NCBI GenBank assembly: GCA_030062745.1
Contig: CP099846.1
Location: forward strand, 8,801,432-8,865,431
From: Capitulum mitella
Taxonomy: Eukaryota > Arthropoda > Thecostraca > Pollicipedomorpha > Pollicipedidae
Reading direction: 5' to 3'
Length of the DNA: 64,000 nt
Of this stretch, positions 1 to 64,000 are shown piece by piece. Numbering within the stretch: position 1 is the stretch's first letter; the number at the start of each line of letters is the position of its first letter. The notes beneath the pieces are model-generated. The model did no database searches and was not told the origin of the DNA. It saw only the letters and a program-made list of their open reading frames with translations. The position numbers and the translations under genes are program-made.

Positions 1-3000
1 AACATCTGTCGTGAGCGGGGTCTTCATAAAGTGGTTTCTTAACGGTGCTGACATGGCAATGTTAAAACGACGATTCAAAATTGCCTCCGTCGTCATGGAC
101 CACACTTTCTTCGAGCTTAAGAAAGGGCTTCCTCCGCGGCCAAACAACGAACACGCTGGGCCTGGTCTGTCGTCGCAACAGAACAAACAACCAACATTTT
201 TTGGCTGCCCTGGTCTTCGCCGACAACCGTCGTCTTCTGGCGAGCTTTGCCTTCGGCCAGACATTTGTTAGCCGGCTTAGTTCCCTCTGTCACCACCGTG
301 ACTCAGAAACGTCAAACGCGTGCCTGTCACCCAATTTGCAACCCGAGTCCCTGTCAATGGTCCGCGATTCTGGCACGGTTCGCTCTGCAGTACATGCTGG
401 TTGATGATCCAAAACGCCGACGGTATCACCACAATGCCTCTGTTTCGCATGATCCGCTGACGTGATCCTGGTGCCGTCTCTGGCCGCGCTGTCACCTGTT
501 ACAGCATCGCCTCCCGACCCCAACCTGCAGACGATTGTGGTGTCGTCCCGGAGCGGGCCGAACCCCCGCAGCCGTCTGCGGGGTTGTCCCCAGCAACCGA
601 GCCCGCCAGCAGCCGGTCTTCCCGAGCGGGTCGAGCCGGTGCCAGCGCGGCCCGCAGCCCGGCCCCTCCCGACAGCGCCGGCCGCCGCTCCAGACAGACT
701 CAAAGCTGCCACCTGGCGGCGGCCCGCCACACACCTGGCAGCCGTCCGAGGAAGCTGGCTGGAGCCCAGCTCGGTCGGCCGGCGCCCCCGCGCCCGCTCA
801 GCTGCAAAAACCGGTGCAGCAGCGGCTCCGCAGCCAGACACTTAACGGCGGCCGGCAGCAATGCCTCACTCCCGGCGGCAACGGATTCTGCCGGGGCCGA
901 CCATCTCTGCAGAAGCAGAACGTCTCTGCCTGGGCAGACTGTCTTTGTCGGGTTCCATCGTCTCCTCAGGAGACCGTCGGCCCCGACGTCGTCGTCACCA
1001 GTCCCGTTGGAAACAGACTGCCGGGGCCGACCGCCACTCCCGGCGGTAACGGACTCTGCCGGGGCCAGGACCTGACGGACGGAGACGGACTGACCGTCTC
1101 CGCCAGGACGCCGCTGTCTCTGCCGGCCCGTCTCAGGGTCGGCTGGCAGCGGCCGCCGGCGGCGGGCCGGAGCCGTGTTTTATCCGTGTCTGCGTCAACA
1201 GGGCGGGCCGGCGGGCCGCCGCCGCGCCAGCTGAACTGGGGCGCGGGGGCGGCGCGCCGCCGACTGAGTCAGAGGCGGGGCACGACCCCGCCGACCCGGC
1301 ACGCCGGAGACGTCACCGGCCGGCGTCAGCGGCCGGCTGTCGTCGGGCCGACTCCCGGCCGACCGCCGGCGGGCCGGACCGCCGCCGGCACGGCGGCGTA
1401 TTTTCAGCGAGGAATGAGGAAACTGCGACACGCCCAGCGGCGGTGCTCAGTCTTCTCGTGCTGCCGTCTAAAAAAAAACTTCACTTCGTTCATGACTGAG
1501 ATCATGTGGGTGATAAATTCTCTCCTGTTGAAACAGTTCTGTTTAAGCGGAAACAACGGCACATTCTAAATGCAGTACTTCGTTTGCAAATCAGCGCAGT
1601 TTCTTCTGGTGGCATAAATCCATAAATCGGCGAATTTCTTGCAAATGCTGCGATGCACGTGCAAAGCAAATTCCACTGAAGTACTATGACTGCTCGGCCG
1701 TTTTAAAAAGGCCAAAAGTCGCAGAAAGGACGTTTTCTGACTTTGGTAACATTCGGGGCTTTAGCCATCGTGGTCCAACAGTGTCTTAATGGACTGTCGC
1801 AAGGGGATCAGACTTTTCAAACAGGCTGTACGGCTAACTATTGATCTTTGTAACTTTATCAATATCGAAAGGTTGGTTATGGTCAGTGACTAACAATGGC
1901 CCAACATGTTGGTTCTGAGCAGAAAAAATGTTTAACATTCACGCAAAAGTCGCGTCGGAACATCCTGAATAGGCATATTTCGTCTAAGAACTATGTGGAA
2001 CAACGATGGTTTGATTTTAGACTAAGCCTAGTTTCACGACACTATGCTAACCTTGCTTGTAACTTGCTTTTTTCTGAGTTCAGTGTGCCTTTAGCCAAGC
2101 TTTCCCGTGACGTCATCTTCATTCCATCTCTTGAGGTTTAATAGCTGGGACTTTTTTACGTGCTCACACCGTCACATGGAACGACCTTAGCAACAAAGGA
2201 GGAGTTATCTCAGGCCACATTCTGCGTTTCCAAGAGTCAGATTTATTTACTTCAGTTTCCAAATGCCAAATATCTTTGGCATCCCCGCCCCTATGGTCGA
2301 ACGGCGGGTTCCGCCCTCTCCCCTCCCTCCGCATTCCGCTGCTTACACGGCAGCACAGGGCTCCCAGCGCCAGCCCCAGCCGGAGTTGAGCTGCCCAGCC
2401 CCGGACCGGACAGCTGAACAGCCTCCTGCTCCGGGCGACAGCTGTTTACCGCCAGACGGCGTGGCGCGCGGCACGCCGGAGTGACGGTTGTGGCGCGGAC
2501 GCCACCAGTAAACACCGGCCACCGGCGCACTTCTCCAGAGCTGCGGCGGCGGCGGGGCCCGGCGGAGACCCTGCAGCTGTTCTGAAGCGGCGCTGGAGCC
2601 GGCAGCGGATCTGGCAGCGGCTCAAGACCGGCACCGCCGCCGCCGGCCGCCGGCCCGGCCTCTGCCGCTCAAGCGCAGGTCACCAGTTATCGCCAACACC
2701 GGCACGGGTCATGGTCTGGGTACGGAACTGAGCAAGGTTCGTCTCGGCTCGAAATTGCCATTAGCACTCGTAACAGATCTCACATATGCGGCCTGTCGCA
2801 CATATTTGGAAATGGAATGGTGCGAATGGCAATGATTGCTCCACGTTGCAGCGAACAAATATGAAGCATTTCAAAGGTTCTGGCTGATGCAGTTGCTGAC
2901 AAGCATACGCAGATCGCGCGCGCGTTCTGGAATGGAAGAAGGCTATCGACAGACAGCACGTGCTCGCCGAAGTTTGCACTGAATTTCGTGATTCCCCGCT

Positions 3001-3600
3001 GTCAAACGACGCTCGGTTCTGTCGAGATCAGACCTTCGATGGAAGCAAAACCACCGGAGACCCTGGCCCGGATCTGGTGGATGAGAACATCACGTGCCAA
3101 GCAGCTGACTCCGCGCCGCCGGCTCGTCCGGCAGGTGCTCTGGCAGCCGCACAGAATGCACGGCATGCTGCATCGGAGCGCGGCCTCCTAAACCCGGCTC
3201 CGCCCTGGTCGCGAGCTGCCGGGACCTCTGGACGCTTCGTCCGGGCTTAACTGGCCCGGGTCTTCACCCTCACGCCAGCGGCCGCTTCACGAAGCCGTAG
3301 TGGCACAGGGAGGCCGTGGCCCACAAAAACGAGGGGCTTCCGTGTTTTGAGCGGTGCGCGAGTCCAGTCGGTCAATGGCACCCATCCCCACCCAGGATCA
3401 GTGTTACAGCTCTTCGTCAGGGGACAACTGACCACCGCAGACAGGCCACGCTGAACGCCTTTCAATCTAGACGGGATCATTCTGCGGGATTCTCATCTCT
3501 TGACGTACGGATTAAATGTCACGCAGTCAGCGAGGGTCAATTCATATCTCTGCAAGCGACAAATATTAGAAATTTCTCTTAAATCTAAAACTTCTGTGAC
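1..3600. other. Presumed Fhod intron, CpG-rich patches
   Basis: This stretch lies downstream of Fhod exon 13598-13707 in transcript direction and is most likely intron. Three very GC- and CpG-dense patches (about 480-1440, 2290-2690 and 3100-3250) alternate with ordinary sequence. Long open frames in the patches are stop-poor because of composition; they overlap on both strands and show no conserved motif, so I do not call them genes. The missing next Fhod exon (continuing the GBD and the conserved RTQLSVR-type stretch of FH3) was looked for on the minus strand and not seen. Confidence 0.5.
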
Positions 3601-3619
3601 ACGTATGAGTATGAGCAAC

Positions 3620-3875
3620 GCAGCTCGATGTTGTTACTGCTCAACCTGTCTTCTGCTCAGCAGAGAGGATGAGCAGTAACAACAGTGCAATGATGTCACT
3701 GCTCATGTTAGTAACGCCGCTCCGTGTTGTTACTGCTCATCCCGACTACTGCTAAGCAGAGAGGGTGAGCAGTGATAACAGTGCAGTGACGTCACTGCTC
3801 ATGTCAGTACCGCTGTCCGGTGTTGTTGTTCATCCGGTCTATTGCTCAGCAGACAGAACGAGCAGTAACAACACT
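3620..3875. repeat. Three tandem ~100-bp hairpin-forming units
   Basis: Three head-to-tail copies of a unit of about 95-100 bp. Each unit is itself an inverted repeat: the left arm GTTGTTACTGCTCA (3630-3643, 3726-3739, degenerate 3822-3832) is answered by TGAGCAGTAACAAC or a close variant (3670-3683, 3766-3780, 3859-3872). Between hairpins sits a second palindrome, TGATGTCACTGCTCA in the first unit and TGACGTCACTGCTCA in the second. The function is unknown; folded transcripts or a mobile-element remnant are both possible. Confidence 0.85.
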
Positions 3876-3879
3876 GGGC

Positions 3880-4575
3880 TACAATACTTGAACAGCACGA
3901 AACGTCTTCCATTTTCTGAAGAGGAAGCTGGCAGGTCTGGCTGACGGGTAAGGTTTTCATAACATCGTTCTGGGCGGCCGACGTTGCTGAAACACCAGCC
4001 CTTTCGGAATGTAGACCAAACACAAGAGCCATTGGTACTGCAATGACGCAAATATGGCTCTCTTCCTCATCTTTACAAACATTCAAGGAATGTGAGGCTA
4101 CTGACTTCGCTCCTTGTGAACAACTGAGTCATATTTCTAAGTTCCAGCTCGAGGTTTGTTTTAGCCTGAGGTTTGCTGTCGCGCCATGTCAACGATAAAA
4201 GGAGAAAGATCTAACCATGAAAAGCAAACAAAAAGTTATTCAGTCGTTTCGAACGGTATATTCAACTGTCAAGACACCACTGAAGAAAGACGTGTTTATG
4301 GAGACAAACGAAACAACGGTGCCTGTATCCCAGTTATCAACGTCATCTGCCTCATCCGGACGTCCGTGACTTGTCTGTCGTGACGGATTTCGTACTCAGC
4401 GTCCAATCTTCCGGATCTACTAGTCCGCTTCCCTTTCAGCCACATCTCAGCCAGGTCCAGTGCGGTGCTCTATTGCACGGTCTCCCCGTCCTCCGTTCAA
4501 CCCTCTCCGGCACAGAGGAAGCCGGCAGGTTTGGGTGTCCTCTGTCAGGACGTCAGTCGGCAGTGTCCTCTCAGA
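3880..4575. other. Non-coding stretch, nothing recognised
   Basis: Ordinary composition, with short open frames only on both strands. I see no splice-bounded exon and no terminal repeats. Confidence 0.4.
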
Positions 4576-4579
4576 CTCA

Positions 4580-5220
4580 GACTTAGACTCAGACTCAGGC
4601 GTCGGTCAGCGGTGTCCTCTCTCAGGCGCCGCTCGGTAGTGCGCTCTATCAGGGAGCCGGTCAGAAGTGTCCTCTGTCAGGCGCGCTCTGTCAGGAGCCG
4701 GTCAGAAGTGTCCTCTGTCAGGCGTCAGTCAGCGGTGACCTATCTCAGGCGCCGCTCGGTAGTGCGCTCTGTCGGGAGCCGGTCAGAGGTGTCCTCTGTC
4801 AGGCGCCGCTCGGCAGTGCGCTCTGTCGGGAGCCGGTCAGCAGTATCCTCTGTCAGGCGTCAGTCAGCGGTGACCTATCTCAGGCGCCGCTCCGCAGCGC
4901 GCTCTGTCGGGAGCCAGTCAGCAGTGTCCTCTGTCAGGCGTCAGTCAGCGGTGTCCTCTGTCAGGCGTCAGTCAGCGGTGACCTATCTCAGGCGCCGCTC
5001 GGCAGCGCGCTCTGTCGGGAGCCGGTCAGCAATGTCCTCTCTCAGGCGCCGCTCGGCAGCGCGCTCTGTCAGCCGGTCAGCGGTGTCCTCTGTCAGGCGT
5101 CAGTCAGCGGTGACCTATCTCAGGCGCCGCTCGGCAGTGCGCTCTGTCGGGAGCCGGTCACAGTGTCCTCTGTCAGGCGCCGTTCGGCAGCGCGCTCTGT
5201 CGGGAGCCAGTCAGCGCCGG
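4580..5220. repeat. 27-bp minisatellite with ~81-bp higher-order unit
   Basis: Tandem array of related 27-bp subunits (read on + as SAVSSVRRQ, SAVTYLRRR, SAARSVGSR) arranged mostly in sets of three. Typical words are TCAGCGGTGTCCTCTGTCAGG, TCAGCGGTGACCTATCTCAGG and GCGCGCTCTGTCGGGAGCC. Because the unit is a multiple of three and GC-rich it creates a spurious 336-codon plus-strand open frame (4465-5475). Copies differ by substitutions and by unit deletions, as expected from unequal exchange. Confidence 0.9.
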
Positions 5221-5479
5221 CTGCTGTTTGCCCAGCCCTGCAGTCCGGTCTCCGCTCTCCGTCTCCCAGACAGGTACACGGTCTGGGTCGGGCCGACACG
5301 GAGCGTCGCCGCTGCGCAAAAAAAGACGCCACAATGGGAGCGGGGCGGTGACCGCCGGCGCGCACCGGCCGGGTTTCTGGTGCAGCTCTCTCTGTTTTCC
5401 GCCGCTCTCGGTCGGAGCCCTCCGCAGTCCAGCCTGGAGCGTCTTCGGTCGTCACACGCGCTCGAAGCACTCTGATAAG

Positions 5480-7365
5480 TAGATGAAGTACTCTTTACGA
5501 AAATCCCTAATCGTTTAAACAGCAAAATTTGTAAACAGATGGCCACTATCTGAACGCAATGCTGCGGAAATTCAAAAGTCAAACAATGGGTGTGAAAAAT
5601 CGAAAGACAGTTTTCGAAAAGCAACAAATAAAGTGATATCAGGTGTGTTTTAAGTAGATCTTTCCATATTCCCCATCACTATGGCCCTATGATCCGTAAA
5701 ATTTCCCCCGTTTACATCATGTTACAGCTTCTCCGAAAGAGTTCACGTAATAATCCTCACCACACACACTGCATTCGGAGGAAATTCAGCTCTCCCTCGT
5801 ACAGAGCCACATGGCTTCAAGTGCGTGTGTCCGAGACAAATGTGTGCCAGCGCCGCTATGCGCGCCTGACCAAACACACCTGCAGTCCTGTCTCAACACC
5901 AGAGTGGCTGTTACCGCCAACAGGACGCACTCGTCGGGCCAGCGGCGGCAGAGTGAGGCCAGGACACGAGCCAGCTGAAGAAACAGCTCCCGTTTGGTTT
6001 GCACGCCGCGCTCGCATTTGTCCGATATTAAGCTTGGTGCGGAAACAGGGCCATCGAATTTTAAAAGACGGGTCCTCACTGTACATTGTCAAGCAGCATA
6101 GTTCGTCTCGCCGCATTATATTTAGAAAAAGGAGTGGTTCACCCCATTCCTACGTTTGTCTTTAATACGTGTTCTATTTAGTATGTAAATACTAGTAAAA
6201 CCAATCTCGGCACCAACACCTGAGATAACACTATACAATGTTTGCAATGTTCTAATGGCCTTCCGGAATGCGCCACAGCTTCATTTACAACGTCCCTACC
6301 GTGAATCCCGTTGTGAGACAGGATAAAAACCATGGAACCAAGCGCAGGATGTAATGCATACCGACATTCTTCACAACAGGGATGTTGGTCAGCTGAGTCA
6401 GACGCGGGCTGAACGAGGCCGATTCAAGCAATGGCCCGAAACTAAGAAGACTCAGACATCTAAAAACTATTGCTTCGGAAATTTCGCGCAGAAACATTGG
6501 TTCGACGCCTGGCCTAGGATTCCGAGCACCAGACGGCGAACGCTCCCGTGGGGATCGGTTCCCGTGCCAGAGCTGCGCCAGCTCGGCATAACCGGCGCCC
6601 GGCCGGCGCCGTCACGACACGCACAGCTGTCCGGCCGTGCAGCTCCGGCTCGAGGCGTGGTCGCTCCGGCACCTATCGCGTCTGGGATCTCGGTCCCGTT
6701 AGACCGCCGGCCGCCGGCGCCCGCCTGCCGCCGTCTGCAGCTCGGGGCATGTCGACGCCAGTGACATCTGGTGCCGGGTGGATCCTGCAGGCTAACAACC
6801 GGATGAATCAAGCTCGCAGAAGAAACAGGAGTGTCGATTGCTGAATGGATGTCGTTGCTGCGATGAAAATTTTTTCCATAAAACGCACGATATTTCTGGC
6901 GTTGCGGAATTAAACGCCTGATGGCACATTTATCACCGTCCGGTGTATGACTGGCGTCCAAAACCAGTTGCCAAGAATAGCCTCAGTCTGAGTAAGAAGT
7001 CAAAGACCTATCCAGAACCAGGCAAAAAACTGTATTGCAACTGGCAACGCGCCCCAACCAAGCACTGGATAAGCAACCGCCATACCTTTCCCATTAATGT
7101 GGTCATTAATCGACGGAAATCTAAAAATTTGCGCGTGGTCCTCCATTGCTGGGAAAGATTTTTCAGTTTTACGTCTGTCTATGAAGACCTGATATGAAAT
7201 TTTTTGTACATCTAATCCTTTAGAAACCTCCATTCCTCAATATTGTTCCAACATCATAAAAGCAAATGCCGGCTAGCAAGACCAAAGGAACGGCATAAAA
7301 ATAGGTGCGTTACATGAAAATTCTTTTGCAGATTTTCCTACGAGAAACCGTAGGAAGTATCGGCC
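5480..7365. other. Non-coding stretch with one GC patch
   Basis: No exon, RNA gene or terminal-repeat element recognised. A CpG-dense patch lies at about 6560-6790. Open frames are short and overlap on both strands. Confidence 0.4.
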
Positions 7366-7369
7366 GCCC

Positions 7370-8480
7370 TAAAACGGGAGTAGCGAGGCGTCGGCGGGCT
7401 GGTGGGCGCCAGATCGCCCGCGGCCACGCCCGGGGCGCCCGGCGGGAGGCCGCCTCGCGTGGGAATTAGTGGCTGGCATTTGGGCCGGTCTGGGCTGCGC
7501 CGCCGCCGCCGACCGCACCCGCCGACCGACCGAGTACAGAGACAGGGCCGGCCGCCGGGCACGCCCTGGGGTCCTCCAGGCGGCCCCCAGGTCAGGTCAG
7601 GTCAGGTCACCCGCTGAGTTCGGAGACTGTGTGCGCCCCAGGTCACGCCCGCGACCTTCTGATCACATACTGAGGTCAGGTCGGCTACTGGAAGTCACGC
7701 CAGTCGGGTCGTGTGACTCGTGTGTTTTCGGCTTCCAGTGGTTTCGCCCACGACGGCTGCTAAGAAGGGATGACCATCGCGCCCAGCGCTGTCTAACGCA
7801 CCACACGAGCGAGACCCGCACGTTTAGCTTGCACACAAATTGGCAGGCATCGGAAAACTAATGCATGTCCTCTCGCATCGCTTGCTCCCAGGGCACCCTG
7901 CAGCGCCTCGGCGGCCCGACCGCCCAGCCAAGACGGGTGGGCTCCGGTGACGACTCGACGAATGACAGCGCCCCCGCCGCCGTCCCCGCCCCCACTCCCG
8001 GGACCGCGTCACAGGTGACTGTGCCGGTGACACGTGCCAGCGTCTGCAGAGTGGGCGGCCGGCGGCGGGCCGGCGGCGGCGCTGGGCCGGCGGCGGCAGG
8101 GCCGGCGGGCGGACGCGGCGCCGTGATCTGGCGTGATGGCCGCTCCGACACGGAGCCGGCTCCGGTTCAGCACGCCTCCCGGAGACGGACCGACCGCCGC
8201 GGAATGTCGAGTGGCCGCGGCCCGAGACGGCCCACCACCGGGCCGGGCCGGGCCTGGGGCTCCGATAGCCGACCTGCGGCCGCGGCCCGAGACGGCCCAC
8301 CGCCGGGCCGGGCCGGGCCTGGGGCTCCGATAGCCGACCTGCGGCGGCGGCCCGAGACGGCCCACCGCCGGGCCGGGTCGGGCCGGGGGCTCCGATAGCC
8401 GACCTGCGGCGGCCGCCCGCCGCGAGCCGCCGGACTGGGCCCGACGGAACCGTGAACGGCACTGGACCCGTTCCCGCGCA
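7370..8480. other. CpG-dense patch with (AGGTC)4
   Basis: GC-rich block holding a perfect short array of AGGTC at 7589-7609, a 5-bp period equivalent to TCAGG, and the 65-bp tandem repeat listed next. The 240-codon minus frame and 177-codon plus frame here are compositional; they overlap each other and encode only Arg/Ala/Pro/Gly-rich sequence. Confidence 0.5.
8210..8412. repeat. 65-bp tandem repeat, three copies
   Basis: The word CCCGAGACGGCCCACC recurs at 8221, 8286 and 8351, giving an exact 65-bp period. Each unit continues through GGGGCTCCGATAGCCGACCTGCGG. Copies are nearly identical, which suggests recent amplification. Confidence 0.9.
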
Positions 8481-11015
8481 GAACACAATGCGTGCTTCTG
8501 GTTTCCGTCCATAATGTGGCCGCCCATAGCTACATTCGAGCATCAAGTTCTGTTGGTGGACAATGCTGCGTTAATTTCACGAGAGCACTGATGGAGGTCA
8601 CCTCTCCATAGCAATGGCACCTGAGACGGCATGTGTCGTACGAGAGGTGTGGTGCAGCAAAACTCCTTCCTTCTGCATTACCAGATGTGCTGCTGTTATC
8701 GGTGTCTGTCCTGTGTTTGGCATTTATCTTCATGTGGCCAGGGCTTACCTTCGTAAAACCGTCATAGCTGACAGAGAAACCTCACAGGTATTCAAAATGA
8801 AAACGGACCTTTGCACTTTAACAGGGCAGTTGAGGAGCTATGTCCTTATCTGGAGTGTCTTATCAAGATAACCAAGATCCCTTACGCTCAAAGTTTACAC
8901 GAAGATATCGCACTTGCACGCCATGCATCCTTGGTGCCCCGTTGCAAGCGATGAACTATGAACAGCTCTAAGGTCAACATACAGGCGTTCAGCAGCGACT
9001 GGCGAGTAAAACCCCTGCTCGGTGCTGCCAGCTCGGAGAGGTCACCTATCCAAACTCACCCATCGCGCAAACACTGCGCCCACGCGTCCGACGCTGCCGC
9101 TTTTAATCAGCGCAAACGCCCAAATCGCGGTCAAACGTCCCCCGGGAAAGTTCACAAATCTATCATCGGCATATTTCACGGAGCACGGCTATGTCTGTCG
9201 GCCGCAAATAGTCCAATCCAAATATCTCAAGCCAGCCCTGACCCCAGACGCCGCGAAGACGGACCGACCACCTGATGTTGGCACCCCCCCCCCCCTCTCG
9301 AACACCGCCCACGACCCCTCTTCGCCACTATTTCGGCTCGCGTTCCTGCGCGCGCACACAAGAGAACAGCCGAGCCAGAGCGGCCCGTGGCCCGCCGGGT
9401 AAATATTTGCCTTGGAGCTCCATGGGGCGGGGCACGGCCGTGGCTTGGAGCCGCCAGGCCTGCCGCGGTCATGGATTGCACGGCTCCGCACAGGGAGCTG
9501 GGGCCAAGCGACAGGGCGCGTGAAGGCCAGTGACGGAGCCAGGGTTCCAGGGTTTTCTCTTGGAGTGAGCCCGTCGTTTCCTTGATGGAGTACCCAAACA
9601 GGGGCATTAAAAAGCATGCCTTTGCCTTTCTTTTCTATAGACATATCAGCCTTTCGTGGCAAACCCTATAACATAAAGATGCAATAAAAGAAACTGAAAA
9701 GTGATGAAAAAGAACAACAGCCAAATAATTCAAGAAATTTGCCACTTACGAATATACTGATTCGAGGGAAAGAAAGAGGCTAGCTTTAATAGTTTCTGCT
9801 TCTTCTCCCAACTCCAAAAACATTCCATGAAGCAATCATCAATACCAGGCCAAAACGGCCAGGAAGTGGGTCTGGGACCCATGCCATGAATACTTTTCCA
9901 ACAGAACACCAGCAACAGGAACAGCTGTTACTGCTCTGTTGGGGCAAACGGGACGGCAGTCTGCTTCACAGCCCAGTGCTGCAAGACTGATGCCGGTACA
10001 CGACTAGTGCCACGGCGAAGGCCACCAACTAGGCTTCACTGGCACCCGGCAGGGCATGTCCGGCGAAACAGTTTCACTCACAACAACGTACAAACAACAA
10101 AACGTCCCCCTTTTCTAGACGTGCGGCAATGAGAGTTTGGAAAACAGGTCATGAAAGAGCTGTTCCCCTTTTCTAGACGTGCAACAATGAGAGTTTGAAA
10201 AACTGGGCATGAAAGAGCTGTGACACGACACTCAAACTGAACAAAGTCTTGCACGGTTTACACAAAAAGCATTCTGGTCTCAGGCTTTCCCCAAGACAGG
10301 CTACTTGCTCGCATTGTTCATCCACCGCTTTCTCAACCATCTGAAGTCGAACTGCAGGACCTTGCGCAATGATGCGGGATTTCCTGAGCAGCCCACGGAA
10401 GACCAACACCAGCTTGTTTTCTCCGTAAATCTGCTTTGGAAATCGACGATGACGCATCTAGGAAAACCAACTAGCCAGAGGGTCGAGGGCGACAACAATG
10501 ACGCGAGTCAGGCACTGATCAAGCTGTTACACGCGGATCCAAGATCTCGGAAATATGGTGTCACATGGTCACGTAACCAGGTCTTCATACTCTTGCTCAG
10601 GTAACTTTGTCGGCCGATATTTCTGGAGACGTACAGAATATTCCCGTAACTCTGGACTCCCGCCTGGCCGGGGACTATGACCGGGTATTGGCTGTCAGAT
10701 TTCCGCTCGCTTGGTCACGATCGGCCTTCGCCGCGTGACCTTTGCCAGATTTTCCCACATAACGAGCACGACTGACTCCCAGCCACTGTTTGCTCAGGAA
10801 GAATTCTGCACACGACACGGCCCAAGGCCCAACACAAATCTTACAATCCAAACGTCTTACCCAGAAACGGCTATTTCCATGCAGGGAGTTTCAGAAGTCC
10901 CCTTCGGTTTTTCGCTCGCCATTTCCATGGATTTTGGAGCATCTTTACAAAACTGTGGTGGAATTTCCTGTGTATTTATTTTTCGTATGAAGTCAGATTT
11001 TTATAATTTCATCTC
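8480..11015. other. Non-coding stretch, nothing firmly recognised
   Basis: Mixed-composition intron-like sequence. A minus open frame at 10173-10457 and one at 9730-9915 look somewhat protein-like but match no family I know and have no convincing splice pair. Fhod exon 3 is not here as far as I can see. Confidence 0.35.
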
Positions 11016-11019
11016 TACA

Positions 11020-11703
11020 CAAAAGAGCCAGGCCTCTTTTTGTGATGCACCTTGGACAATTTTTGACACAGTTCAGCGTAGAAGACAAATGGCTGCCAAA
11101 ACAGAGCTTTTGAGATGGAGCTTAAAGCTCTTTAGATCAGTACTTAAATAAATGACTGGGCAAACATACAGACATCTTTTTGTTCAACTCTTTTCATGAG
11201 GTCAAACGTCTCTTTTTAGGAGGTCGAGGTCAAAGTAAAACGTCCCCATTTGGTTTTCAGCACAGTTTTTTGGCCGCTGATTTCCAAAATGAAATTCCCG
11301 ACTTGCCGGGTTAGGATAGCGTTCTCTGTTCGCATGTCAAGGTTCAATTCGATATCGGTTTAGGGCGTGGAGCTATGGCCTTGAAGTGTCCACGCGCGTA
11401 CCCTTTCTCAAGACTGCCAAGAACGGGACATGGAGGAATTTAGCCAATTCAAATGACTGGAACCGTTTTAAAACACTGTGGAATGAGCTCAAGGTCGTTT
11501 TCTGACACTGAGGTCATCTGAGGTCATTTCAGGCCAAGATGCTTGGATGAAAATGCGGCCATGATTCTCCTCTTTTTCATGTCCCTGGCACCGCCTATGC
11601 CAGCATTGTACGAACAAGGTGGTACGATTTGCTCTTCTTAAGTATAAAATGACTCGTGCAAGCAAAAGAACTAAATGTGCACACACAGATGCGCTCTCAC
11701 AAG

Positions 11704-11752
<49 letters not shown>

Positions 11753-12150
11753 GCATATATATGTGTATATATATACCGCTTTAATGTTCATTCAGTTAAA
11801 AAATACAAAGTTTCCATTTTCCAACCCTTCAGAAAGTCTACAAATTTTCCAAAAAATCTTAACTTGCAGACCAAAGAGAAATTTCATTATAATCATTAAA
11901 AATAGCATGAAACTAGAAAAGCAAAATTATAACACGAAAAAATCACTTTTTTATTTGAGCCCTGAGCCCCTTACAAGATTTTCACAACGTGTTTTCTTAC
12001 AAACATACCTTACGTCATGGCGAATCGAATGGCGTTTTTGTGATCAAGTCGGAAGGGCAAGTTTCCAGATCTCACAGGTGACTGAATAGACCCCCCCCCC
12101 CTCAAAACGGGAATGCGTCCATGGCTTTGGGCACGAAAATAAGGTTAATG
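11020..12150 (+). mobile_element. Diverged relative of the piggyBac-like MITE at 51.1 kb
   Basis: This ~1.1-kb segment is collinear with 51240-52317. Shared blocks include the CAAAACAGAG / AAAACAGAG region, GGAGCTATGGCCT / GGAGCTATGACCT followed by GCGCGYGTACCC, the strongly conserved TTTTTCATGTCCCTGGCACC and CGCCTATGC (11574-11599 versus 51810-51834), and GTCATGGCRAATCGA. The right end finishes in GGTTAA (12143-12148), like the TTAA end of the other copy. The left end is not resolved. A (CA)n(TA)n microsatellite interrupts it. No transposase is encoded. Confidence 0.65.
11709..11775. repeat. (CA)n-(TA)n microsatellite
   Basis: About 13 CA dinucleotides followed by TA/TATG runs. It produces spurious low-complexity reading frames on both strands. 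Confidence 0.97.
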
Positions 12151-12344
12151 TACTGCGTTGCTGCGTTTTTTTTTTTATTTCATCATATTCGCGTTCTTGT
12201 TTTTTTTTTCTTCGTCTGTCCGGTATTTCAAGGAGAACCAAACGGTGCGGGCCAATGAGAGACCGGTAACAGAGGTGGGCCACTGCAGCGAACACAGCAG
12301 ATTTTCCGTTATCCGACGGCCGGTCGGAGCCGACATGGTCCGGT

Positions 12345-12755
12345 CCCAGGTCGCTGTGTTACCGAGGCTCGGCCACGGACCGCTGGCACGCCGTGTTACC
12401 GAGGCTCGGCCACGGACCGCTGGCACGCCGGGTCACTGAGGCCCGGCCACAGACCGCTGAGCCGCAGTGTTACCGAGGCCCAGCCATATACCGCTGGCCT
12501 CCGTATTACCGAGACTCGGCCACGGACCGCTGGCACGGCGTGTCACTGAGGCCCGGCCACGGACCGCTGGCCTCCGTGTTACCGAGACTCGGCCACGGAC
12601 CGCTGGCCTCCGTGTGACCGAGACTAGGCCACGGACCGCTGGCCTCCGTGTTACCGAGACTCGGCCACGGACCGCTGGCCCGCCTTGTTACCGAGGCCCA
12701 GCCACGGACCGCTGGCCTGCCTTGTTACCGAGGCTCGGCCACGGACCGCTGGCTG
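12345..12755. repeat. 36-bp minisatellite, ~11 copies
   Basis: Tandem unit built on GTTACCGAGRCTCGGCCACG followed by GACCGCTGGC and a short variable spacer. The 36-bp period gives spurious open frames in all plus frames (LPRLGHGPLA-type and TETRPRTAGLRV-type repeats). Copies vary mainly in the last six bases. Confidence 0.93.
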
Positions 12756-12759
12756 GACT

Positions 12760-13597
12760 TTCTATTTCCTGTGGGACCGCAGCGCGCCGCCAGACTGCGC
12801 GGCGGCCGCGGTCGACCCCGACACGCGCCGACTGCGCACTGCACGACAGCGCGCATCATTAGCTCGAACACCGTTCGACTGCGCATCATTTGACAGCGCA
12901 CCATAAGACCGTGCACCGTTTGACTGCGCACCTCTCGACTGCGCGTTGTGCGACCTCGCAGTGCGTAGGACGAAGGGGACTGCTTGACCCCACCGGCGGC
13001 GGAAGTGCAGCCGGGGGCCGCGCCGTCCGGCTGCGCCGCCACGGTTCGTCCATGCGGTCAGGCGGCGCACGGTCAGCTGGAGACGGCCGGCCTCGGGGTA
13101 AACGCAGCAGCTAATGTACGACTCTCGCCGGTAGTCGGCGCCATGCACTGGTGAACGCGCGAACAGGCGCGATGGGGCCCGCGGGGCTCGTCTGCGTGGG
13201 ATGTTGCCCAGCTTTCACAGGACCAACTGCATGCATGAAAGAGGCGCCAAGTTTCTACACCCAATCGGCTTCAAGATAACTACCGTTGTTAAAACAGGAA
13301 AGGAGTAGTGAAACAGAGGAATCGGTGTTATTTGATAAGCATGGAACAGCTTATCTAACGGTCACTATACACTGGTAAAGTCCTTCACAAGGCTCATCGT
13401 TTTCAAAACGTCACGGAACATGGATACACTGGTACACGTGCGTATGGCAAGGTAACGCAACGGCTCAAGACCTCATATCCATCCGTTATAACGAATCGCT
13501 GAAACGAGAGCTCAGATGAGCAGCAAAGTGCATTCATATATGCGCTATATACGGCATGCATATGTTGTTCTATTCCTAGCCACATGGCGCAACTTAC
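12760..13597. other. Intron next to the Fhod exon; GC patch
   Basis: CpG-rich to about 13110 with scattered TGCGCA-like words (12830-12960, CATCATTTGACAGCGCACC-type degenerate repeats), then ordinary sequence up to the splice donor of the exon at 13598. No gene seen. Confidence 0.45.
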
Positions 13598-13707
13598 TTG
13601 TCGGTAAAGCCTTCAAACTCCTCGTGCTGTTCGTTGATGGAGGCCTCCAGGTCGAGATAGCTGCCCAGCTCCCCGTCCTTGTACAGCTGCATAGTGGTGT
13701 CGGACAG
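13598..13707 (-). CDS. Fhod: FHOD-family formin, second conserved exon (GBD)
   Basis: A 110-bp internal exon on the minus strand encodes 36 codons plus two bases, beginning LSDTTMQLYKDG and ending EEFEGFTD. It matches the FHOD segment in which vertebrate proteins read APHK-LDDCTLQL...AYLDLEA...EQR-ELEGF; YLDLEA, EQ and EFEGF/ELEGF are unmistakable. The acceptor is GACAG/CTG at 13708 and the donor is CAA/GTAAGTT at 13597, both canonical. The exon enters in phase 0, exactly as the upstream exon 21306-21476 leaves, and exits in phase 2. In FHOD1 this region is the GTPase-binding domain, which has a ubiquitin-like fold and precedes FH3. FHOD formins assemble and bundle actin in stress fibres and sarcomeres. 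The next exon is not found and probably lies left of the window. Confidence 0.93.
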
Positions 13708-14723
13708 CTGTCGGCACGGAAAACCTCATCAGCCGTAACATCGACATCAGTGACGGTGGCATGGAACACACGCCGCAGACCATACTGCAGATGAAGCGCT
13801 GCAAAACTACTTTGCCTGGCTCTGCCCCTGCCAGTTTTAAAAACGTCCCTATCGGCACATCGCCGACTGCCATTAATAACGTGGCCAATACATCATGGTT
13901 ACCGGTGGAAAAGGTGGCACGGCAGCCACCACAGTGACCGAGCCCGATTTTCTTGAAAATAATGCTACTGTAGCCTTCTCACCGGAAAATACCATTAGTG
14001 TCTGGTCGTCACACTAACCTCTTTTTCTGGGTCATCAACCAATCTCTCAGGCCTTAGCATGTGATACTGCAAGACATCAGTAACGTAGCCAGTTTTCTCG
14101 TAAGGGTCAAGTTAGGTCAGGTCAGGCTACTTCAGGCCAAGGCTAAAGCAAGGCATACGAGGTATTGCTTTCACCATTTTGTTTCAAACACGAGGAAAGT
14201 GGCCCTATCAAACAACACATTCGTAGTATCTGAAAATGAGTACATTACTTTGAATGCTATACGTGTACACAAATCATGTGTGATGCAGGCCAGTTTTTGG
14301 AAACCTCTTACCATCAGGGTCAATTGACCCCTCTGACCCCTTTGGTTGCGCTACTGCATGCCAAGCATAATCATCTGGAGGTTTGTATAAAGGACACAGT
14401 CCAACAAGTTTGCGCAGCAACAGATGTTAGCCACCGAACGGCCGAAAAGTTGAACTCGTTCTACTTTCCGGTTCGGCTCCGAAAAGCTGAGAGAGCCGAG
14501 TGGCTCATCCGTCGTTCGGCGTTGGTTGACAGGCATTTTTGCATCGACTCTGCCTTAAATTCTGTCGAACGGCCATTCGTTGAGACGCCGAATATTTCCA
14601 GTGCACGGCCGACTGATGACTGTCACTCTCCACTGAACAAAAGTTCAGTTCAGTGTGGCGTGAGATCGACTTCTGTGGATGTGATCTAGAAGGATCCACG
14701 TAGCTAAACCAAACTATTCGTGC

Positions 14724-14826
14724 GTTATTATTATTGCTATTATTATCATTTCTGCTATTTGGCATTATTATTATTATTATTATTATTACTATTATCATTA
14801 TTATCACTACTATCGTTATCATTATT
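14724..14826. repeat. Imperfect (ATT)n microsatellite
   Basis: Runs of ATT interrupted by ATC, GCT and ACT. It encodes spurious poly-Leu and poly-Ile frames. Confidence 0.95.
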
Positions 14827-16724
14827 TGCCAGCGCAGCCTCAAAATTTCCTTGCACTGTCCGTGCTTCACTGGGGGCGTTTCTGTGCCGGAATTCAGGGT
14901 ACTGTGGCCGAGTCTTCTTCATATGAAGTCCAGCGGGTGGGAAAACTCCTCTGAGACGGTGAAACGAGAACTCAACACTTTCGTGGACCGCGGGGACCTC
15001 ACTGCACCTCTCCAGGCGGCCTTGTTTCAGAGCTGATGGACACCCCCCGCGTCACAGTCATGCGCCCAGTAGGGCGGAGCAGCAGCCGATCCACTCGAAG
15101 GCCGCGGGCGCGCCGCTTCCGACTCGCCGCGTGCGAAACGCCCCGCCGTCAAACAGAGGCCGCCGCCGACCGCGCCGCGCTCCGAGCTTTCATTTACCCA
15201 CCGTTGCGGGATGCGGCGCGGAGGCCACTTCAAAGCGGCGTCACCGCAAACGGCTGGCGGCGCGGCGCGCGTGCCCGTGTGGCCCATATAGCGCGCCGGG
15301 CCGGCTGGTCGGCGGCCGGACAGCGGGCCGCGCGCCTGACGTCGGGCCGCGTGGGAGCCGGGAGGTGCCGCCGGCCCGCCAGCGGCCGCCGGGAATTCTG
15401 GCTCGAGCCGCGGGGAGTGCCGGTGGGGGCGGCCTGACGTCACCGCGGAGTGGAGCCCTGACGCGTCCACCGCGCGACAGGGCGGGCCGCTCCTCGGGGA
15501 CGGGTCGGCGGCGAGCGGCCGGCGCCGCCCGCCGGCAGCAGCTGGCTCGGCGCTGCCGCCCGCCCGCCGGCCGCCCAGCGGAAACCAGACCGGTCTGTTT
15601 TCCTAGTGGTCGGCGGCTCGGCCGGGCGGCCGCTGATCGGCGGCCGGCCCGGCCGGCGATGACAGGTCGGAACGTGCGCACGTGCCGCCGCGCCGGCCAG
15701 CTGAAATCAGAGCCCGGCGGATCCGTGACAACTGGGCTGCTTTGAACTCGTCCTGGAGAGGGACTGCACGGTGGTTCGTGAGTCTCGAAAGGTGCTCAGC
15801 TGCACTTGAGCCTCAACACCGTCGCGTGATGCTCCTGGGGGCCGATGTCGGCATGCGCCCGGATCAGAGACGGCCTTGATCAGAGGGTCAAGATCGGACT
15901 CGATCACTATCGCGTCACCTATGCACGCGCACTGCGCAAACAAAAACCGGACCCCCATTACCGGACGCGCGGCCGGCCATTTCTGGGTGAAGGGCGCCGC
16001 CCGGTCAGGGGACGCGCGCCGCGCCGCGACCGCCGCCGTTTCGTATGCGGCGCACGGCGGCGCGCCGGACGGCTTTTTGCCGAGGTGGTGGCGACAAATG
16101 GGCCGGCCCGCCCAGGCAGACCCGACCGGAGGCGCCCCAGACCGGCCGGGAGCAGAGGCGACGGCGGGGTGCCGCAGCCGCCGAGCCGAGATCGCGGCCG
16201 AGGGCCGGTGAAGTGACCGACCGCTGCGCCATTCAGGCCGGACTGCGAGCCAATCTAAATACAGGGCATCGACTGCCAACGGAAGCCTGGACACTGCGCT
16301 CCAGAAGCGACCGGGCAGCTAGGTGCCCCGGGACGCGATTCCAGTCAGCGTTCATATACGCTTCGGTTGTTGCACTTGCCTAGCTGGAGCACTCGCCAGA
16401 CCAGAGCAGCGTTCATATGACGCCTGAGCGACGAGTGAATCATCAAAACGTGTCCGCGCTGGGGAAGTGCAACAACTGTTTTGAATCGTCTGACTTCACA
16501 CATAACATCCGCCCTCTACCACCATCATGCCTCAACGCGTGCAAAAATACGAAAACCTGGTAAAGCTTCCTCAGGCTGTGGGTGGCCGAAGCAACAACTA
16601 ATGCCGGTGTTTTCCGCCTGTCCGCACTTGTCACGGTCCAGCCCTCCGACAGCGCACGGCTGCCAAGAGGACCGGCCAGGTGGCGGCCAGGCGCCGGCTC
16701 GTCCAGCGGTGCCGGCGCCGGGAC

Positions 16725-16990
16725 TGACACGCTGCCACCTGACGAGCGGGGCCTCAAGCGCATATCAGGTCACCAGCCGCCAGCCGGGCCGGACCGGAGA
16801 GGAAAGCCGAGCCGCAGCCAGCTGACGAGCGGGGCCTCAGGCGCATATCAGGTCACCAGCCGCCACCGGGCCGGACCGGAGAGGACAGCCGAGCTGCAGC
16901 CAGCTGACGAGCGGGGCCTCCGGCGCACATCAGGTCACCAGCCGCCAGCCGGGCCGGACCGGAGAGGACAGCCGAGCCGCAGCAGCGTCC
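16725..16990. repeat. ~82-bp tandem repeat, three copies
   Basis: GACGAGCGGGGCCTC recurs at 16741, 16824 and 16905 (periods 83 and 81). Each copy continues through CATATCAGGTCACCAGCCGCC and GGGCCGGACCGGAGAGGA. Small indels separate the copies. Confidence 0.9.
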
Positions 16991-18404
16991 CCCGGCAGAC
17001 GGATCCCACCGCCCACGCCAGCCCACTGCCAGCTCCAACCCCCGTCAGACGCGGGACGTTCCGACCCACGCTACATTGCCGGACCCTCAGACCCATATCT
17101 GGCTGCGGCTATTCCGACCCGAGCGGGCCGCATCGGAAGGTCAGACGGGCCGGCGTCTGCAGCAGGCCATCAAACGGTGGGAGCGGACCGTATCTGATCG
17201 GCCAGCGGGCCTGTGGCTGCGCCGGGCCGGGGAGGCGGCGACCAGAGGCACTGGGCTGTGAGACTGCCCAGCTCCAGCCCCGGGATGGAGACGGAACAGG
17301 ATAGGGACGGGGACTGGCCAGCGCCGGCCCGCGGGCCGGAGACGGGACAGGACGATAGCACCCGGGCCGGGACGGGATAGGGACGGGACGGGGGCTGGCC
17401 AGCGCCGGCCCGAGACGGAGACAGACACGGGACGGAAGAAGGACAGATACGGCAGCCACCGGCCGCAGCCGGCGCTGATGGGCCGGGGAGCCCCGGGCCG
17501 GAGAGCTGCGGACGGCGGCGACCGCCGACAAGACGGCACCACTCCCAGTCTCCGGCGCGCGGACCGCACAATGACGGCCGAGGACGAATGGAACGTCAGC
17601 CGGCTGGGTACATGGCTGGCGGATTAGAGGGGAAGGCCAGAGCCCTGGCAGGGGGCAAGGATAGGGAGGAAATCCCTGAAGGAAGACCACAGGGAGACAG
17701 AACTGCCCTGGTGACATACAAGAGAGGGGGGGGGGGGGAGTCCGCGCGGCAGACCGGAAGGGAGAGAGCAGAGCCAACGGCGCTGAAGCGGGTAACGGTC
17801 GGAACAAGCCACGAACAGGCCGGCGGCTGACAGAGAATAGACGATACATCACCACGCTGACACGAGAGGCGAGACAGCAGCCGATCGATCCGGAACCGAC
17901 CGACGATCGATCCGTGTGGTCGCCCGACAGCGGTTCAGCCGTCACCCATTATCGGCCCGCGGGCGGTCAACACTAGGTCACCGTGAACTCTCCACTCCAG
18001 CTCGGTCAGACGGAGCCGGCGGCGCTGGCCGGCTGCGGCCTGCTGCTCCGGCGCGGCACTCGCTCCCCGGCGGGGGCTCGTTACCGGCGCTGTCTGACTG
18101 CGTCACGACGGGGGCTCGGTTTAACTGGCGCACCACCGGCCACCGGCAGTGGTGCGCCCGCAAATCAGCGGCCGGATATACCGCCCGGGCAGGCAATGCA
18201 GCGACGCACCGCCGAGGAGGATGTGACCAGTGTGTAACAGCAGCAGGAAGACATTGTACCAGAGGATCACCGGCGGAGCACGCGGCACATCACCTGGTAC
18301 GGAGGTTTGCATGATAATGGACCTTATTTATACTTTTCCCGTTGTACCTCAAAACGGCAAGATCCCGTGTACTGAAAGACCGGAGCGGCCCTCGGCCGCC
18401 GAGG

Positions 18405-18655
18405 GCGAGTTCGGGGCCCTGCCGCCGGCCCGTGACTCTGACCGGAGTTCAGCAGTTCCGGGGCCGGCCCTCAGACGCGGAGGGCGGGTCCAGGCTCTGC
18501 CGCCGGCCCGTGACTCTGACCGGAGCTCGGCAGTTCCGGGGCCGGCCCTCAGACGCGGAGGGCGGGTCCAGGCTCTGCCGCCGGCCCGTGACTCTGGCCG
18601 GAGTTCAACAGTTCCGGGGCCGGCCCTCAGCAGCGGAGGGCGAGTCCAGGGCGCG
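18405..18655. repeat. 78-bp tandem repeat, ~3.3 copies
   Basis: GCCGCCGGCCCGTGACTCTG recurs at 18421, 18499 and 18577, an exact 78-bp period. Units contain GGGGCCGGCCCTCAGACGCG. Very high identity between copies. Confidence 0.93.
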
Positions 18656-19094
18656 CCGTCCGTCAGGCCGACAAACTGACGGCCGGCGCGCGGACGGCTC
18701 GGCGCCGCAGGGCCACCGGGCCCACCCCACGCACGCACTCCACGCTTCGCCGTCAGCCAGGCACGACCTGACATCAGGCACGCAACCGAGCCGTGGCAGC
18801 CGCGCGCTCCGACGCACCGAGCACGCGTCTCGCGCCGCCGCCACCGCTGTTTGCCGGTGTAATTCGAGTCCGTTTGTGTTGTCGCGCCAGTGTGTGGACA
18901 CGAGGCGACGGCGTCGCTTCGTTACCCGCCCTCAGAGCAGAGCGGAGCCGTGTTCAGTTGTCGACGGTACTGCAATCAGCGTGTCGCTTGGCACCCGTGC
19001 TGCGCGTTTATTTATTCAGCGGGCTGCATGGATCATGAACGCGCTACCCGCCAGACCGCCCGTCCGCGGTCCGGCCGTCTTGACTGCCGGCAGA

Positions 19095-19440
19095 GCTGTC
19101 AGACGGCCCCGACTGTCGACAGAGAGGCCAGGGTCAGACTGCCCCAACTGTCGACAGAACGGTCAGACGGTCCCGATTGTCGACAGAGCGGTCAGACCGT
19201 CCCGACTGCCGACAGAGCGGTCAGACCGCCCAGACTGTCGACAGAGAGGTCAGACGGTCCCGACTGTCGACAGAGAGGTCAGGGTCAGACTGCCCCAACT
19301 GTCGACAGAACGGTTAGACGATCCCGATTGTCGACGAGGGACTACCAAAGGGCAGACCGCCAGAGCAAGTCAGACGGTCCCGACTCGGTTACCGCCCCAA
19401 CTTCGACAGAGCAGCAACGGTCCCGACTGTCGGCAGAACT
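19095..19440. repeat. 29-bp minisatellite
   Basis: Unit approximately GTCAGACGGTCCCGACTGTC plus GACAGAGMG, about ten copies, with GTCGAC (SalI-like palindrome) in most units. It gives the spurious DCRQ/TVDR-type frames. Confidence 0.9.
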
Positions 19441-21305
19441 GTCCGCTGGCCGAATCACCGTGTCCGCGTACCCCGGGACGCACGTGACACCAGCCACCCA
19501 GCTGGCAGTGAATCAGCGGGCGATGACGAGGCCCTGAGCCTCGGTCCCGAATGGCAGGACCGCGCCGACCGGACAGCGAGCAGGGCTCGCAAGCTTGACG
19601 GAACCGGGCATTCAGATTCGCAAAAGAAGAGGATGCTGTAAACAGCAATGAACGTGACTTGCATCTTGAGCATTTTCCTCGATCTGTGTGAGAATGCCCA
19701 CAGCTGACGTGCCATGGACAGGATGGACAGAGATGTAGCTGTTTTCGTTCGTTGAAACGTTTGCGAGAATGGTGGCTCAATGGAAAATTTACTTGGGAGA
19801 AGCAGGAATTTCATGTGAGTTGGCATCTTTAGTCTTTGATAACGGTGTTCATGAAGCATAGGACATGATACCGAAAATTCGTACATTTCCGATTTGTGAT
19901 GTCTAGCGTTAGTATTCCGAGTCTGCAAAAAAAAAACTCCCCGCCGAGAAAGGACGGAAATGAGAATGCAGCCCATATCACGAACATTCCAAGAAACGGG
20001 CATGCAACTGGCCCAAAGTTCACGGTTGGAGAACATCATTAGGGATTACCATAGCCAGGCCCGATTCGAAGCATGCAGCTTTCGGCCGCTCCCTCAGTAT
20101 CACTGGCACGAAGGCAAGCAAACATTCTCGCATACCGTGGTTTTGAGAGGCTGCAAAGTTACTGTCATTTGCACGTGGGGAATGCTGCCACTTCTACCAG
20201 GGCAACAGTCCGGTACCCCGGTAAAAGTGCCCAGCCATGACTGCAGCCGCAGACCTAACAACACCGCGTGGTATGCCTGTCCACTTGATGTTTAAAAGTA
20301 CTGTTTTCGGTTATGCTATCCTTGAGTATGGAGGATCTTCCCATTTCTCAAAACCATACCGCAAAGTTCAAACGCAATGGAATGTAGAATGGCTCCGAGG
20401 TTCCCTGCAGAGTGCAGGAGACTTTGGAACCAATGCTAGTCAGTGCAGTACACTGTTCTGAGTCCGTCTCCGGGAGCAGTGACGTACGTTAAACAGGTCG
20501 GCCCCCCAAACTGGCTGACGAGTTGGAACAAGTCTCCGCACGGCTTGGTTCCGGCCGCTGACTCCGCCGGAGTCGCCACCGTGCCGCTTTACTGGACGCC
20601 TAACGCGCCGGTGTTCCCCCCGGCACGGGCGAAGTAGGCCGACTCCCCGGGCACCGTCTGGCCTGAGCGGGACCTGGCAGGGGGCGGTCGCACCACTGCC
20701 CGTGACCCGATGACAACTGCGAGGGAGTGGAGAGACTGTAGCTGTTCCAGCGCTGACGACATGCTGGCATTGCCAGGGGTAAGTCCCAACGGTCTCCCAC
20801 GGCCTGGATGTGCCTCACTATTGACCTGCTGACGACCGAAGGGCAGCACGTGATCCAGCCTCCGTGACCTGCTGCTGCACCAAGGGCTGTGGATGGCCTC
20901 ATCAAAGCGACCTGTTGCATACGGAAGACGGCAGAAACCTTATCCGTGACCTAGTGAATACGGAGGGAGGCGGCAACCGAACGCACAATAACCCGTTACA
21001 TATGGAAGGTGTCGGAGACCTCATCGTGGCGACCTTCACTAGTCGTAGGACGACGGGCGATCTGGTTATAGAAGAGCCCCATAAAGACCACGGAGAGCGT
21101 TTAATTCCTGCGACCGGACGAGGCTGGAGGACAGAGAGTGTTATCGCCACCGTATCTTGCCGTCTGACGCCGCGGGCAGCTCCGGCCGGCCCAGGGGTCT
21201 CCAGCGATCTCCTCGGGACCGTCTGGCCTGTGGTCGGCACGGAGCCCCCGTCAGCCGGAGTTCCGGCGCGGAAGAGGCCGGCGCCAGCTGCCGGCGCGCG
21301 CTCAC

Positions 21306-21476
21306 CTTCTGTGGCGCCATGAGCTGGCGGTGCACGCTGGGCAGCTGGTTGATGAGCGGCAGCCGCGTGTTGAACACGTACGACGGCGGCCGCGTCGGCT
21401 CCAGGCCGACGCTGTACCCGAACGGGTCCACATCGTTCAGGTACTGGATCCGGCACGTCACGTAGCTGATCTTCAT
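21306..21476 (-). CDS. Fhod: FHOD-family formin, N-terminal start exon
   Basis: Encodes 57 complete codons beginning MKISYVTCRIQYLNDVDPF and ending HRQLMAPQK, followed by a canonical donor (AAG/GTGAGC). It aligns from its first residues with the N terminus of FHOD proteins, which open M...CRVQFLDDTDPF and contain EP.RPP, a leucine/glutamine stretch, VHR.L and AP.K at the same spacing. The ATG at 21476 sits where vertebrate FHOD starts, supporting use as the initiator of a short isoform. In frame upstream, codons stay open for 14 triplets to a TGA and include possible acceptors TGCCAG/GCT (exon start 21485) and GGTCAG/AAG (21497), both phase 0, so the exon could also be internal in a longer transcript. 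Family role: Rho-pathway-regulated actin assembly and bundling. The FH1-FH2 part is outside the window. Confidence 0.94.
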
Positions 21477-21960
21477 GGCCGGAGCCTGGCAGCGCTTCTG
21501 ACCACGACTGATCTCCGCTGGGCCGCTGCGGCGTCAGACAGCCAGTCCGCAGTCGGCCAGTGTGGCCGCTCAGTCAGTCGGTCCACAGTCACGGCGATCA
21601 GTCGCCGCTGGTCTCCGCGCCGCGGCGGCCGTCCTGTCCAGGTGGCGGCGGCGGGCCGACTGTCTGCCGCGCTGTCGGCTCCGCCCTCCACACCGGCCAG
21701 CTGGCAACTGGCAGCAACCGACGCCGCACGGCACTCCAGGCCGGACGGACATGCGCACTGCAGCCGGCCAGGTGTGCCGCCGGCGGCGGCGGCGGCGGCC
21801 GGCGGGTATCAGTCCGCCCCTAACGACGCTCGCCGGACTCCCCGCGGCGGCGGCAGGACCAGGGTCACCCCAGCGGCGCCGCCGGGTGGCGCTTTATGAC
21901 AGAGGCAGGCGGCCAGAGCCGACAAACCCGGTTTCGCGAGCTGGGTGGAAGATGAGTCAG
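21477..21960 (-). promoter_or_regulatory. CpG-rich candidate promoter of short Fhod isoform
   Basis: A block of dense CpG immediately 5' of the FHOD start codon, with no TATA box that I can see. Its position suggests a CpG-type promoter and 5' UTR for a transcript starting with MKISYVT. The two candidate splice acceptors just before the ATG have poor pyrimidine tracts, which favours a transcription start here at least part of the time. Inference only. Confidence 0.4.
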
Positions 21961-24900
21961 GCCGTGCTTTCCGCAGTGTTGTGAAGGCACGGCAATGATG
22001 CAACAGAGCACCAGTTCGCGCCATTAATTAATTCACAGCATGCAGAGAGGGAGGTGTGATCAAGCTATGCTTTCCATCTGTGCTGCTGTTGCTGCAATAA
22101 TGCTGTAATTGGACCTACTGCTAAAACCTAAAGTTGTCCAAAACTGGTAAAGTCGCCGTCCACCTTCTCTGAGGACCGCTCCATGTGGGTTCTATTGTTA
22201 CTGGTGCAGATTTCTGTGGACTGCTCTCGTAACATGAACAATGTCTACTCTCTGTTGCTGTAGCGTGATTTGACCCGCATGGATTCAAGACACGGACTTC
22301 GGAATAGATTTGTCACTCTGCTACCCAGCGACCAGTCTACCATACGTGACAGCCGGGGTGAAAGGCTGTGACACGAAATGACCCTGACAGTCGAAAATGT
22401 CGCCAAATGATCTATCAAACGTCCAACACAAGCTCAACAGTTCCGGGAAGGTTTCGGAATTTTCCCACTCGATTTACATACGCACGTCCCTCACGCAATA
22501 GGGACGGCGGAAGCTATGTTGGGATGGGGGGGGGGGGCAAACTGTTCGCGGATTCAGTCACCTCATTCGGCGGAACCTAAAGTGCCGATAAATTCTGATT
22601 TCTCTTCGCCTTTGAACTATTTTATTTTGGGTCCAGACAAGACATGACAAGAAATAAATGAGATGAAATTACCGTGATGATGGTCAAAGAATCATCGGAT
22701 TCCCCACTGTAAGACGCATAAAAATACCGTCCTCCGGTACAATGTTTTTAGCTTGTAATAAGGTCTTATTAATCTACCTCACGCTTAACACATAAACCAG
22801 ACGTACGCAAAGATATATCACTTTGTTTTATAGTGGCTTGGTTATCACAGGTGGTTTGGTCTGGCACGCTGAGGGCACGAAACGTAACGCCTGAATAACA
22901 ATTTTATCAGAGTTTTTTACCCAATATCTTGTTGTCGCGCGAACTCTTCACCTGGTTTAATATGCTGGAAGGACCGGCACTGCAGTTTGCAAGGGAACGC
23001 TTCAAATGACTTAATCGGGCTCTCATGCATGTAGGGCACAGCGCAAATTCTTTGACAAAAACATAAAACTTCAACAAGGGATTTTGAACATCAGTCAAGA
23101 CGGCTCAAGCCAGTGGCGTAGCGCGGATTTTTTTTCTGGGGAGGGGGGCATTCCCAGAGAGTGAAGGGACACCAATACCGAAAGGACCCCTTGAAAAGTA
23201 CAGGGCCTCCATGGCTAGAACACTAGGGGTACGCAATGCTTAACGACACATCGATTTGATTCGGTCTTTCACAAGTGTTAAAAAAAAATGTTATGAACAT
23301 CGTGTTGGTGCGACTGCAGCCAGACACAAGTGCCCTCCTCTCAACGAAAAATTTCCCTTGCTCGAATACATATCTACACCTACCTCTAGGACTATTCAAA
23401 ATAACTTTCAATGTATTTGTGTTATTGGTTGAGAATTTGGTTGACTGAGAATTGAAAATTGGGAAACTTTTAAGCCTCATGTAAAAAATGAATGTGCACT
23501 CTTTAAGAGGGGTCTTATTTTCTAGCGATAATATGCCTGTTAGACAGCGACCCTTTCCAATACGCAGGTGTGGAAAACACCATTTATTACGAGTTTATCA
23601 GCACCGTTTGCAAACAATGGTACCGAAAGTCTCGTTGGAGTTCAAAATCGTCTCGATGGGCCACCGACCTTTAGGCTACTTCTGAGACATGGTACTGCCA
23701 TCGTTACGTTAGATATCTGATTTACAGGTAATAATAAGCACACATTGTATAGTGAGAACATGTCCTGCGTGCGCAACATGTACGGTTTATTGCCAATGAA
23801 AACCCTCTCCCGGCATAACGAGACGTATGACGAGTTCATTACGTTTTCCATGACCCCTTGCGGGCTGTTGCCGATGTTGGAAATAACTGTCAGACGTTGC
23901 TGACAGCCGTTATTAAACCAGGTTTTGGTTGACCCATATTGTAACACTTGGAAGGAAGAGGAGCGACACCTTATTATTTTTACGAACAAATGCGTGAGGC
24001 CCTGCAGATAATTTGGGCCTTTTGCACCCATAAAGTAACGCCTCTTCAGTTGCTTTCGCCATTTTCCCATCGTCTCTAAAAAAACTGTCGTTTGGCTGTC
24101 CCGAAAGAAAAGAATGACAGGTACGGTAAAATTTATGACTTGCATGTCGCCCGAGACACGAGGCTCCAGTGAGAGATGACCGCAGGGACGACTGCGACAT
24201 GTCACGCAAGGTCCGTGCCCTGGGGGAATGGGGTCAGGGCACACGTGTTCTGCAGCCACGGACAAGTCCTGCGTGCAGCCGAAACATAGGAGAACAGACT
24301 GTGTGACACGTGACATTAGTAAAACGTACTGGAGTGAAGACGTGATGGAGTGCGGTGCAACTAATATGCAATGCAGCGAAAGGGATTGCGAGTTGTTCTG
24401 ACTTTTTCAGACAAAGGAACTGTTTTCGTTTGTTGCTGTCTTAATCCTTCGCTAGTTTGCGAAATACACCACGTATAACGAACTGTTGCATAAAGACGTA
24501 TACAGATACATTTGCAGACCGAGCCACCTAAAGGACCGATGCGCATCTGTACACGCATCCAAAAACACGTAAAATTCATAAAGATATACAGATACCCACC
24601 TCCAACAACCTCTTCAGAATAGGTCCTCGACGAGTCACTGTTGTGGCCGCCGGCCCGGCAAAAAGCTCGTCGTGTCGACAGCTCACGTCTCAGCTGAACA
24701 CCGGTCCGGCGACGATCGGATCAACACCTCCACCGCAGGTCGCAACAATTGCGCAACAGGTGGAGAGCGCGCTGAACGCCTCACGGCTTCGGCAGAAGTC
24801 TGAGGTGACACAGGACTGGGAAAAACAAAGGTCTCGCGCCGAGGTCAAGGTCAGATAGCGCGGGAACAGAGGACGGACGTGGACGTCCTGACGTGGTTGG

Positions 24901-25634
24901 GTTCAGTCAGGGGACACGAAAAACGGGATTCGCTCCTGTAGATGGGACGGCAGAGGGCGGGAATGGACGAGCAAAATGGGAACAAGTTTAGCTGAACAGC
25001 TTGACATGTGCGCTTGTAAATCGCAGCTGTATATTTATTGACTTTTATCTCCATGCTTACTAGCGTTAGTACCTGAATAGGAAAAGACAGTCTTTATGCT
25101 GAACATTTGGTGACTGCGTACAATGAAAGCTGGGGAAATTGGATGTGGTCTCTGCACAAAGCTTCCGTAATAGCATAGTCGTAGTCGAGCAATACTTATA
25201 ATAGTCGAGCATACTTCACGTTTCATCCATTGCTCCAAGCTGTGCAGGATGCAACAGGTAACTGAATAAGTTCCCTAATGCCTTCCGCGATAGCCATCCG
25301 TCTGGAAATTCAAAGGCTTGTTCCCAAAATACGCCGTGAGACAAACTCGACGTTGTCCAGAACCGAAACAACATGCACAGTAGCGAGGTCATCCTTGTGG
25401 ACATATGCAAGCTTCAGATGGCAGTGGCAAATCACGGTGACTGGCTTCCCTCTCGCCTTCACAGGAAGCGCTGCTGAGCTGAAACACGACAGAGATACCA
25501 AACACGGACGATAATTCCAGAGCCAGAACAGGCTGCAGGCGCGCAGGACAGGCGGTATCTCCACAACACCGACTGTTTCTCTCGATACACAGGCCCGAGC
25601 TGTACAGGGCTGTAACGGCGGTGCATCCACCCAC
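21960..25634 (-). other. Presumed Fhod intron, mostly unremarkable
   Basis: Moderate GC, no recognised exon. It holds a CAGTGGCGTAGC hAT-like terminal sequence near 23113 and an unexplained long open frame at 23642-24316 (separate entry). A plus-strand frame at 24643-24858 (71 codons, with a charged C-terminal half) is not supported by splice sites or homology. Confidence 0.45.
23642..24316 (-). other. Unexplained 224-codon open frame
   Basis: A 675-bp open frame in sequence of ordinary GC content, so it is not explained by the GC bias that creates other long frames here. The translation starts MSRVTQSVLLCFGCTQDL and contains a basic stretch MGKWRKQLKRRY. I recognise no domain, signal peptide or transposase motif. 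A second minus frame overlaps at 23913-24209. It may be chance, an unknown exon, or a decayed element. Confidence 0.2.
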
Positions 25635-25785
25635 CAGCGAGGACGCCGGGTAGCCGTTGTCGGCCGCACCCAGGGCTTTGGAACGGCCGGCGGGGAGCGG
25701 CCGGGGAGGCCGCCCTTTCTCGGAGCGACCGTTGACTGGGTGACGCGGAGAACCGACCGCCAGCGTCGGCGACGGTGGCGAAAGC
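25635..25785 (-). CDS. Probable exon 5 of long Fhod transcript
   Basis: A 151-bp candidate exon between an acceptor CTGGACAG (25787-25786) and a donor CTG/GTGGGT at 25634. Read in the phase left by the exon at 30034-30223 (two bases AG carried over) it gives a completed codon and 50 open codons beginning LSPPSPTLAVGSPRHPVNGR and ending GYPASSL, and leaves in phase 0, the phase needed to enter the FHOD start exon. The composition (Ser/Pro/Arg/Gly) resembles the preceding exons. A second open frame across the same bases is also free of stops, so coding status rests on splice signals and phase. No domain is recognised. Confidence is moderate; the pyrimidine tract is weak. Confidence 0.55.
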
Positions 25786-28700
25786 CTGTCCAGCTCGAAT
25801 CCATGCAGATATGGCAAACCGAAGGAACGGTGCATCCATATGAAAAGGTTTGTGGTTTTCAACCTCTTGCATCCGCACGTACATGATCACCCTTTTGTTC
25901 CCGTCCTGGACGTGCATGAGAACCACAACAGAATACATCATAGTTTGCTATATACATTTTTAGGTCCAACTGTCAGCCATGGGCGAAAACCGTTTCGCAT
26001 CCGATAAACTATACTCACCAAGACAAGTTAAATAGACGGCACATCGAAAACTTCTCGGGAGTGTCACTTTTGCAATCCCTCGCCACGACCTTGAACCAAA
26101 AATACGTTGGCATTTTCACCTCAAAGACTCGGCCAAATGCTCGTAAAATCTTGGAGCGCATGAGCGGAAATTCCGCACAGCCATCGGACGATACCCGAGG
26201 TGCCAACGATCGTTTCACAAAGAGCCTCCCAGCCAGCTGTCCGCGTCCCATGTTCGCGGATTATGACACTGCTGCGAAACCGCCGCGAAATGACATCATC
26301 AGGAGCGTCGGCCAGCCTCCGGGCCAGATACGGGCGGAGTTTGAACGCGCGCTGCGCCGCCGTGACGTCAACACAGCCGCCGAGGTCCCAAGTTCGCCCG
26401 GCTCTTCCAAGGCCGGCCGTGCAGCGGTGCCGGCGGCGGTGGAGAAGGCGCGGCGCACCTAATCAGAGCTCGGACGGCGCTCCGCAGCAGCGAGAACGGC
26501 GAAAAGCCATTGACGGCCGACGTGTCCGCTGATCTCCTACCACGATCGGGCCTGATTCTTTCACAGCCTGATCAGATGCAGTGAACGGCCCAATGCAGAT
26601 CGCCTCCGATGAAAAGCGGGCCGTAACCAGCCAGCGATGGGGGCCACCAGGGCCGTGACTCAGCCGAGCAGTACCGGACGAGGTCCGGCGCACACTCCAG
26701 TGATCAGCTGCAGCCGCTGATGGCCATTTTACGACAGATTTAAGTGCGCGGGTCACCGGCTGAACCAGTTTTTCGGCCGGGGTTACCGGGCCAGGGGACG
26801 GGGGCGGGGTTTTCACCGAGCAGGCTGTGCAGTGAAACGCCGCTGCGACTTTTACAGCTTACGCCGAGATGCACGTACGTCTGCTGGCGGGGACTTGGGG
26901 CACAGATAACGCGTGGTTTGTGACTGCTGCCGGCCTCCGCCCAAAACGGATGTTTTTCGCCTCTGATGCGCGTCCCTGAACGGAGATAACTTGGTTGTAG
27001 CCGCATCAGCACCAAAAGGAGGTCTGATTTACATCAAGTCCCACAACTCGTAAGATATGGAGTTTTATGCAGTTCGCTGCGATGGAGAAAACTCGAAGCT
27101 TCATTTGGGGCGCAGGTATCAAGACCTAGTGAATGTGGAAAATGAATGACATAACTAATTCATTAAATCGAAGAGCGGGAAAGCAGCCGAATCGAGGCGA
27201 GATTTCTTCGAGTTGTGATAAAGTTGCCCAAAGAAGGAACACGTTTCCAGCGCCTCAAAAATATCCGTCAAACGTTTTACACGTTCTGCGTGCTAACATC
27301 AAGTTCTTCTGTATTTCATTCGGGATCCTTCGCTAGGTTGCTCTTGAATTAGAGCCCACGCTAAGTAATACTTATTGCACGGACTGCGATCCTTACGCTC
27401 GATCGCGCAGTTCCCGGTTAACGTGTAATTTTGAGGCGGAAGATTAACGTGCCGACATGAACGACTCGGTCGCACGGTAGCCAGTGTCCCCCTCTGTAGG
27501 TCAGCCGCCAAATGGTCTGCAGGAAAAATAGCAAGCGCTGAGACGACTCGAGCCCACCTTGCCAGGCTGGAGAGAGATGATGGACGCTCTACCTACTGAG
27601 CTACCGACTCCACACGAAACAGCTGAATTTTCCAAAGGAAACAATCCCAAACAAGAAAAATATTGCTATTTTACACGGCAGATTGGCACACGTGTTCTAA
27701 AACTATAAAGGATTCCTGATTTGTTTTCCCTTCCATCTGAACCTTGGTGCTTTATGCTTCAGGGCTCACTTTTCATGACACAGAAGTGGCATAAGCGGCC
27801 TGCCATTCTCAATCGAAGCCCATTTTGGTAAGATTTGTCTTCGGTGAAACAATGCAGAATGTGCCGACTCATGAACAATATCGGAAAAGGTATCAACTAC
27901 AAATATAGTTTTAGAAATTCCACGGAAACGGCAGCGAGCAAAAACCTTGCCTCGCGAGGCTCAACGACCTCTCTGGATAGCATGAATGGCCGCGCTTCAG
28001 CACTTTTCCGGCGTATCGCCTACCAGATATTTTAGGAACACTCAGACCCAGACGGTGCGTTTTGACAAGGACGCGTTCAGTGAAATTTGCAAGACCCCTT
28101 TCAGCAATCGAGCACTCAAACAACGCACACAAACGTGCTGACATAATGCCGCCAGATAACAAGGGTTCTAATGACGAGACCAAACAAGATACACACGATA
28201 TTGCAGAGTAAAACATTGGCGACTGACCTGTCGAGACTCGGTTTCTGTTGCTGCTGCCGGCTTCCTCGAGCTGCCATCATCTCTGTGGACAGCACGGGTG
28301 ACCTGTCAGACGCGGTGAAGGTGCAAAACACTCTCCCGTTTAATTATGCATTACTGCCAAACGATATGGCCCTGCCTGGGGCCTGTTCAGCTCACCACGG
28401 ACTGTTTTGTAGTCCGCGGGGCATGCCTTACGGTTTTCCGCTCGTTTAATACGGAGTCAAAATGATTATCGCTGAAGTGGTCGGTATTTCGCACGGTGAA
28501 GCTGTCAGACACAGGGATCGAAGCGACACAGAGGGCATCCTCTGCTTTATTGTTGCAGGCTGGGAGCTGCGCTGGCTGGACTTTACATATGTGCAAGGTT
28601 CTTGTTCAAGGGAATTGTGCAAAAACCGCAACATGGCCTATGCCACGACGATGTTACAAGACGCTTCATCTTTGCTGGTCGGGGATCGTGTGAACTGTGA

Positions 28701-30033
28701 GCATTCGCCAATAAAAATCGGGGCCAACATTTCAAATACCAGCTATACAGAGGAAAAATGTACAACAAACACAGATTGCACTCGCAAAGAGCGTTAAATC
28801 ATCATACGCCCTCAAACACAAAACAGATTAGGAGGCACCTGCACCATAGTGACTGTATTTATGCCACTGACCTCACGTTTTGTCACGGTATGACTCAAGA
28901 TAACAACATCAACTTCTTGACTGGGTCCTGTGCAACCGCCACGTGGAAGCCTCATGCATATGGAACAAGATACGAACCTGCTGACCTGATTAGCTCTGCA
29001 TCTGCGATACCGAGGACTGAGATATGACGCCGAGAAATCGAACGAGACGTCATTTGTTGCACGCTTACAAAAGGAAGTCATCAGCCACAAAAAGATCCGT
29101 GATTTCGCTTACCGTTCCAAATGACTGCAGCGATGTTTGGCTGAAGTATTACTGTTTTTCAAAGAAAACTGAACAGCTTTATCATCTGCCATTATAAGCT
29201 TACGATGATCATTTTGAAATCTTTGGGACATCTTCTAACGCCATGAGCCCACGTTCATCGCCTTGCTCTGTTCTGCCTTTGCTTTTTTGACTTGCCACGC
29301 TAATTCCAGATGCGTGGTATTACGAGATGCGAGTGTTGTCAACAGTTTTAGAGAATATCAGTTGCTACGGGTGCGCAGTTTGAATTCTGCACTGTGTGCC
29401 GGGGCAATACATTTTGCCCCGCCGCTATGGCCTCTGAGCAAAGTTAACGGGCCCGCCAGCAGCTCCGACAGTACGAGCCCTAACGATGGAACGTATCGGT
29501 CGTAAACTGAGATCATCCGCATGCCTGTCTGCCAGCCGATAACTGGTCGCTGCAATCAACTGCGGGTGGCTAAGACTACGCTATCGTTAAAAGATTGACG
29601 CCAAATTTCGGATCGGGCATTAAAAGCAAATTGTTTTCAGACGTCAGACTGGCATCAGGGTTTGGCACAGTGCCTCCTTTCAATATTTATGGGTGATCTA
29701 TAGACAGCAACAGGACTTGGTTCGTTCCGGTCTCTGGAGAAAACCTCAATCATGTTGACGATGTGGACAAACAGGGAGCCTTCCACAGCTGTAGGATCCA
29801 GGCGATCCACTCATCTAACAGAGCTTTTAAACGGAACAAGGCCTTCATACTTTCGTTGTCCTTGCTTTTCCTTTAATGATGTATCCATGGCCACTTTTAA
29901 TCACCTTCAAGCTTACGAATAGCCGGCAATAATTCTTACATTTCTTATTTCTATTCCGGCAATACTTCTACTGACCGCCCCGACAGACGACGACCGCTCT
30001 AACACCGTCATCTCTTTAGACCGGGGGTTTTAC
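25786..30033 (-). other. Presumed Fhod intron (4.2 kb)
   Basis: Contains CpG patches at 26300-26530 and 26690-26830 and a tRNA-like sequence at 27541-27612. Otherwise ordinary sequence with short random frames; no other exon recognised. Confidence 0.45.
27541..27612 (-). repeat. tRNA-like sequence, possible SINE head
   Basis: On the minus strand the sequence GGTAGCTCAGTAGGTAGAGC is an excellent pol III A box/tRNA D arm, followed about 35-45 bases later by GGGCTCGAGTC, a degenerate B box. The acceptor and anticodon stems do not pair, so it is not a functional tRNA. A tRNA-derived SINE fragment or tRNA pseudogene is the likely identity. Confidence 0.45.
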
Positions 30034-30223
30034 CTGACCCCTAGCACACACGAGCAGTCTGCACTGTATGACCAACCCCCGCCGCTGACTGACCGGTTGG
30101 TTCGTTCGTGAATGGTGACCGCTGACGGGTCGACCTCCACGACATCTGCCGCCTGCGAGTCGGAATCGGTGCTGCCATCTGCCGAGTCTGAGCTCCCGGT
30201 GTCAGCCGACGACGACCTCTTGT
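30034..30223 (-). CDS. Probable exon 4 of long Fhod transcript
   Basis: A 190-bp exon with strong signals: a branch-like CTGAT followed by a pyrimidine-rich acceptor (TCTCCGCTCCTCAG at 30224) and a strong donor CAG/GTAAAA at 30033. Entered with one base carried over from the 31597-35054 exon (phase 1) it reads (N)KRSSSADTGSSDSADGS, an acidic/Ser run, then VVEVDPSAVTIHERTNR and a Gly/Ser/Cys end, leaving in phase 2. Read through, the frame would hit TAA only three bases past the donor. The phase match on both sides is the main support. No known domain; the acidic Ser-rich part looks disordered. Confidence 0.7.
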
Positions 30224-31596
30224 CTGAGGAGCGGAGATCAGGTCTCAAAGCCGGAAACATAGCTTGCACCCGGCGAGTGGGCAGCGGTCTTAATGATCAA
30301 AGTGGTTCGCCTTTATTGGTGACACAGCTTAATTCTGTAGTACAAAATGACAAGGCTTGTCTTGATTATCATCACACTATATTATTCTCCGAGGTGTCTG
30401 GTTTGCACTCTCCTCAAATTTCATTCCTGAAAATCAGTTACCCCACAGATGGTGAGAAACCTATCTGGGCGTGTTCAGCGAAGCTACATGCCACAGCGAC
30501 ACAGGGGTGAGATGTAGAGCAGCCTACGTCTGTCACTCTGAACGACCACACGTCAGTCGGCTCAGCGACACCCACCTGGGCGTCCGCGACCGGCGGCAGC
30601 GCTGACTGCGCGCCTGTGCGCCGCGGCCTCCGGAGAGGTCACACCCAACACCTCGTCAATGTTGGTCATCTGACCTAGGGGACAACGCCACACGGCGGCC
30701 GTCAGAGGACCAGCTGAGGAGAGACGTCACAGGGCCCTGGTGACGTCATACAGCGGGAGCGTCTGGCGCCCGGGCGTTTTCACCCAGGTCAGGGTTACGC
30801 GTGCTCACCACCGCGCCGGCGTGGTGCAGGCGTGTCCGGGTGATACGAGTCGGCCGACACGCGAGGGGTATCGCCTTCCGGCCACGAAATCAACAACGAA
30901 ACCCGAACGGGCGCGTCCGGTTACACGATGCGAAAGCGTTACCGAGACAAAAAAGAGCGGAAGTTACGGACCGACTGCTGGGCGGTCGACACAAGCGAAG
31001 GTGGAAGGACTATGTGCACAGGGGAAACTGGAAGAGAGGGGCTGCCTTTCCAGGTACCTTTATGATTCACATCGGCAAGAAATAGCACATGGGAAATAAA
31101 GCCCGGATCCCTCCACAGTGAACGTTTCGGTGTGACAAAGACTTTGATAAAAAACAACCAATTAGATCGCTGACAATTTGATCAGAAGCAAATGTGATAC
31201 TGGAATGAAAGAATGACCGTTGTATAGTCACGATCTAGGTACCTCCTTTAACCCATGCGCTGATCCCTTTGATCAACTGTAATTGTTTGAATATTAAATG
31301 CGCAATTATCAACAACAAACCGTGTCAATCCGCAGTGTTATCAACCAAATTATTAGACTCTCAGTACACAAATGGATTAAACTTCCGAAAATTACGGCTG
31401 ATCCAAGTCGATAAATGTCCGTTGCCCATTGGCACTACTTACTACTCGACTCTCTACAGGAATCACAGACCCGTCCCACTAATCACCACGTCATTCAGCA
31501 AGTACGGCAAACAGCACCCGATCAACGTTACCAAGCACTCCTGGCCTGCAGCAGGGTAAGCGCTAGTGCACAGACGGCATACAAACTCGGCCTTAC
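30224..31596 (-). other. Presumed Fhod intron (1.4 kb)
   Basis: Between the donor ATCA/GTAAGG at 31596 and the acceptor at 30224. It has a CpG-rich patch at 30540-30860 and otherwise ordinary sequence. No second gene seen. Confidence 0.65.
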
Positions 31597-31679
31597 TGAT
31601 GAACAGCGAGAGGTTTCGTTTGGCGGCCTGCCGCTCCTGGTCGCTGGGGACGGCGGCGCCGGCCAGGCCCGGCTCCTCG

Positions 31680-31721
<42 letters not shown>

Positions 31722-34700
31722 TCCGCCCGCTCTACACCGGCTGCAGTTCGCTCAAACTCCTCGAAGTCGGCGGCCGGCGGCTGGCCGGCCAGCAGCGTGT
31801 CGATGTCCTGGCAGGCGCCGATGAAGCTGACGTGCGGCGGCGAGCCACGGTCGGCCGTGCCGTAGCCCGAGTCCCGCTGGCCCGGCCTGAACACGAAGTC
31901 AGAGGCGAGCACGGCGGCGCCGGCCGCCGCTCCCGCCGGCGCCGCCGACGAGCCCGGCTCGTCGTCGCTGGCGTCGGCGCGCAGCATCGACAGCGAGAAG
32001 CGCAGTCGGTCGGCGGAGCAGGCAGGCGCTGGCCGGCTCCTCGTCGCTGCTCTCCTCCGAGCCGACCTCCTGGTGAACAGACGAGCCCGACTCGGAGCTC
32101 GAGCTCTCCGTCTCCGTGGACGAGCTGACCGACTCGGGCTGCGCGGCGGCGGCGGGGGCGGCGGCGGCCGCCGCCGGCCGGGCCGCCGCCTCGTCAGCCG
32201 GCTCGGCGCTGCTCTCCTCGTCGTCGTCGTAGAGGCCGAGCATCTCGCGCGCCGAACGGAACCGGACCGGGCTGGCCGGCCGCGGCGGCGGCGGCGGCGA
32301 GGCCGGCTGGTCGGCGGCGTCCTCCCACCAGGCGCGCGGCTCCGACAGGTTCCGCCGCACCGGGAACGCCTGGAAGCGCGGGTCCGGCTCCGGCTCGGCC
32401 GGCGGGGTCGCGCTGTGCTGCGGCGCCGCCTCGTTGAAGTTGTTCTCGGCCACCTCCCACCACACATTGGCGCAGGAGTCGCACGGCCGCGGCACGTACG
32501 CCGGGTTCGTCTGCACGGCGCCCGAGCCGAGATCGAGCGCGCCCTCGCCGCTTCCGTCCTCGCGCAGGCTCGCCGTCGGCACCGCCTCGCTCCCCTGGTC
32601 TCCGTTTTCCGGGGTGGCATTTTCCTTGGCGTCGTCACCGCTCGCGGCCCACCACGGCTGCGGCTCGGAGTCGAACCTGCGGATCGGGTAGAGCCGGGCG
32701 ACGTCGCGGTCCGGCGGCTCCGGGTCGAAGGTCCAGAACGCGCCGTCCTCGGCCTGCGACGAACGGCCCGAACTGAGGCCGTCCCGCGGGCTGTGGCGCG
32801 GCGACCGGCCCTGCGCCGAGTCCCGCGCCGGCCTGACGTCACCGCTCGACCTCCTGACGTCACCGGCCGACTTCTTCTTGCGCAGGCGGCGGCCGATGGA
32901 GGCGGAGGAGGCGCGGGCGCCGTCCGACTCGCTGGACGAGCTGCTGGACGAGGTGTCGCGCGCCACGCTGCGGCGGGAGGCGTCCCGCGAGAGGGCGCGC
33001 CGGGAGCCGGCGCTCTTCACCGAGAGCAGCGAGCCGGGCCGTTCCGGCCGCCGGGCCGAGTCGCCGCCGGCCGCCGACGGTCGGGACGCTGGCCGCTGCG
33101 AAGCTCGAGACGAGGCGCTGCCGGAGGCGCTGTCGCTGCCGGAGGTGGCGGCCCGGCCGGCCGCGGCTCCCGGCTTGGAATGTGTTCTGCGGAGCGAGCC
33201 GGGCCGCGGCGGCGCCGGCGAGCGCCGCTGGTCGGCGCCGCTGCTGGTCGAGGTGCGCGCGCTGCTGCTGCCGCTCGAGTCGCGCCGCAGGCCGGCGCCG
33301 ACCGCCGCGCCGCCAGACGGCGGGCGCTGCGCCGCCGGCCGGCCGACACTGGACGCGCTCGGCCCGCGGCTCAGCCGGCCCCCACTGGCGTCTCGCGGCA
33401 CCTGGCCCGTGCTGGGGCCGCGGCTCAGCCGGCCCGCGCTGGCGCCTCGTGGCACTTGGCCCGTGCTAAGCCGGCCCCCGCTCGCGTCTCTCGACAGCCG
33501 ATCCCGGCTTCCGTCTTGCGGCACCTGGCCGGCGCTGGGGCCGCGCGAGAGCGCCGGCCGCGGCGCGCGCCCGCCCGCCGAGTTCTCGCCGTCGCTGGGG
33601 CCGCTACTGCGGCGGCCGCTGCCCGAGGAGCTCCTGCGGGCTCCGGCCGGTCCGCCCGCCCGCCTGCCGGCCGCCTCCGAGTCGTCAGCGGCCATGTTCG
33701 CCGCCGACTTCCGGAAGTCCTTGTTGCCGGGCAGAGGCGGCAGCGGAGAGCGCAGCGGCGTCGGCGAGGACGGGGCGGCGACGCGCGCGGCGGAGATGGG
33801 TGAAGAGGGCGAACTGGAGGGCAGGCCGCTCGCCGTGGTCGGCGACGGCCTGGGCGGCTGCGGCGGCTGGTACGGCTTCGGCGCCGTCACCAGCAGGTGG
33901 TCCATGCTCTCCAGTGGCGACTTCGCAACCCCGTTCGGCGACACCCTCGACTGGCTCGTGGAGACGTATACCTTAGGTTTGGTGTCGTCGGTCGTCGGCC
34001 GCGCGGAGCTTGCGCTGGCGGCCTCGCGTCTCGCCCGGTCCTTCTCCAGGTCCGCCGCCGTCTCCGGCGACATGGCGTAAACGCCAGCCGGCTTCTCGCG
34101 GACCAGGTACTTCTTGTGCGACTCGAAGTCGAAGTCGGCCGGCTGCGGCAGCGCCGCGTTCGTCTTGGCAGCCACCTTGGCGTAGCCGGGAGAGTAGCCA
34201 CTGGCGAGGAACCGGAGCGGCCGCTGCTGCTGATCGGCGGCCGGCACGGCCTTGTCGCCCTCCTCCGACTCGGACGAGCCGGACTCCTCCTCCTCCTCTG
34301 ACGACGACGAGGACGAGGACGGCTTGCGAGCGGGGCTGGCGGCGGCCTGCCGGGCCGGCGGCGCCGGCGGCGAAAGGGCGGCCGTCCTGGGTGCCGTCCT
34401 GGACAGGGGCGACCTGAGCGGCGCCGCCGGCGACCGCAGCTGAGACGCCGCCGCCGCCGATCGAGCCAGCAGCGACGTCGGCCGCGCCGGTCTCGCCGTC
34501 TCCGACGCCGGCGGCGGCGCTTGCGCGGCGGGTCTGGACGACTCGGTCGACGGCACGGACGGCAGCTTGCCGGTCGGCTTCTTCTGGTACGGCTCGTGCT
34601 CCGGCTCCTTGCCGATGGCCTTGAGGTAGGCCATGCGCGCCGACGAGGCCGGAGGCGCGTTCCTGGCCACGCCCAGCCGACTCCATCGGTCGCCGTTCTC

Positions 34701-35054
34701 CGACAGGCCGTCGTCCGTCTTCTTTGCTGGCGCGGTGGAGGCGGCGCCGCGGCCCGGGTAGCCCGGCTGCTTCGCCTCCTTCTTGGCGGCGTCGCCGGCG
34801 TCGGCGGCGCGCCGGCTGAGGTAGCTCGACCTGGACTCCTCCTTGCGCGCGTCCAGCCGGGAGCCGAGCCGGCTCTGGAGGCCGCCGGAGCCGGAGCCGG
34901 GCGCGGCGTCTCGCTCGGAGCCGACGCGGGAGCCGGACGGCAGCCGGGAGGGGTAGCGGTCGCCGACGGCGGGGTCCGACTCGGCCGGGCGGCGGCCCTC
35001 CGAGCCGGCCGGCCGGCCGAGCTCGGACGAGGAGCCGCCGTACCGGTCACGGGA
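31597..35054 (-). CDS. Large disordered-protein exon, frameshifted; probable exon 3 of long Fhod transcript
   Basis: A ~3.46-kb exon, very GC-rich at third positions. The acceptor GTCGCAG/TCC (35055; alternative GGCAG/GTC at 35062) follows a branch-like CTGAT near 35090; the donor ATCA/GTAAGG is at 31596. Translation from SRDRYGGSSSELG gives ~1,150 residues rich in Ser, Ala, Pro and Arg. It includes a KAIGKEPEHEPYQKK stretch, a Ser7-Glu5 tract (~residue 245), GQVP...GRLSRGPS repeats (~500-570), three tryptophan pairs (32649-32654, 32457-32462, 32325-32330), a Ser/Glu run and a poly-Ala tract (31682-31718). At 32019-32026 a tandem CAGG duplication moves the frame by +1; the sequence beyond, from SADRLRFSLSML to KRNLSLFIS, is sensible only in the new frame. 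I recognise no folded domain. Membership of the Fhod gene is inferred from strand and splice phase. Confidence 0.82.
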
Positions 35055-38000
35055 CTGCGACCTGCCGGGATCCGGAAACGGACCGAATCAGCGGCGCCTG
35101 CACGGCAGCCAGCGATCGCAACACAGGCTTCATTCACTGCTGTCGTATAAATACCACTGACCTTGGCAGTCTTTCACTCCCGACGAACGAAAGCAAATAT
35201 TGTAGTGGTCAGCCGTCAGTGAAAGTGACTGACTCAGCAATCGGCTTGAACAACACAGCAGTAAGACAGGTATTCGCTTGAGGTAAGCGTAACGAATCAT
35301 TTCAAAGTTCGGACACTACAGGCTTTAACGTTCCAATCATCCATGCGCAGCATTTGTGCCTACTGAAGCACCACGTGCTGGATCATAATGACGTCACCAG
35401 CTGATTACCTGTCCCTCGCTGACGTCGTGGTCCGGGAGGGGGCTGGTGACGTCACGGTCGGGTCATACCGGGACCGGAAGCTGGAGCCGAACGTCTGGAA
35501 GACAAACAGACCGCGTACGTCAGTTAGCGCAGGACCTGGCGCCGCTCCAGCACAGACGACTGCCACCGATAATCGCCTCTCAAAACACGCTTAACTGGCC
35601 CGGCCCGGATCAGCGAGAGAAATGGTCCACAATTGGTCAAGATGGTTGGAAAGGTAGAGCGACTGCATGAAAGCCACCCAAATTATCAAATGGCACAATA
35701 AAAATGAATGTGGGCCTAAAGAGAACGCATAGATTGGCCCTCTCGCACTTTGGACCGCCTCCTTGGAGTGGTTCCGTGACAGGCGTTGGCTTAAACTGTT
35801 CAGGATCTTGTGGCGTCTCGTCAATTCGGAACAGACCAACAATGGCGTTTACAGCGAGAGGGACCCGGAAACGTCAGAAACAAAGGTCAAAGACGTCAGA
35901 GAGCTGGAAAATTCCCCGTCGCCTCCACGACCCACGTCGTCCTCAAGACATGGACTTGGCGACGACAGAAACCCAGTGGTCAGAGTCCACACAGTCCTCG
36001 ACATGAAGAGAGGCAGCAGAAATCCGATTCCAGGGCTGCCCGGGCCGGAAGTGTCCAGCTCGAGAGAAGCCTCCACAGAGCTCTGCGCGGCGGCGCGCCC
36101 CGACCCGGCCGGCGCCGCGCGGCCGGGCTGGGGACGTGGTCACGACACGGAACACCCCGCGGCCGGCCGCCGCCGACACCGGAGCCGGCGCCGGCCGCCC
36201 GCAAAACCGGGTATTTTCGGCGCGCAGCGTCGCGCCGGTCGCGCCGCCGGCCGCATAGTTGGCACGGCCGCGGCCGGCACGCAGCGGCGGCGACCGCGCG
36301 TGAGGCGCCGCGCCGCGCCGCGCCGCGCCACGCCACGCCGCGCCGCGGCCGCCGCCGCCGGCTCGCGCGCGAGAGAGCCTCCGCCCGAGACCACCCGCAC
36401 TCGTGCGACCCGCGTCACAGACCGGCGCGGAGCCGAGGCGTGCGAACCCCCGGCGCGCCCAGCTCCGGCCCACCACAGCCAGGCACTGTCGGTCAGCCTC
36501 ATGGCATTGCACGTTTGATCAGCGTTGGCTCCTCCGGCCGGCGCAGCCTGCCGCCGCCGCCGCCCCGTTCCGAGAAGGCGTCAGAAGAGTTTCCGGCTGG
36601 CGGCGGGCTGAGCGTTCACGGCCTACATAACCCCGGCGATGGTCGGACGGCCGACCGCGGCGACAGCACGGCTACTGGGCGGCGCCAGGTGAGGAGCGGT
36701 CCGATGCGCCCAGGCGGAGACGGAGCACGACCACCCTCACCAGGGCTGGACAGAGCCGACAGAGCCTCGCGCCGAGCCGAGCAGAGACGAGTGGCAGAGG
36801 TGACGGCTCGCCGGGGAGAGGAGTGGTCCTGTGGCGCAGCGGCAGACCGTCTGATGGTCTGTCTGACGTCTCGTTCAGAACGGGTGCAGAACAGTGGGCC
36901 CACTAGCACTTGAATCTCGATCAGAGCAGTCCAACGAGTGTTGGATAGGCTATTCATCTGCGGCATGGCGCAGTAGCCTGACGGCGTTTGCCAAAGAAAG
37001 ATGAAAAGGTGATGATCGCCTGCCAAGTGGATTAGAAGACGGGCCATGTACAGAAAACGTCACGTGACTCCGCTCCTTGTCCTAATCAATAGCGTAGTCC
37101 GATGCCATGATAACAGTCTGTCCCGCAGGATCTGGTCCGGGGCCCTGATGACAGCCTGTCCACAGGGCGTGGTCCAGTATCCTATTCTGATGACAGCCTG
37201 TCCACAGGGCCTGGTCCAGTATCCTGATGACAGCCTGTCCACAGGGCGTGGTCCACTATCCTGGTGACAGCCTGTCCACAGGGCGTGACCCAGTATCCCG
37301 ATGACAGCCTGTCCGCAGGGCGTGTTCCAGTGTCCTGATGACAATCTGTCTCCAGGGCGTGGCCCAGTGTCCCGATGACAGCTCATCTGAGTGCCGTACA
37401 CTCCGCATCACTGTGGTGTTAACACGTGGGTCGCGGCCGCGTGACCAATCAGCTCTGAATGGCCCCCGTCGTGAGCAGGGGGGGGGGGGGGGAATCTGGT
37501 GGGACTGACGTGTCATCGTTGGCAGCAGAGGGCGGATGTGTGGTGGTTGGCCGTCACGCGCAGGCGCGATCAGTGGCGGAGGCAGGCGGCGGTGGCGCTG
37601 TGGTGACAGACCTCTAGTGAATCAGCACCAAAAGTGTACAGACGACGCGTCAAAGGACGCATCGCAATGACTTGCTGGTGTACCAGGAGCTAAGGTATAA
37701 GTCGCATGTCATGAGCCTCAGAGTCTTAACGTGGTTTGGCAAGCTGCGGTTTACAGTAGGTACACCACGATGGATTAGGCCTAAACAAACAATTCACGTC
37801 CGAACCGTGCAGGTCATGAATCATAATGACTGAAGATCAGGGTGACGCCTTGATGTGTATCCAAACATGCTGCCTCTCGATACTGTAAATATAACGACAA
37901 AACCCCTTATGGAGCTTGCCCATGCACGAATTTCACCATCTGGAAGAAACAGGAAAGAGTGGTGACATCCGAACAGGGGAAGCTGCCCAATTTGCACCAC

Positions 38001-38231
38001 CTTTTCGAAAAAGGGTCGCCGTGACTAAGATGTAGCAGAATTGTCTTACTTCTTTATTATAAATATGCTCTGGTCTTCTGACCACCGGAATATCTGGAGT
38101 TATTTCAGTCCATGCCTACTATTTTTTATTTGATTTCTAGCAAAATGCTGCAAAACGTACAATTAGGGCAGCCGTGTCATATTTGCGCCGTATGATGTAT
38201 CTGATCGCACCACCATACAAATGATACAGAG
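35055..38231 (-). other. Presumed intron, GC patch
   Basis: A TATAAATA word on the plus strand (35146-35153) is isolated and probably chance. A CpG-dense patch spans 36060-36850 and creates long frames on both strands (up to 367 codons) with no conserved motif. The tRNA-box-like words TGGCGCAGCGGCAGACCG (36833-36850) and TGGCGCAGTAGCCTGACGGC (36966-36985) may be SINE debris. The 37-bp minisatellite is listed next; 37640-38230 shows nothing. Confidence 0.45.
37125..37385. repeat. 37-bp minisatellite, ~7 copies
   Basis: Tandem unit built on CTGATGACAGCCTGTCCACA followed by GGGCGTGGTCCAGTATC. Copies differ mostly at CGTGGTCCA versus CCTGGTCCA and by the insertion TATTCTG in one copy. Confidence 0.92.
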
Positions 38232-38655
38232 CAGGGATGTCGATTTGTATTCTTTGGGGGGGGGGGCACTGGCCCACTCAATGTTGATTTGAGCCCCTCC
38301 AATGTTGGTTTGGGCCCTACCAATATTTTCTGCCAGTTTTAAAGGGAATTGGGCAAAAATAGCGAAAGAAACGGCCGCAATAGATAAAAGACAGACAGAA
38401 AGTACTAAACAAGAAAGTAAGAAAGTACAGATAGGTATATATATACACCTATCATGTTATATATACATATATATGTATATGTATATATATGTATATATAT
38501 ATTTATAAATTTTATATATATATATATATACCAAAAATTCCATTGGTCAAAATAAAGTGGGCTAAATCCATTGAGAACCCCACATTACGGGGGAGGTTAG
38601 GTTGTCGGGCCCATGGCTCGGCCCACCCAATCATTTATAAGAACTGACGCCCCTG
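38232..38655 (+). mobile_element. hAT-like MITE, family C, complete copy
   Basis: A 424-bp element starting CAGGGATGTCGATTTGTA and ending (as reverse complement) CAGGGGCGTCAGTTCTTATA, flanked by near-perfect 8-bp duplications ATACAGAG (38224-38231) and ATACGGAG (38656-38663). The 8-bp target duplication and CAGGG termini indicate the hAT superfamily. There is no coding capacity. Internal landmarks shared with the other copies are CGGCCGCAATAGATAAAAG and GTTGTCGGGCCCATGGCTCG. An AT-rich microsatellite occupies the centre. Confidence 0.88.
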
Positions 38656-38740
38656 ATACGGAGTTCCAGGTGCTTCTGCGGCGGCAAAGGGGCAATGAAT
38701 CACTGTCTGGTATATTACGAACAGTCCCACTTACTACTCT

Positions 38741-38743
<3 letters not shown>

Positions 38744-38799
<56 letters not shown>
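38744..38799. repeat. (TA)n microsatellite
   Basis: About 28 uninterrupted TA dinucleotides. It probably lies within another degraded hAT-like element whose right end (GAAGCCAGGATTTTCC as reverse complement) is near 39065-39100. Confidence 0.95.
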
Positions 38800-38800
<1 letters not shown>

Positions 38801-39857
38801 TATACTTCAATACTTCCCAGCAGGAGGGAAGAGATGTTTGAAGCCCAACAGGATGCTGGGCAGACCCCATGGAGGTGGCTCCACAGACGAATCCGATGGG
38901 CTTGGGGTCCATATCTCTCATGTGATGCGAAAATGTTTCACTCTTAAGCCCGAAAACAAAATAGTCCTGCATTTCCTAAACGAAATAAGGTTGCCGAAAT
39001 CATAAGGTTTTTGGGGTTTGAGAATGGTGCACTCCTTCCGCCAGGGTCAGGGAGGAAAGACCAGGGTCCCCAGGAAAATCCTGGCTTCGTGCCTGGCCAG
39101 GGTCTGTTCTAACATGTCAGTTAGGGAGCAGGTCCTGCAGTGGCAGCTATTTCCCCAAAGGGAAATGGCACGGAGAAGTCACCTGGCTCCGAAGGGTACC
39201 GTGCGTGTAGCCAGTGGCGAACCGCCCTCTCTAAATGAATTGACCAAAAACTGAAAAAAAAACTTTCTAAAAAAAATAATAAAAAATTTCTCACAAGATT
39301 GATAGAGGGTCCTCGTCCCAGGGACGTCGTCAAGTTTTCCGGCCTGGGGGTTGCCTACGAGACTTGGGGGGCCGTTGATTACATGATGAATGGGAAAACA
39401 ATTGTGTTTTATTAGTTTCCGCGGCCCGCAAAGTCGGCGGGGAGCTGAACGGACTTCGTGTGGGAAGAGGGCTGAGGACTGCAGCCCTCCCAAGGATCTG
39501 GCAACGCTTCCGCCTCACTCCTAAGGTGCCCCTCTCCAGTTGAAACACACAGCCCCCCCCCCCATAATTCTCTCTTTAAATGAGTCTCGGACACATTCGG
39601 AACACTGGAACAACCATCAGCACAATTACTTAGTTATTTAGTTACTTAGTCCTGTTCCGACTGTGCTACTAGCACAATAAGGCCCCGCGAATGGTGGCGC
39701 AAAAAGGACAATGTCTCCAGCATAACAAAACCAGCCGCGAGTAAACAAATAAATAAATAAATAAACGCGCGCGCATATCAAGCCTGTTTTGGCTAAATAG
39801 GAAGCGTAATTCCACAACGGAGGCAAGGATAAGGTCGATCTTGCTTCATGGCATTGA

Positions 39858-42080
39858 CAGGGGCAGATCGAGAATTTTGCCAAACGGGGCCGAATGGTCA
39901 GCGAGGGGCCCCCTCCTGCCCTTCCCCCCTCCCCGCAGTTTTTGTTCTTCAGACATGAAAAACGTTTATTTGCTCGGGTTCAGAGGAAATATTTGATGTC
40001 ATTTTGCGGGACTTTCAACGCAGAGTTACGGAAAAAAATTCAAGCGCGTCAGCTTATTTAAAAAAAAATGCGTTTCTTCCCCTACAAGGTGGTCGAAATA
40101 TGGCAATCACGGTGGGATCTTAGGCGGCTTTGTCCCTCCCTCTACTTGAAATGTGGTGTGTGCATCTGTTCCAGGAGCTCCCAGCTCCCTTGTAGTTTCT
40201 GGAGACATTTTTGCTATGGTAGCTTAGGTTAGGTTCCCTCTTGCACTTAGAGGGCACTTTTGGTGGTCTCGGGCCGTCTGCCATGTCAGGGCCCTGTAGT
40301 GGTCTCAGGCTCCTTTACAGTTTCATACGTCCTTCAAGACATTTCAGGCGCTCCTTGGGCGGTTTCAGAGGCGTCTCGAGCAGTTTCATGGACCCATCTG
40401 GCAGTTTCAGGGACACTGAAACCATCATGGGTTCCCTACTGTCATATCTGGGGAATTCTTGTCATCTAAGGACTCTCTCGGGCAGTAACAAGAGCCGCTC
40501 GATAAGTCTCTCTGCCGTGACAGAGACGCCTCTGGCAATGCTCTGGGTCCTTTGGCCGTTTCAGGAGCTGTATGGACGTCTCAAGGTTTAATAGTTTCAG
40601 GGCCCCTCTGGTCGTCTCAGGGGCCCCTACTGCTAGAGACTTTTAGTTAGCAATCTCAAATGGCAAGTCTTATATGGCAAGGCCCCTCCCTAGCAGTCTC
40701 AGTGGAGCCCCTGTGCCCCTAGGTACGCGTCTTATCGTCTCTGCGGAGCATTTTTGCTGTCTCAGGGGCCCTCTGGCAGTTACAAAAGACCTTTCGTTTG
40801 GCGATGTCAGGGCCCCTGTGCAGTGTCATGGGCCCTCTGATCGTCTCCGGCGGTCTCCATGACTGTATCAAGGGTCTTCCTCTATTACATGGGGTATGCC
40901 TGGCAGCCTTAAGGCCCGTCTAGCCGTATCAGGGACCTTTGCTGGAGCTTCAGGGACCTCATTGGCAGCATCAGGGGACCTTTTCCGTTCCAGGAACGCC
41001 TAACACACTCGGCGGCCCTCTGGCCGTCCAGCCATCCAGGACCCGCATACCGCCTCTTATCATCTTTTTGTCGCGGGGACTCACCGACCTTTTAGGCGGT
41101 CTCAGGGCCTATCTGCCGTGAAGAGGCCCATTTTGCCGTCTCAAGATCCACCTGACCTTCCCCAAGTCCCATCACCATAGGCGCGGGAGCCATGGGGCCA
41201 AGGGGGCTTCAGCCCCGTAGCTTTTTGGAATTTAACATTGATCCTGCAGGCGTTGACTGGAAAGAATTGAGCCAAAATGCTTCCCCCGCCTCCCAAATGA
41301 AGAGGAGTTCCCGTGCCCCGGCCCATGACTGCATCAAGAACCTCTCAGGTTTTCAAAAGGCCAATGTAGCCAATTTAGGGCCCCTCTCGAAGCTGAGGTC
41401 ACTGATGAATCCCTGTTCAGGGGGCACCTCTGGCTGGTCAGGGTCTCCTTATGCCGTGCTAGCCACCTTCGTAAGCTTTTGCCGTCTCGGGGGCCTCTGC
41501 CCTGGAGACGGCAAGAACTTTTAACGGTCTCATGCCGTTTTGGGGCCCTTCTTGCGGTTCCAAGGACCTTTGGAGAGTTTCATGGGCTCTTTTATTCATA
41601 TCAGGGGCCATTTTGCCATCTTAGGGTCTCATCAAGCCCCCCCCCCGGCTCTATGACTACATCAGGAACCTTCAGCTTTCCACGCAGGTACGTGAAGCTA
41701 ATTCGGGGCTCCCATGGTATTCCAAGGGCCTCCATGCCGTCCTACGGACTCAGTCCTCATCTTGGTCGTCTCAGGGACACTGTGACCCTTCTGGTGGCCT
41801 CAGTGGTAATCTGCCGTGTTGAAGCTCTGTTGTGGTTTCAGGAGCCTTTTAGGGGCTTCGGGGCCCTTCTGTGCGTCTGGGGGGTCATCTAGCCCTCTCT
41901 GAGGCCCCTGACTGCAACAACCCGTCACGTTCCCACCAGAAACCTCGTGAAACTCATACGGAGCCTCTTTGGGCCCATTTTGAGTCTGAGAAAGACTCCT
42001 TCATGGCACCTCTCATGAATCCCCTTCTCAGGCCTCGGGGCCATTGCCCTCATCGCCCCCATCCCCTGGATCCGTTCTTG
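39858..42080 (+). mobile_element. hAT-like non-autonomous element with internal 21-bp repeats
   Basis: A 2,223-bp element flanked by perfect 8-bp target duplications GGCATTGA (39850-39857 and 42081-42088). The left end is CAGGGGCAGATCGAGAATTT; the right end as reverse complement is CAAGAACGGATCCAGGGGAT, sharing the CGGATCCAGG core of hAT ends. After a ~300-bp unique head, nearly the whole interior is a degenerate tandem array of roughly 21-bp phrases of the type TTTCAGGGACCCATCTGGCAG. No transposase frame is present; the open frames are products of the repeat. A second copy lies at 58021-59915. Confidence 0.85.
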
Positions 42081-42089
42081 GGCATTGAT

Positions 42090-42916
42090 GGCATAGTTAT
42101 GCATGGGTAACATAAGCTATAAAACTATTTGAAACTTGCACTGCAACTTCACGGGCCCACCATACGTCTGTATCGCTGCCAGAAAGCAAGAGGAAAGGAT
42201 CAAATCTGCAACCATGTCGTCTCTGTCAGAAAATATCCTTTATTTAGCAACCAGTTGTCTCAGTTGGAAGACAATGGGGGGTGGTGCAGTTAAGCAGGGT
42301 GTCACTCATTGCGTAGTTCCCCCTACTAGCTCGATTTCTATTTGAAAACCAGATAAGCATGACAGCTGGTTTACGGCAGCCATGTCTTAATTATACAGAT
42401 CACGTTTCGGCTTCTGTCGTGTGGCACCCTTGATGCCCCGTGGGACATTGTCTTTCCACCAGGGCGTTTGGGTTTATTTCCGGACCCGTGGAGCTGCAGA
42501 AAGTCGTTCCTTCTGCGTTGCGGTGGCCAGTTAGGTTCATTAGTTCAAGAACTATCGTTTATTAAGGGTTGTCCTGCATGTTCCGGGTCCTAACATTTAA
42601 TAGTGGGAACGAGCTGCATTCGTGTATTATTGAGTTGCGGGTGTGTGTAACTGTGTGTTCCGTGTAATATGCATACAATGACAGTCAGACATTGAGACAA
42701 ATGTCGGTGAGTCGTACCGCGATGCAGATACCGAAGGCGACCCGAGATGACCGAAAAAACCTTTCTTATGACGTTGTACTTTACTTCATCAAGTCTTATA
42801 TACAAAACTTCTCTTGCATAAAAACGATTGCTCAGTTTTCCAATAATGCAACAGAGCTGTTCGGGACATGTTGGAGGCACGCCGTCTGAGTGGGTGCTCA
42901 TGTTCTGCTCATGTTC

Positions 42917-42959
<43 letters not shown>

Positions 42960-43138
42960 AAAAATATCTCAGAGGCGTTTCAGACAGGGTAAGTGGGACG
43001 CCTGTGTGGAGGGATTACGTTAACATCAAACAAACGGCGGCGAGCCTCAGTCAGCTGGCGTCTGCCTGCGATACACACGGTCGGGCCGGCGGCCGCTGCA
43101 GGTGCGGGCGGCGGGCAGGGGGCCCGGCGGGGACGTAC
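42090..43138 (-). other. Presumed intron with (CT)n
   Basis: No gene recognised. Perfect (CT)n at 42920-42958. A CpG-rich patch begins near 43040 and leads into the exon at 43139. Confidence 0.5.
42920..42958. repeat. (CT)n microsatellite
   Basis: About 19 perfect CT units. Confidence 0.97.
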
Positions 43139-43225
43139 CGATCCCAGAGCGGAGCGGCCGCCGCCAGCCGAGCCGCCGTAGCTGCGGGACGACGACGGCG
43201 TGTACGTCGACGGAGAGGACGTCGC
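43139..43225 (-). CDS. Probable exon 2 of long Fhod transcript
   Basis: An 87-bp exon, 29 codons, phase 0 at both ends: ATSSPSTYTPSSSRSYGG through GRSALGS. The acceptor is preceded by TCTCGGTTGCAG (ending 43226) and the donor is TCG/GTACGT at 43138. The Ser/Tyr/Gly-rich peptide closely resembles the start of the next exon in composition (SYGGSA here, RYGGSSS there), and the phase-0 ends fit both the ATG exon at 55071 and the phase-0 acceptor at 35055. No domain; likely a disordered head region. The other two frames are also open over so short a span, so the support is splice sites, phase and composition. Confidence 0.65.
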
Positions 43226-44454
43226 CTGCAACCGAGACCGGGTCAGACTCCGTGACAAACACAGCACCGATTCCCGGCACGGCACAAACGAGCGAGTCGA
43301 CAACTTCGGACGGACAAAGGGGTCGCAATTTGCGGAGGTCGGTTTCCATTAAGTTGTTAACTGGTCAACGTACTGCCTTTTCAGATGCAGCGTTCAGTTA
43401 AGTCCATCAGATGTGTTCGTGCCAAGGATCACTCGTGCTTTGTCTACATCGATGATACTGTATACTGTGTGATGATACCGATACTGTAATATGTCACAAA
43501 TTTACTGGGTACTTGATAAACGGTATTATTTCACCAATGCTTGCATAGTAATACGCACCACTGATACAGCAAGCTAGACCGGTAGTGATTACAAGATATA
43601 TTATCACCTTTTCAGGGCACGCAATCCTTTCGGAATCATCAGTTGATCACTTTATAAAATTTCTCCAAAAACAGACATGCTTCCGATTTTCGTTGTCACA
43701 ATTAACTTCATTCAAATGACCTGGCTGTAACAGGTATGCCTCGTCGTGTACGCGACGAATCCTGACATTCACTGACACTACGTCATCTGAAAATCAGCGG
43801 CTTCTTCCTCTGGTAACTTAGCGGAGGAAGAAACCGTTGCATTGAGATCCAATTGAATGTCAAGTTACAGAGCTTGAAACTTTCCCCTTTTCACCTGTGC
43901 TTCACGTGTCGCTAAGTACTGGTTCCACGTGAAAATGTGCAAAACAGCTTTCTGAAAGGACTTCGGAATGAAAACAAAATTCCACTTAACCGGAGATGAA
44001 GCAAAAAAAGTGTTCACGAACGGGATCTCCTAACAAAACAAATCGTTGCTGAATGTTTTGATGAGACAGAAAGAGACGTGAGAGCGTATCGGACACTTTG
44101 CTGGTTATCACACTACGCGAGTTGAACAGAGCGCGCACATGCTTCAGATCGCTGAAAATGGCGTGTCAGTCCCTTCCGTGCTTACATCCCCTGTTGTTCT
44201 GGCGAGATGCTCCCTGGCAGGTTCGACACAGTGCCGTCGTCTGGCCGGAGCTGATCCGGTGCCAGCGGCCGGCCGGAGCTGTCCGCTGACGTCACCGGGC
44301 CCGCACGGACCCCGCGGTACGGGCACGGACATTTGTCAGAGGCGGCCACCCTTCTGTCCAAAAATATCCGGCCCGTCAGCCGGCCGGCCGGCGGCGGCGG
44401 CGGCCGCGGCGGAGCTGACCCGGTCCGTCCGCGGCGCCATTCGACCACCAGCTG

Positions 44455-44905
44455 CAGCATCCTAACACTGCCACTCCGACCGCCAGCTGCGGCCTCCTAA
44501 CATCACCACTCCGAACGCCAGCTGCAGCCTCCTAACACTGCCACTCGACCGCCAGCTGCAGCCTCCTAACACTGCCACTCCGACCGCCAGTTGCGGCCTC
44601 CTAACACTGCCACTCCGACCGCCAGCTGCGGCCTCCTAACACTGCCACTCCGACCGCCAGCTGCGGCCTCCCAACATCACCACTCCGACCGCCAGCTGCG
44701 GCCTCCCGTCGCCACTCCGACCACCAGCTGCGGCCTCCTAACACTGCCACTCCGACCGCCAGCTGCGGCCTCCTAACACTACCACTCCGACCGCCAGCTG
44801 CAGCCTCCTAACACTGCCACTCCGACAGCCAGCTGCAGCCTCCTAATACTGTCACTCCAACCGCAAGCTGCGGCCTTCCAACATTACCACTCCGACCGCC
44901 AGCCA
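44455..44905. repeat. 35-bp minisatellite, ~13 copies
   Basis: Unit CTCCTAACACTGCCACTCCG followed by ACCGCCAGCTGCGGC. Since 35 is not a multiple of three, one frame cycles through three different peptides. Each unit carries CAGCTG, an E-box-type palindrome. Confidence 0.93.
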
Positions 44906-45010
44906 GCCTCCAGCATCAAACACGCTACGTCCAGGTTCTGACGCGTGCAGGCATCGAGACAGAGGGCGTTCCTGTCCTCTGCGCAGACGTCCTACATGAA
45001 TGACTCGGAA

Positions 45011-45761
45011 CAATGGCATAGCCAGGATTCGGCTTAGGGTAGAGCCCAAATTTAGGGTCCCCAACCAAACACAAATTACGAAAATTCTGCAATTTTCCCA
45101 TTTTATTTCCAGGGGCCCATTGAACAAAAAATTAGACTCCAATCTTACCCCAACCCGTCAAAAAATTGTTTAAAGCAATTTAATTTGTATAATATGCTCC
45201 CCCCGGATCCGCCAGTCGCAATGCATTATATCTTTATCTTACTAGCATAATTGCATTACGTTATACTGCCATCTCAGGACCCATGACTTTCTCAGGTCCT
45301 CAGGGCTTCTGATCATTGCAGAGTCCATGGACGTCTCAGGGTCCCGATTGTTTCAGAACTTCTGTGACCCTGACTGCTCTATGCTCACGACAGTCCCAGG
45401 GCCCCTGGCCGCCCCAGAACCTTTAATCTTCCCAGGGCCCTTGAAAATCACAGAATCCTTAATGAGTCCGGGGCCATTGATCATATTACCGTCCCTGCAG
45501 ACTTTCAGGACCTCTGACCATCCCGGGGACCCTGACCGTCGCAGGATCCCTGACCCCTCATGACAGTCACAGGGCCTTTGACCATTCCAGGATGCATGAA
45601 GGTCCCGGGTCCCTACTTCCCAGGGCCCTTGACCGTCTCATGGTTCCTAACCTTCCCATCGTCCTTGACTCTCCCATATTCGTCCTGGCGCCCCTGGTGA
45701 ACCTCTGGGGGGGGGGGTCGCCTCGTCCTCCCAATCCTTGCCCTTTGGCTCCGCCAGTCTG
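45011..45761 (+). mobile_element. hAT-like element with internal tandem phrases
   Basis: The left end CAATGGCATAGCCAGGATTC and the right end, as reverse complement, CAGACTGGCGGAGCC share the TGGCRKAGCC core. About 250 bp of unique head is followed by degenerate TCAGGGTCCCTGACC-type phrases (45270-45700), the same architecture as the 39.9-kb element. Flanking octamers agree at only 5 of 8 positions, so the boundaries are approximate. No coding capacity. Confidence 0.55.
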
Positions 45762-46013
45762 GCTCTGACCTTGTTTGAGGTCTGCTACCACGTTTCAAGA
45801 TTTGACAAACGTCTTTCAGCTTAATCGGGAGGCTACAGCGTCGGACTCAGCCCGTCTTGCTCCGCAGGGCTGGCCGTTCTGATGGGATGAGCCGGGCTTA
45901 CATTGGCTGGGTCCGCACTTACCTCACAATGATCTATTTCGATCGGCCTGGGTGAGTGACTGAATACCAAAGTGTTCCGTTTGATTCAGACAGAACATCA
46001 AACGGCCGGGCAT

Positions 46014-46234
46014 CAGGGACGTAGCCAAGGGGGACAATGGGGACCATCGCTCCCTCTCAGCCGAGCTGTCTACTCTTGGTGTATAGCGATGTCGCACGAA
46101 TACGGAATGGTATTTATATATACGTTGCAAATGCAAATATTTTATGTATTCCTGTGGGTTAAATATGAGGTCAGTTACATAAAATTGCTGCTTGTTCCTA
46201 TAAATCTCGCCATATGCCAGTGTCATATGACGTA

Positions 46235-46284
<50 letters not shown>

Positions 46285-46355
46285 TATATAGCATGTCATA
46301 TGACAAAATTTGGCCTTTGCCCCGCCCCCGGAGCAAAATCCTGACTGCGTGCCTG
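46014..46355 (+). mobile_element. Short hAT-like MITE with (TA)n centre
   Basis: A 342-bp element with left end CAGGGACGTAGCCAAGGGGG and right end, as reverse complement, CAGGCACGCAGTCAGGATTT. The flanking octamers CCGGGCAT and GCGGGCAC agree at six of eight bases. A pure (TA)n tract at 46237-46282 sits inside. Confidence 0.6.
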
Positions 46356-46574
46356 GCGGGCACTGTCAATGGCTACATTTGTTTCGGGCATGGAGCAAGA
46401 GTTCTGTTCTGCAAGAGCTGAGATGGGAGAACTTTCCGCAGAAATAAAAAGGTGTGTCAATGTGCGTGCATCTCTGTCCTTCGGTCAGGTATGTTCAAAA
46501 GTGCAAAATAAAGAAATCCACTGTCAGACCACATGTCGAACAAACCAACCCATTAGATGATAAAATACCAAAAG

Positions 46575-46915
46575 ACCAACCTACCAGCTGTCCAGAACAC
46601 CAGCAGATCTGTACGTCAGTTCACCAGTGACCAACTCACTGGTGGACAAGCCCAATAGTGGATAAGGTCACCACTAGACCAGCCAACTACCTGACCAGCT
46701 CAACAATGGATCAGCCTACCAGTGGACCGCATTACCACTAGCCCACCAGCTCACCAGTTCAACAGCTGCTGAGCTTACAGTTAAACCGGCCGACCAGCTC
46801 GCCAGTTGACCGGGTCACCAGCTCACTGATGGAACACCTGATCAGCTGACCAGAGGGTCAGCTGTCCAGATCACCAGCAGACCAGCTCTTCAGCTGACCA
46901 GAGGGCCAACCCACC
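46575..46915. repeat. Degenerate ~12-bp CCAGCTSACCAG repeat
   Basis: Short phrases such as CCAGCTCACCAG, CCAGCTGACCAG and CCACTAGACCAGCC recur without strict register, an old simple tandem array. Confidence 0.75.
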
Positions 46916-49900
46916 ATAGGGCCGTCCGGCGACGGTTCACCTGCCGGCCGGCCGGCCCGGCGGACGGCTCGGCGCGGCGCCGGCCGGCCGCCGCAGGCTC
47001 GTTAGCCGCCAGACGGCTGGTCCGACGTCGTGCACAGCGCGTCGGCGCCGGCGGCGGCCCAGCGCCGCGGCCGACGCGGCGGAAAGTCCAAATATTTGCC
47101 CGCGGCGGCGAGTCATTGCCGGACGGTGTCGAGTCACCGGTCCGACAAGCGAGCGGGCCGCCTCCTCACGTGATGACAAGCACGCCATCCGTCACCGGCC
47201 TCGTCGTCGTCATCGGACAGACTCTTGTGTGGCCGTGTGCCCTCATAAGCTACGAAGAATCCCCTATCATTCGTTATTCCGCATGTTTATGCGTTTTCCT
47301 ACGTGCTGATGTCCTTCAGCTGCACCATTTTGACACTATGCGTCCCATAACTCTCAGCCTCCCCCTGGCCTATCAATGCCGTCGAACGTCCTTCCCAAAT
47401 ATCACCCACTCGCGTCCTCTCCCATCCTCCTGCGCCCTCCCTCATCCTCCCTCGTGCTCCCGTGTACTCCTCCGCGGCGCCGGAGGCGGTGCCGAGCGCC
47501 GGTCCGCGCCGTACGCTCCGCTCGGCTCAGCTCCTCCAGCCGTCTAAACCAATCGGACCGCCATCGTTCATCGACAGGCGCACGTGCGCGCCAGCCTCGG
47601 GCGCCGCCCCGGGCGACGGCCGCATTTCACCGAGCACTTCCGGCCGACGGGCGCCTCGGCGGCCGGGAAGAGGCCTGTCGTCCGCCCGTCAGAGGCGGCC
47701 CACTGACGGCCTGAACAGGCCACCTGTCCCTCACGACGGGCGCAGAGGTGGGAGAAGGGAAGCATAAATAGGTCTGCCCTCTGCGCATCTGCATCTTTAC
47801 AATTACGGGTAGGAGCGAAATATGGAAGAAAAGATAGGTCGGTAAAAGAGAGTAGAACATAGAAGAAGAAAAAGAGAAACACTGATAGAGAAAACAGAGA
47901 GGACAGAGAAAAGGAGAAGACAAGATGGGACTTAAGAGATGTGGAGATGGGACAGGGAAAGCACTAGATGTGCCATTGATCGAACGGTTGACATGTTCTT
48001 GACACTCAGAGCTGGCCTCTCTTGTGACCCCTCTCCTTTTTTGCCAAAAATCGACGTTAGGCTGTTGTCATACGTACTGCGTAGCACAAAATTTCATGAT
48101 TTTCTTCCCTCTCACATCATTCACTCATTCTCAACTTTTCTTCCCCTTAAAGAGCAAAACAAGTGATGGTATTCTAATATTTAATAGCACCAAAAGCAGA
48201 ATACATATGGACAGATCACACGAGTGACACGGCAATTCGATTTCTTCCAAAATCAAAGAAAAACCAACCAATTGTAGTCAATAAACACGCGCTGCTCCAT
48301 CATAACAGTGTTCTATCATCATCATCATTATCATCATCATTCCGCCATTCATCAACCATAGTGGGATAGCTCCAGTAAACGGAGAAATTCTCGTGCCGCT
48401 GCGTTTGGACAATCACCGCGACCACTACAGCAGGCAGACGGCCGTTCCCGCGTCTCGCGCCAAGCCGCCAGTACACGTCAGTATACGTCTCCGTCTAAGT
48501 CAGTCTACGACTACGTCAGTAGTCAGTACAGTACACGCCAAGCCGTGTAACAATGGCAAGGCTAGCCTTGATGTGCTCAAACTTAAAATAGTGAAGGCAG
48601 TCTAGTTTTCGCATGTTGCAATATTCGGAATAATAAATGGATCATCAGCTATCAGTACGCACATTTAACGAAATTTTTCAGGGAATGACGTAATAGATAT
48701 CTGTTTTTGTATCTTTGCTTACAAAGAAGTACATCCTCAGAACGCAGAGGTTATTAATGTGCCCGTCGCAATGGACATGGCAACTGGAAAGGGATACGGG
48801 GTAGAAGGGGAAGGATATCGTTGTATTGGGTAGATGGGAAGTGGACTTAAGGTGGGCTAGGATAAGCCGTCTGGGGCGCTGCAGCCACTGGGCGCTGCGC
48901 CCAACAGGTTGGCATGAAATATTCATTGCAGAGGCGGCCAAACCTCTCCAGAGATGGGGGCCAAGACAGTTTTCAAACTCATTCTTTTCAATGCAACGCC
49001 ATAGAGTTAATGCTAAATTCCCACGGGAGATGGGGCAGCTGCCCCCCCCCCCTCCGTTCCCCCTAATTCGCCGCCCCGATGCGTAGTCATTTATTTGTAT
49101 TTATCACAAACTTGTTGAAGTGGGTAGAGATGGAGCGAGAACCCATGCTAGGCCGAGCTTGCTGGCGGACTCTGACTCCACCACGGAAATGTTTCCAAAC
49201 ATGTAGCAACTTTACCTCTGGCAGTTAACCATACGATACTGGAGGATCTTGCTCGCATCGTGCAACTCCACAATACTGCTGCCTCATGACTGGCTGATCT
49301 CGGTTCTGGGTCAGATACGGGGGCCTGTTCTGAAACTCAAACCCAGTGCTTGCCACAAACCGGACTATGCTATCCGGGTACTCAGAAGAAATCACACACC
49401 GAAGTATAGTTCAGTAAAACTATCCACTAAGAACGGAGCAAATGATTATGCAACAATATTGAGTCACCATGCAGTAATTCAGATGACTCAGACGCCGCGA
49501 GCGGTGATCGCTCCGTCTAGTTCTCCTCGAGATCGCACGCGGCGGAGTTGGAAGCCGAATGGCGGACGAGAGCCAACTCCTACGTCACGAATGCTGTCGT
49601 CACTGAGCGATGAGAATGGAGCGCCTGTTTACGCGTCGATTAGAACTTAGTCTTCAAAGCGAACGCCGGAGCACGATGGGGCTTTTGAATTGGAAAAGGC
49701 AAGTGCCGAACGTTCAGACATCCGCTTATGGTTATTAACTGTCTGTTTCATTGCTGCCAGTGCAGTTTGCAGGAGACGGTATCCACGGAATCGTACAACG
49801 AAGGGTGGTTAGTGCTGAGAGGAGTATAAACGAAATGTACAACAATGAATCCAAGAGTATCCTCAACATTGCACAAAGCTTTCCAGATAATGTCCTTTGA

Positions 49901-51103
49901 GCATCCAGCGTGTTCAAAAATGGAGGGTAAAAAGCCATTGCAAAAGGTTTAAGCGACATCGGAGAGAGGATGTCGCCACCTGTGATGTGACCATTATTTG
50001 AAAAGCCACGACATCAAAGCAGCCCATGTGGAAAACCAGTGTCGTGGTGTATTGGACCTGTGCCAAATGACGAGTTCTCACAAGGCTAATTCGATTAAGC
50101 GAACTCGATGGTGCAAATGTAAAATTATTACTGACTATTGCTGTCGCACCAGGAACGACACACGATAACAGAGAGTGAGCAGAGTCCTCTACACAAGGAA
50201 TACGCAACCCGTGATGCTAACATTAGCTTTTTTGATACTGCATTCATTTCTGATTTCACATCCAAATCCACTAAATCGTAAAAATCGCCTTTGTCGATAC
50301 CGATAAGCATGCTTTTATGTCATCCTGTCTTTTTTCGATCCGTAGGTATGGATTATGTACTCCAGGTGGCGACTGGTCGGCTCGACAACCTGAACAAGAG
50401 GAACACACCCAAGGATAGGGAAAACGTGTCAGGGTTCACGAAAGACTTATGACGAGAAGTTCCGCAAATTCAAGGATTTCTTCTACTACAGACAAAGAAA
50501 GCATAAGACTTCAGGGAAACGATTCACCTCGGTTAAGTTTTCGAAAACGGGTCGAAAATCTCGAAAATCATGTTTTTAGCACTCGTTTTTCTTAAAGATC
50601 CCTGGGATCGTCAAAGAACGCGATTAAGCAAAAGCTATATTCTGACTAGAGCTGAAAATTAGGATGAGGATAATTCTAGTATTCGGCCGCATATTCGCAT
50701 TCGACGAACTCTGAATCTTGATTCCGGGATTCGAATATTTGGCGAGTATTCAGCGAGTGTTCGTTTTTTTCATCCGAGTATTCGCCGAATGTTGGAACGC
50801 CAACCGGGCATTCAAATACTCTTGTGCATTTCGCTGCAGAATCTGAAGGACCATGCGACCCAAATCATGCACGGCCAGGCGGAACGCTAATTCGGACGTT
50901 GTCTAACGTTATTTCGGCTTCTATCCAGCATGCCGCATGATGTACGAGAGTACGGATAAGAGCAATGCTGATTGTGGCAATGAGATATGCTTCGTCCCTC
51001 CTGTGTGTGAACTTCAGTTCTGTGTGACGGCACTGCAAGTCCCTCACAAGAATGTTCTGGCAGATAAAATTTAATTTTTCTGTAAAAAAATGCGGCTATT
51101 TAA

Positions 51104-52313
51104 CCCTATTCCCGGCAGGGGGGATGAATTCGTCCCTCTAGAGTTTTTTGCTTGTCAATTCAAGGCTTTTTAACGCAGCTTCACAAAACGTCGTGACGTT
51201 CCCTAGCTATTCTTTCTACGTGCCGTGACAAAATTTCAGAATTCTTTTTTGCTCAGGGGCGGAGCCAGGCAACGTTTTTGGGAGGCACCTCAGGCCATTT
51301 TTGGCCATGTTGAGGGTAAAAGGAAAATGTCTGCCAAAAACAGAGTTTTTAAGATAGAACTTAAAACTTTACGTGGATGTATAGCTAAATGGTTGAGCAA
51401 TGTGCAGATATAATTGTGTTTATCTGAGGTCACTTTACGAGGTCAGGTCAAGGTCAAAAGTCAAAATTTTTGTTTTATTGCAATCATTTCGACGCTGTTT
51501 TTTTTTCAAATGCCAAACCCGGAATATGTATGACGTAGAAAGATGCTCTCTACTTGTGTATCAAGTTTCAGCTTGATATCAGGTCGGGTCACGGAGCTAT
51601 GACCTACAATGTCAGCGCGCGTACCCGATATCGCAATAGGCATAAAATGAAATTTTGAAATAGAGTGAATCCAAATGAATGAAAACGTTTACAGGTAATA
51701 TTAAATGCACACGAGATCATTCCAAATGACTCCAAGGTCACTGGAGGTCATTTAAGGCCAAAGATCACAAGTTCACCTGAAGAACGTGTGACCATGACAC
51801 TTCGCCCTTTTTCATGTCCCTGGCACCGCCTATGCTAACATTATACAAACACTGTAATGAGATTTGTACTTCTTTAGCATAGCATGACTACCAGAAGCCA
51901 AAAAAAGGTGTTTTTGCCTTTCTTGTTTATTCAGTTGTTGGAAGACTAGTCCTCCTGTTTTTGAAACCCTGTGAACACCCATGAATTTTCCCAAAATTTC
52001 AGATGTGTGTGCCAGTGGTAAAAGTCCCATCCATAATCTCTCGATTCATGCCAGTTTCATCGAAATCGGTCCATAAACAACGGAGTTATAAGAAGTCCAA
52101 ACATACCCCTGATTTTGACATTTCTGATCTCCTGTATTCACACTTTTCAAAATTTTGAAAACTTCTTTTTATAAAAATGTAGTTCACGTCATGGCAAATC
52201 GATTGCCGTTTGTTGCGATGAAATCGGATGTGTAGTTCTCGAGATATCAGGGGGGCCGAATCCGCTCCCCCTGCAGGGAATCGACCATACCGTCTAGCCC
52301 TCCGGGAATAGGG
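51104..52313 (+). mobile_element. piggyBac-like MITE with perfect TIRs and TTAA
   Basis: A 1,210-bp element with perfect 12-bp terminal inverted repeats CCCTATTCCCGG (51104-51115 and the complement at 52302-52313) flanked on both sides by TTAA (51100-51103, 52314-52317). TTAA target sites with CCC/GGG ends are diagnostic of the piggyBac superfamily. No transposase frame is present. A hAT-like end, CAGGGGCGGAGCCAGGCAAC, occurs inside at 51254, with a mirrored relative ending at 51834, so an older hAT element may be nested in its ancestry. A diverged relative is at 11020-12150. Confidence 0.85.
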
Positions 52314-52317
52314 TTAA

Positions 52318-52616
52318 AGGGGAAAGGGTAATATTAACGAAAAGAACGGCTGCATTAGATAAGAGATGGACAGAAAGTCAAGAATTAAGTCTAAAGCGAT
52401 ATTCCATCTTTCTATCCCTTATCTACAGATATATCTATATGCATGGGGATAAAGGCAATTTCTTATTTTATAAATAGTAGCAAAAAAACTCGCAAATTTC
52501 TGTTGGTAAAAAGACAGTGAGCTAAATCCGTTGAGAAACCCACACCTGGCGAGGGTTAGGTTGTCGGGCCCTCGGCTCGGCCCATCCCCAATCATTTACA
52601 GAAATCGACGCCTCTG
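52318..52616 (+). mobile_element. hAT-like MITE family C, 3' part
   Basis: Collinear with the 3' two-thirds of 38232-38655: ACGGCTGCATTAGATAAGAG, GGGTTAGGTTGTCGGGCCCT and the end AATCATTTACAGAAATCGAC. It begins exactly at the TTAA that bounds the piggyBac-like MITE, at the place where the intact copy has TTTTAAAGGG, which suggests that MITE inserted into this copy. The expected 5' part is not recognisable left of 51100. Confidence 0.7.
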
Positions 52617-52974
52617 GCCGATGCTGCCAGTCACCGAGTGGTCTTGATCAATACCGAAGACTGGGCGGAAACTTAACTTTACTCTAATCTCTTTTGCTGA
52701 CGTGGCAGCGATGAATAAGACAGAGATTGTATGCTTCCCCATAGTTATATCTTCTCGAGCTAACCATTCCGGAGCACCGTGTCGTGTGGGTGCGCTTGAC
52801 GCTTTGCACCTTTGATTACACAGCAGCATGACTGCCAATCAGAGCGCTCTCTGCCGCTGACGTCATACCCCTCCCCTGCCTCTGAAGCGCCAGGCGCCAT
52901 CCGCCCGATGCTCGGTGCCTACAGCAGTTTTAGTCTTTTAGCTTGTTTACGTAATTGTGAATCTGTCCGATTTT

Positions 52975-53369
52975 CACGGGCATCGATTTCTGTACATGAT
53001 TGGGGGGGGGGGGCGACCCGAGGGCCCGACAATCGTACTTCCCCCAAATGCGGATTTTTGAGCGGGTTTAGCCCACTTCATATTGACCAACGGAAATGTA
53101 TACTTTTTTTGCTATTTATCACATTGAAAACTGCATATATCTCCGTGTATATAAATCTAAAGATAGAAGATCAAAAGATAGCTAGATTACTTTATGGTTT
53201 GTTTTGTACTCCTGCATAGCTGCTATCTATTACGGCCGTTCCTTTTGTTATTATTGCCCATTTTCCTTAAAAACTGTTGGAAAATATTGGAGATCCAAAC
53301 CAAAAGTGGGGGAAACAAATCGACATGGGGACCCAGGCCTTCACAAAAAAATACAAATCGACACCCCTG
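52975..53369 (-). mobile_element. hAT-like MITE family C, inverted copy
   Basis: A 395-bp copy in reverse orientation. On the minus strand it starts CAGGGGTGTCGATTTGTATT; on the plus strand its other end reads CACGGGCATCGATTTCTGTA, so the ends are mutual inverted repeats. The flanking octamers CCGATTTT (52967-52974) and CAGATTTT (53370-53377) agree at seven of eight bases. Together with 52318-52616 it forms an inverted pair around a 358-bp spacer. Confidence 0.82.
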
Positions 53370-55070
53370 CAGATTTTTATGTAATGTTCCGGTCGCATTC
53401 GAATGCACCGATCCGAATGTTAGAAACCAAAGCCTTAACGAACTCTCAGCTCTACTTCTGACGTCTCTCGTTGATGATGCAATATTACGTTCTGCTACCA
53501 CTTATTGGTCCACGTCCGCTAGCGTCGTCACTCAGCAACTGACAATGGGCACGGATGAAAACGAGTGGAACTTTAAGGAAATCTCTCTGAAATTCGTAAA
53601 CATAGAGCTTTTAAGACATATATAATGCGAATGAGAAATCGGTTTCTGAAACTAGAAGCAACAATTTGGTAGCTCAAAACACTTATTAAACGTAGAACAT
53701 TCCCTTTCAATCATACGATAAACGTGCAGATTTCGGTCAAGTTGATCCACCGCTGTGGAACCGGAAATGCGCGCCGATTACACTATGAATTTTAACTATG
53801 AGACGTTTGTGTTTCGTCGCTAAAGGCCCACCAGTCGGTTTGGTGAGAGTATCTGCTGCTTCCGCGGTACGTCAATGACCCTGCGTCATACTTTCAAGAT
53901 TGGTTATCTGTGATTATTGCCATCAGGATTATTGCTGTCAAGAATGCTTATCGCTTATTCTATTGCAGGTTTTCCGCACCACTCAGAAACTCCAGTAAAT
54001 GATTAGCGTCTGCTGTAATTAGAACGGGCGTTTCTTCAAACCCACTCAAAGTTCGGGGTGATTTACCGAGTGCTGAACAAGAGCTAGAGCTAGAGAGATC
54101 AAAAGGAACAATTTCAGACGAGTGGGCCGGACCACTTCAACCGCATCTCAGTTCTTTAAACCAGCATAACGTTACTTCACTTAAAGGGAATGTTCCAAAT
54201 TACCACGTGCTTCGAACTGAGAAAGCCAAGGTGTAGTCACTAGTCTAAGAAGCCAGTTTGTGACGTCCTATGTCGCATAACTCTATACGTTCGGAGGTTC
54301 AAAGCGATTTACCGAGGTTTTCTTATGTGTCATATTCGGCCGTGTTTTATCTACAGCTGTTGCATGACATAACAAGCAGTCACAGACCAATCAGCGCTTG
54401 CTTTTGTTAGCCTGCGCAGGCCCGTAATTCGTCATTTTGGCAGACGACTCTAGAAGATCGTTTGAATTAATTCTATAGCTTCCAATCAGAAAAACTGATC
54501 ACTGAAAGCATTATCAGCGACATTTTTGAGACCAACAAAATATACTTATGAAAAGTTAATCGACGTGGAATATTCCCCTTCATACCTTCAAAACCACTTT
54601 TGTTCAAAGTGGTGTAAAACATAACTCACCCGACCAGGTAAAATGCTAAACTTAATACCCTTGAAATGATGGACGTCACAACAGCCAGCAGTTACACACA
54701 AGGGCGGATCCAGACTTTGTGCTCAGGGGCGGTCAAATCTCCAACCGTGGAATATCATCTAACCTGCCCTAAAGGTCCATTTCTCCCGAAATTTCGGCTT
54801 TTTCGTTTTGCCGTTTTCCAAAATCGACATGCACTTAAAAGGTTTCGAAGACAAAAAAAGCACTTTCCATCCGAAAAACGGGCCCTCGCCCTCGCCCTCA
54901 CCCCTCCCCTCCCCTCCAGGAAAAAGGGGTCACGCCCCGATATCCCCGCCCCGCGAGTGGTTACAGTTACATATTACGACAATACTATAACACATTACGA
55001 CAACCCCCCTACCGCAACCGTCCCCCCCCCCCGCCAACACCGCGCCGCGGCAGGACGACGCGCCACTCAC

Positions 55071-55094
55071 GTATCGGCTCCTGTAAGACGACAT
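55071..55094 (-). CDS. Candidate first coding exon of long Fhod transcript
   Basis: ATG followed by seven codons (MSSYRSRY) and a perfect donor GTGAGT at 55070, leaving in phase 0. The Ser/Tyr/Arg peptide reads smoothly into the Ser/Tyr-rich exon at 43139, also phase 0. It lies at the edge of a CpG-dense block, as expected of a 5' exon. So short a frame is not significant alone; support is the donor, phase, composition and promoter-like setting. The Kozak context is ordinary. The 5' UTR extent is unknown. Confidence 0.5.
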
Positions 55095-55520
55095 GGGTGG
55101 CTGCGGCCGGCGGCTCGGCCGGGCGATCCGGGGCCGGACGCGTCACTGCCGGCCGGCCGATCACAGGTGTCCCCGCCGCCGGCCGCCGCCGACCGTCGGC
55201 CGCCGGCCGCCGCTGCCGCCGCCGCCGCCGCCTCTGTCGCCGCCGGCTAAAAGTAGCGCCCCGCCGCTGCCAGCCGCGCCGACATTCCAGCTTATGGCAG
55301 AAGCGGCGAACAGAGATCGACGACCAATCGCGCCATGGTGGCCGGCGCCCCCGCTCCGATGGACGGGGCGGGGGCGCTCTCAGCGAGTTGAGCGACCCGA
55401 GGGACGCTTCCGCGTGTCTTCTGTTTGATTTTACTGGCCGGAGGTGCCAGTTCGGTTCGAACTGTTGGCCGTCGCGTTACGGGCGCGCGGCACGAAACGT
55501 TCAACCCCGTAGCTTTCGTG
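55095..55520 (-). promoter_or_regulatory. CpG-dense candidate distal promoter and 5' UTR
   Basis: GC-rich, CpG-dense block immediately upstream of the candidate ATG, ending fairly sharply near 55520. No TATA box found. Probable CpG-type promoter of the long transcript; inference from position and composition. Confidence 0.4.
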
Positions 55521-55619
55521 AAAACATTGAGACGTGAACGATAAATTATGGCTCGCGCACCGATCGGTTTGTTATGGTTCTGATCAGGCACATGGCACAC
55601 GTCCAGTTCCGGAGGCTCA

Positions 55620-55653
55620 CAAAGTGCCTCGGATTGCAATCCGAGGCACTTTG
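55620..55653. repeat. Perfect 34-bp palindrome
   Basis: CAAAGTGCCTCGGATTG is followed directly by its reverse complement with no spacer, giving a 34-bp perfect dyad. It is not flanked by recognisable element ends. It could extrude as a cruciform or form an RNA hairpin. Confidence 0.97.
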
Positions 55654-55840
55654 CACAGGCATCATCTTGAGATGCAGGGCAGAAGACAAATGTCCCCGTG
55701 CGCCAGTTCCGGAATTATTACAGGATTGCACTGTTGTCATGGGTAGAGTACTCCATGCTTGTGGGTGCACAGGCCCCCATATACCGTAATTCAGCACCCT
55801 CAAACACTGTTCATTCTATCTTGACGTTGAATTCCATTTG

Positions 55841-55868
55841 ATATATGTATATACATATATATGTATAT

Positions 55869-55915
<47 letters not shown>
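55841..55915. repeat. (TA/TATG)n-(CA)n-(TA)n microsatellite
   Basis: Compound dinucleotide array, strikingly similar in order to the one at 11709. Confidence 0.96.
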
Positions 55916-55919
55916 GGAA

Positions 55920-56465
55920 ACCGTACCGTGTTCAAGAAGTTATACAAGTGCTTCTGACGTTTTTTGGTTAAGATCTGAAAAACGGCGACGCGACATCCCT
56001 GTTGGGATCCGCCTCTGATTGGCATTTCCTAAGAGCTTAGACGATACGGCGCATAGCTTTGGTCTCCTCTCGGACTAAGCAGCTGTGTAACGTCCCGGCT
56101 TTGCCAAGAGCCACTCGGGTAAACGTCGTAGCATATGAGTTTGCAAATTAATATACGGTCGTTCGTCGACAGGGAAGCAAAGCTCTGAATACAGTTAACA
56201 CACATTTCTGTCTTTAAAAGTGCATACAGTCAGAAATGTCTCATAAGTAAACGGTCTCACAAACTAGAAAAATTTGTGCCGGCAGTAAACCTTTGATCAG
56301 GCTGTTCGTTAGGGCTTGCATGCAATCTCTTTTCCCAGGGGTACGGGAACGGTTTCAAAGTTGTTGGGGAGGGGGGGAGGGGCGCCTCAAAAATCAGTAA
56401 AACAATGAAGGATTCATCCAGATGCTCTGTCACAGGGCCGCTTCTCTTTCTGCCATCTCTTTCTG

Positions 56466-56552
<87 letters not shown>

Positions 56553-58020
56553 AAGGACTTCTTACCAGTACCGAACCAGCAAATGCGCGGATAATTGTGC
56601 AGAATATTTATGGACGTATGCGATAATGTTCGAAATTCCTTATCGTGAAGTCTTCGTTCGAATTTCGTGTTCAGCGTTCTAATTGAAAATGATGCTAGAG
56701 ACTTCAGTAGCTTTTCAGGTAGCTCACGCTACAGATAACGCAGTCAGACTGGAATATTCTATTTAAGGTTGGAAATTCACGGGGAAAACATAACAAGGTT
56801 GGACTGAAGCAAACCACTCATAAAACATTGCGCGTGGACTCGAACTTAGTTCAGTAGTACTTACTTCAGCGGCGGCCGAAAGTAGATAGCCTGAATGAGC
56901 CTTTGGCTCAATCCCCCACCCCACCCCCCAGACACATACAGACACACCAGGCACATAACCAGGATTTGCCTAAGGAGGGGCAAAACACTCTTAGGGTTCC
57001 TTACCTGCCTTTGGGACCTCCACAATCTACCCACAAAGTTACTTTTCTTACATAATCTATGCTCTTTTCTTTGACATGGACCTCTAGCAAGCCATCATTT
57101 TCGTATTTGTCATCAGATTAAGGCCATTTTTCTGCTTCATAGGTTCCCATTTTGGAGGTTTCCCACCTTCCCAGGAGAGAATAATTTGCCCTCATTATCC
57201 CACTAACTGGATATGAGACTGCGATCACCACTGAATGAAACAATGACCACAGTCAAGCAGGTAGATGACTTCTTTCTTTCGAGCTGCCCAAAGGCAGTGA
57301 TTCTGGAAGAGCACAAAATCAACTGCAAGACCAGAATACCAACCCAATGACGGGGTATATGAAAGATTGGTAGGACCAAAGAGAGGCTGAATCCCTTCCC
57401 CTCTTCCCAAATGTAAGTTTGTTAATGAATTTAGCCTTCCTATTTTAAACAAATACGATTTTTAAGCCTTTCTGTAGTTTTTTTTAAGACTTATCAGTAC
57501 CAAACTATACACACATTTATATGCATACATTTATGTATTATCTGTATAATTTATTGATACATTTTTCATCTGCATTTCATTTCAGGCACTTGTGATTTAG
57601 AACGTTCGAAAAAAATAGTACTGGTAGGGCTCAGGCCCTACCAGGATCAATGCCGAAGATAAATCTCCATAACTATGGTAACCGTCTGTAAATATCTCAA
57701 AAACCACGAGACTGATATCAATATTACACTCCAAAATCCCTCCAACTGCATGCATCGATTGCATTAAGCTTCTTTCCAGTTTTAACCCTCTCTTTCTCCA
57801 GCCTTTCCTGTGGCAGATCGCTTGCAACTGGCTCAGCTTCCTGGCGGTCCCAGCTAAAAAGAAAATAAATATTAACCCTGTAGAGGCCCTTCTTTTCCCC
57901 ATAAAAGCCGACTGGGTCGGCTGATGACTCTTCGTTTCGTTGTCGTCAGCGCCGGTGTGCGACCTTCCGTCGCCACAACCAAAAATAACAACCGCAACCA
58001 AGGCAACACAGAGGTGCCGC
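55920..58020. other. Intergenic stretch, nothing firmly recognised
   Basis: Contains (CT)n at 56472-56550 and a hAT-like end CAGGCACATAACCAGGATTT near 56949. A minus open frame of 189 codons at 57597-58166 partly covers the head of the element at 58021 and shows no family motif. Confidence 0.4.
56472..56550. repeat. (CT)n microsatellite, ~38 units
   Basis: Uninterrupted CT repeat of nearly 80 bp. Confidence 0.97.
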
Positions 58021-59915
58021 CAGGGACGGTTCTGGGATTTCGCCAAGGAGGCGGGAGAATGGTCAGTGCGGAGTCCCTCCCGGTCCCCCTCCTTTTTTAG
58101 CTTCTCATATGTGAAAAACGTTGCTCTGCTCGGGTCCAGGGGGACATATTTGATATAATTTTGCAATATTCCTATATAAAGTAACTGGGGAGATTCAAGC
58201 GCATCACCTTATTTAGGAAAATTTCACGTTTTGTTCCCCTTCAAAGAGGCCGAAATATGACAGCAACGATGGGATTTCAGGCGGCCGTGTCCCTCTTTCT
58301 TTTTAAAATGTCGTGTCTTTATCTGGTCCACGAACTCTTCTGCCCCATCGTAGATTCTGGAGACCTTTTTGCTAGCTTAAGTTATGTTCCATCTTGCACA
58401 CTAGGGGCACATCTGGTGGTCCCGGGCTGTCTGCCGTGTCAGGGCCCTCTAGTAGTCTCAGGTTCCTTAATCAGTTTCACATGTCATTCTGGACGTCTCA
58501 AACACTCCTTTGGCAGTTTCAAGGACACTTCGGGAAGTTTCAGGGACCGATCCGGCAGCTTCAGGGACATTTAAGCTACCTCAGATTCCCTCCTGTCGTC
58601 CCCAGGTTATCTCTGCCGTGACAGAGGCACTTCTGGCAATCCTCTAGGCCCTTTGATTGTTTCAGGAGCTGTCTGGGAGTCTCAAGGTTTTGTAGTTTCA
58701 GGGACTCCTCTGGTCGTCTCAGGGGCTCCAATCGCTAGAAACTGCTAGCTAACTGTTAACTGTCTCTACCAGCCTAAGTGGAGCCCTTGTTGCCCTAGGT
58801 GCCCCTCTCTTCGTCTCTGGGGAACATTTTTGCCGTCTCAGATGCCCTCTGACGGTTACAAAAGATCTTTTCGTGATTTCAGGGCCCCTGTGCGGTGTTA
58901 TAGGCCCTCTGAACGTCTCCGGTGGTCTCCATGTCTTATCAAGGGTCTTTGTCTGTTACATGGGGTATATTTGGCAGTACAAGGACCACTCTAGCCGTAT
59001 CAGAGGCCTTTGTTAGAGCTTCAGGGGTCTTACTGGCAGTCTCAGGTGGACCTTTTCCGTGCCAGGAGCCCGCCTAACACACTTGGGAGCCCTCTGGTCG
59101 TCCTGGGCCCCCATACCGTCTTAGAGGTCCTCTTATCGTCTTTGGCTCGCTGGGGGCCCTCCGACCTTTTGGCGTTTTCAGGGGCCATCTGCCGTGCAGG
59201 GGCCCATTTTGACGTCTCAGGACCCGCCTGGACTTCCCGAGGCCACTGGCTGCCTCGAGAACTCCTCGGGTTTTCAACAAAAAAAGACAGTGCAGCTGCT
59301 CTGGGGCCCCTCTCGAGGTTGAGATGGTCACTGATGAATTTTTATTCACGGGGCACCTCTGGCTGGCCAGGATCTCCTCATGTCGTGCTAAACACGCCCT
59401 TAAGGTCTTGCCGTCTCGGGGGCCTCTCTGGCACTTTTCGCGGTCTCATGGACCACTATATATAAGGAATAAACTCTGCCGTATTGGGGCGACTCATGGG
59501 GTTCCAAGGACCCTTGGAGAGTTTCAAGGGCCCTTCTATCCATCTTAGGGACCATCTTACTGTCTCAGGGTCTTATTAATCTTTCCGGAGGCCCTCTGAT
59601 TGCATCAGGAACCTTCAGCTTTTCACAAAGGTACGTGGAACCCATTTGGGGGCCTATGACATTCCAGGGGCCCTTATGCCGTTCTAGGGACTCAGCCCTC
59701 ATCTTGGCCGTCTCAGGGGCCCTGGGAACCTTCTGGCGGTCTCAGGGGCACTCTGTCGTGTTGGGGCTCTGTTGCGGTCCCAGGGGTCCTTCGGGAGCTT
59801 CGGAGGCCCTTCTTTGCATCTCAGGGGTCATCTAGCCCTCCCAGAGGCCCCCTGACTGCATCAAGAACCCAACACGTTTTCACAGAGCCCCCGTGAAGCT
59901 TGTACACTTGTACAC
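58021..59915 (+). mobile_element. Second copy of the 21-bp-repeat hAT-like element
   Basis: Starts CAGGGACGGTTCTGGGATTT and is collinear with 39858-42000: the same ~300-bp head (AAAAACGTT..., GGCGG..GTGTCCCTC), then the same internal array, including exact 21-bp phrases such as TTTCAAGGACACTTCGGGAAG, TTTCAGGGACCGATCCGGCAG and CTTCAGGGACATTTAAGCTAC at 58516-58578. Homology fades near 59915 and no right end or matching octamer is found, so this copy is probably 3'-truncated. Confidence 0.78.
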
Positions 59916-59939
59916 TTAGAAGACGCGTGCGGTTACATA

Positions 59940-60102
59940 CATCGGCGCAGCAAAATGGGGGGAGGCCTGCACCTTAGGCACGCTTTTTGTGAAAACCATT
60001 GCACATCGTCTTCCCAGCAGACGATTTTCGTATGATTTCAATTCACACCAAACTCTGCACCCCCCCCCCTCCCCTGTTAAGAAAGTCTTGGCTGCACCCA
60101 TG
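59940..60102 (+). mobile_element. Small hAT-like MITE family D, copy 1
   Basis: A 163-bp element sharing CATCGTCTTCCCAGCA, TTTTCGTATGATTTCA and AAGAAAGTCTTGGCTGC with the copy at 60868. Flanking octamers GTTACATA and CTTAGATA agree at six of eight positions. Confidence 0.75.
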
Positions 60103-60867
60103 CTTAGATATACCTACTCTTCTACAAAAAAATAGCCAAGTGGGAAACCAACGTGTCTCATATTATTGATTTTGAAAAGCTGAGGGGGCTGAGTCCCTCC
60201 TGAAAGCTGAAAGCTGGGGGGTGAATGCCCCCTGGACGGGACCTTTTTTAAGAGCAAATCACTGTGGGGAATTTCGACAAGGAGAATTATGGGTAACAGA
60301 AATACAGAATTTGAGTATTTCGCCAATCTTATTTTGTCTGACCCCGTCGAAGGTCGAGTTGCACGGGCTGGTATGGCGAGACTAGAGGTCGCAAAGAGTT
60401 GAGACTTGGCCGCCTCGAGGATTAGGTGGCACTCTACATTATGCTAGATTTTTGGGTTTCGGGGCGCCGGCTTAGCGACATCCAGCACATTTTCGAAAAA
60501 CTTAGACGCACGTCGCTTCCGGGCGCTCGATCTCTGAAACACTTTGCCCAACCGACACAAAAGCGGGTGAGTTTGAAAAAGAATCGACTGGAAAATTGCA
60601 TCGCATGGAGGAGGCGGAGCCGGGGCCAGCACGTGGTACGTGCTGGCCACGGGAACACAAAAATGCCCGTTTTGCAAGGTTTCGAAATGAAACTATGATC
60701 TAGGTAACCATTACAGATACGGACCCGAGGACACGATGACCAACCACAAGGTACCCACAGGACATGATTTAGCGAGGTCGACTCATCACTTCACTCACTC
60801 ATTCAGGACGGGGTGGCCTCGGCGCGCGTCAAAGTGGTTTTTACTGTGATTTCGAATGCAAAGGCGT

Positions 60868-61036
60868 TACCGACGTAGCCGGGGTGGGGGGAGGGGCGAG
60901 GGCCCGGGCTCCCCTTACGTCCGCCTTTTTTGGTGAAACCCATCGAACATCGTCTTCCCAGCAAGTGGTTTTCGTATGATTTCAGTTTTCAGTGAGTTCC
61001 GCTCCCCCCCTTAAGAAAATCTTGGCTGCGCCCCTG
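60868..61036 (+). mobile_element. Small hAT-like MITE family D, copy 2
   Basis: A 169-bp element flanked by perfect 8-bp duplications AAAGGCGT (60860-60867, 61037-61044). The right end as reverse complement is CAGGGGCGCAGCCAAGATTT. Only 766 bp separate it from copy 1, in the same orientation. Confidence 0.9.
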
Positions 61037-61044
61037 AAAGGCGT

Positions 61045-62604
61045 CACTGACTGACACGAAACTGGAACCAACGAAAAGCCCGTTCTTTTGTCGTTCCGAT
61101 GATGCAAAACACAAATCAGGTGTTCCGCTGCCGTCCCGGCCATGCCTCACCACGCGAACTGATGCAGGAGGCGATTTCGCCCATTTTCAAAAGAGCTCAA
61201 AAGAGACCATTCCCAACCGCCGACACCACGTCCTTCCCGGCGTCTAATCGTCAACCGCGGTTCGCACCGCGACCAAACCTGGTGCGTTCGACAGATAATC
61301 GACTGGAGAACAACATCACGTACAACACCCCGCGCGGGACGCGTGCTAGCCGTGGGAACACTAAAAAGGCCGTGATGCACACTACAAATATGGTACGGCT
61401 AAAGTTAGTCTTCAGTTAAAACAATGCGGTGAATATGTAGCCTCAAATCACAACGTGCCGACTATATACTGCTCTATAGGGCCGATCTCGTCCGCCAAAC
61501 AGGATAGCAACGGCATACGCTCAAAGTGGGGGCATTTTCGGTTTTCGGGTTATTCGTGTTTACACCGTGATTGCGCTGGTATGGGACGTGAGATTGTTGG
61601 CAAAATTAACACCAATGGAACAAACAGATGTTTTGACACTGCCGTAAAATAATCACAATTCACCTAACTTTTACTGCTGCGACGCACTAGGTAAACCGGT
61701 GCAAGTTGCGATTTTGCACAAAACCGACATCTGTCGGCATATCTGTGTCCGACAGAAGATCGTGGCGACGCCGTTCGGAGCATACCGTTAAAAATACTGC
61801 CACTATGTTCCGCAGTTAACCGTGAACCTGCCACTGTAGGTCATCTGGTGTGTCTCGTTGTCGTCGGTTCAGGAAAAGTTTGCATGTTGCGTTTTGCGTT
61901 TTTTTTTGCCGACCTCGACTAAACACAAGCTCCTGCTCTCAACTAAAATTTGCATTATTTCATGCCGCTCGGCTTAACTTTCGCCACCTCCAATTTCGGG
62001 ATTTCAAATACGCTACAGAACTAAAAAATGTCGTCATAATAGGCATATGGGTTCGGTTAGATAAAGACGCAGAAAGAAAAACACAAACACGATTACACAG
62101 ACATAGAAATATATAGGAAGAAAGAGACAGAAACAGAGAATGGGACGAAGACAGAAAGAAGAAACAGAGACAGAAACCATCGACTATGAGGAACAAAGAA
62201 AACTGAGTAAATGTGGGGGAGACTGAGGGGTGCCGGGGAGACCAGCAGAAAATCACGGAGATCGTCGGACCGATGGAGATTGACGGATACGGGTGGAGAA
62301 CGGAGACCGGCAAAGACCAAAAGAAACCAGCAGAGACCGGTTGAGACTGACAGAGACCGATGGACATCAAACGAGATTTAGGGAAACCGAGAGACTGATG
62401 GGCTGATGGAGATCAAAGGAGACAGACCAGCAAAGGCTAATGGAGATCGAACTAGATCGAAGGATACCAGCTGAAACGGATGGAGGTCCAGGGTCTCCGA
62501 GGAAGACTTATTGACACCGACGGAGACAGACAGAGTGCGTGCGACCTTCACGGGGGCTGGGGCTGTGAAAACTGACGAAGAAAGTACATAAAAACATTTT
62601 GCAC
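61045..62604. other. Intergenic stretch; purine-rich degenerate repeat
   Basis: Sequence at 61140-61390 is distantly similar to 60470-60670 (shared TCGACTGGARAA and GTGGGAACA/GGGAACACAAA words), another dispersed repeat. From about 62100 to 62530 the plus strand is dominated by GAGACAGA, GAGACCGA and GATGGAGATC phrases, a degenerate ~12-bp purine-rich array. No exon seen apart from the THAP-like one next to it. Confidence 0.45.
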
Positions 62605-62687
62605 CTGTCCAGCCCGGGAAAGTGAAAACAGAACAGGGATATGGCAGTGGCTGCTTCACATCCCGGCGCTCTGCATGAATTGACCAT
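62605..62687 (-). CDS. THAP zinc-finger start exon (fragment)
   Basis: ATG in a good context (G at -3, G at +4) opens 27 codons, MVNSCRAPGCEAATAISLFC followed by FHFPGLD, then a donor ACAG/GTGCAA at 62604, phase 2. The pattern M-V-x-x-C-x4-C, a short loop, then F-x-F-P is the typical beginning of a THAP domain, a C2CH zinc-binding DNA-binding fold found in THAP proteins and P-element transposases. The conserved Trp, the C..H pair and the AVPTIF-type end would be in a following exon, which I did not find downstream. It may be the first exon of a THAP gene, a remnant, or chance; the length of the match is small. Confidence 0.5.
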
Positions 62688-62689
62688 AT

Positions 62690-64000
62690 CTGTAGAGGAA
62701 GATTCTGATAGAAGCGCACTGGGCTCTTTTACATCACATTTGTAATATCTGAAATAGACAGCGCGATTCACCGTGTTCAAAGCGCACGTGCGACGGAGCG
62801 CGAAGTGCTGGGACATACTGGTAGACCAAACAGCCGAAGACAGTCTGTTTCCATGAAAGCTCGCAGCTCGCAGCACTGTGAGCAGCTTGATCAACAGTTC
62901 AACAGTAACCAGACTGAAGCGTGCAGCGCGACTGTCGAACGGTGCTGGAATGCTGACATGGGAATCTTATGGAGATCAGACTGCTGACATTTGGTTCAAC
63001 AATCAGAACCGGTTTGTTGGCAATGAAGTGTGCAATGCAAACCTAGGGCGGTCCCAGGGTCAGTTCTATCAGCTTTTGGCCCAAAACTTGTTTCGAATGA
63101 AAAATTCCTACGCCAAAGCGCTTTACATCAGCGGCGTGGCAGACAGCCAAAAAAGCTACCGGTGCGTCCGAGAAACGCTTGTGCGCCTTGTGGCGTGCAT
63201 GCAGACGTAAAGTGTGTTGAGGGTTACATGGGTGGGGGCAAGCCGGCCAAAGGCCGTCGGCTACCGCCTCTGTTTTAATTTGCTTGCTATCGCAGCAGTT
63301 CATGAAATTGGACCAATCAGAACGGATTCCAGCAGAATCGTCACAAGCACGTAGAGCCTTTCTTGGTTATCCTATATATTTTATTCTATATATTATCCTC
63401 CCCTAATCTATGCACCTACCCACGCCAATCAAATTCCAGCTGACAGAATTTGAAATCTGTCTGACGTTTTATTAAAAAAAATCTGTGCGCTCATATTACG
63501 CTTCCATCTTTTCATTAACGAACAGCTGCCTCGACATACATATCTGCTACTCACAGTCTGCCTGAACCGTGTCAAAGGTCTGGTCGGGCGTGAGCTGCTG
63601 GCAAAACATCCTTTTCACTGGGGAAGGGACTTCTGCTGTGTATTGGGGGGAATCCAGTTAACATGTTCAAATAGGCCCAACCCCTGGTCCCATGGCCCCC
63701 GCGCCTATGCCTTCTCCTCATGGCCCTCGACTTCAAAAAGTTGCGAAATGGTAACAGACCCCTTCGAGCTGGAGGCGGCCGAGCAGTTCCGACACTGCCC
63801 CGCATGACATCTGTGTCCGGCGGTACAGCATGTCGCGGGCCAGAGCCGCAGACCAGCTGTCCGAGAAACTCAAAGCTCTTGTGTTGGTGGTCTTTAGCAG
63901 GGGCGTTGGAACCAGAGACTTGGGAGCAGCCCCCCCCCCCCAACTTTGGACAACATTTCACATTAACCCTATGGCGCTAATTTTATGTTAATCAGCCTAT
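62690..64000. other. Right-hand end, no gene recognised
   Basis: A 110-codon plus frame (62878-63210, containing MLTWESYGDQTADIWFNNQN) is unassigned. The 63560-63960 region has hAT-like ends (AGGGGCGTTGGAACC near 63900, GCGCCTATGCC near 63702) and poly-C/G runs typical of the other MITEs here. Confidence 0.35.

Follow-up and report, generated by a model that had tools for sequence, protein, structure and literature searches.

Long isoforms of the Drosophila FHOD formin Fhos (RH-RJ) carry a large coding exon at the 5' end, 1198 residues long, in which no identifiable domain is described, and this long class is reported to have a separate promoter (PMC5061545). According to the same account, a construct containing 410 residues of the long head localises to the Z-disc (likewise PMC11081514, PMC10797183) and rescues in part, and in flies lacking the short form long Fhos is found at both the Z-disc and the M-line (PMC5061545). 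The extension is described there, after a review (Bechtold 2014), as conserved in Neoptera (PMC5061545). Our literature search found no paper treating FHOD in barnacles and, in the portions of text it returned, no relevant paper on FHOD in the crustacean sarcomere. We analysed a 64,000-nucleotide stretch (the window) of the barnacle Capitulum mitella, from a genome of 477 Mb in 16 contigs, for which a first-pass annotation had proposed that five upstream exons add a long N-terminal extension to an FHOD formin.

A conserved coding block upstream of an FHOD formin gene

The formin itself enters the window through two exons that encode the FHOD GBD, as first annotated. Codon scores here and below, in bits per codon, come from a test trained on eight formin stretches, all read in the FH2 sense, with the window's own exons excluded.

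21306..21485, minus strand: FHOD GBD exon 1, candidate start of a short isoform (ATG at 21476) and possible splice target of a long isoform; PF18382, E 2.3e-16; +0.77 bits per codon
13598..13707, minus strand: FHOD GBD exon 2, joining GBD exon 1 in frame; PF18382, E 4.4e-09; +0.37 bits per codon

The joined exons match the FHOD1 chains 3dad (E 8.2e-17) and 6xf1. Beyond the left edge of the window, also on the minus strand, lie an FHOD-type FH3 (PF24959, FH3_FHOD1-3; E 2.4e-29 and 2.8e-14) and, at contig positions 8768663-8781398, three over-cut-off FH2 matches among the 26 found genome-wide, with an additional FH2 match downstream below the cut-off (E 0.0026). This exon order of GBD, FHOD-type FH3 and FH2, all on the minus strand, is that of the FHOD1/FHOD3 formins, and by these sequence matches the identification of the gene as an FHOD formin holds. 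The FHOD1 chains 3dad and 6xf1, both crystallised constructs, have no more than a dozen or so residues ahead of the GBD; to our knowledge, full-length vertebrate FHODs have no N-terminal extension of the kind considered here.

About 10 kb upstream of GBD exon 1 and on the same strand lies a conserved coding block, which by its sequence is a real feature predicted to encode about 1,200 mostly disordered residues. Its homologue is P0001, a 992-aa protein of Pollicipes pollicipes named 'treacle protein-like', with 541 of 873 aligned residues identical. The block and its islands, the latter placed by the P0001 alignment, are as follows.

43139..43225, minus strand: extension exon of 29 codons, phase 0 to 0, TATPSSYTSPSARSYGGS...ALGT; splice sites TTGCAG / GTACGT; +0.67 bits per codon
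35409..35494, minus strand: extension exon absent from the first chain, 86 nt, phase 0 in and 2 out, TFGSSFRSRYDPTVTSPAPSRTTTSARD; splice sites TTCCAG / GTAATC; +0.32 bits per codon
31597..35061, minus strand: large extension exon of about 1,154 codons, Ser/Ala/Pro/Arg-rich, predicted disordered, with conserved islands; P0001, E 6.8e-149
34044..34136, minus strand: conserved island DFDFESHKKYLVREKPAGVYAMSPETAADLE
32649-32690, minus strand: motif YPIRRFDSEPQPWW, related to FQAFPVRRNLSEPRAWW
32325..32375, minus strand: island FQAFPVRRNLSEPRAWW, identical in P0001

The first of these exons, a candidate in the first-pass annotation, is coding and conserved: 17 of 30 residues are identical to P0001 (E 4.9e-09), the edge of the match falls exactly at 43139 and the next best place scores E 0.07, in a tblastn with P0001 residues 50-86 alone, the match being absent from the default tblastn of the whole protein. 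The exon at 35409-35494, which the five-exon chain had missed, shows 64% identity to P0001 over 28 residues (tblastn, E 0.003), reading 'FGSSFRSRYDP...' where P0001 has 'YGSSFRSRYDP...', and its phase-2 end together with one nucleotide of the large exon yields RSQSRDR. The large exon contains a 1062-aa open frame, and both of its open frames lack Pfam families at E<=0.1. Its conserved islands include YLKAIGxEPExEPYQKK, DFDFESHKKYLVREKP and two 'P-I/V-RR..SEP..WW' motifs; FESHKKYLVREKP and the SEPxxWW motif are examples of islands that could be compared across species. This exon too is coding and conserved, and the splice-site reading moved its acceptor from 35054, which we dropped, to 35061.

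Read straight through, the five-exon chain has three stop codons, because the reading frame of the large exon slips by one nucleotide at about 32.0 kb; with this slip allowed for, its phases hold, and the large exon runs to its donor with zero in-frame stops. A frame change of this kind breaks the exon and would fit a decayed or mis-assembled copy of the extension in which the slip is real. Past the slip, however, the conserved frame resumes, and the exon keeps its codon bias and its conservation both before the slip (+0.65 bits per codon) and after it (+0.69). An indel in the assembly or at the allele level is therefore the likelier explanation, and we regard such a copy as extremely improbable.

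The Pollicipes homologue and a possible separate gene

Homology to P0001 spans the block from exon 43139-43225 through the end of the large exon. The two proteins differ in that P0001 is annotated as standing alone, has its own head of about 52 residues, lacks a serine/arginine-rich stretch of about 180 residues present in the window protein and stops, at the donor position, two residues past the last one shared with the large exon, these two terminal residues being absent here. The block may thus be a gene in its own right, corresponding to 'treacle protein-like' of Pollicipes, that ends soon after the large exon and lies beside FHOD by chance or linkage. An AATAAA at 30317, about 1.3 kb past the large exon's donor, and the want of coding signal in both exons proposed to link the block to FHOD (see below) point the same way. 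With 11 AATAAA/ATTAAA sites in the 10-kb interval, however, a single site means little, and the sequence shared with P0001 stops at a GT donor, weak though it is (splice score +0.6), in the same layout as in Drosophila; an end at a stop-free donor is what would be expected of an internal exon. A homologue of the large exon in a separate gene had been named at the outset as evidence against the extension, and P0001 is such a gene by annotation, under a name that no domain supports: a Pfam search of P0001 was empty at E<=0.1, and we gave up any functional meaning of 'treacle' for that reason. On balance, a separate gene seems to us possible but rather unlikely.

Other searches returned little beyond P0001. 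By sequence it matched nothing in the PDB at E<=0.1, and an IMG/VR scan gave 43 pattern matches and 0 relatives. P0001 was the sole homologue of the 1062-aa frame among 7,980 candidates scored (words from the first 500 residues) and, with a longer query length, the only match of residues 775-1020 at E<=10 among 7,986; since the candidates scored were limited to those sharing most words, these are weak negatives for other homologues. A protein search with GBD exon 1 that admitted lengths of about 1,375-4,375 aa yielded 3 candidates and 0 matches, with no fused long form seen.

The proposed junction between the block and FHOD

The remaining three exons of the five-exon chain, two of them meant to bridge the interval and one to start the protein, are set out here.

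55071..55094, minus strand: proposed start exon of 8 codons, with ATG and GT donor; +0.24 bits per codon over its 8 codons
30034..30223, minus strand: proposed exon 4, unsupported as coding; -0.20 bits per codon, the required frame being the best of three; splice scores +2.7 and +3.9
25635..25785, minus strand: proposed exon 5, unsupported as coding; -0.01 bits per codon, near another frame's score; acceptor -0.3, donor +3.3

Set against the +0.32 to +0.77 bits per codon of the conserved exons, the scores of exons 4 and 5 in the required frame do not bear out their coding status, and GC at third positions (0.71 and 0.76, respectively, versus 0.83-0.95 in the conserved and GBD exons) points in the same direction. 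In tblastn, P0001 had no match in exon 4 and no same-strand match in exon 5, near which (25.6 kb) opposite-strand matches alone appeared (E 2.3, with stops); since P0001 reaches no further than the large exon's donor, it is unable to support either exon. The start exon is no better than chance and is neither supported nor excluded: a single ATG...GTRAGT mini-exon (<=150 nt, phase 0) occurs in 20.8 kb, where 200 Markov resamplings gave 3.6 on average.

We also searched the interval with an exon finder whose splice weights were set by hand from consensus rather than by training on this genome, and whose codon training used eight formin stretches, one of them (L005) read antisense. Between 21.6 and 31.6 kb it found no exon above the noise of other introns; the best score there was 9.6 (a shortened 25635-25735, and 30576-30674), compared with 11.0 in the 35.5-43.1 kb intron and about 25 and 15 for the confirmed exons 43139-43225 and 35409-35494. 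Its thresholds would drop the 31597 donor and both GBD acceptors, and an exon with weak borders could therefore have escaped it. No Pfam family exceeded its cut-off in six frames of the interval between the block and GBD exon 1. The acceptors of GBD exon 1 are weak (best +0.25, versus +2.4 to +3.3 for the extension exons). The 124 bases that precede the FHOD ATG contain 8 AG sites, 7 of which leave the frame open. All three phases are represented among these open acceptors, so the phase-0 entry into the FHOD start exon, which had been offered as evidence of joining, proves little.

The exact five-exon chain, complete with its 55071 start exon and both linking exons, can claim GT-AG borders on four exons, an ATG and GT donor on the first, and phases that chain if the slip is allowed. 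It omits a conserved exon, misplaces the large exon's acceptor, includes two exons of five that carry no coding signal and a start exon at chance level, and relies on phases that are uninformative at the FHOD end; we consider it very unlikely to be right as drawn.

Probable long and short FHOD isoforms in the barnacle and their precedent in the fly

What stands of the original interpretation is a disordered, conserved, same-strand block upstream of FHOD, and what falls is the specific five-exon chain. Because this large block is a real feature and comes close to the Fhos exon in length, a pair of long and short isoforms is the best-precedented reading. We thus think that the block at 31597-43225 probably codes for the body of a long N-terminal extension, present in an isoform made from a distal promoter, with a short form arising from an internal start, and that it is most likely the barnacle counterpart of the long front end of Drosophila Fhos. 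Here we infer the splice of the block to FHOD, together with the promoters, localisation and function. A distal promoter upstream of 43.2 kb would produce the long isoform, with about 1,200 mostly disordered residues ahead of a GBD-FH3-FH1-FH2 formin, and an internal start at the ATG at 21476 would produce the canonical short form. On the model of Drosophila Fhos, the extension may anchor the formin at muscle Z-discs via short conserved motifs, and the short form may act elsewhere.

The shared strand, the spacing of about 10 kb, conservation in Pollicipes, the FHOD identity of the downstream gene, the stop-free donor and the Fhos precedent support the long-isoform reading; the separate annotation of P0001, the lack of a linking exon above noise, the weak donor and acceptors and the failure to see a fused protein weaken it. 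The view of the extension as a Z-disc tag is weakened in turn by the presence of long fly Fhos at the M-line when the short form is missing, and by the incomplete rescue with the 410-residue construct.

Should the block indeed be spliced to FHOD, the long isoform, which in fly flight muscle organises the thin filaments, would not be an invention of winged insects. Comparison of the barnacle and insect extensions would then single out the few conserved motifs that could target the Z-disc, and in at least one barnacle the annotation would have divided one gene into two, as is hinted by the 'treacle protein-like' entry. Whether a long Z-disc-targeting FHOD N-terminus is older than Neoptera and common to crustaceans, with a two-promoter switch between long and short forms that dates back to the ancestor of Pancrustacea and belongs to the basic muscle toolkit of arthropods, is in our view finely balanced; were it so, YLKAIGxEPExEPYQKK, DFDFESHKKYLVREKP and the two 'P-I/V-RR..SEP..WW' motifs could serve as docking motifs.

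Transcripts, promoters and a Z-disc role are reported for the fly only. The barnacle locus shares the layout described for Fhos RH-RJ: a domainless large coding exon (1198 residues in the fly; about 1,154 codons here, at 31597-35061) precedes, on the same strand, the GBD exon of an otherwise conventional FHOD formin, with a short form starting downstream, for which the ATG at 21476 is the barnacle candidate.

The FHOD formin gene

Judged by its domain content, the FHOD gene at this locus of the 477,042,490-base, 16-contig genome is genuine. The first-pass annotation held that the FHOD start exon encodes the GBD, and this is borne out by two exons whose in-frame join matches FHOD1 of PDB 3dad (E 8.2e-17):

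21306-21485, minus strand: GBD exon 1, with its ATG at 21476 (Formin_GBD_N, E 2.3e-16)
13598-13707, minus strand: GBD exon 2 (Formin_GBD_N, E 4.4e-09)

The GBD is the sole FHOD part found inside the window (C8:8801432-8865431, C8 being this contig). Because two minus-strand stretches within the 10 kb to its left match PF24959, the FHOD-specific FH3 family (E 2.4e-29 and 2.8e-14), and three FH2 stretches above the family cut-off lie on the minus strand from C8:8781398 to 8768663, with a weak fourth FH2 match besides, the gene extends past the window's left edge. Elsewhere, a 254-codon open frame built of degenerate repeat (4587-5351, plus strand) resembles a tandem repeat more than a gene.

A conserved coding block upstream

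The upstream coding block is also genuine, as judged from its conservation. An open frame of 1062 residues at 31899-35087 matches, at E 6.8e-149, a 992-residue protein named "treacle protein-like" (P0001) of the barnacle Pollicipes pollicipes, for which reason the host is presumed to be a barnacle too. P0001 is the sole protein homologue found for the block, which has no Pfam match. In a tblastn search of the window, P0001 covered the large exon (31597-35061, minus strand) on either side of a frame change and revealed an additional exon at 35409-35494, overlooked previously; a more sensitive search upheld the exon proposed at 43139-43225, with 17 of 30 residues identical (E 4.9e-09) and the match stopping exactly at the exon's donor. 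With the additional exon in the chain the phases fit: 43139-43225 leaves in phase 0, 35409-35494 enters in phase 0 and leaves in phase 2, and one nucleotide from the acceptor at 35061 finishes RSQSRDR, as in P0001. That acceptor scores +2.8 (all splice-site scores use hand-set weights) and replaces the one proposed at 35054 (-2.2).

Translated straight, the chain first proposed contains three stops. At 31985-32040 the large exon carries a one-nucleotide frame change whose flanks, both conserved with Pollicipes, leave no space for an intron; an assembly or allelic indel is its likeliest source. That the slip is real and the block decayed is very improbable, since so short a slip beside codon bias intact on both sides hardly argues for decay. 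With the frame change allowed for, the stretch running from the 43-kb exon through the last codon of the large exon aligns with P0001 over 873 residues, of which 541 are identical. The composition of this sequence (Ser 17.0%, Ala 16.6%, Pro 10.9%, Arg 10.7%) suggests a mostly disordered protein, within which conserved islands stand out.

Two further features were observed in the large exon. About 180 Ser/Arg-rich residues in degenerate repeats (SRGPSAGQVPQDGSRDRLSRDASGGRLSTGQVPRGAS...) at 33048-33584 are missing from the Pollicipes protein, and two related motifs at 32325-32690, YPIRRFDSEPQPWW and FPVRRNLSEPRAWW, are spaced 108 codons apart, the former truncated and the latter identical in P0001.

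Proposed linking and start exons

The codon-use test was trained on 819 codons from beyond the window, taken from FH2 and FH3 stretches of formins and in part from the FHOD gene studied here. Scores for the conserved exons and the GBD exons lie between +0.32 and +0.77 bits per codon, and the two exons proposed to link them fared poorly: 30034-30223 scores -0.20 (-0.07 in a shorter form) and 25635-25785 scores -0.01 (+0.07), neither with a counterpart in P0001, which terminates at the large exon's weak donor (+0.6). An open AG-GT interval at 30576-30674 (minus strand, phase 1 to 1, QMTNIDEVLGVTSPEAAAHRRAVSAAAGRGRP) scores 9.6 on an exon-finder scale, equal to the shortened 25635-25785 candidate and within noise.

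The phase match into the FHOD start exon, previously offered as evidence for the join, carries little weight, since seven of the eight AG sites before the ATG at 21476 are open and together admit phases 0, 1 and 2. All acceptors there are weak, the best being an entry at 21525 (phase 2, +0.25) and the proposed site scoring -1.4; the confirmed acceptor of GBD exon 2 is likewise weak (-0.18). No second ATG-to-GTRAGT mini-exon like the proposed eight-codon start exon (55071-55094) occurs in 20.8 kb, but such mini-exons average 3.6 in resampled sequence. With this exon at chance level and P0001 starting with some 52 residues of unrelated head, 55071-55094 is no more than a candidate first exon.

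One gene or two

The main rival reading is that the upstream block is a separate gene, in keeping with a Pollicipes protein recorded as stand-alone and with a GBD exon 1 query that retrieved no long fused protein, only three candidates sharing words with it. Both the link between the block and FHOD and the function of the extension are putative; the locus probably makes a long FHOD isoform, a reading favoured by its resemblance to Drosophila Fhos, by a large exon that nearly matches the fly's in length and lies some 10 kb upstream of the GBD exon, and by the finding of no Pfam family above its cut-off on either strand between the two.

The published account of Fhos (PMC5061545) describes two promoters, one giving a form with a 63-residue head and the other giving long forms, required in flight muscle, in which a large 5' exon contributes 1198 residues bearing no identifiable domain. 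It also describes a construct with 410 head residues that localised to Z-discs and rescued partially, and, citing a review, a long head reportedly conserved among neopteran insects (PMC5061545). The barnacle locus shares this layout, and its large exon is almost as long as the fly's.
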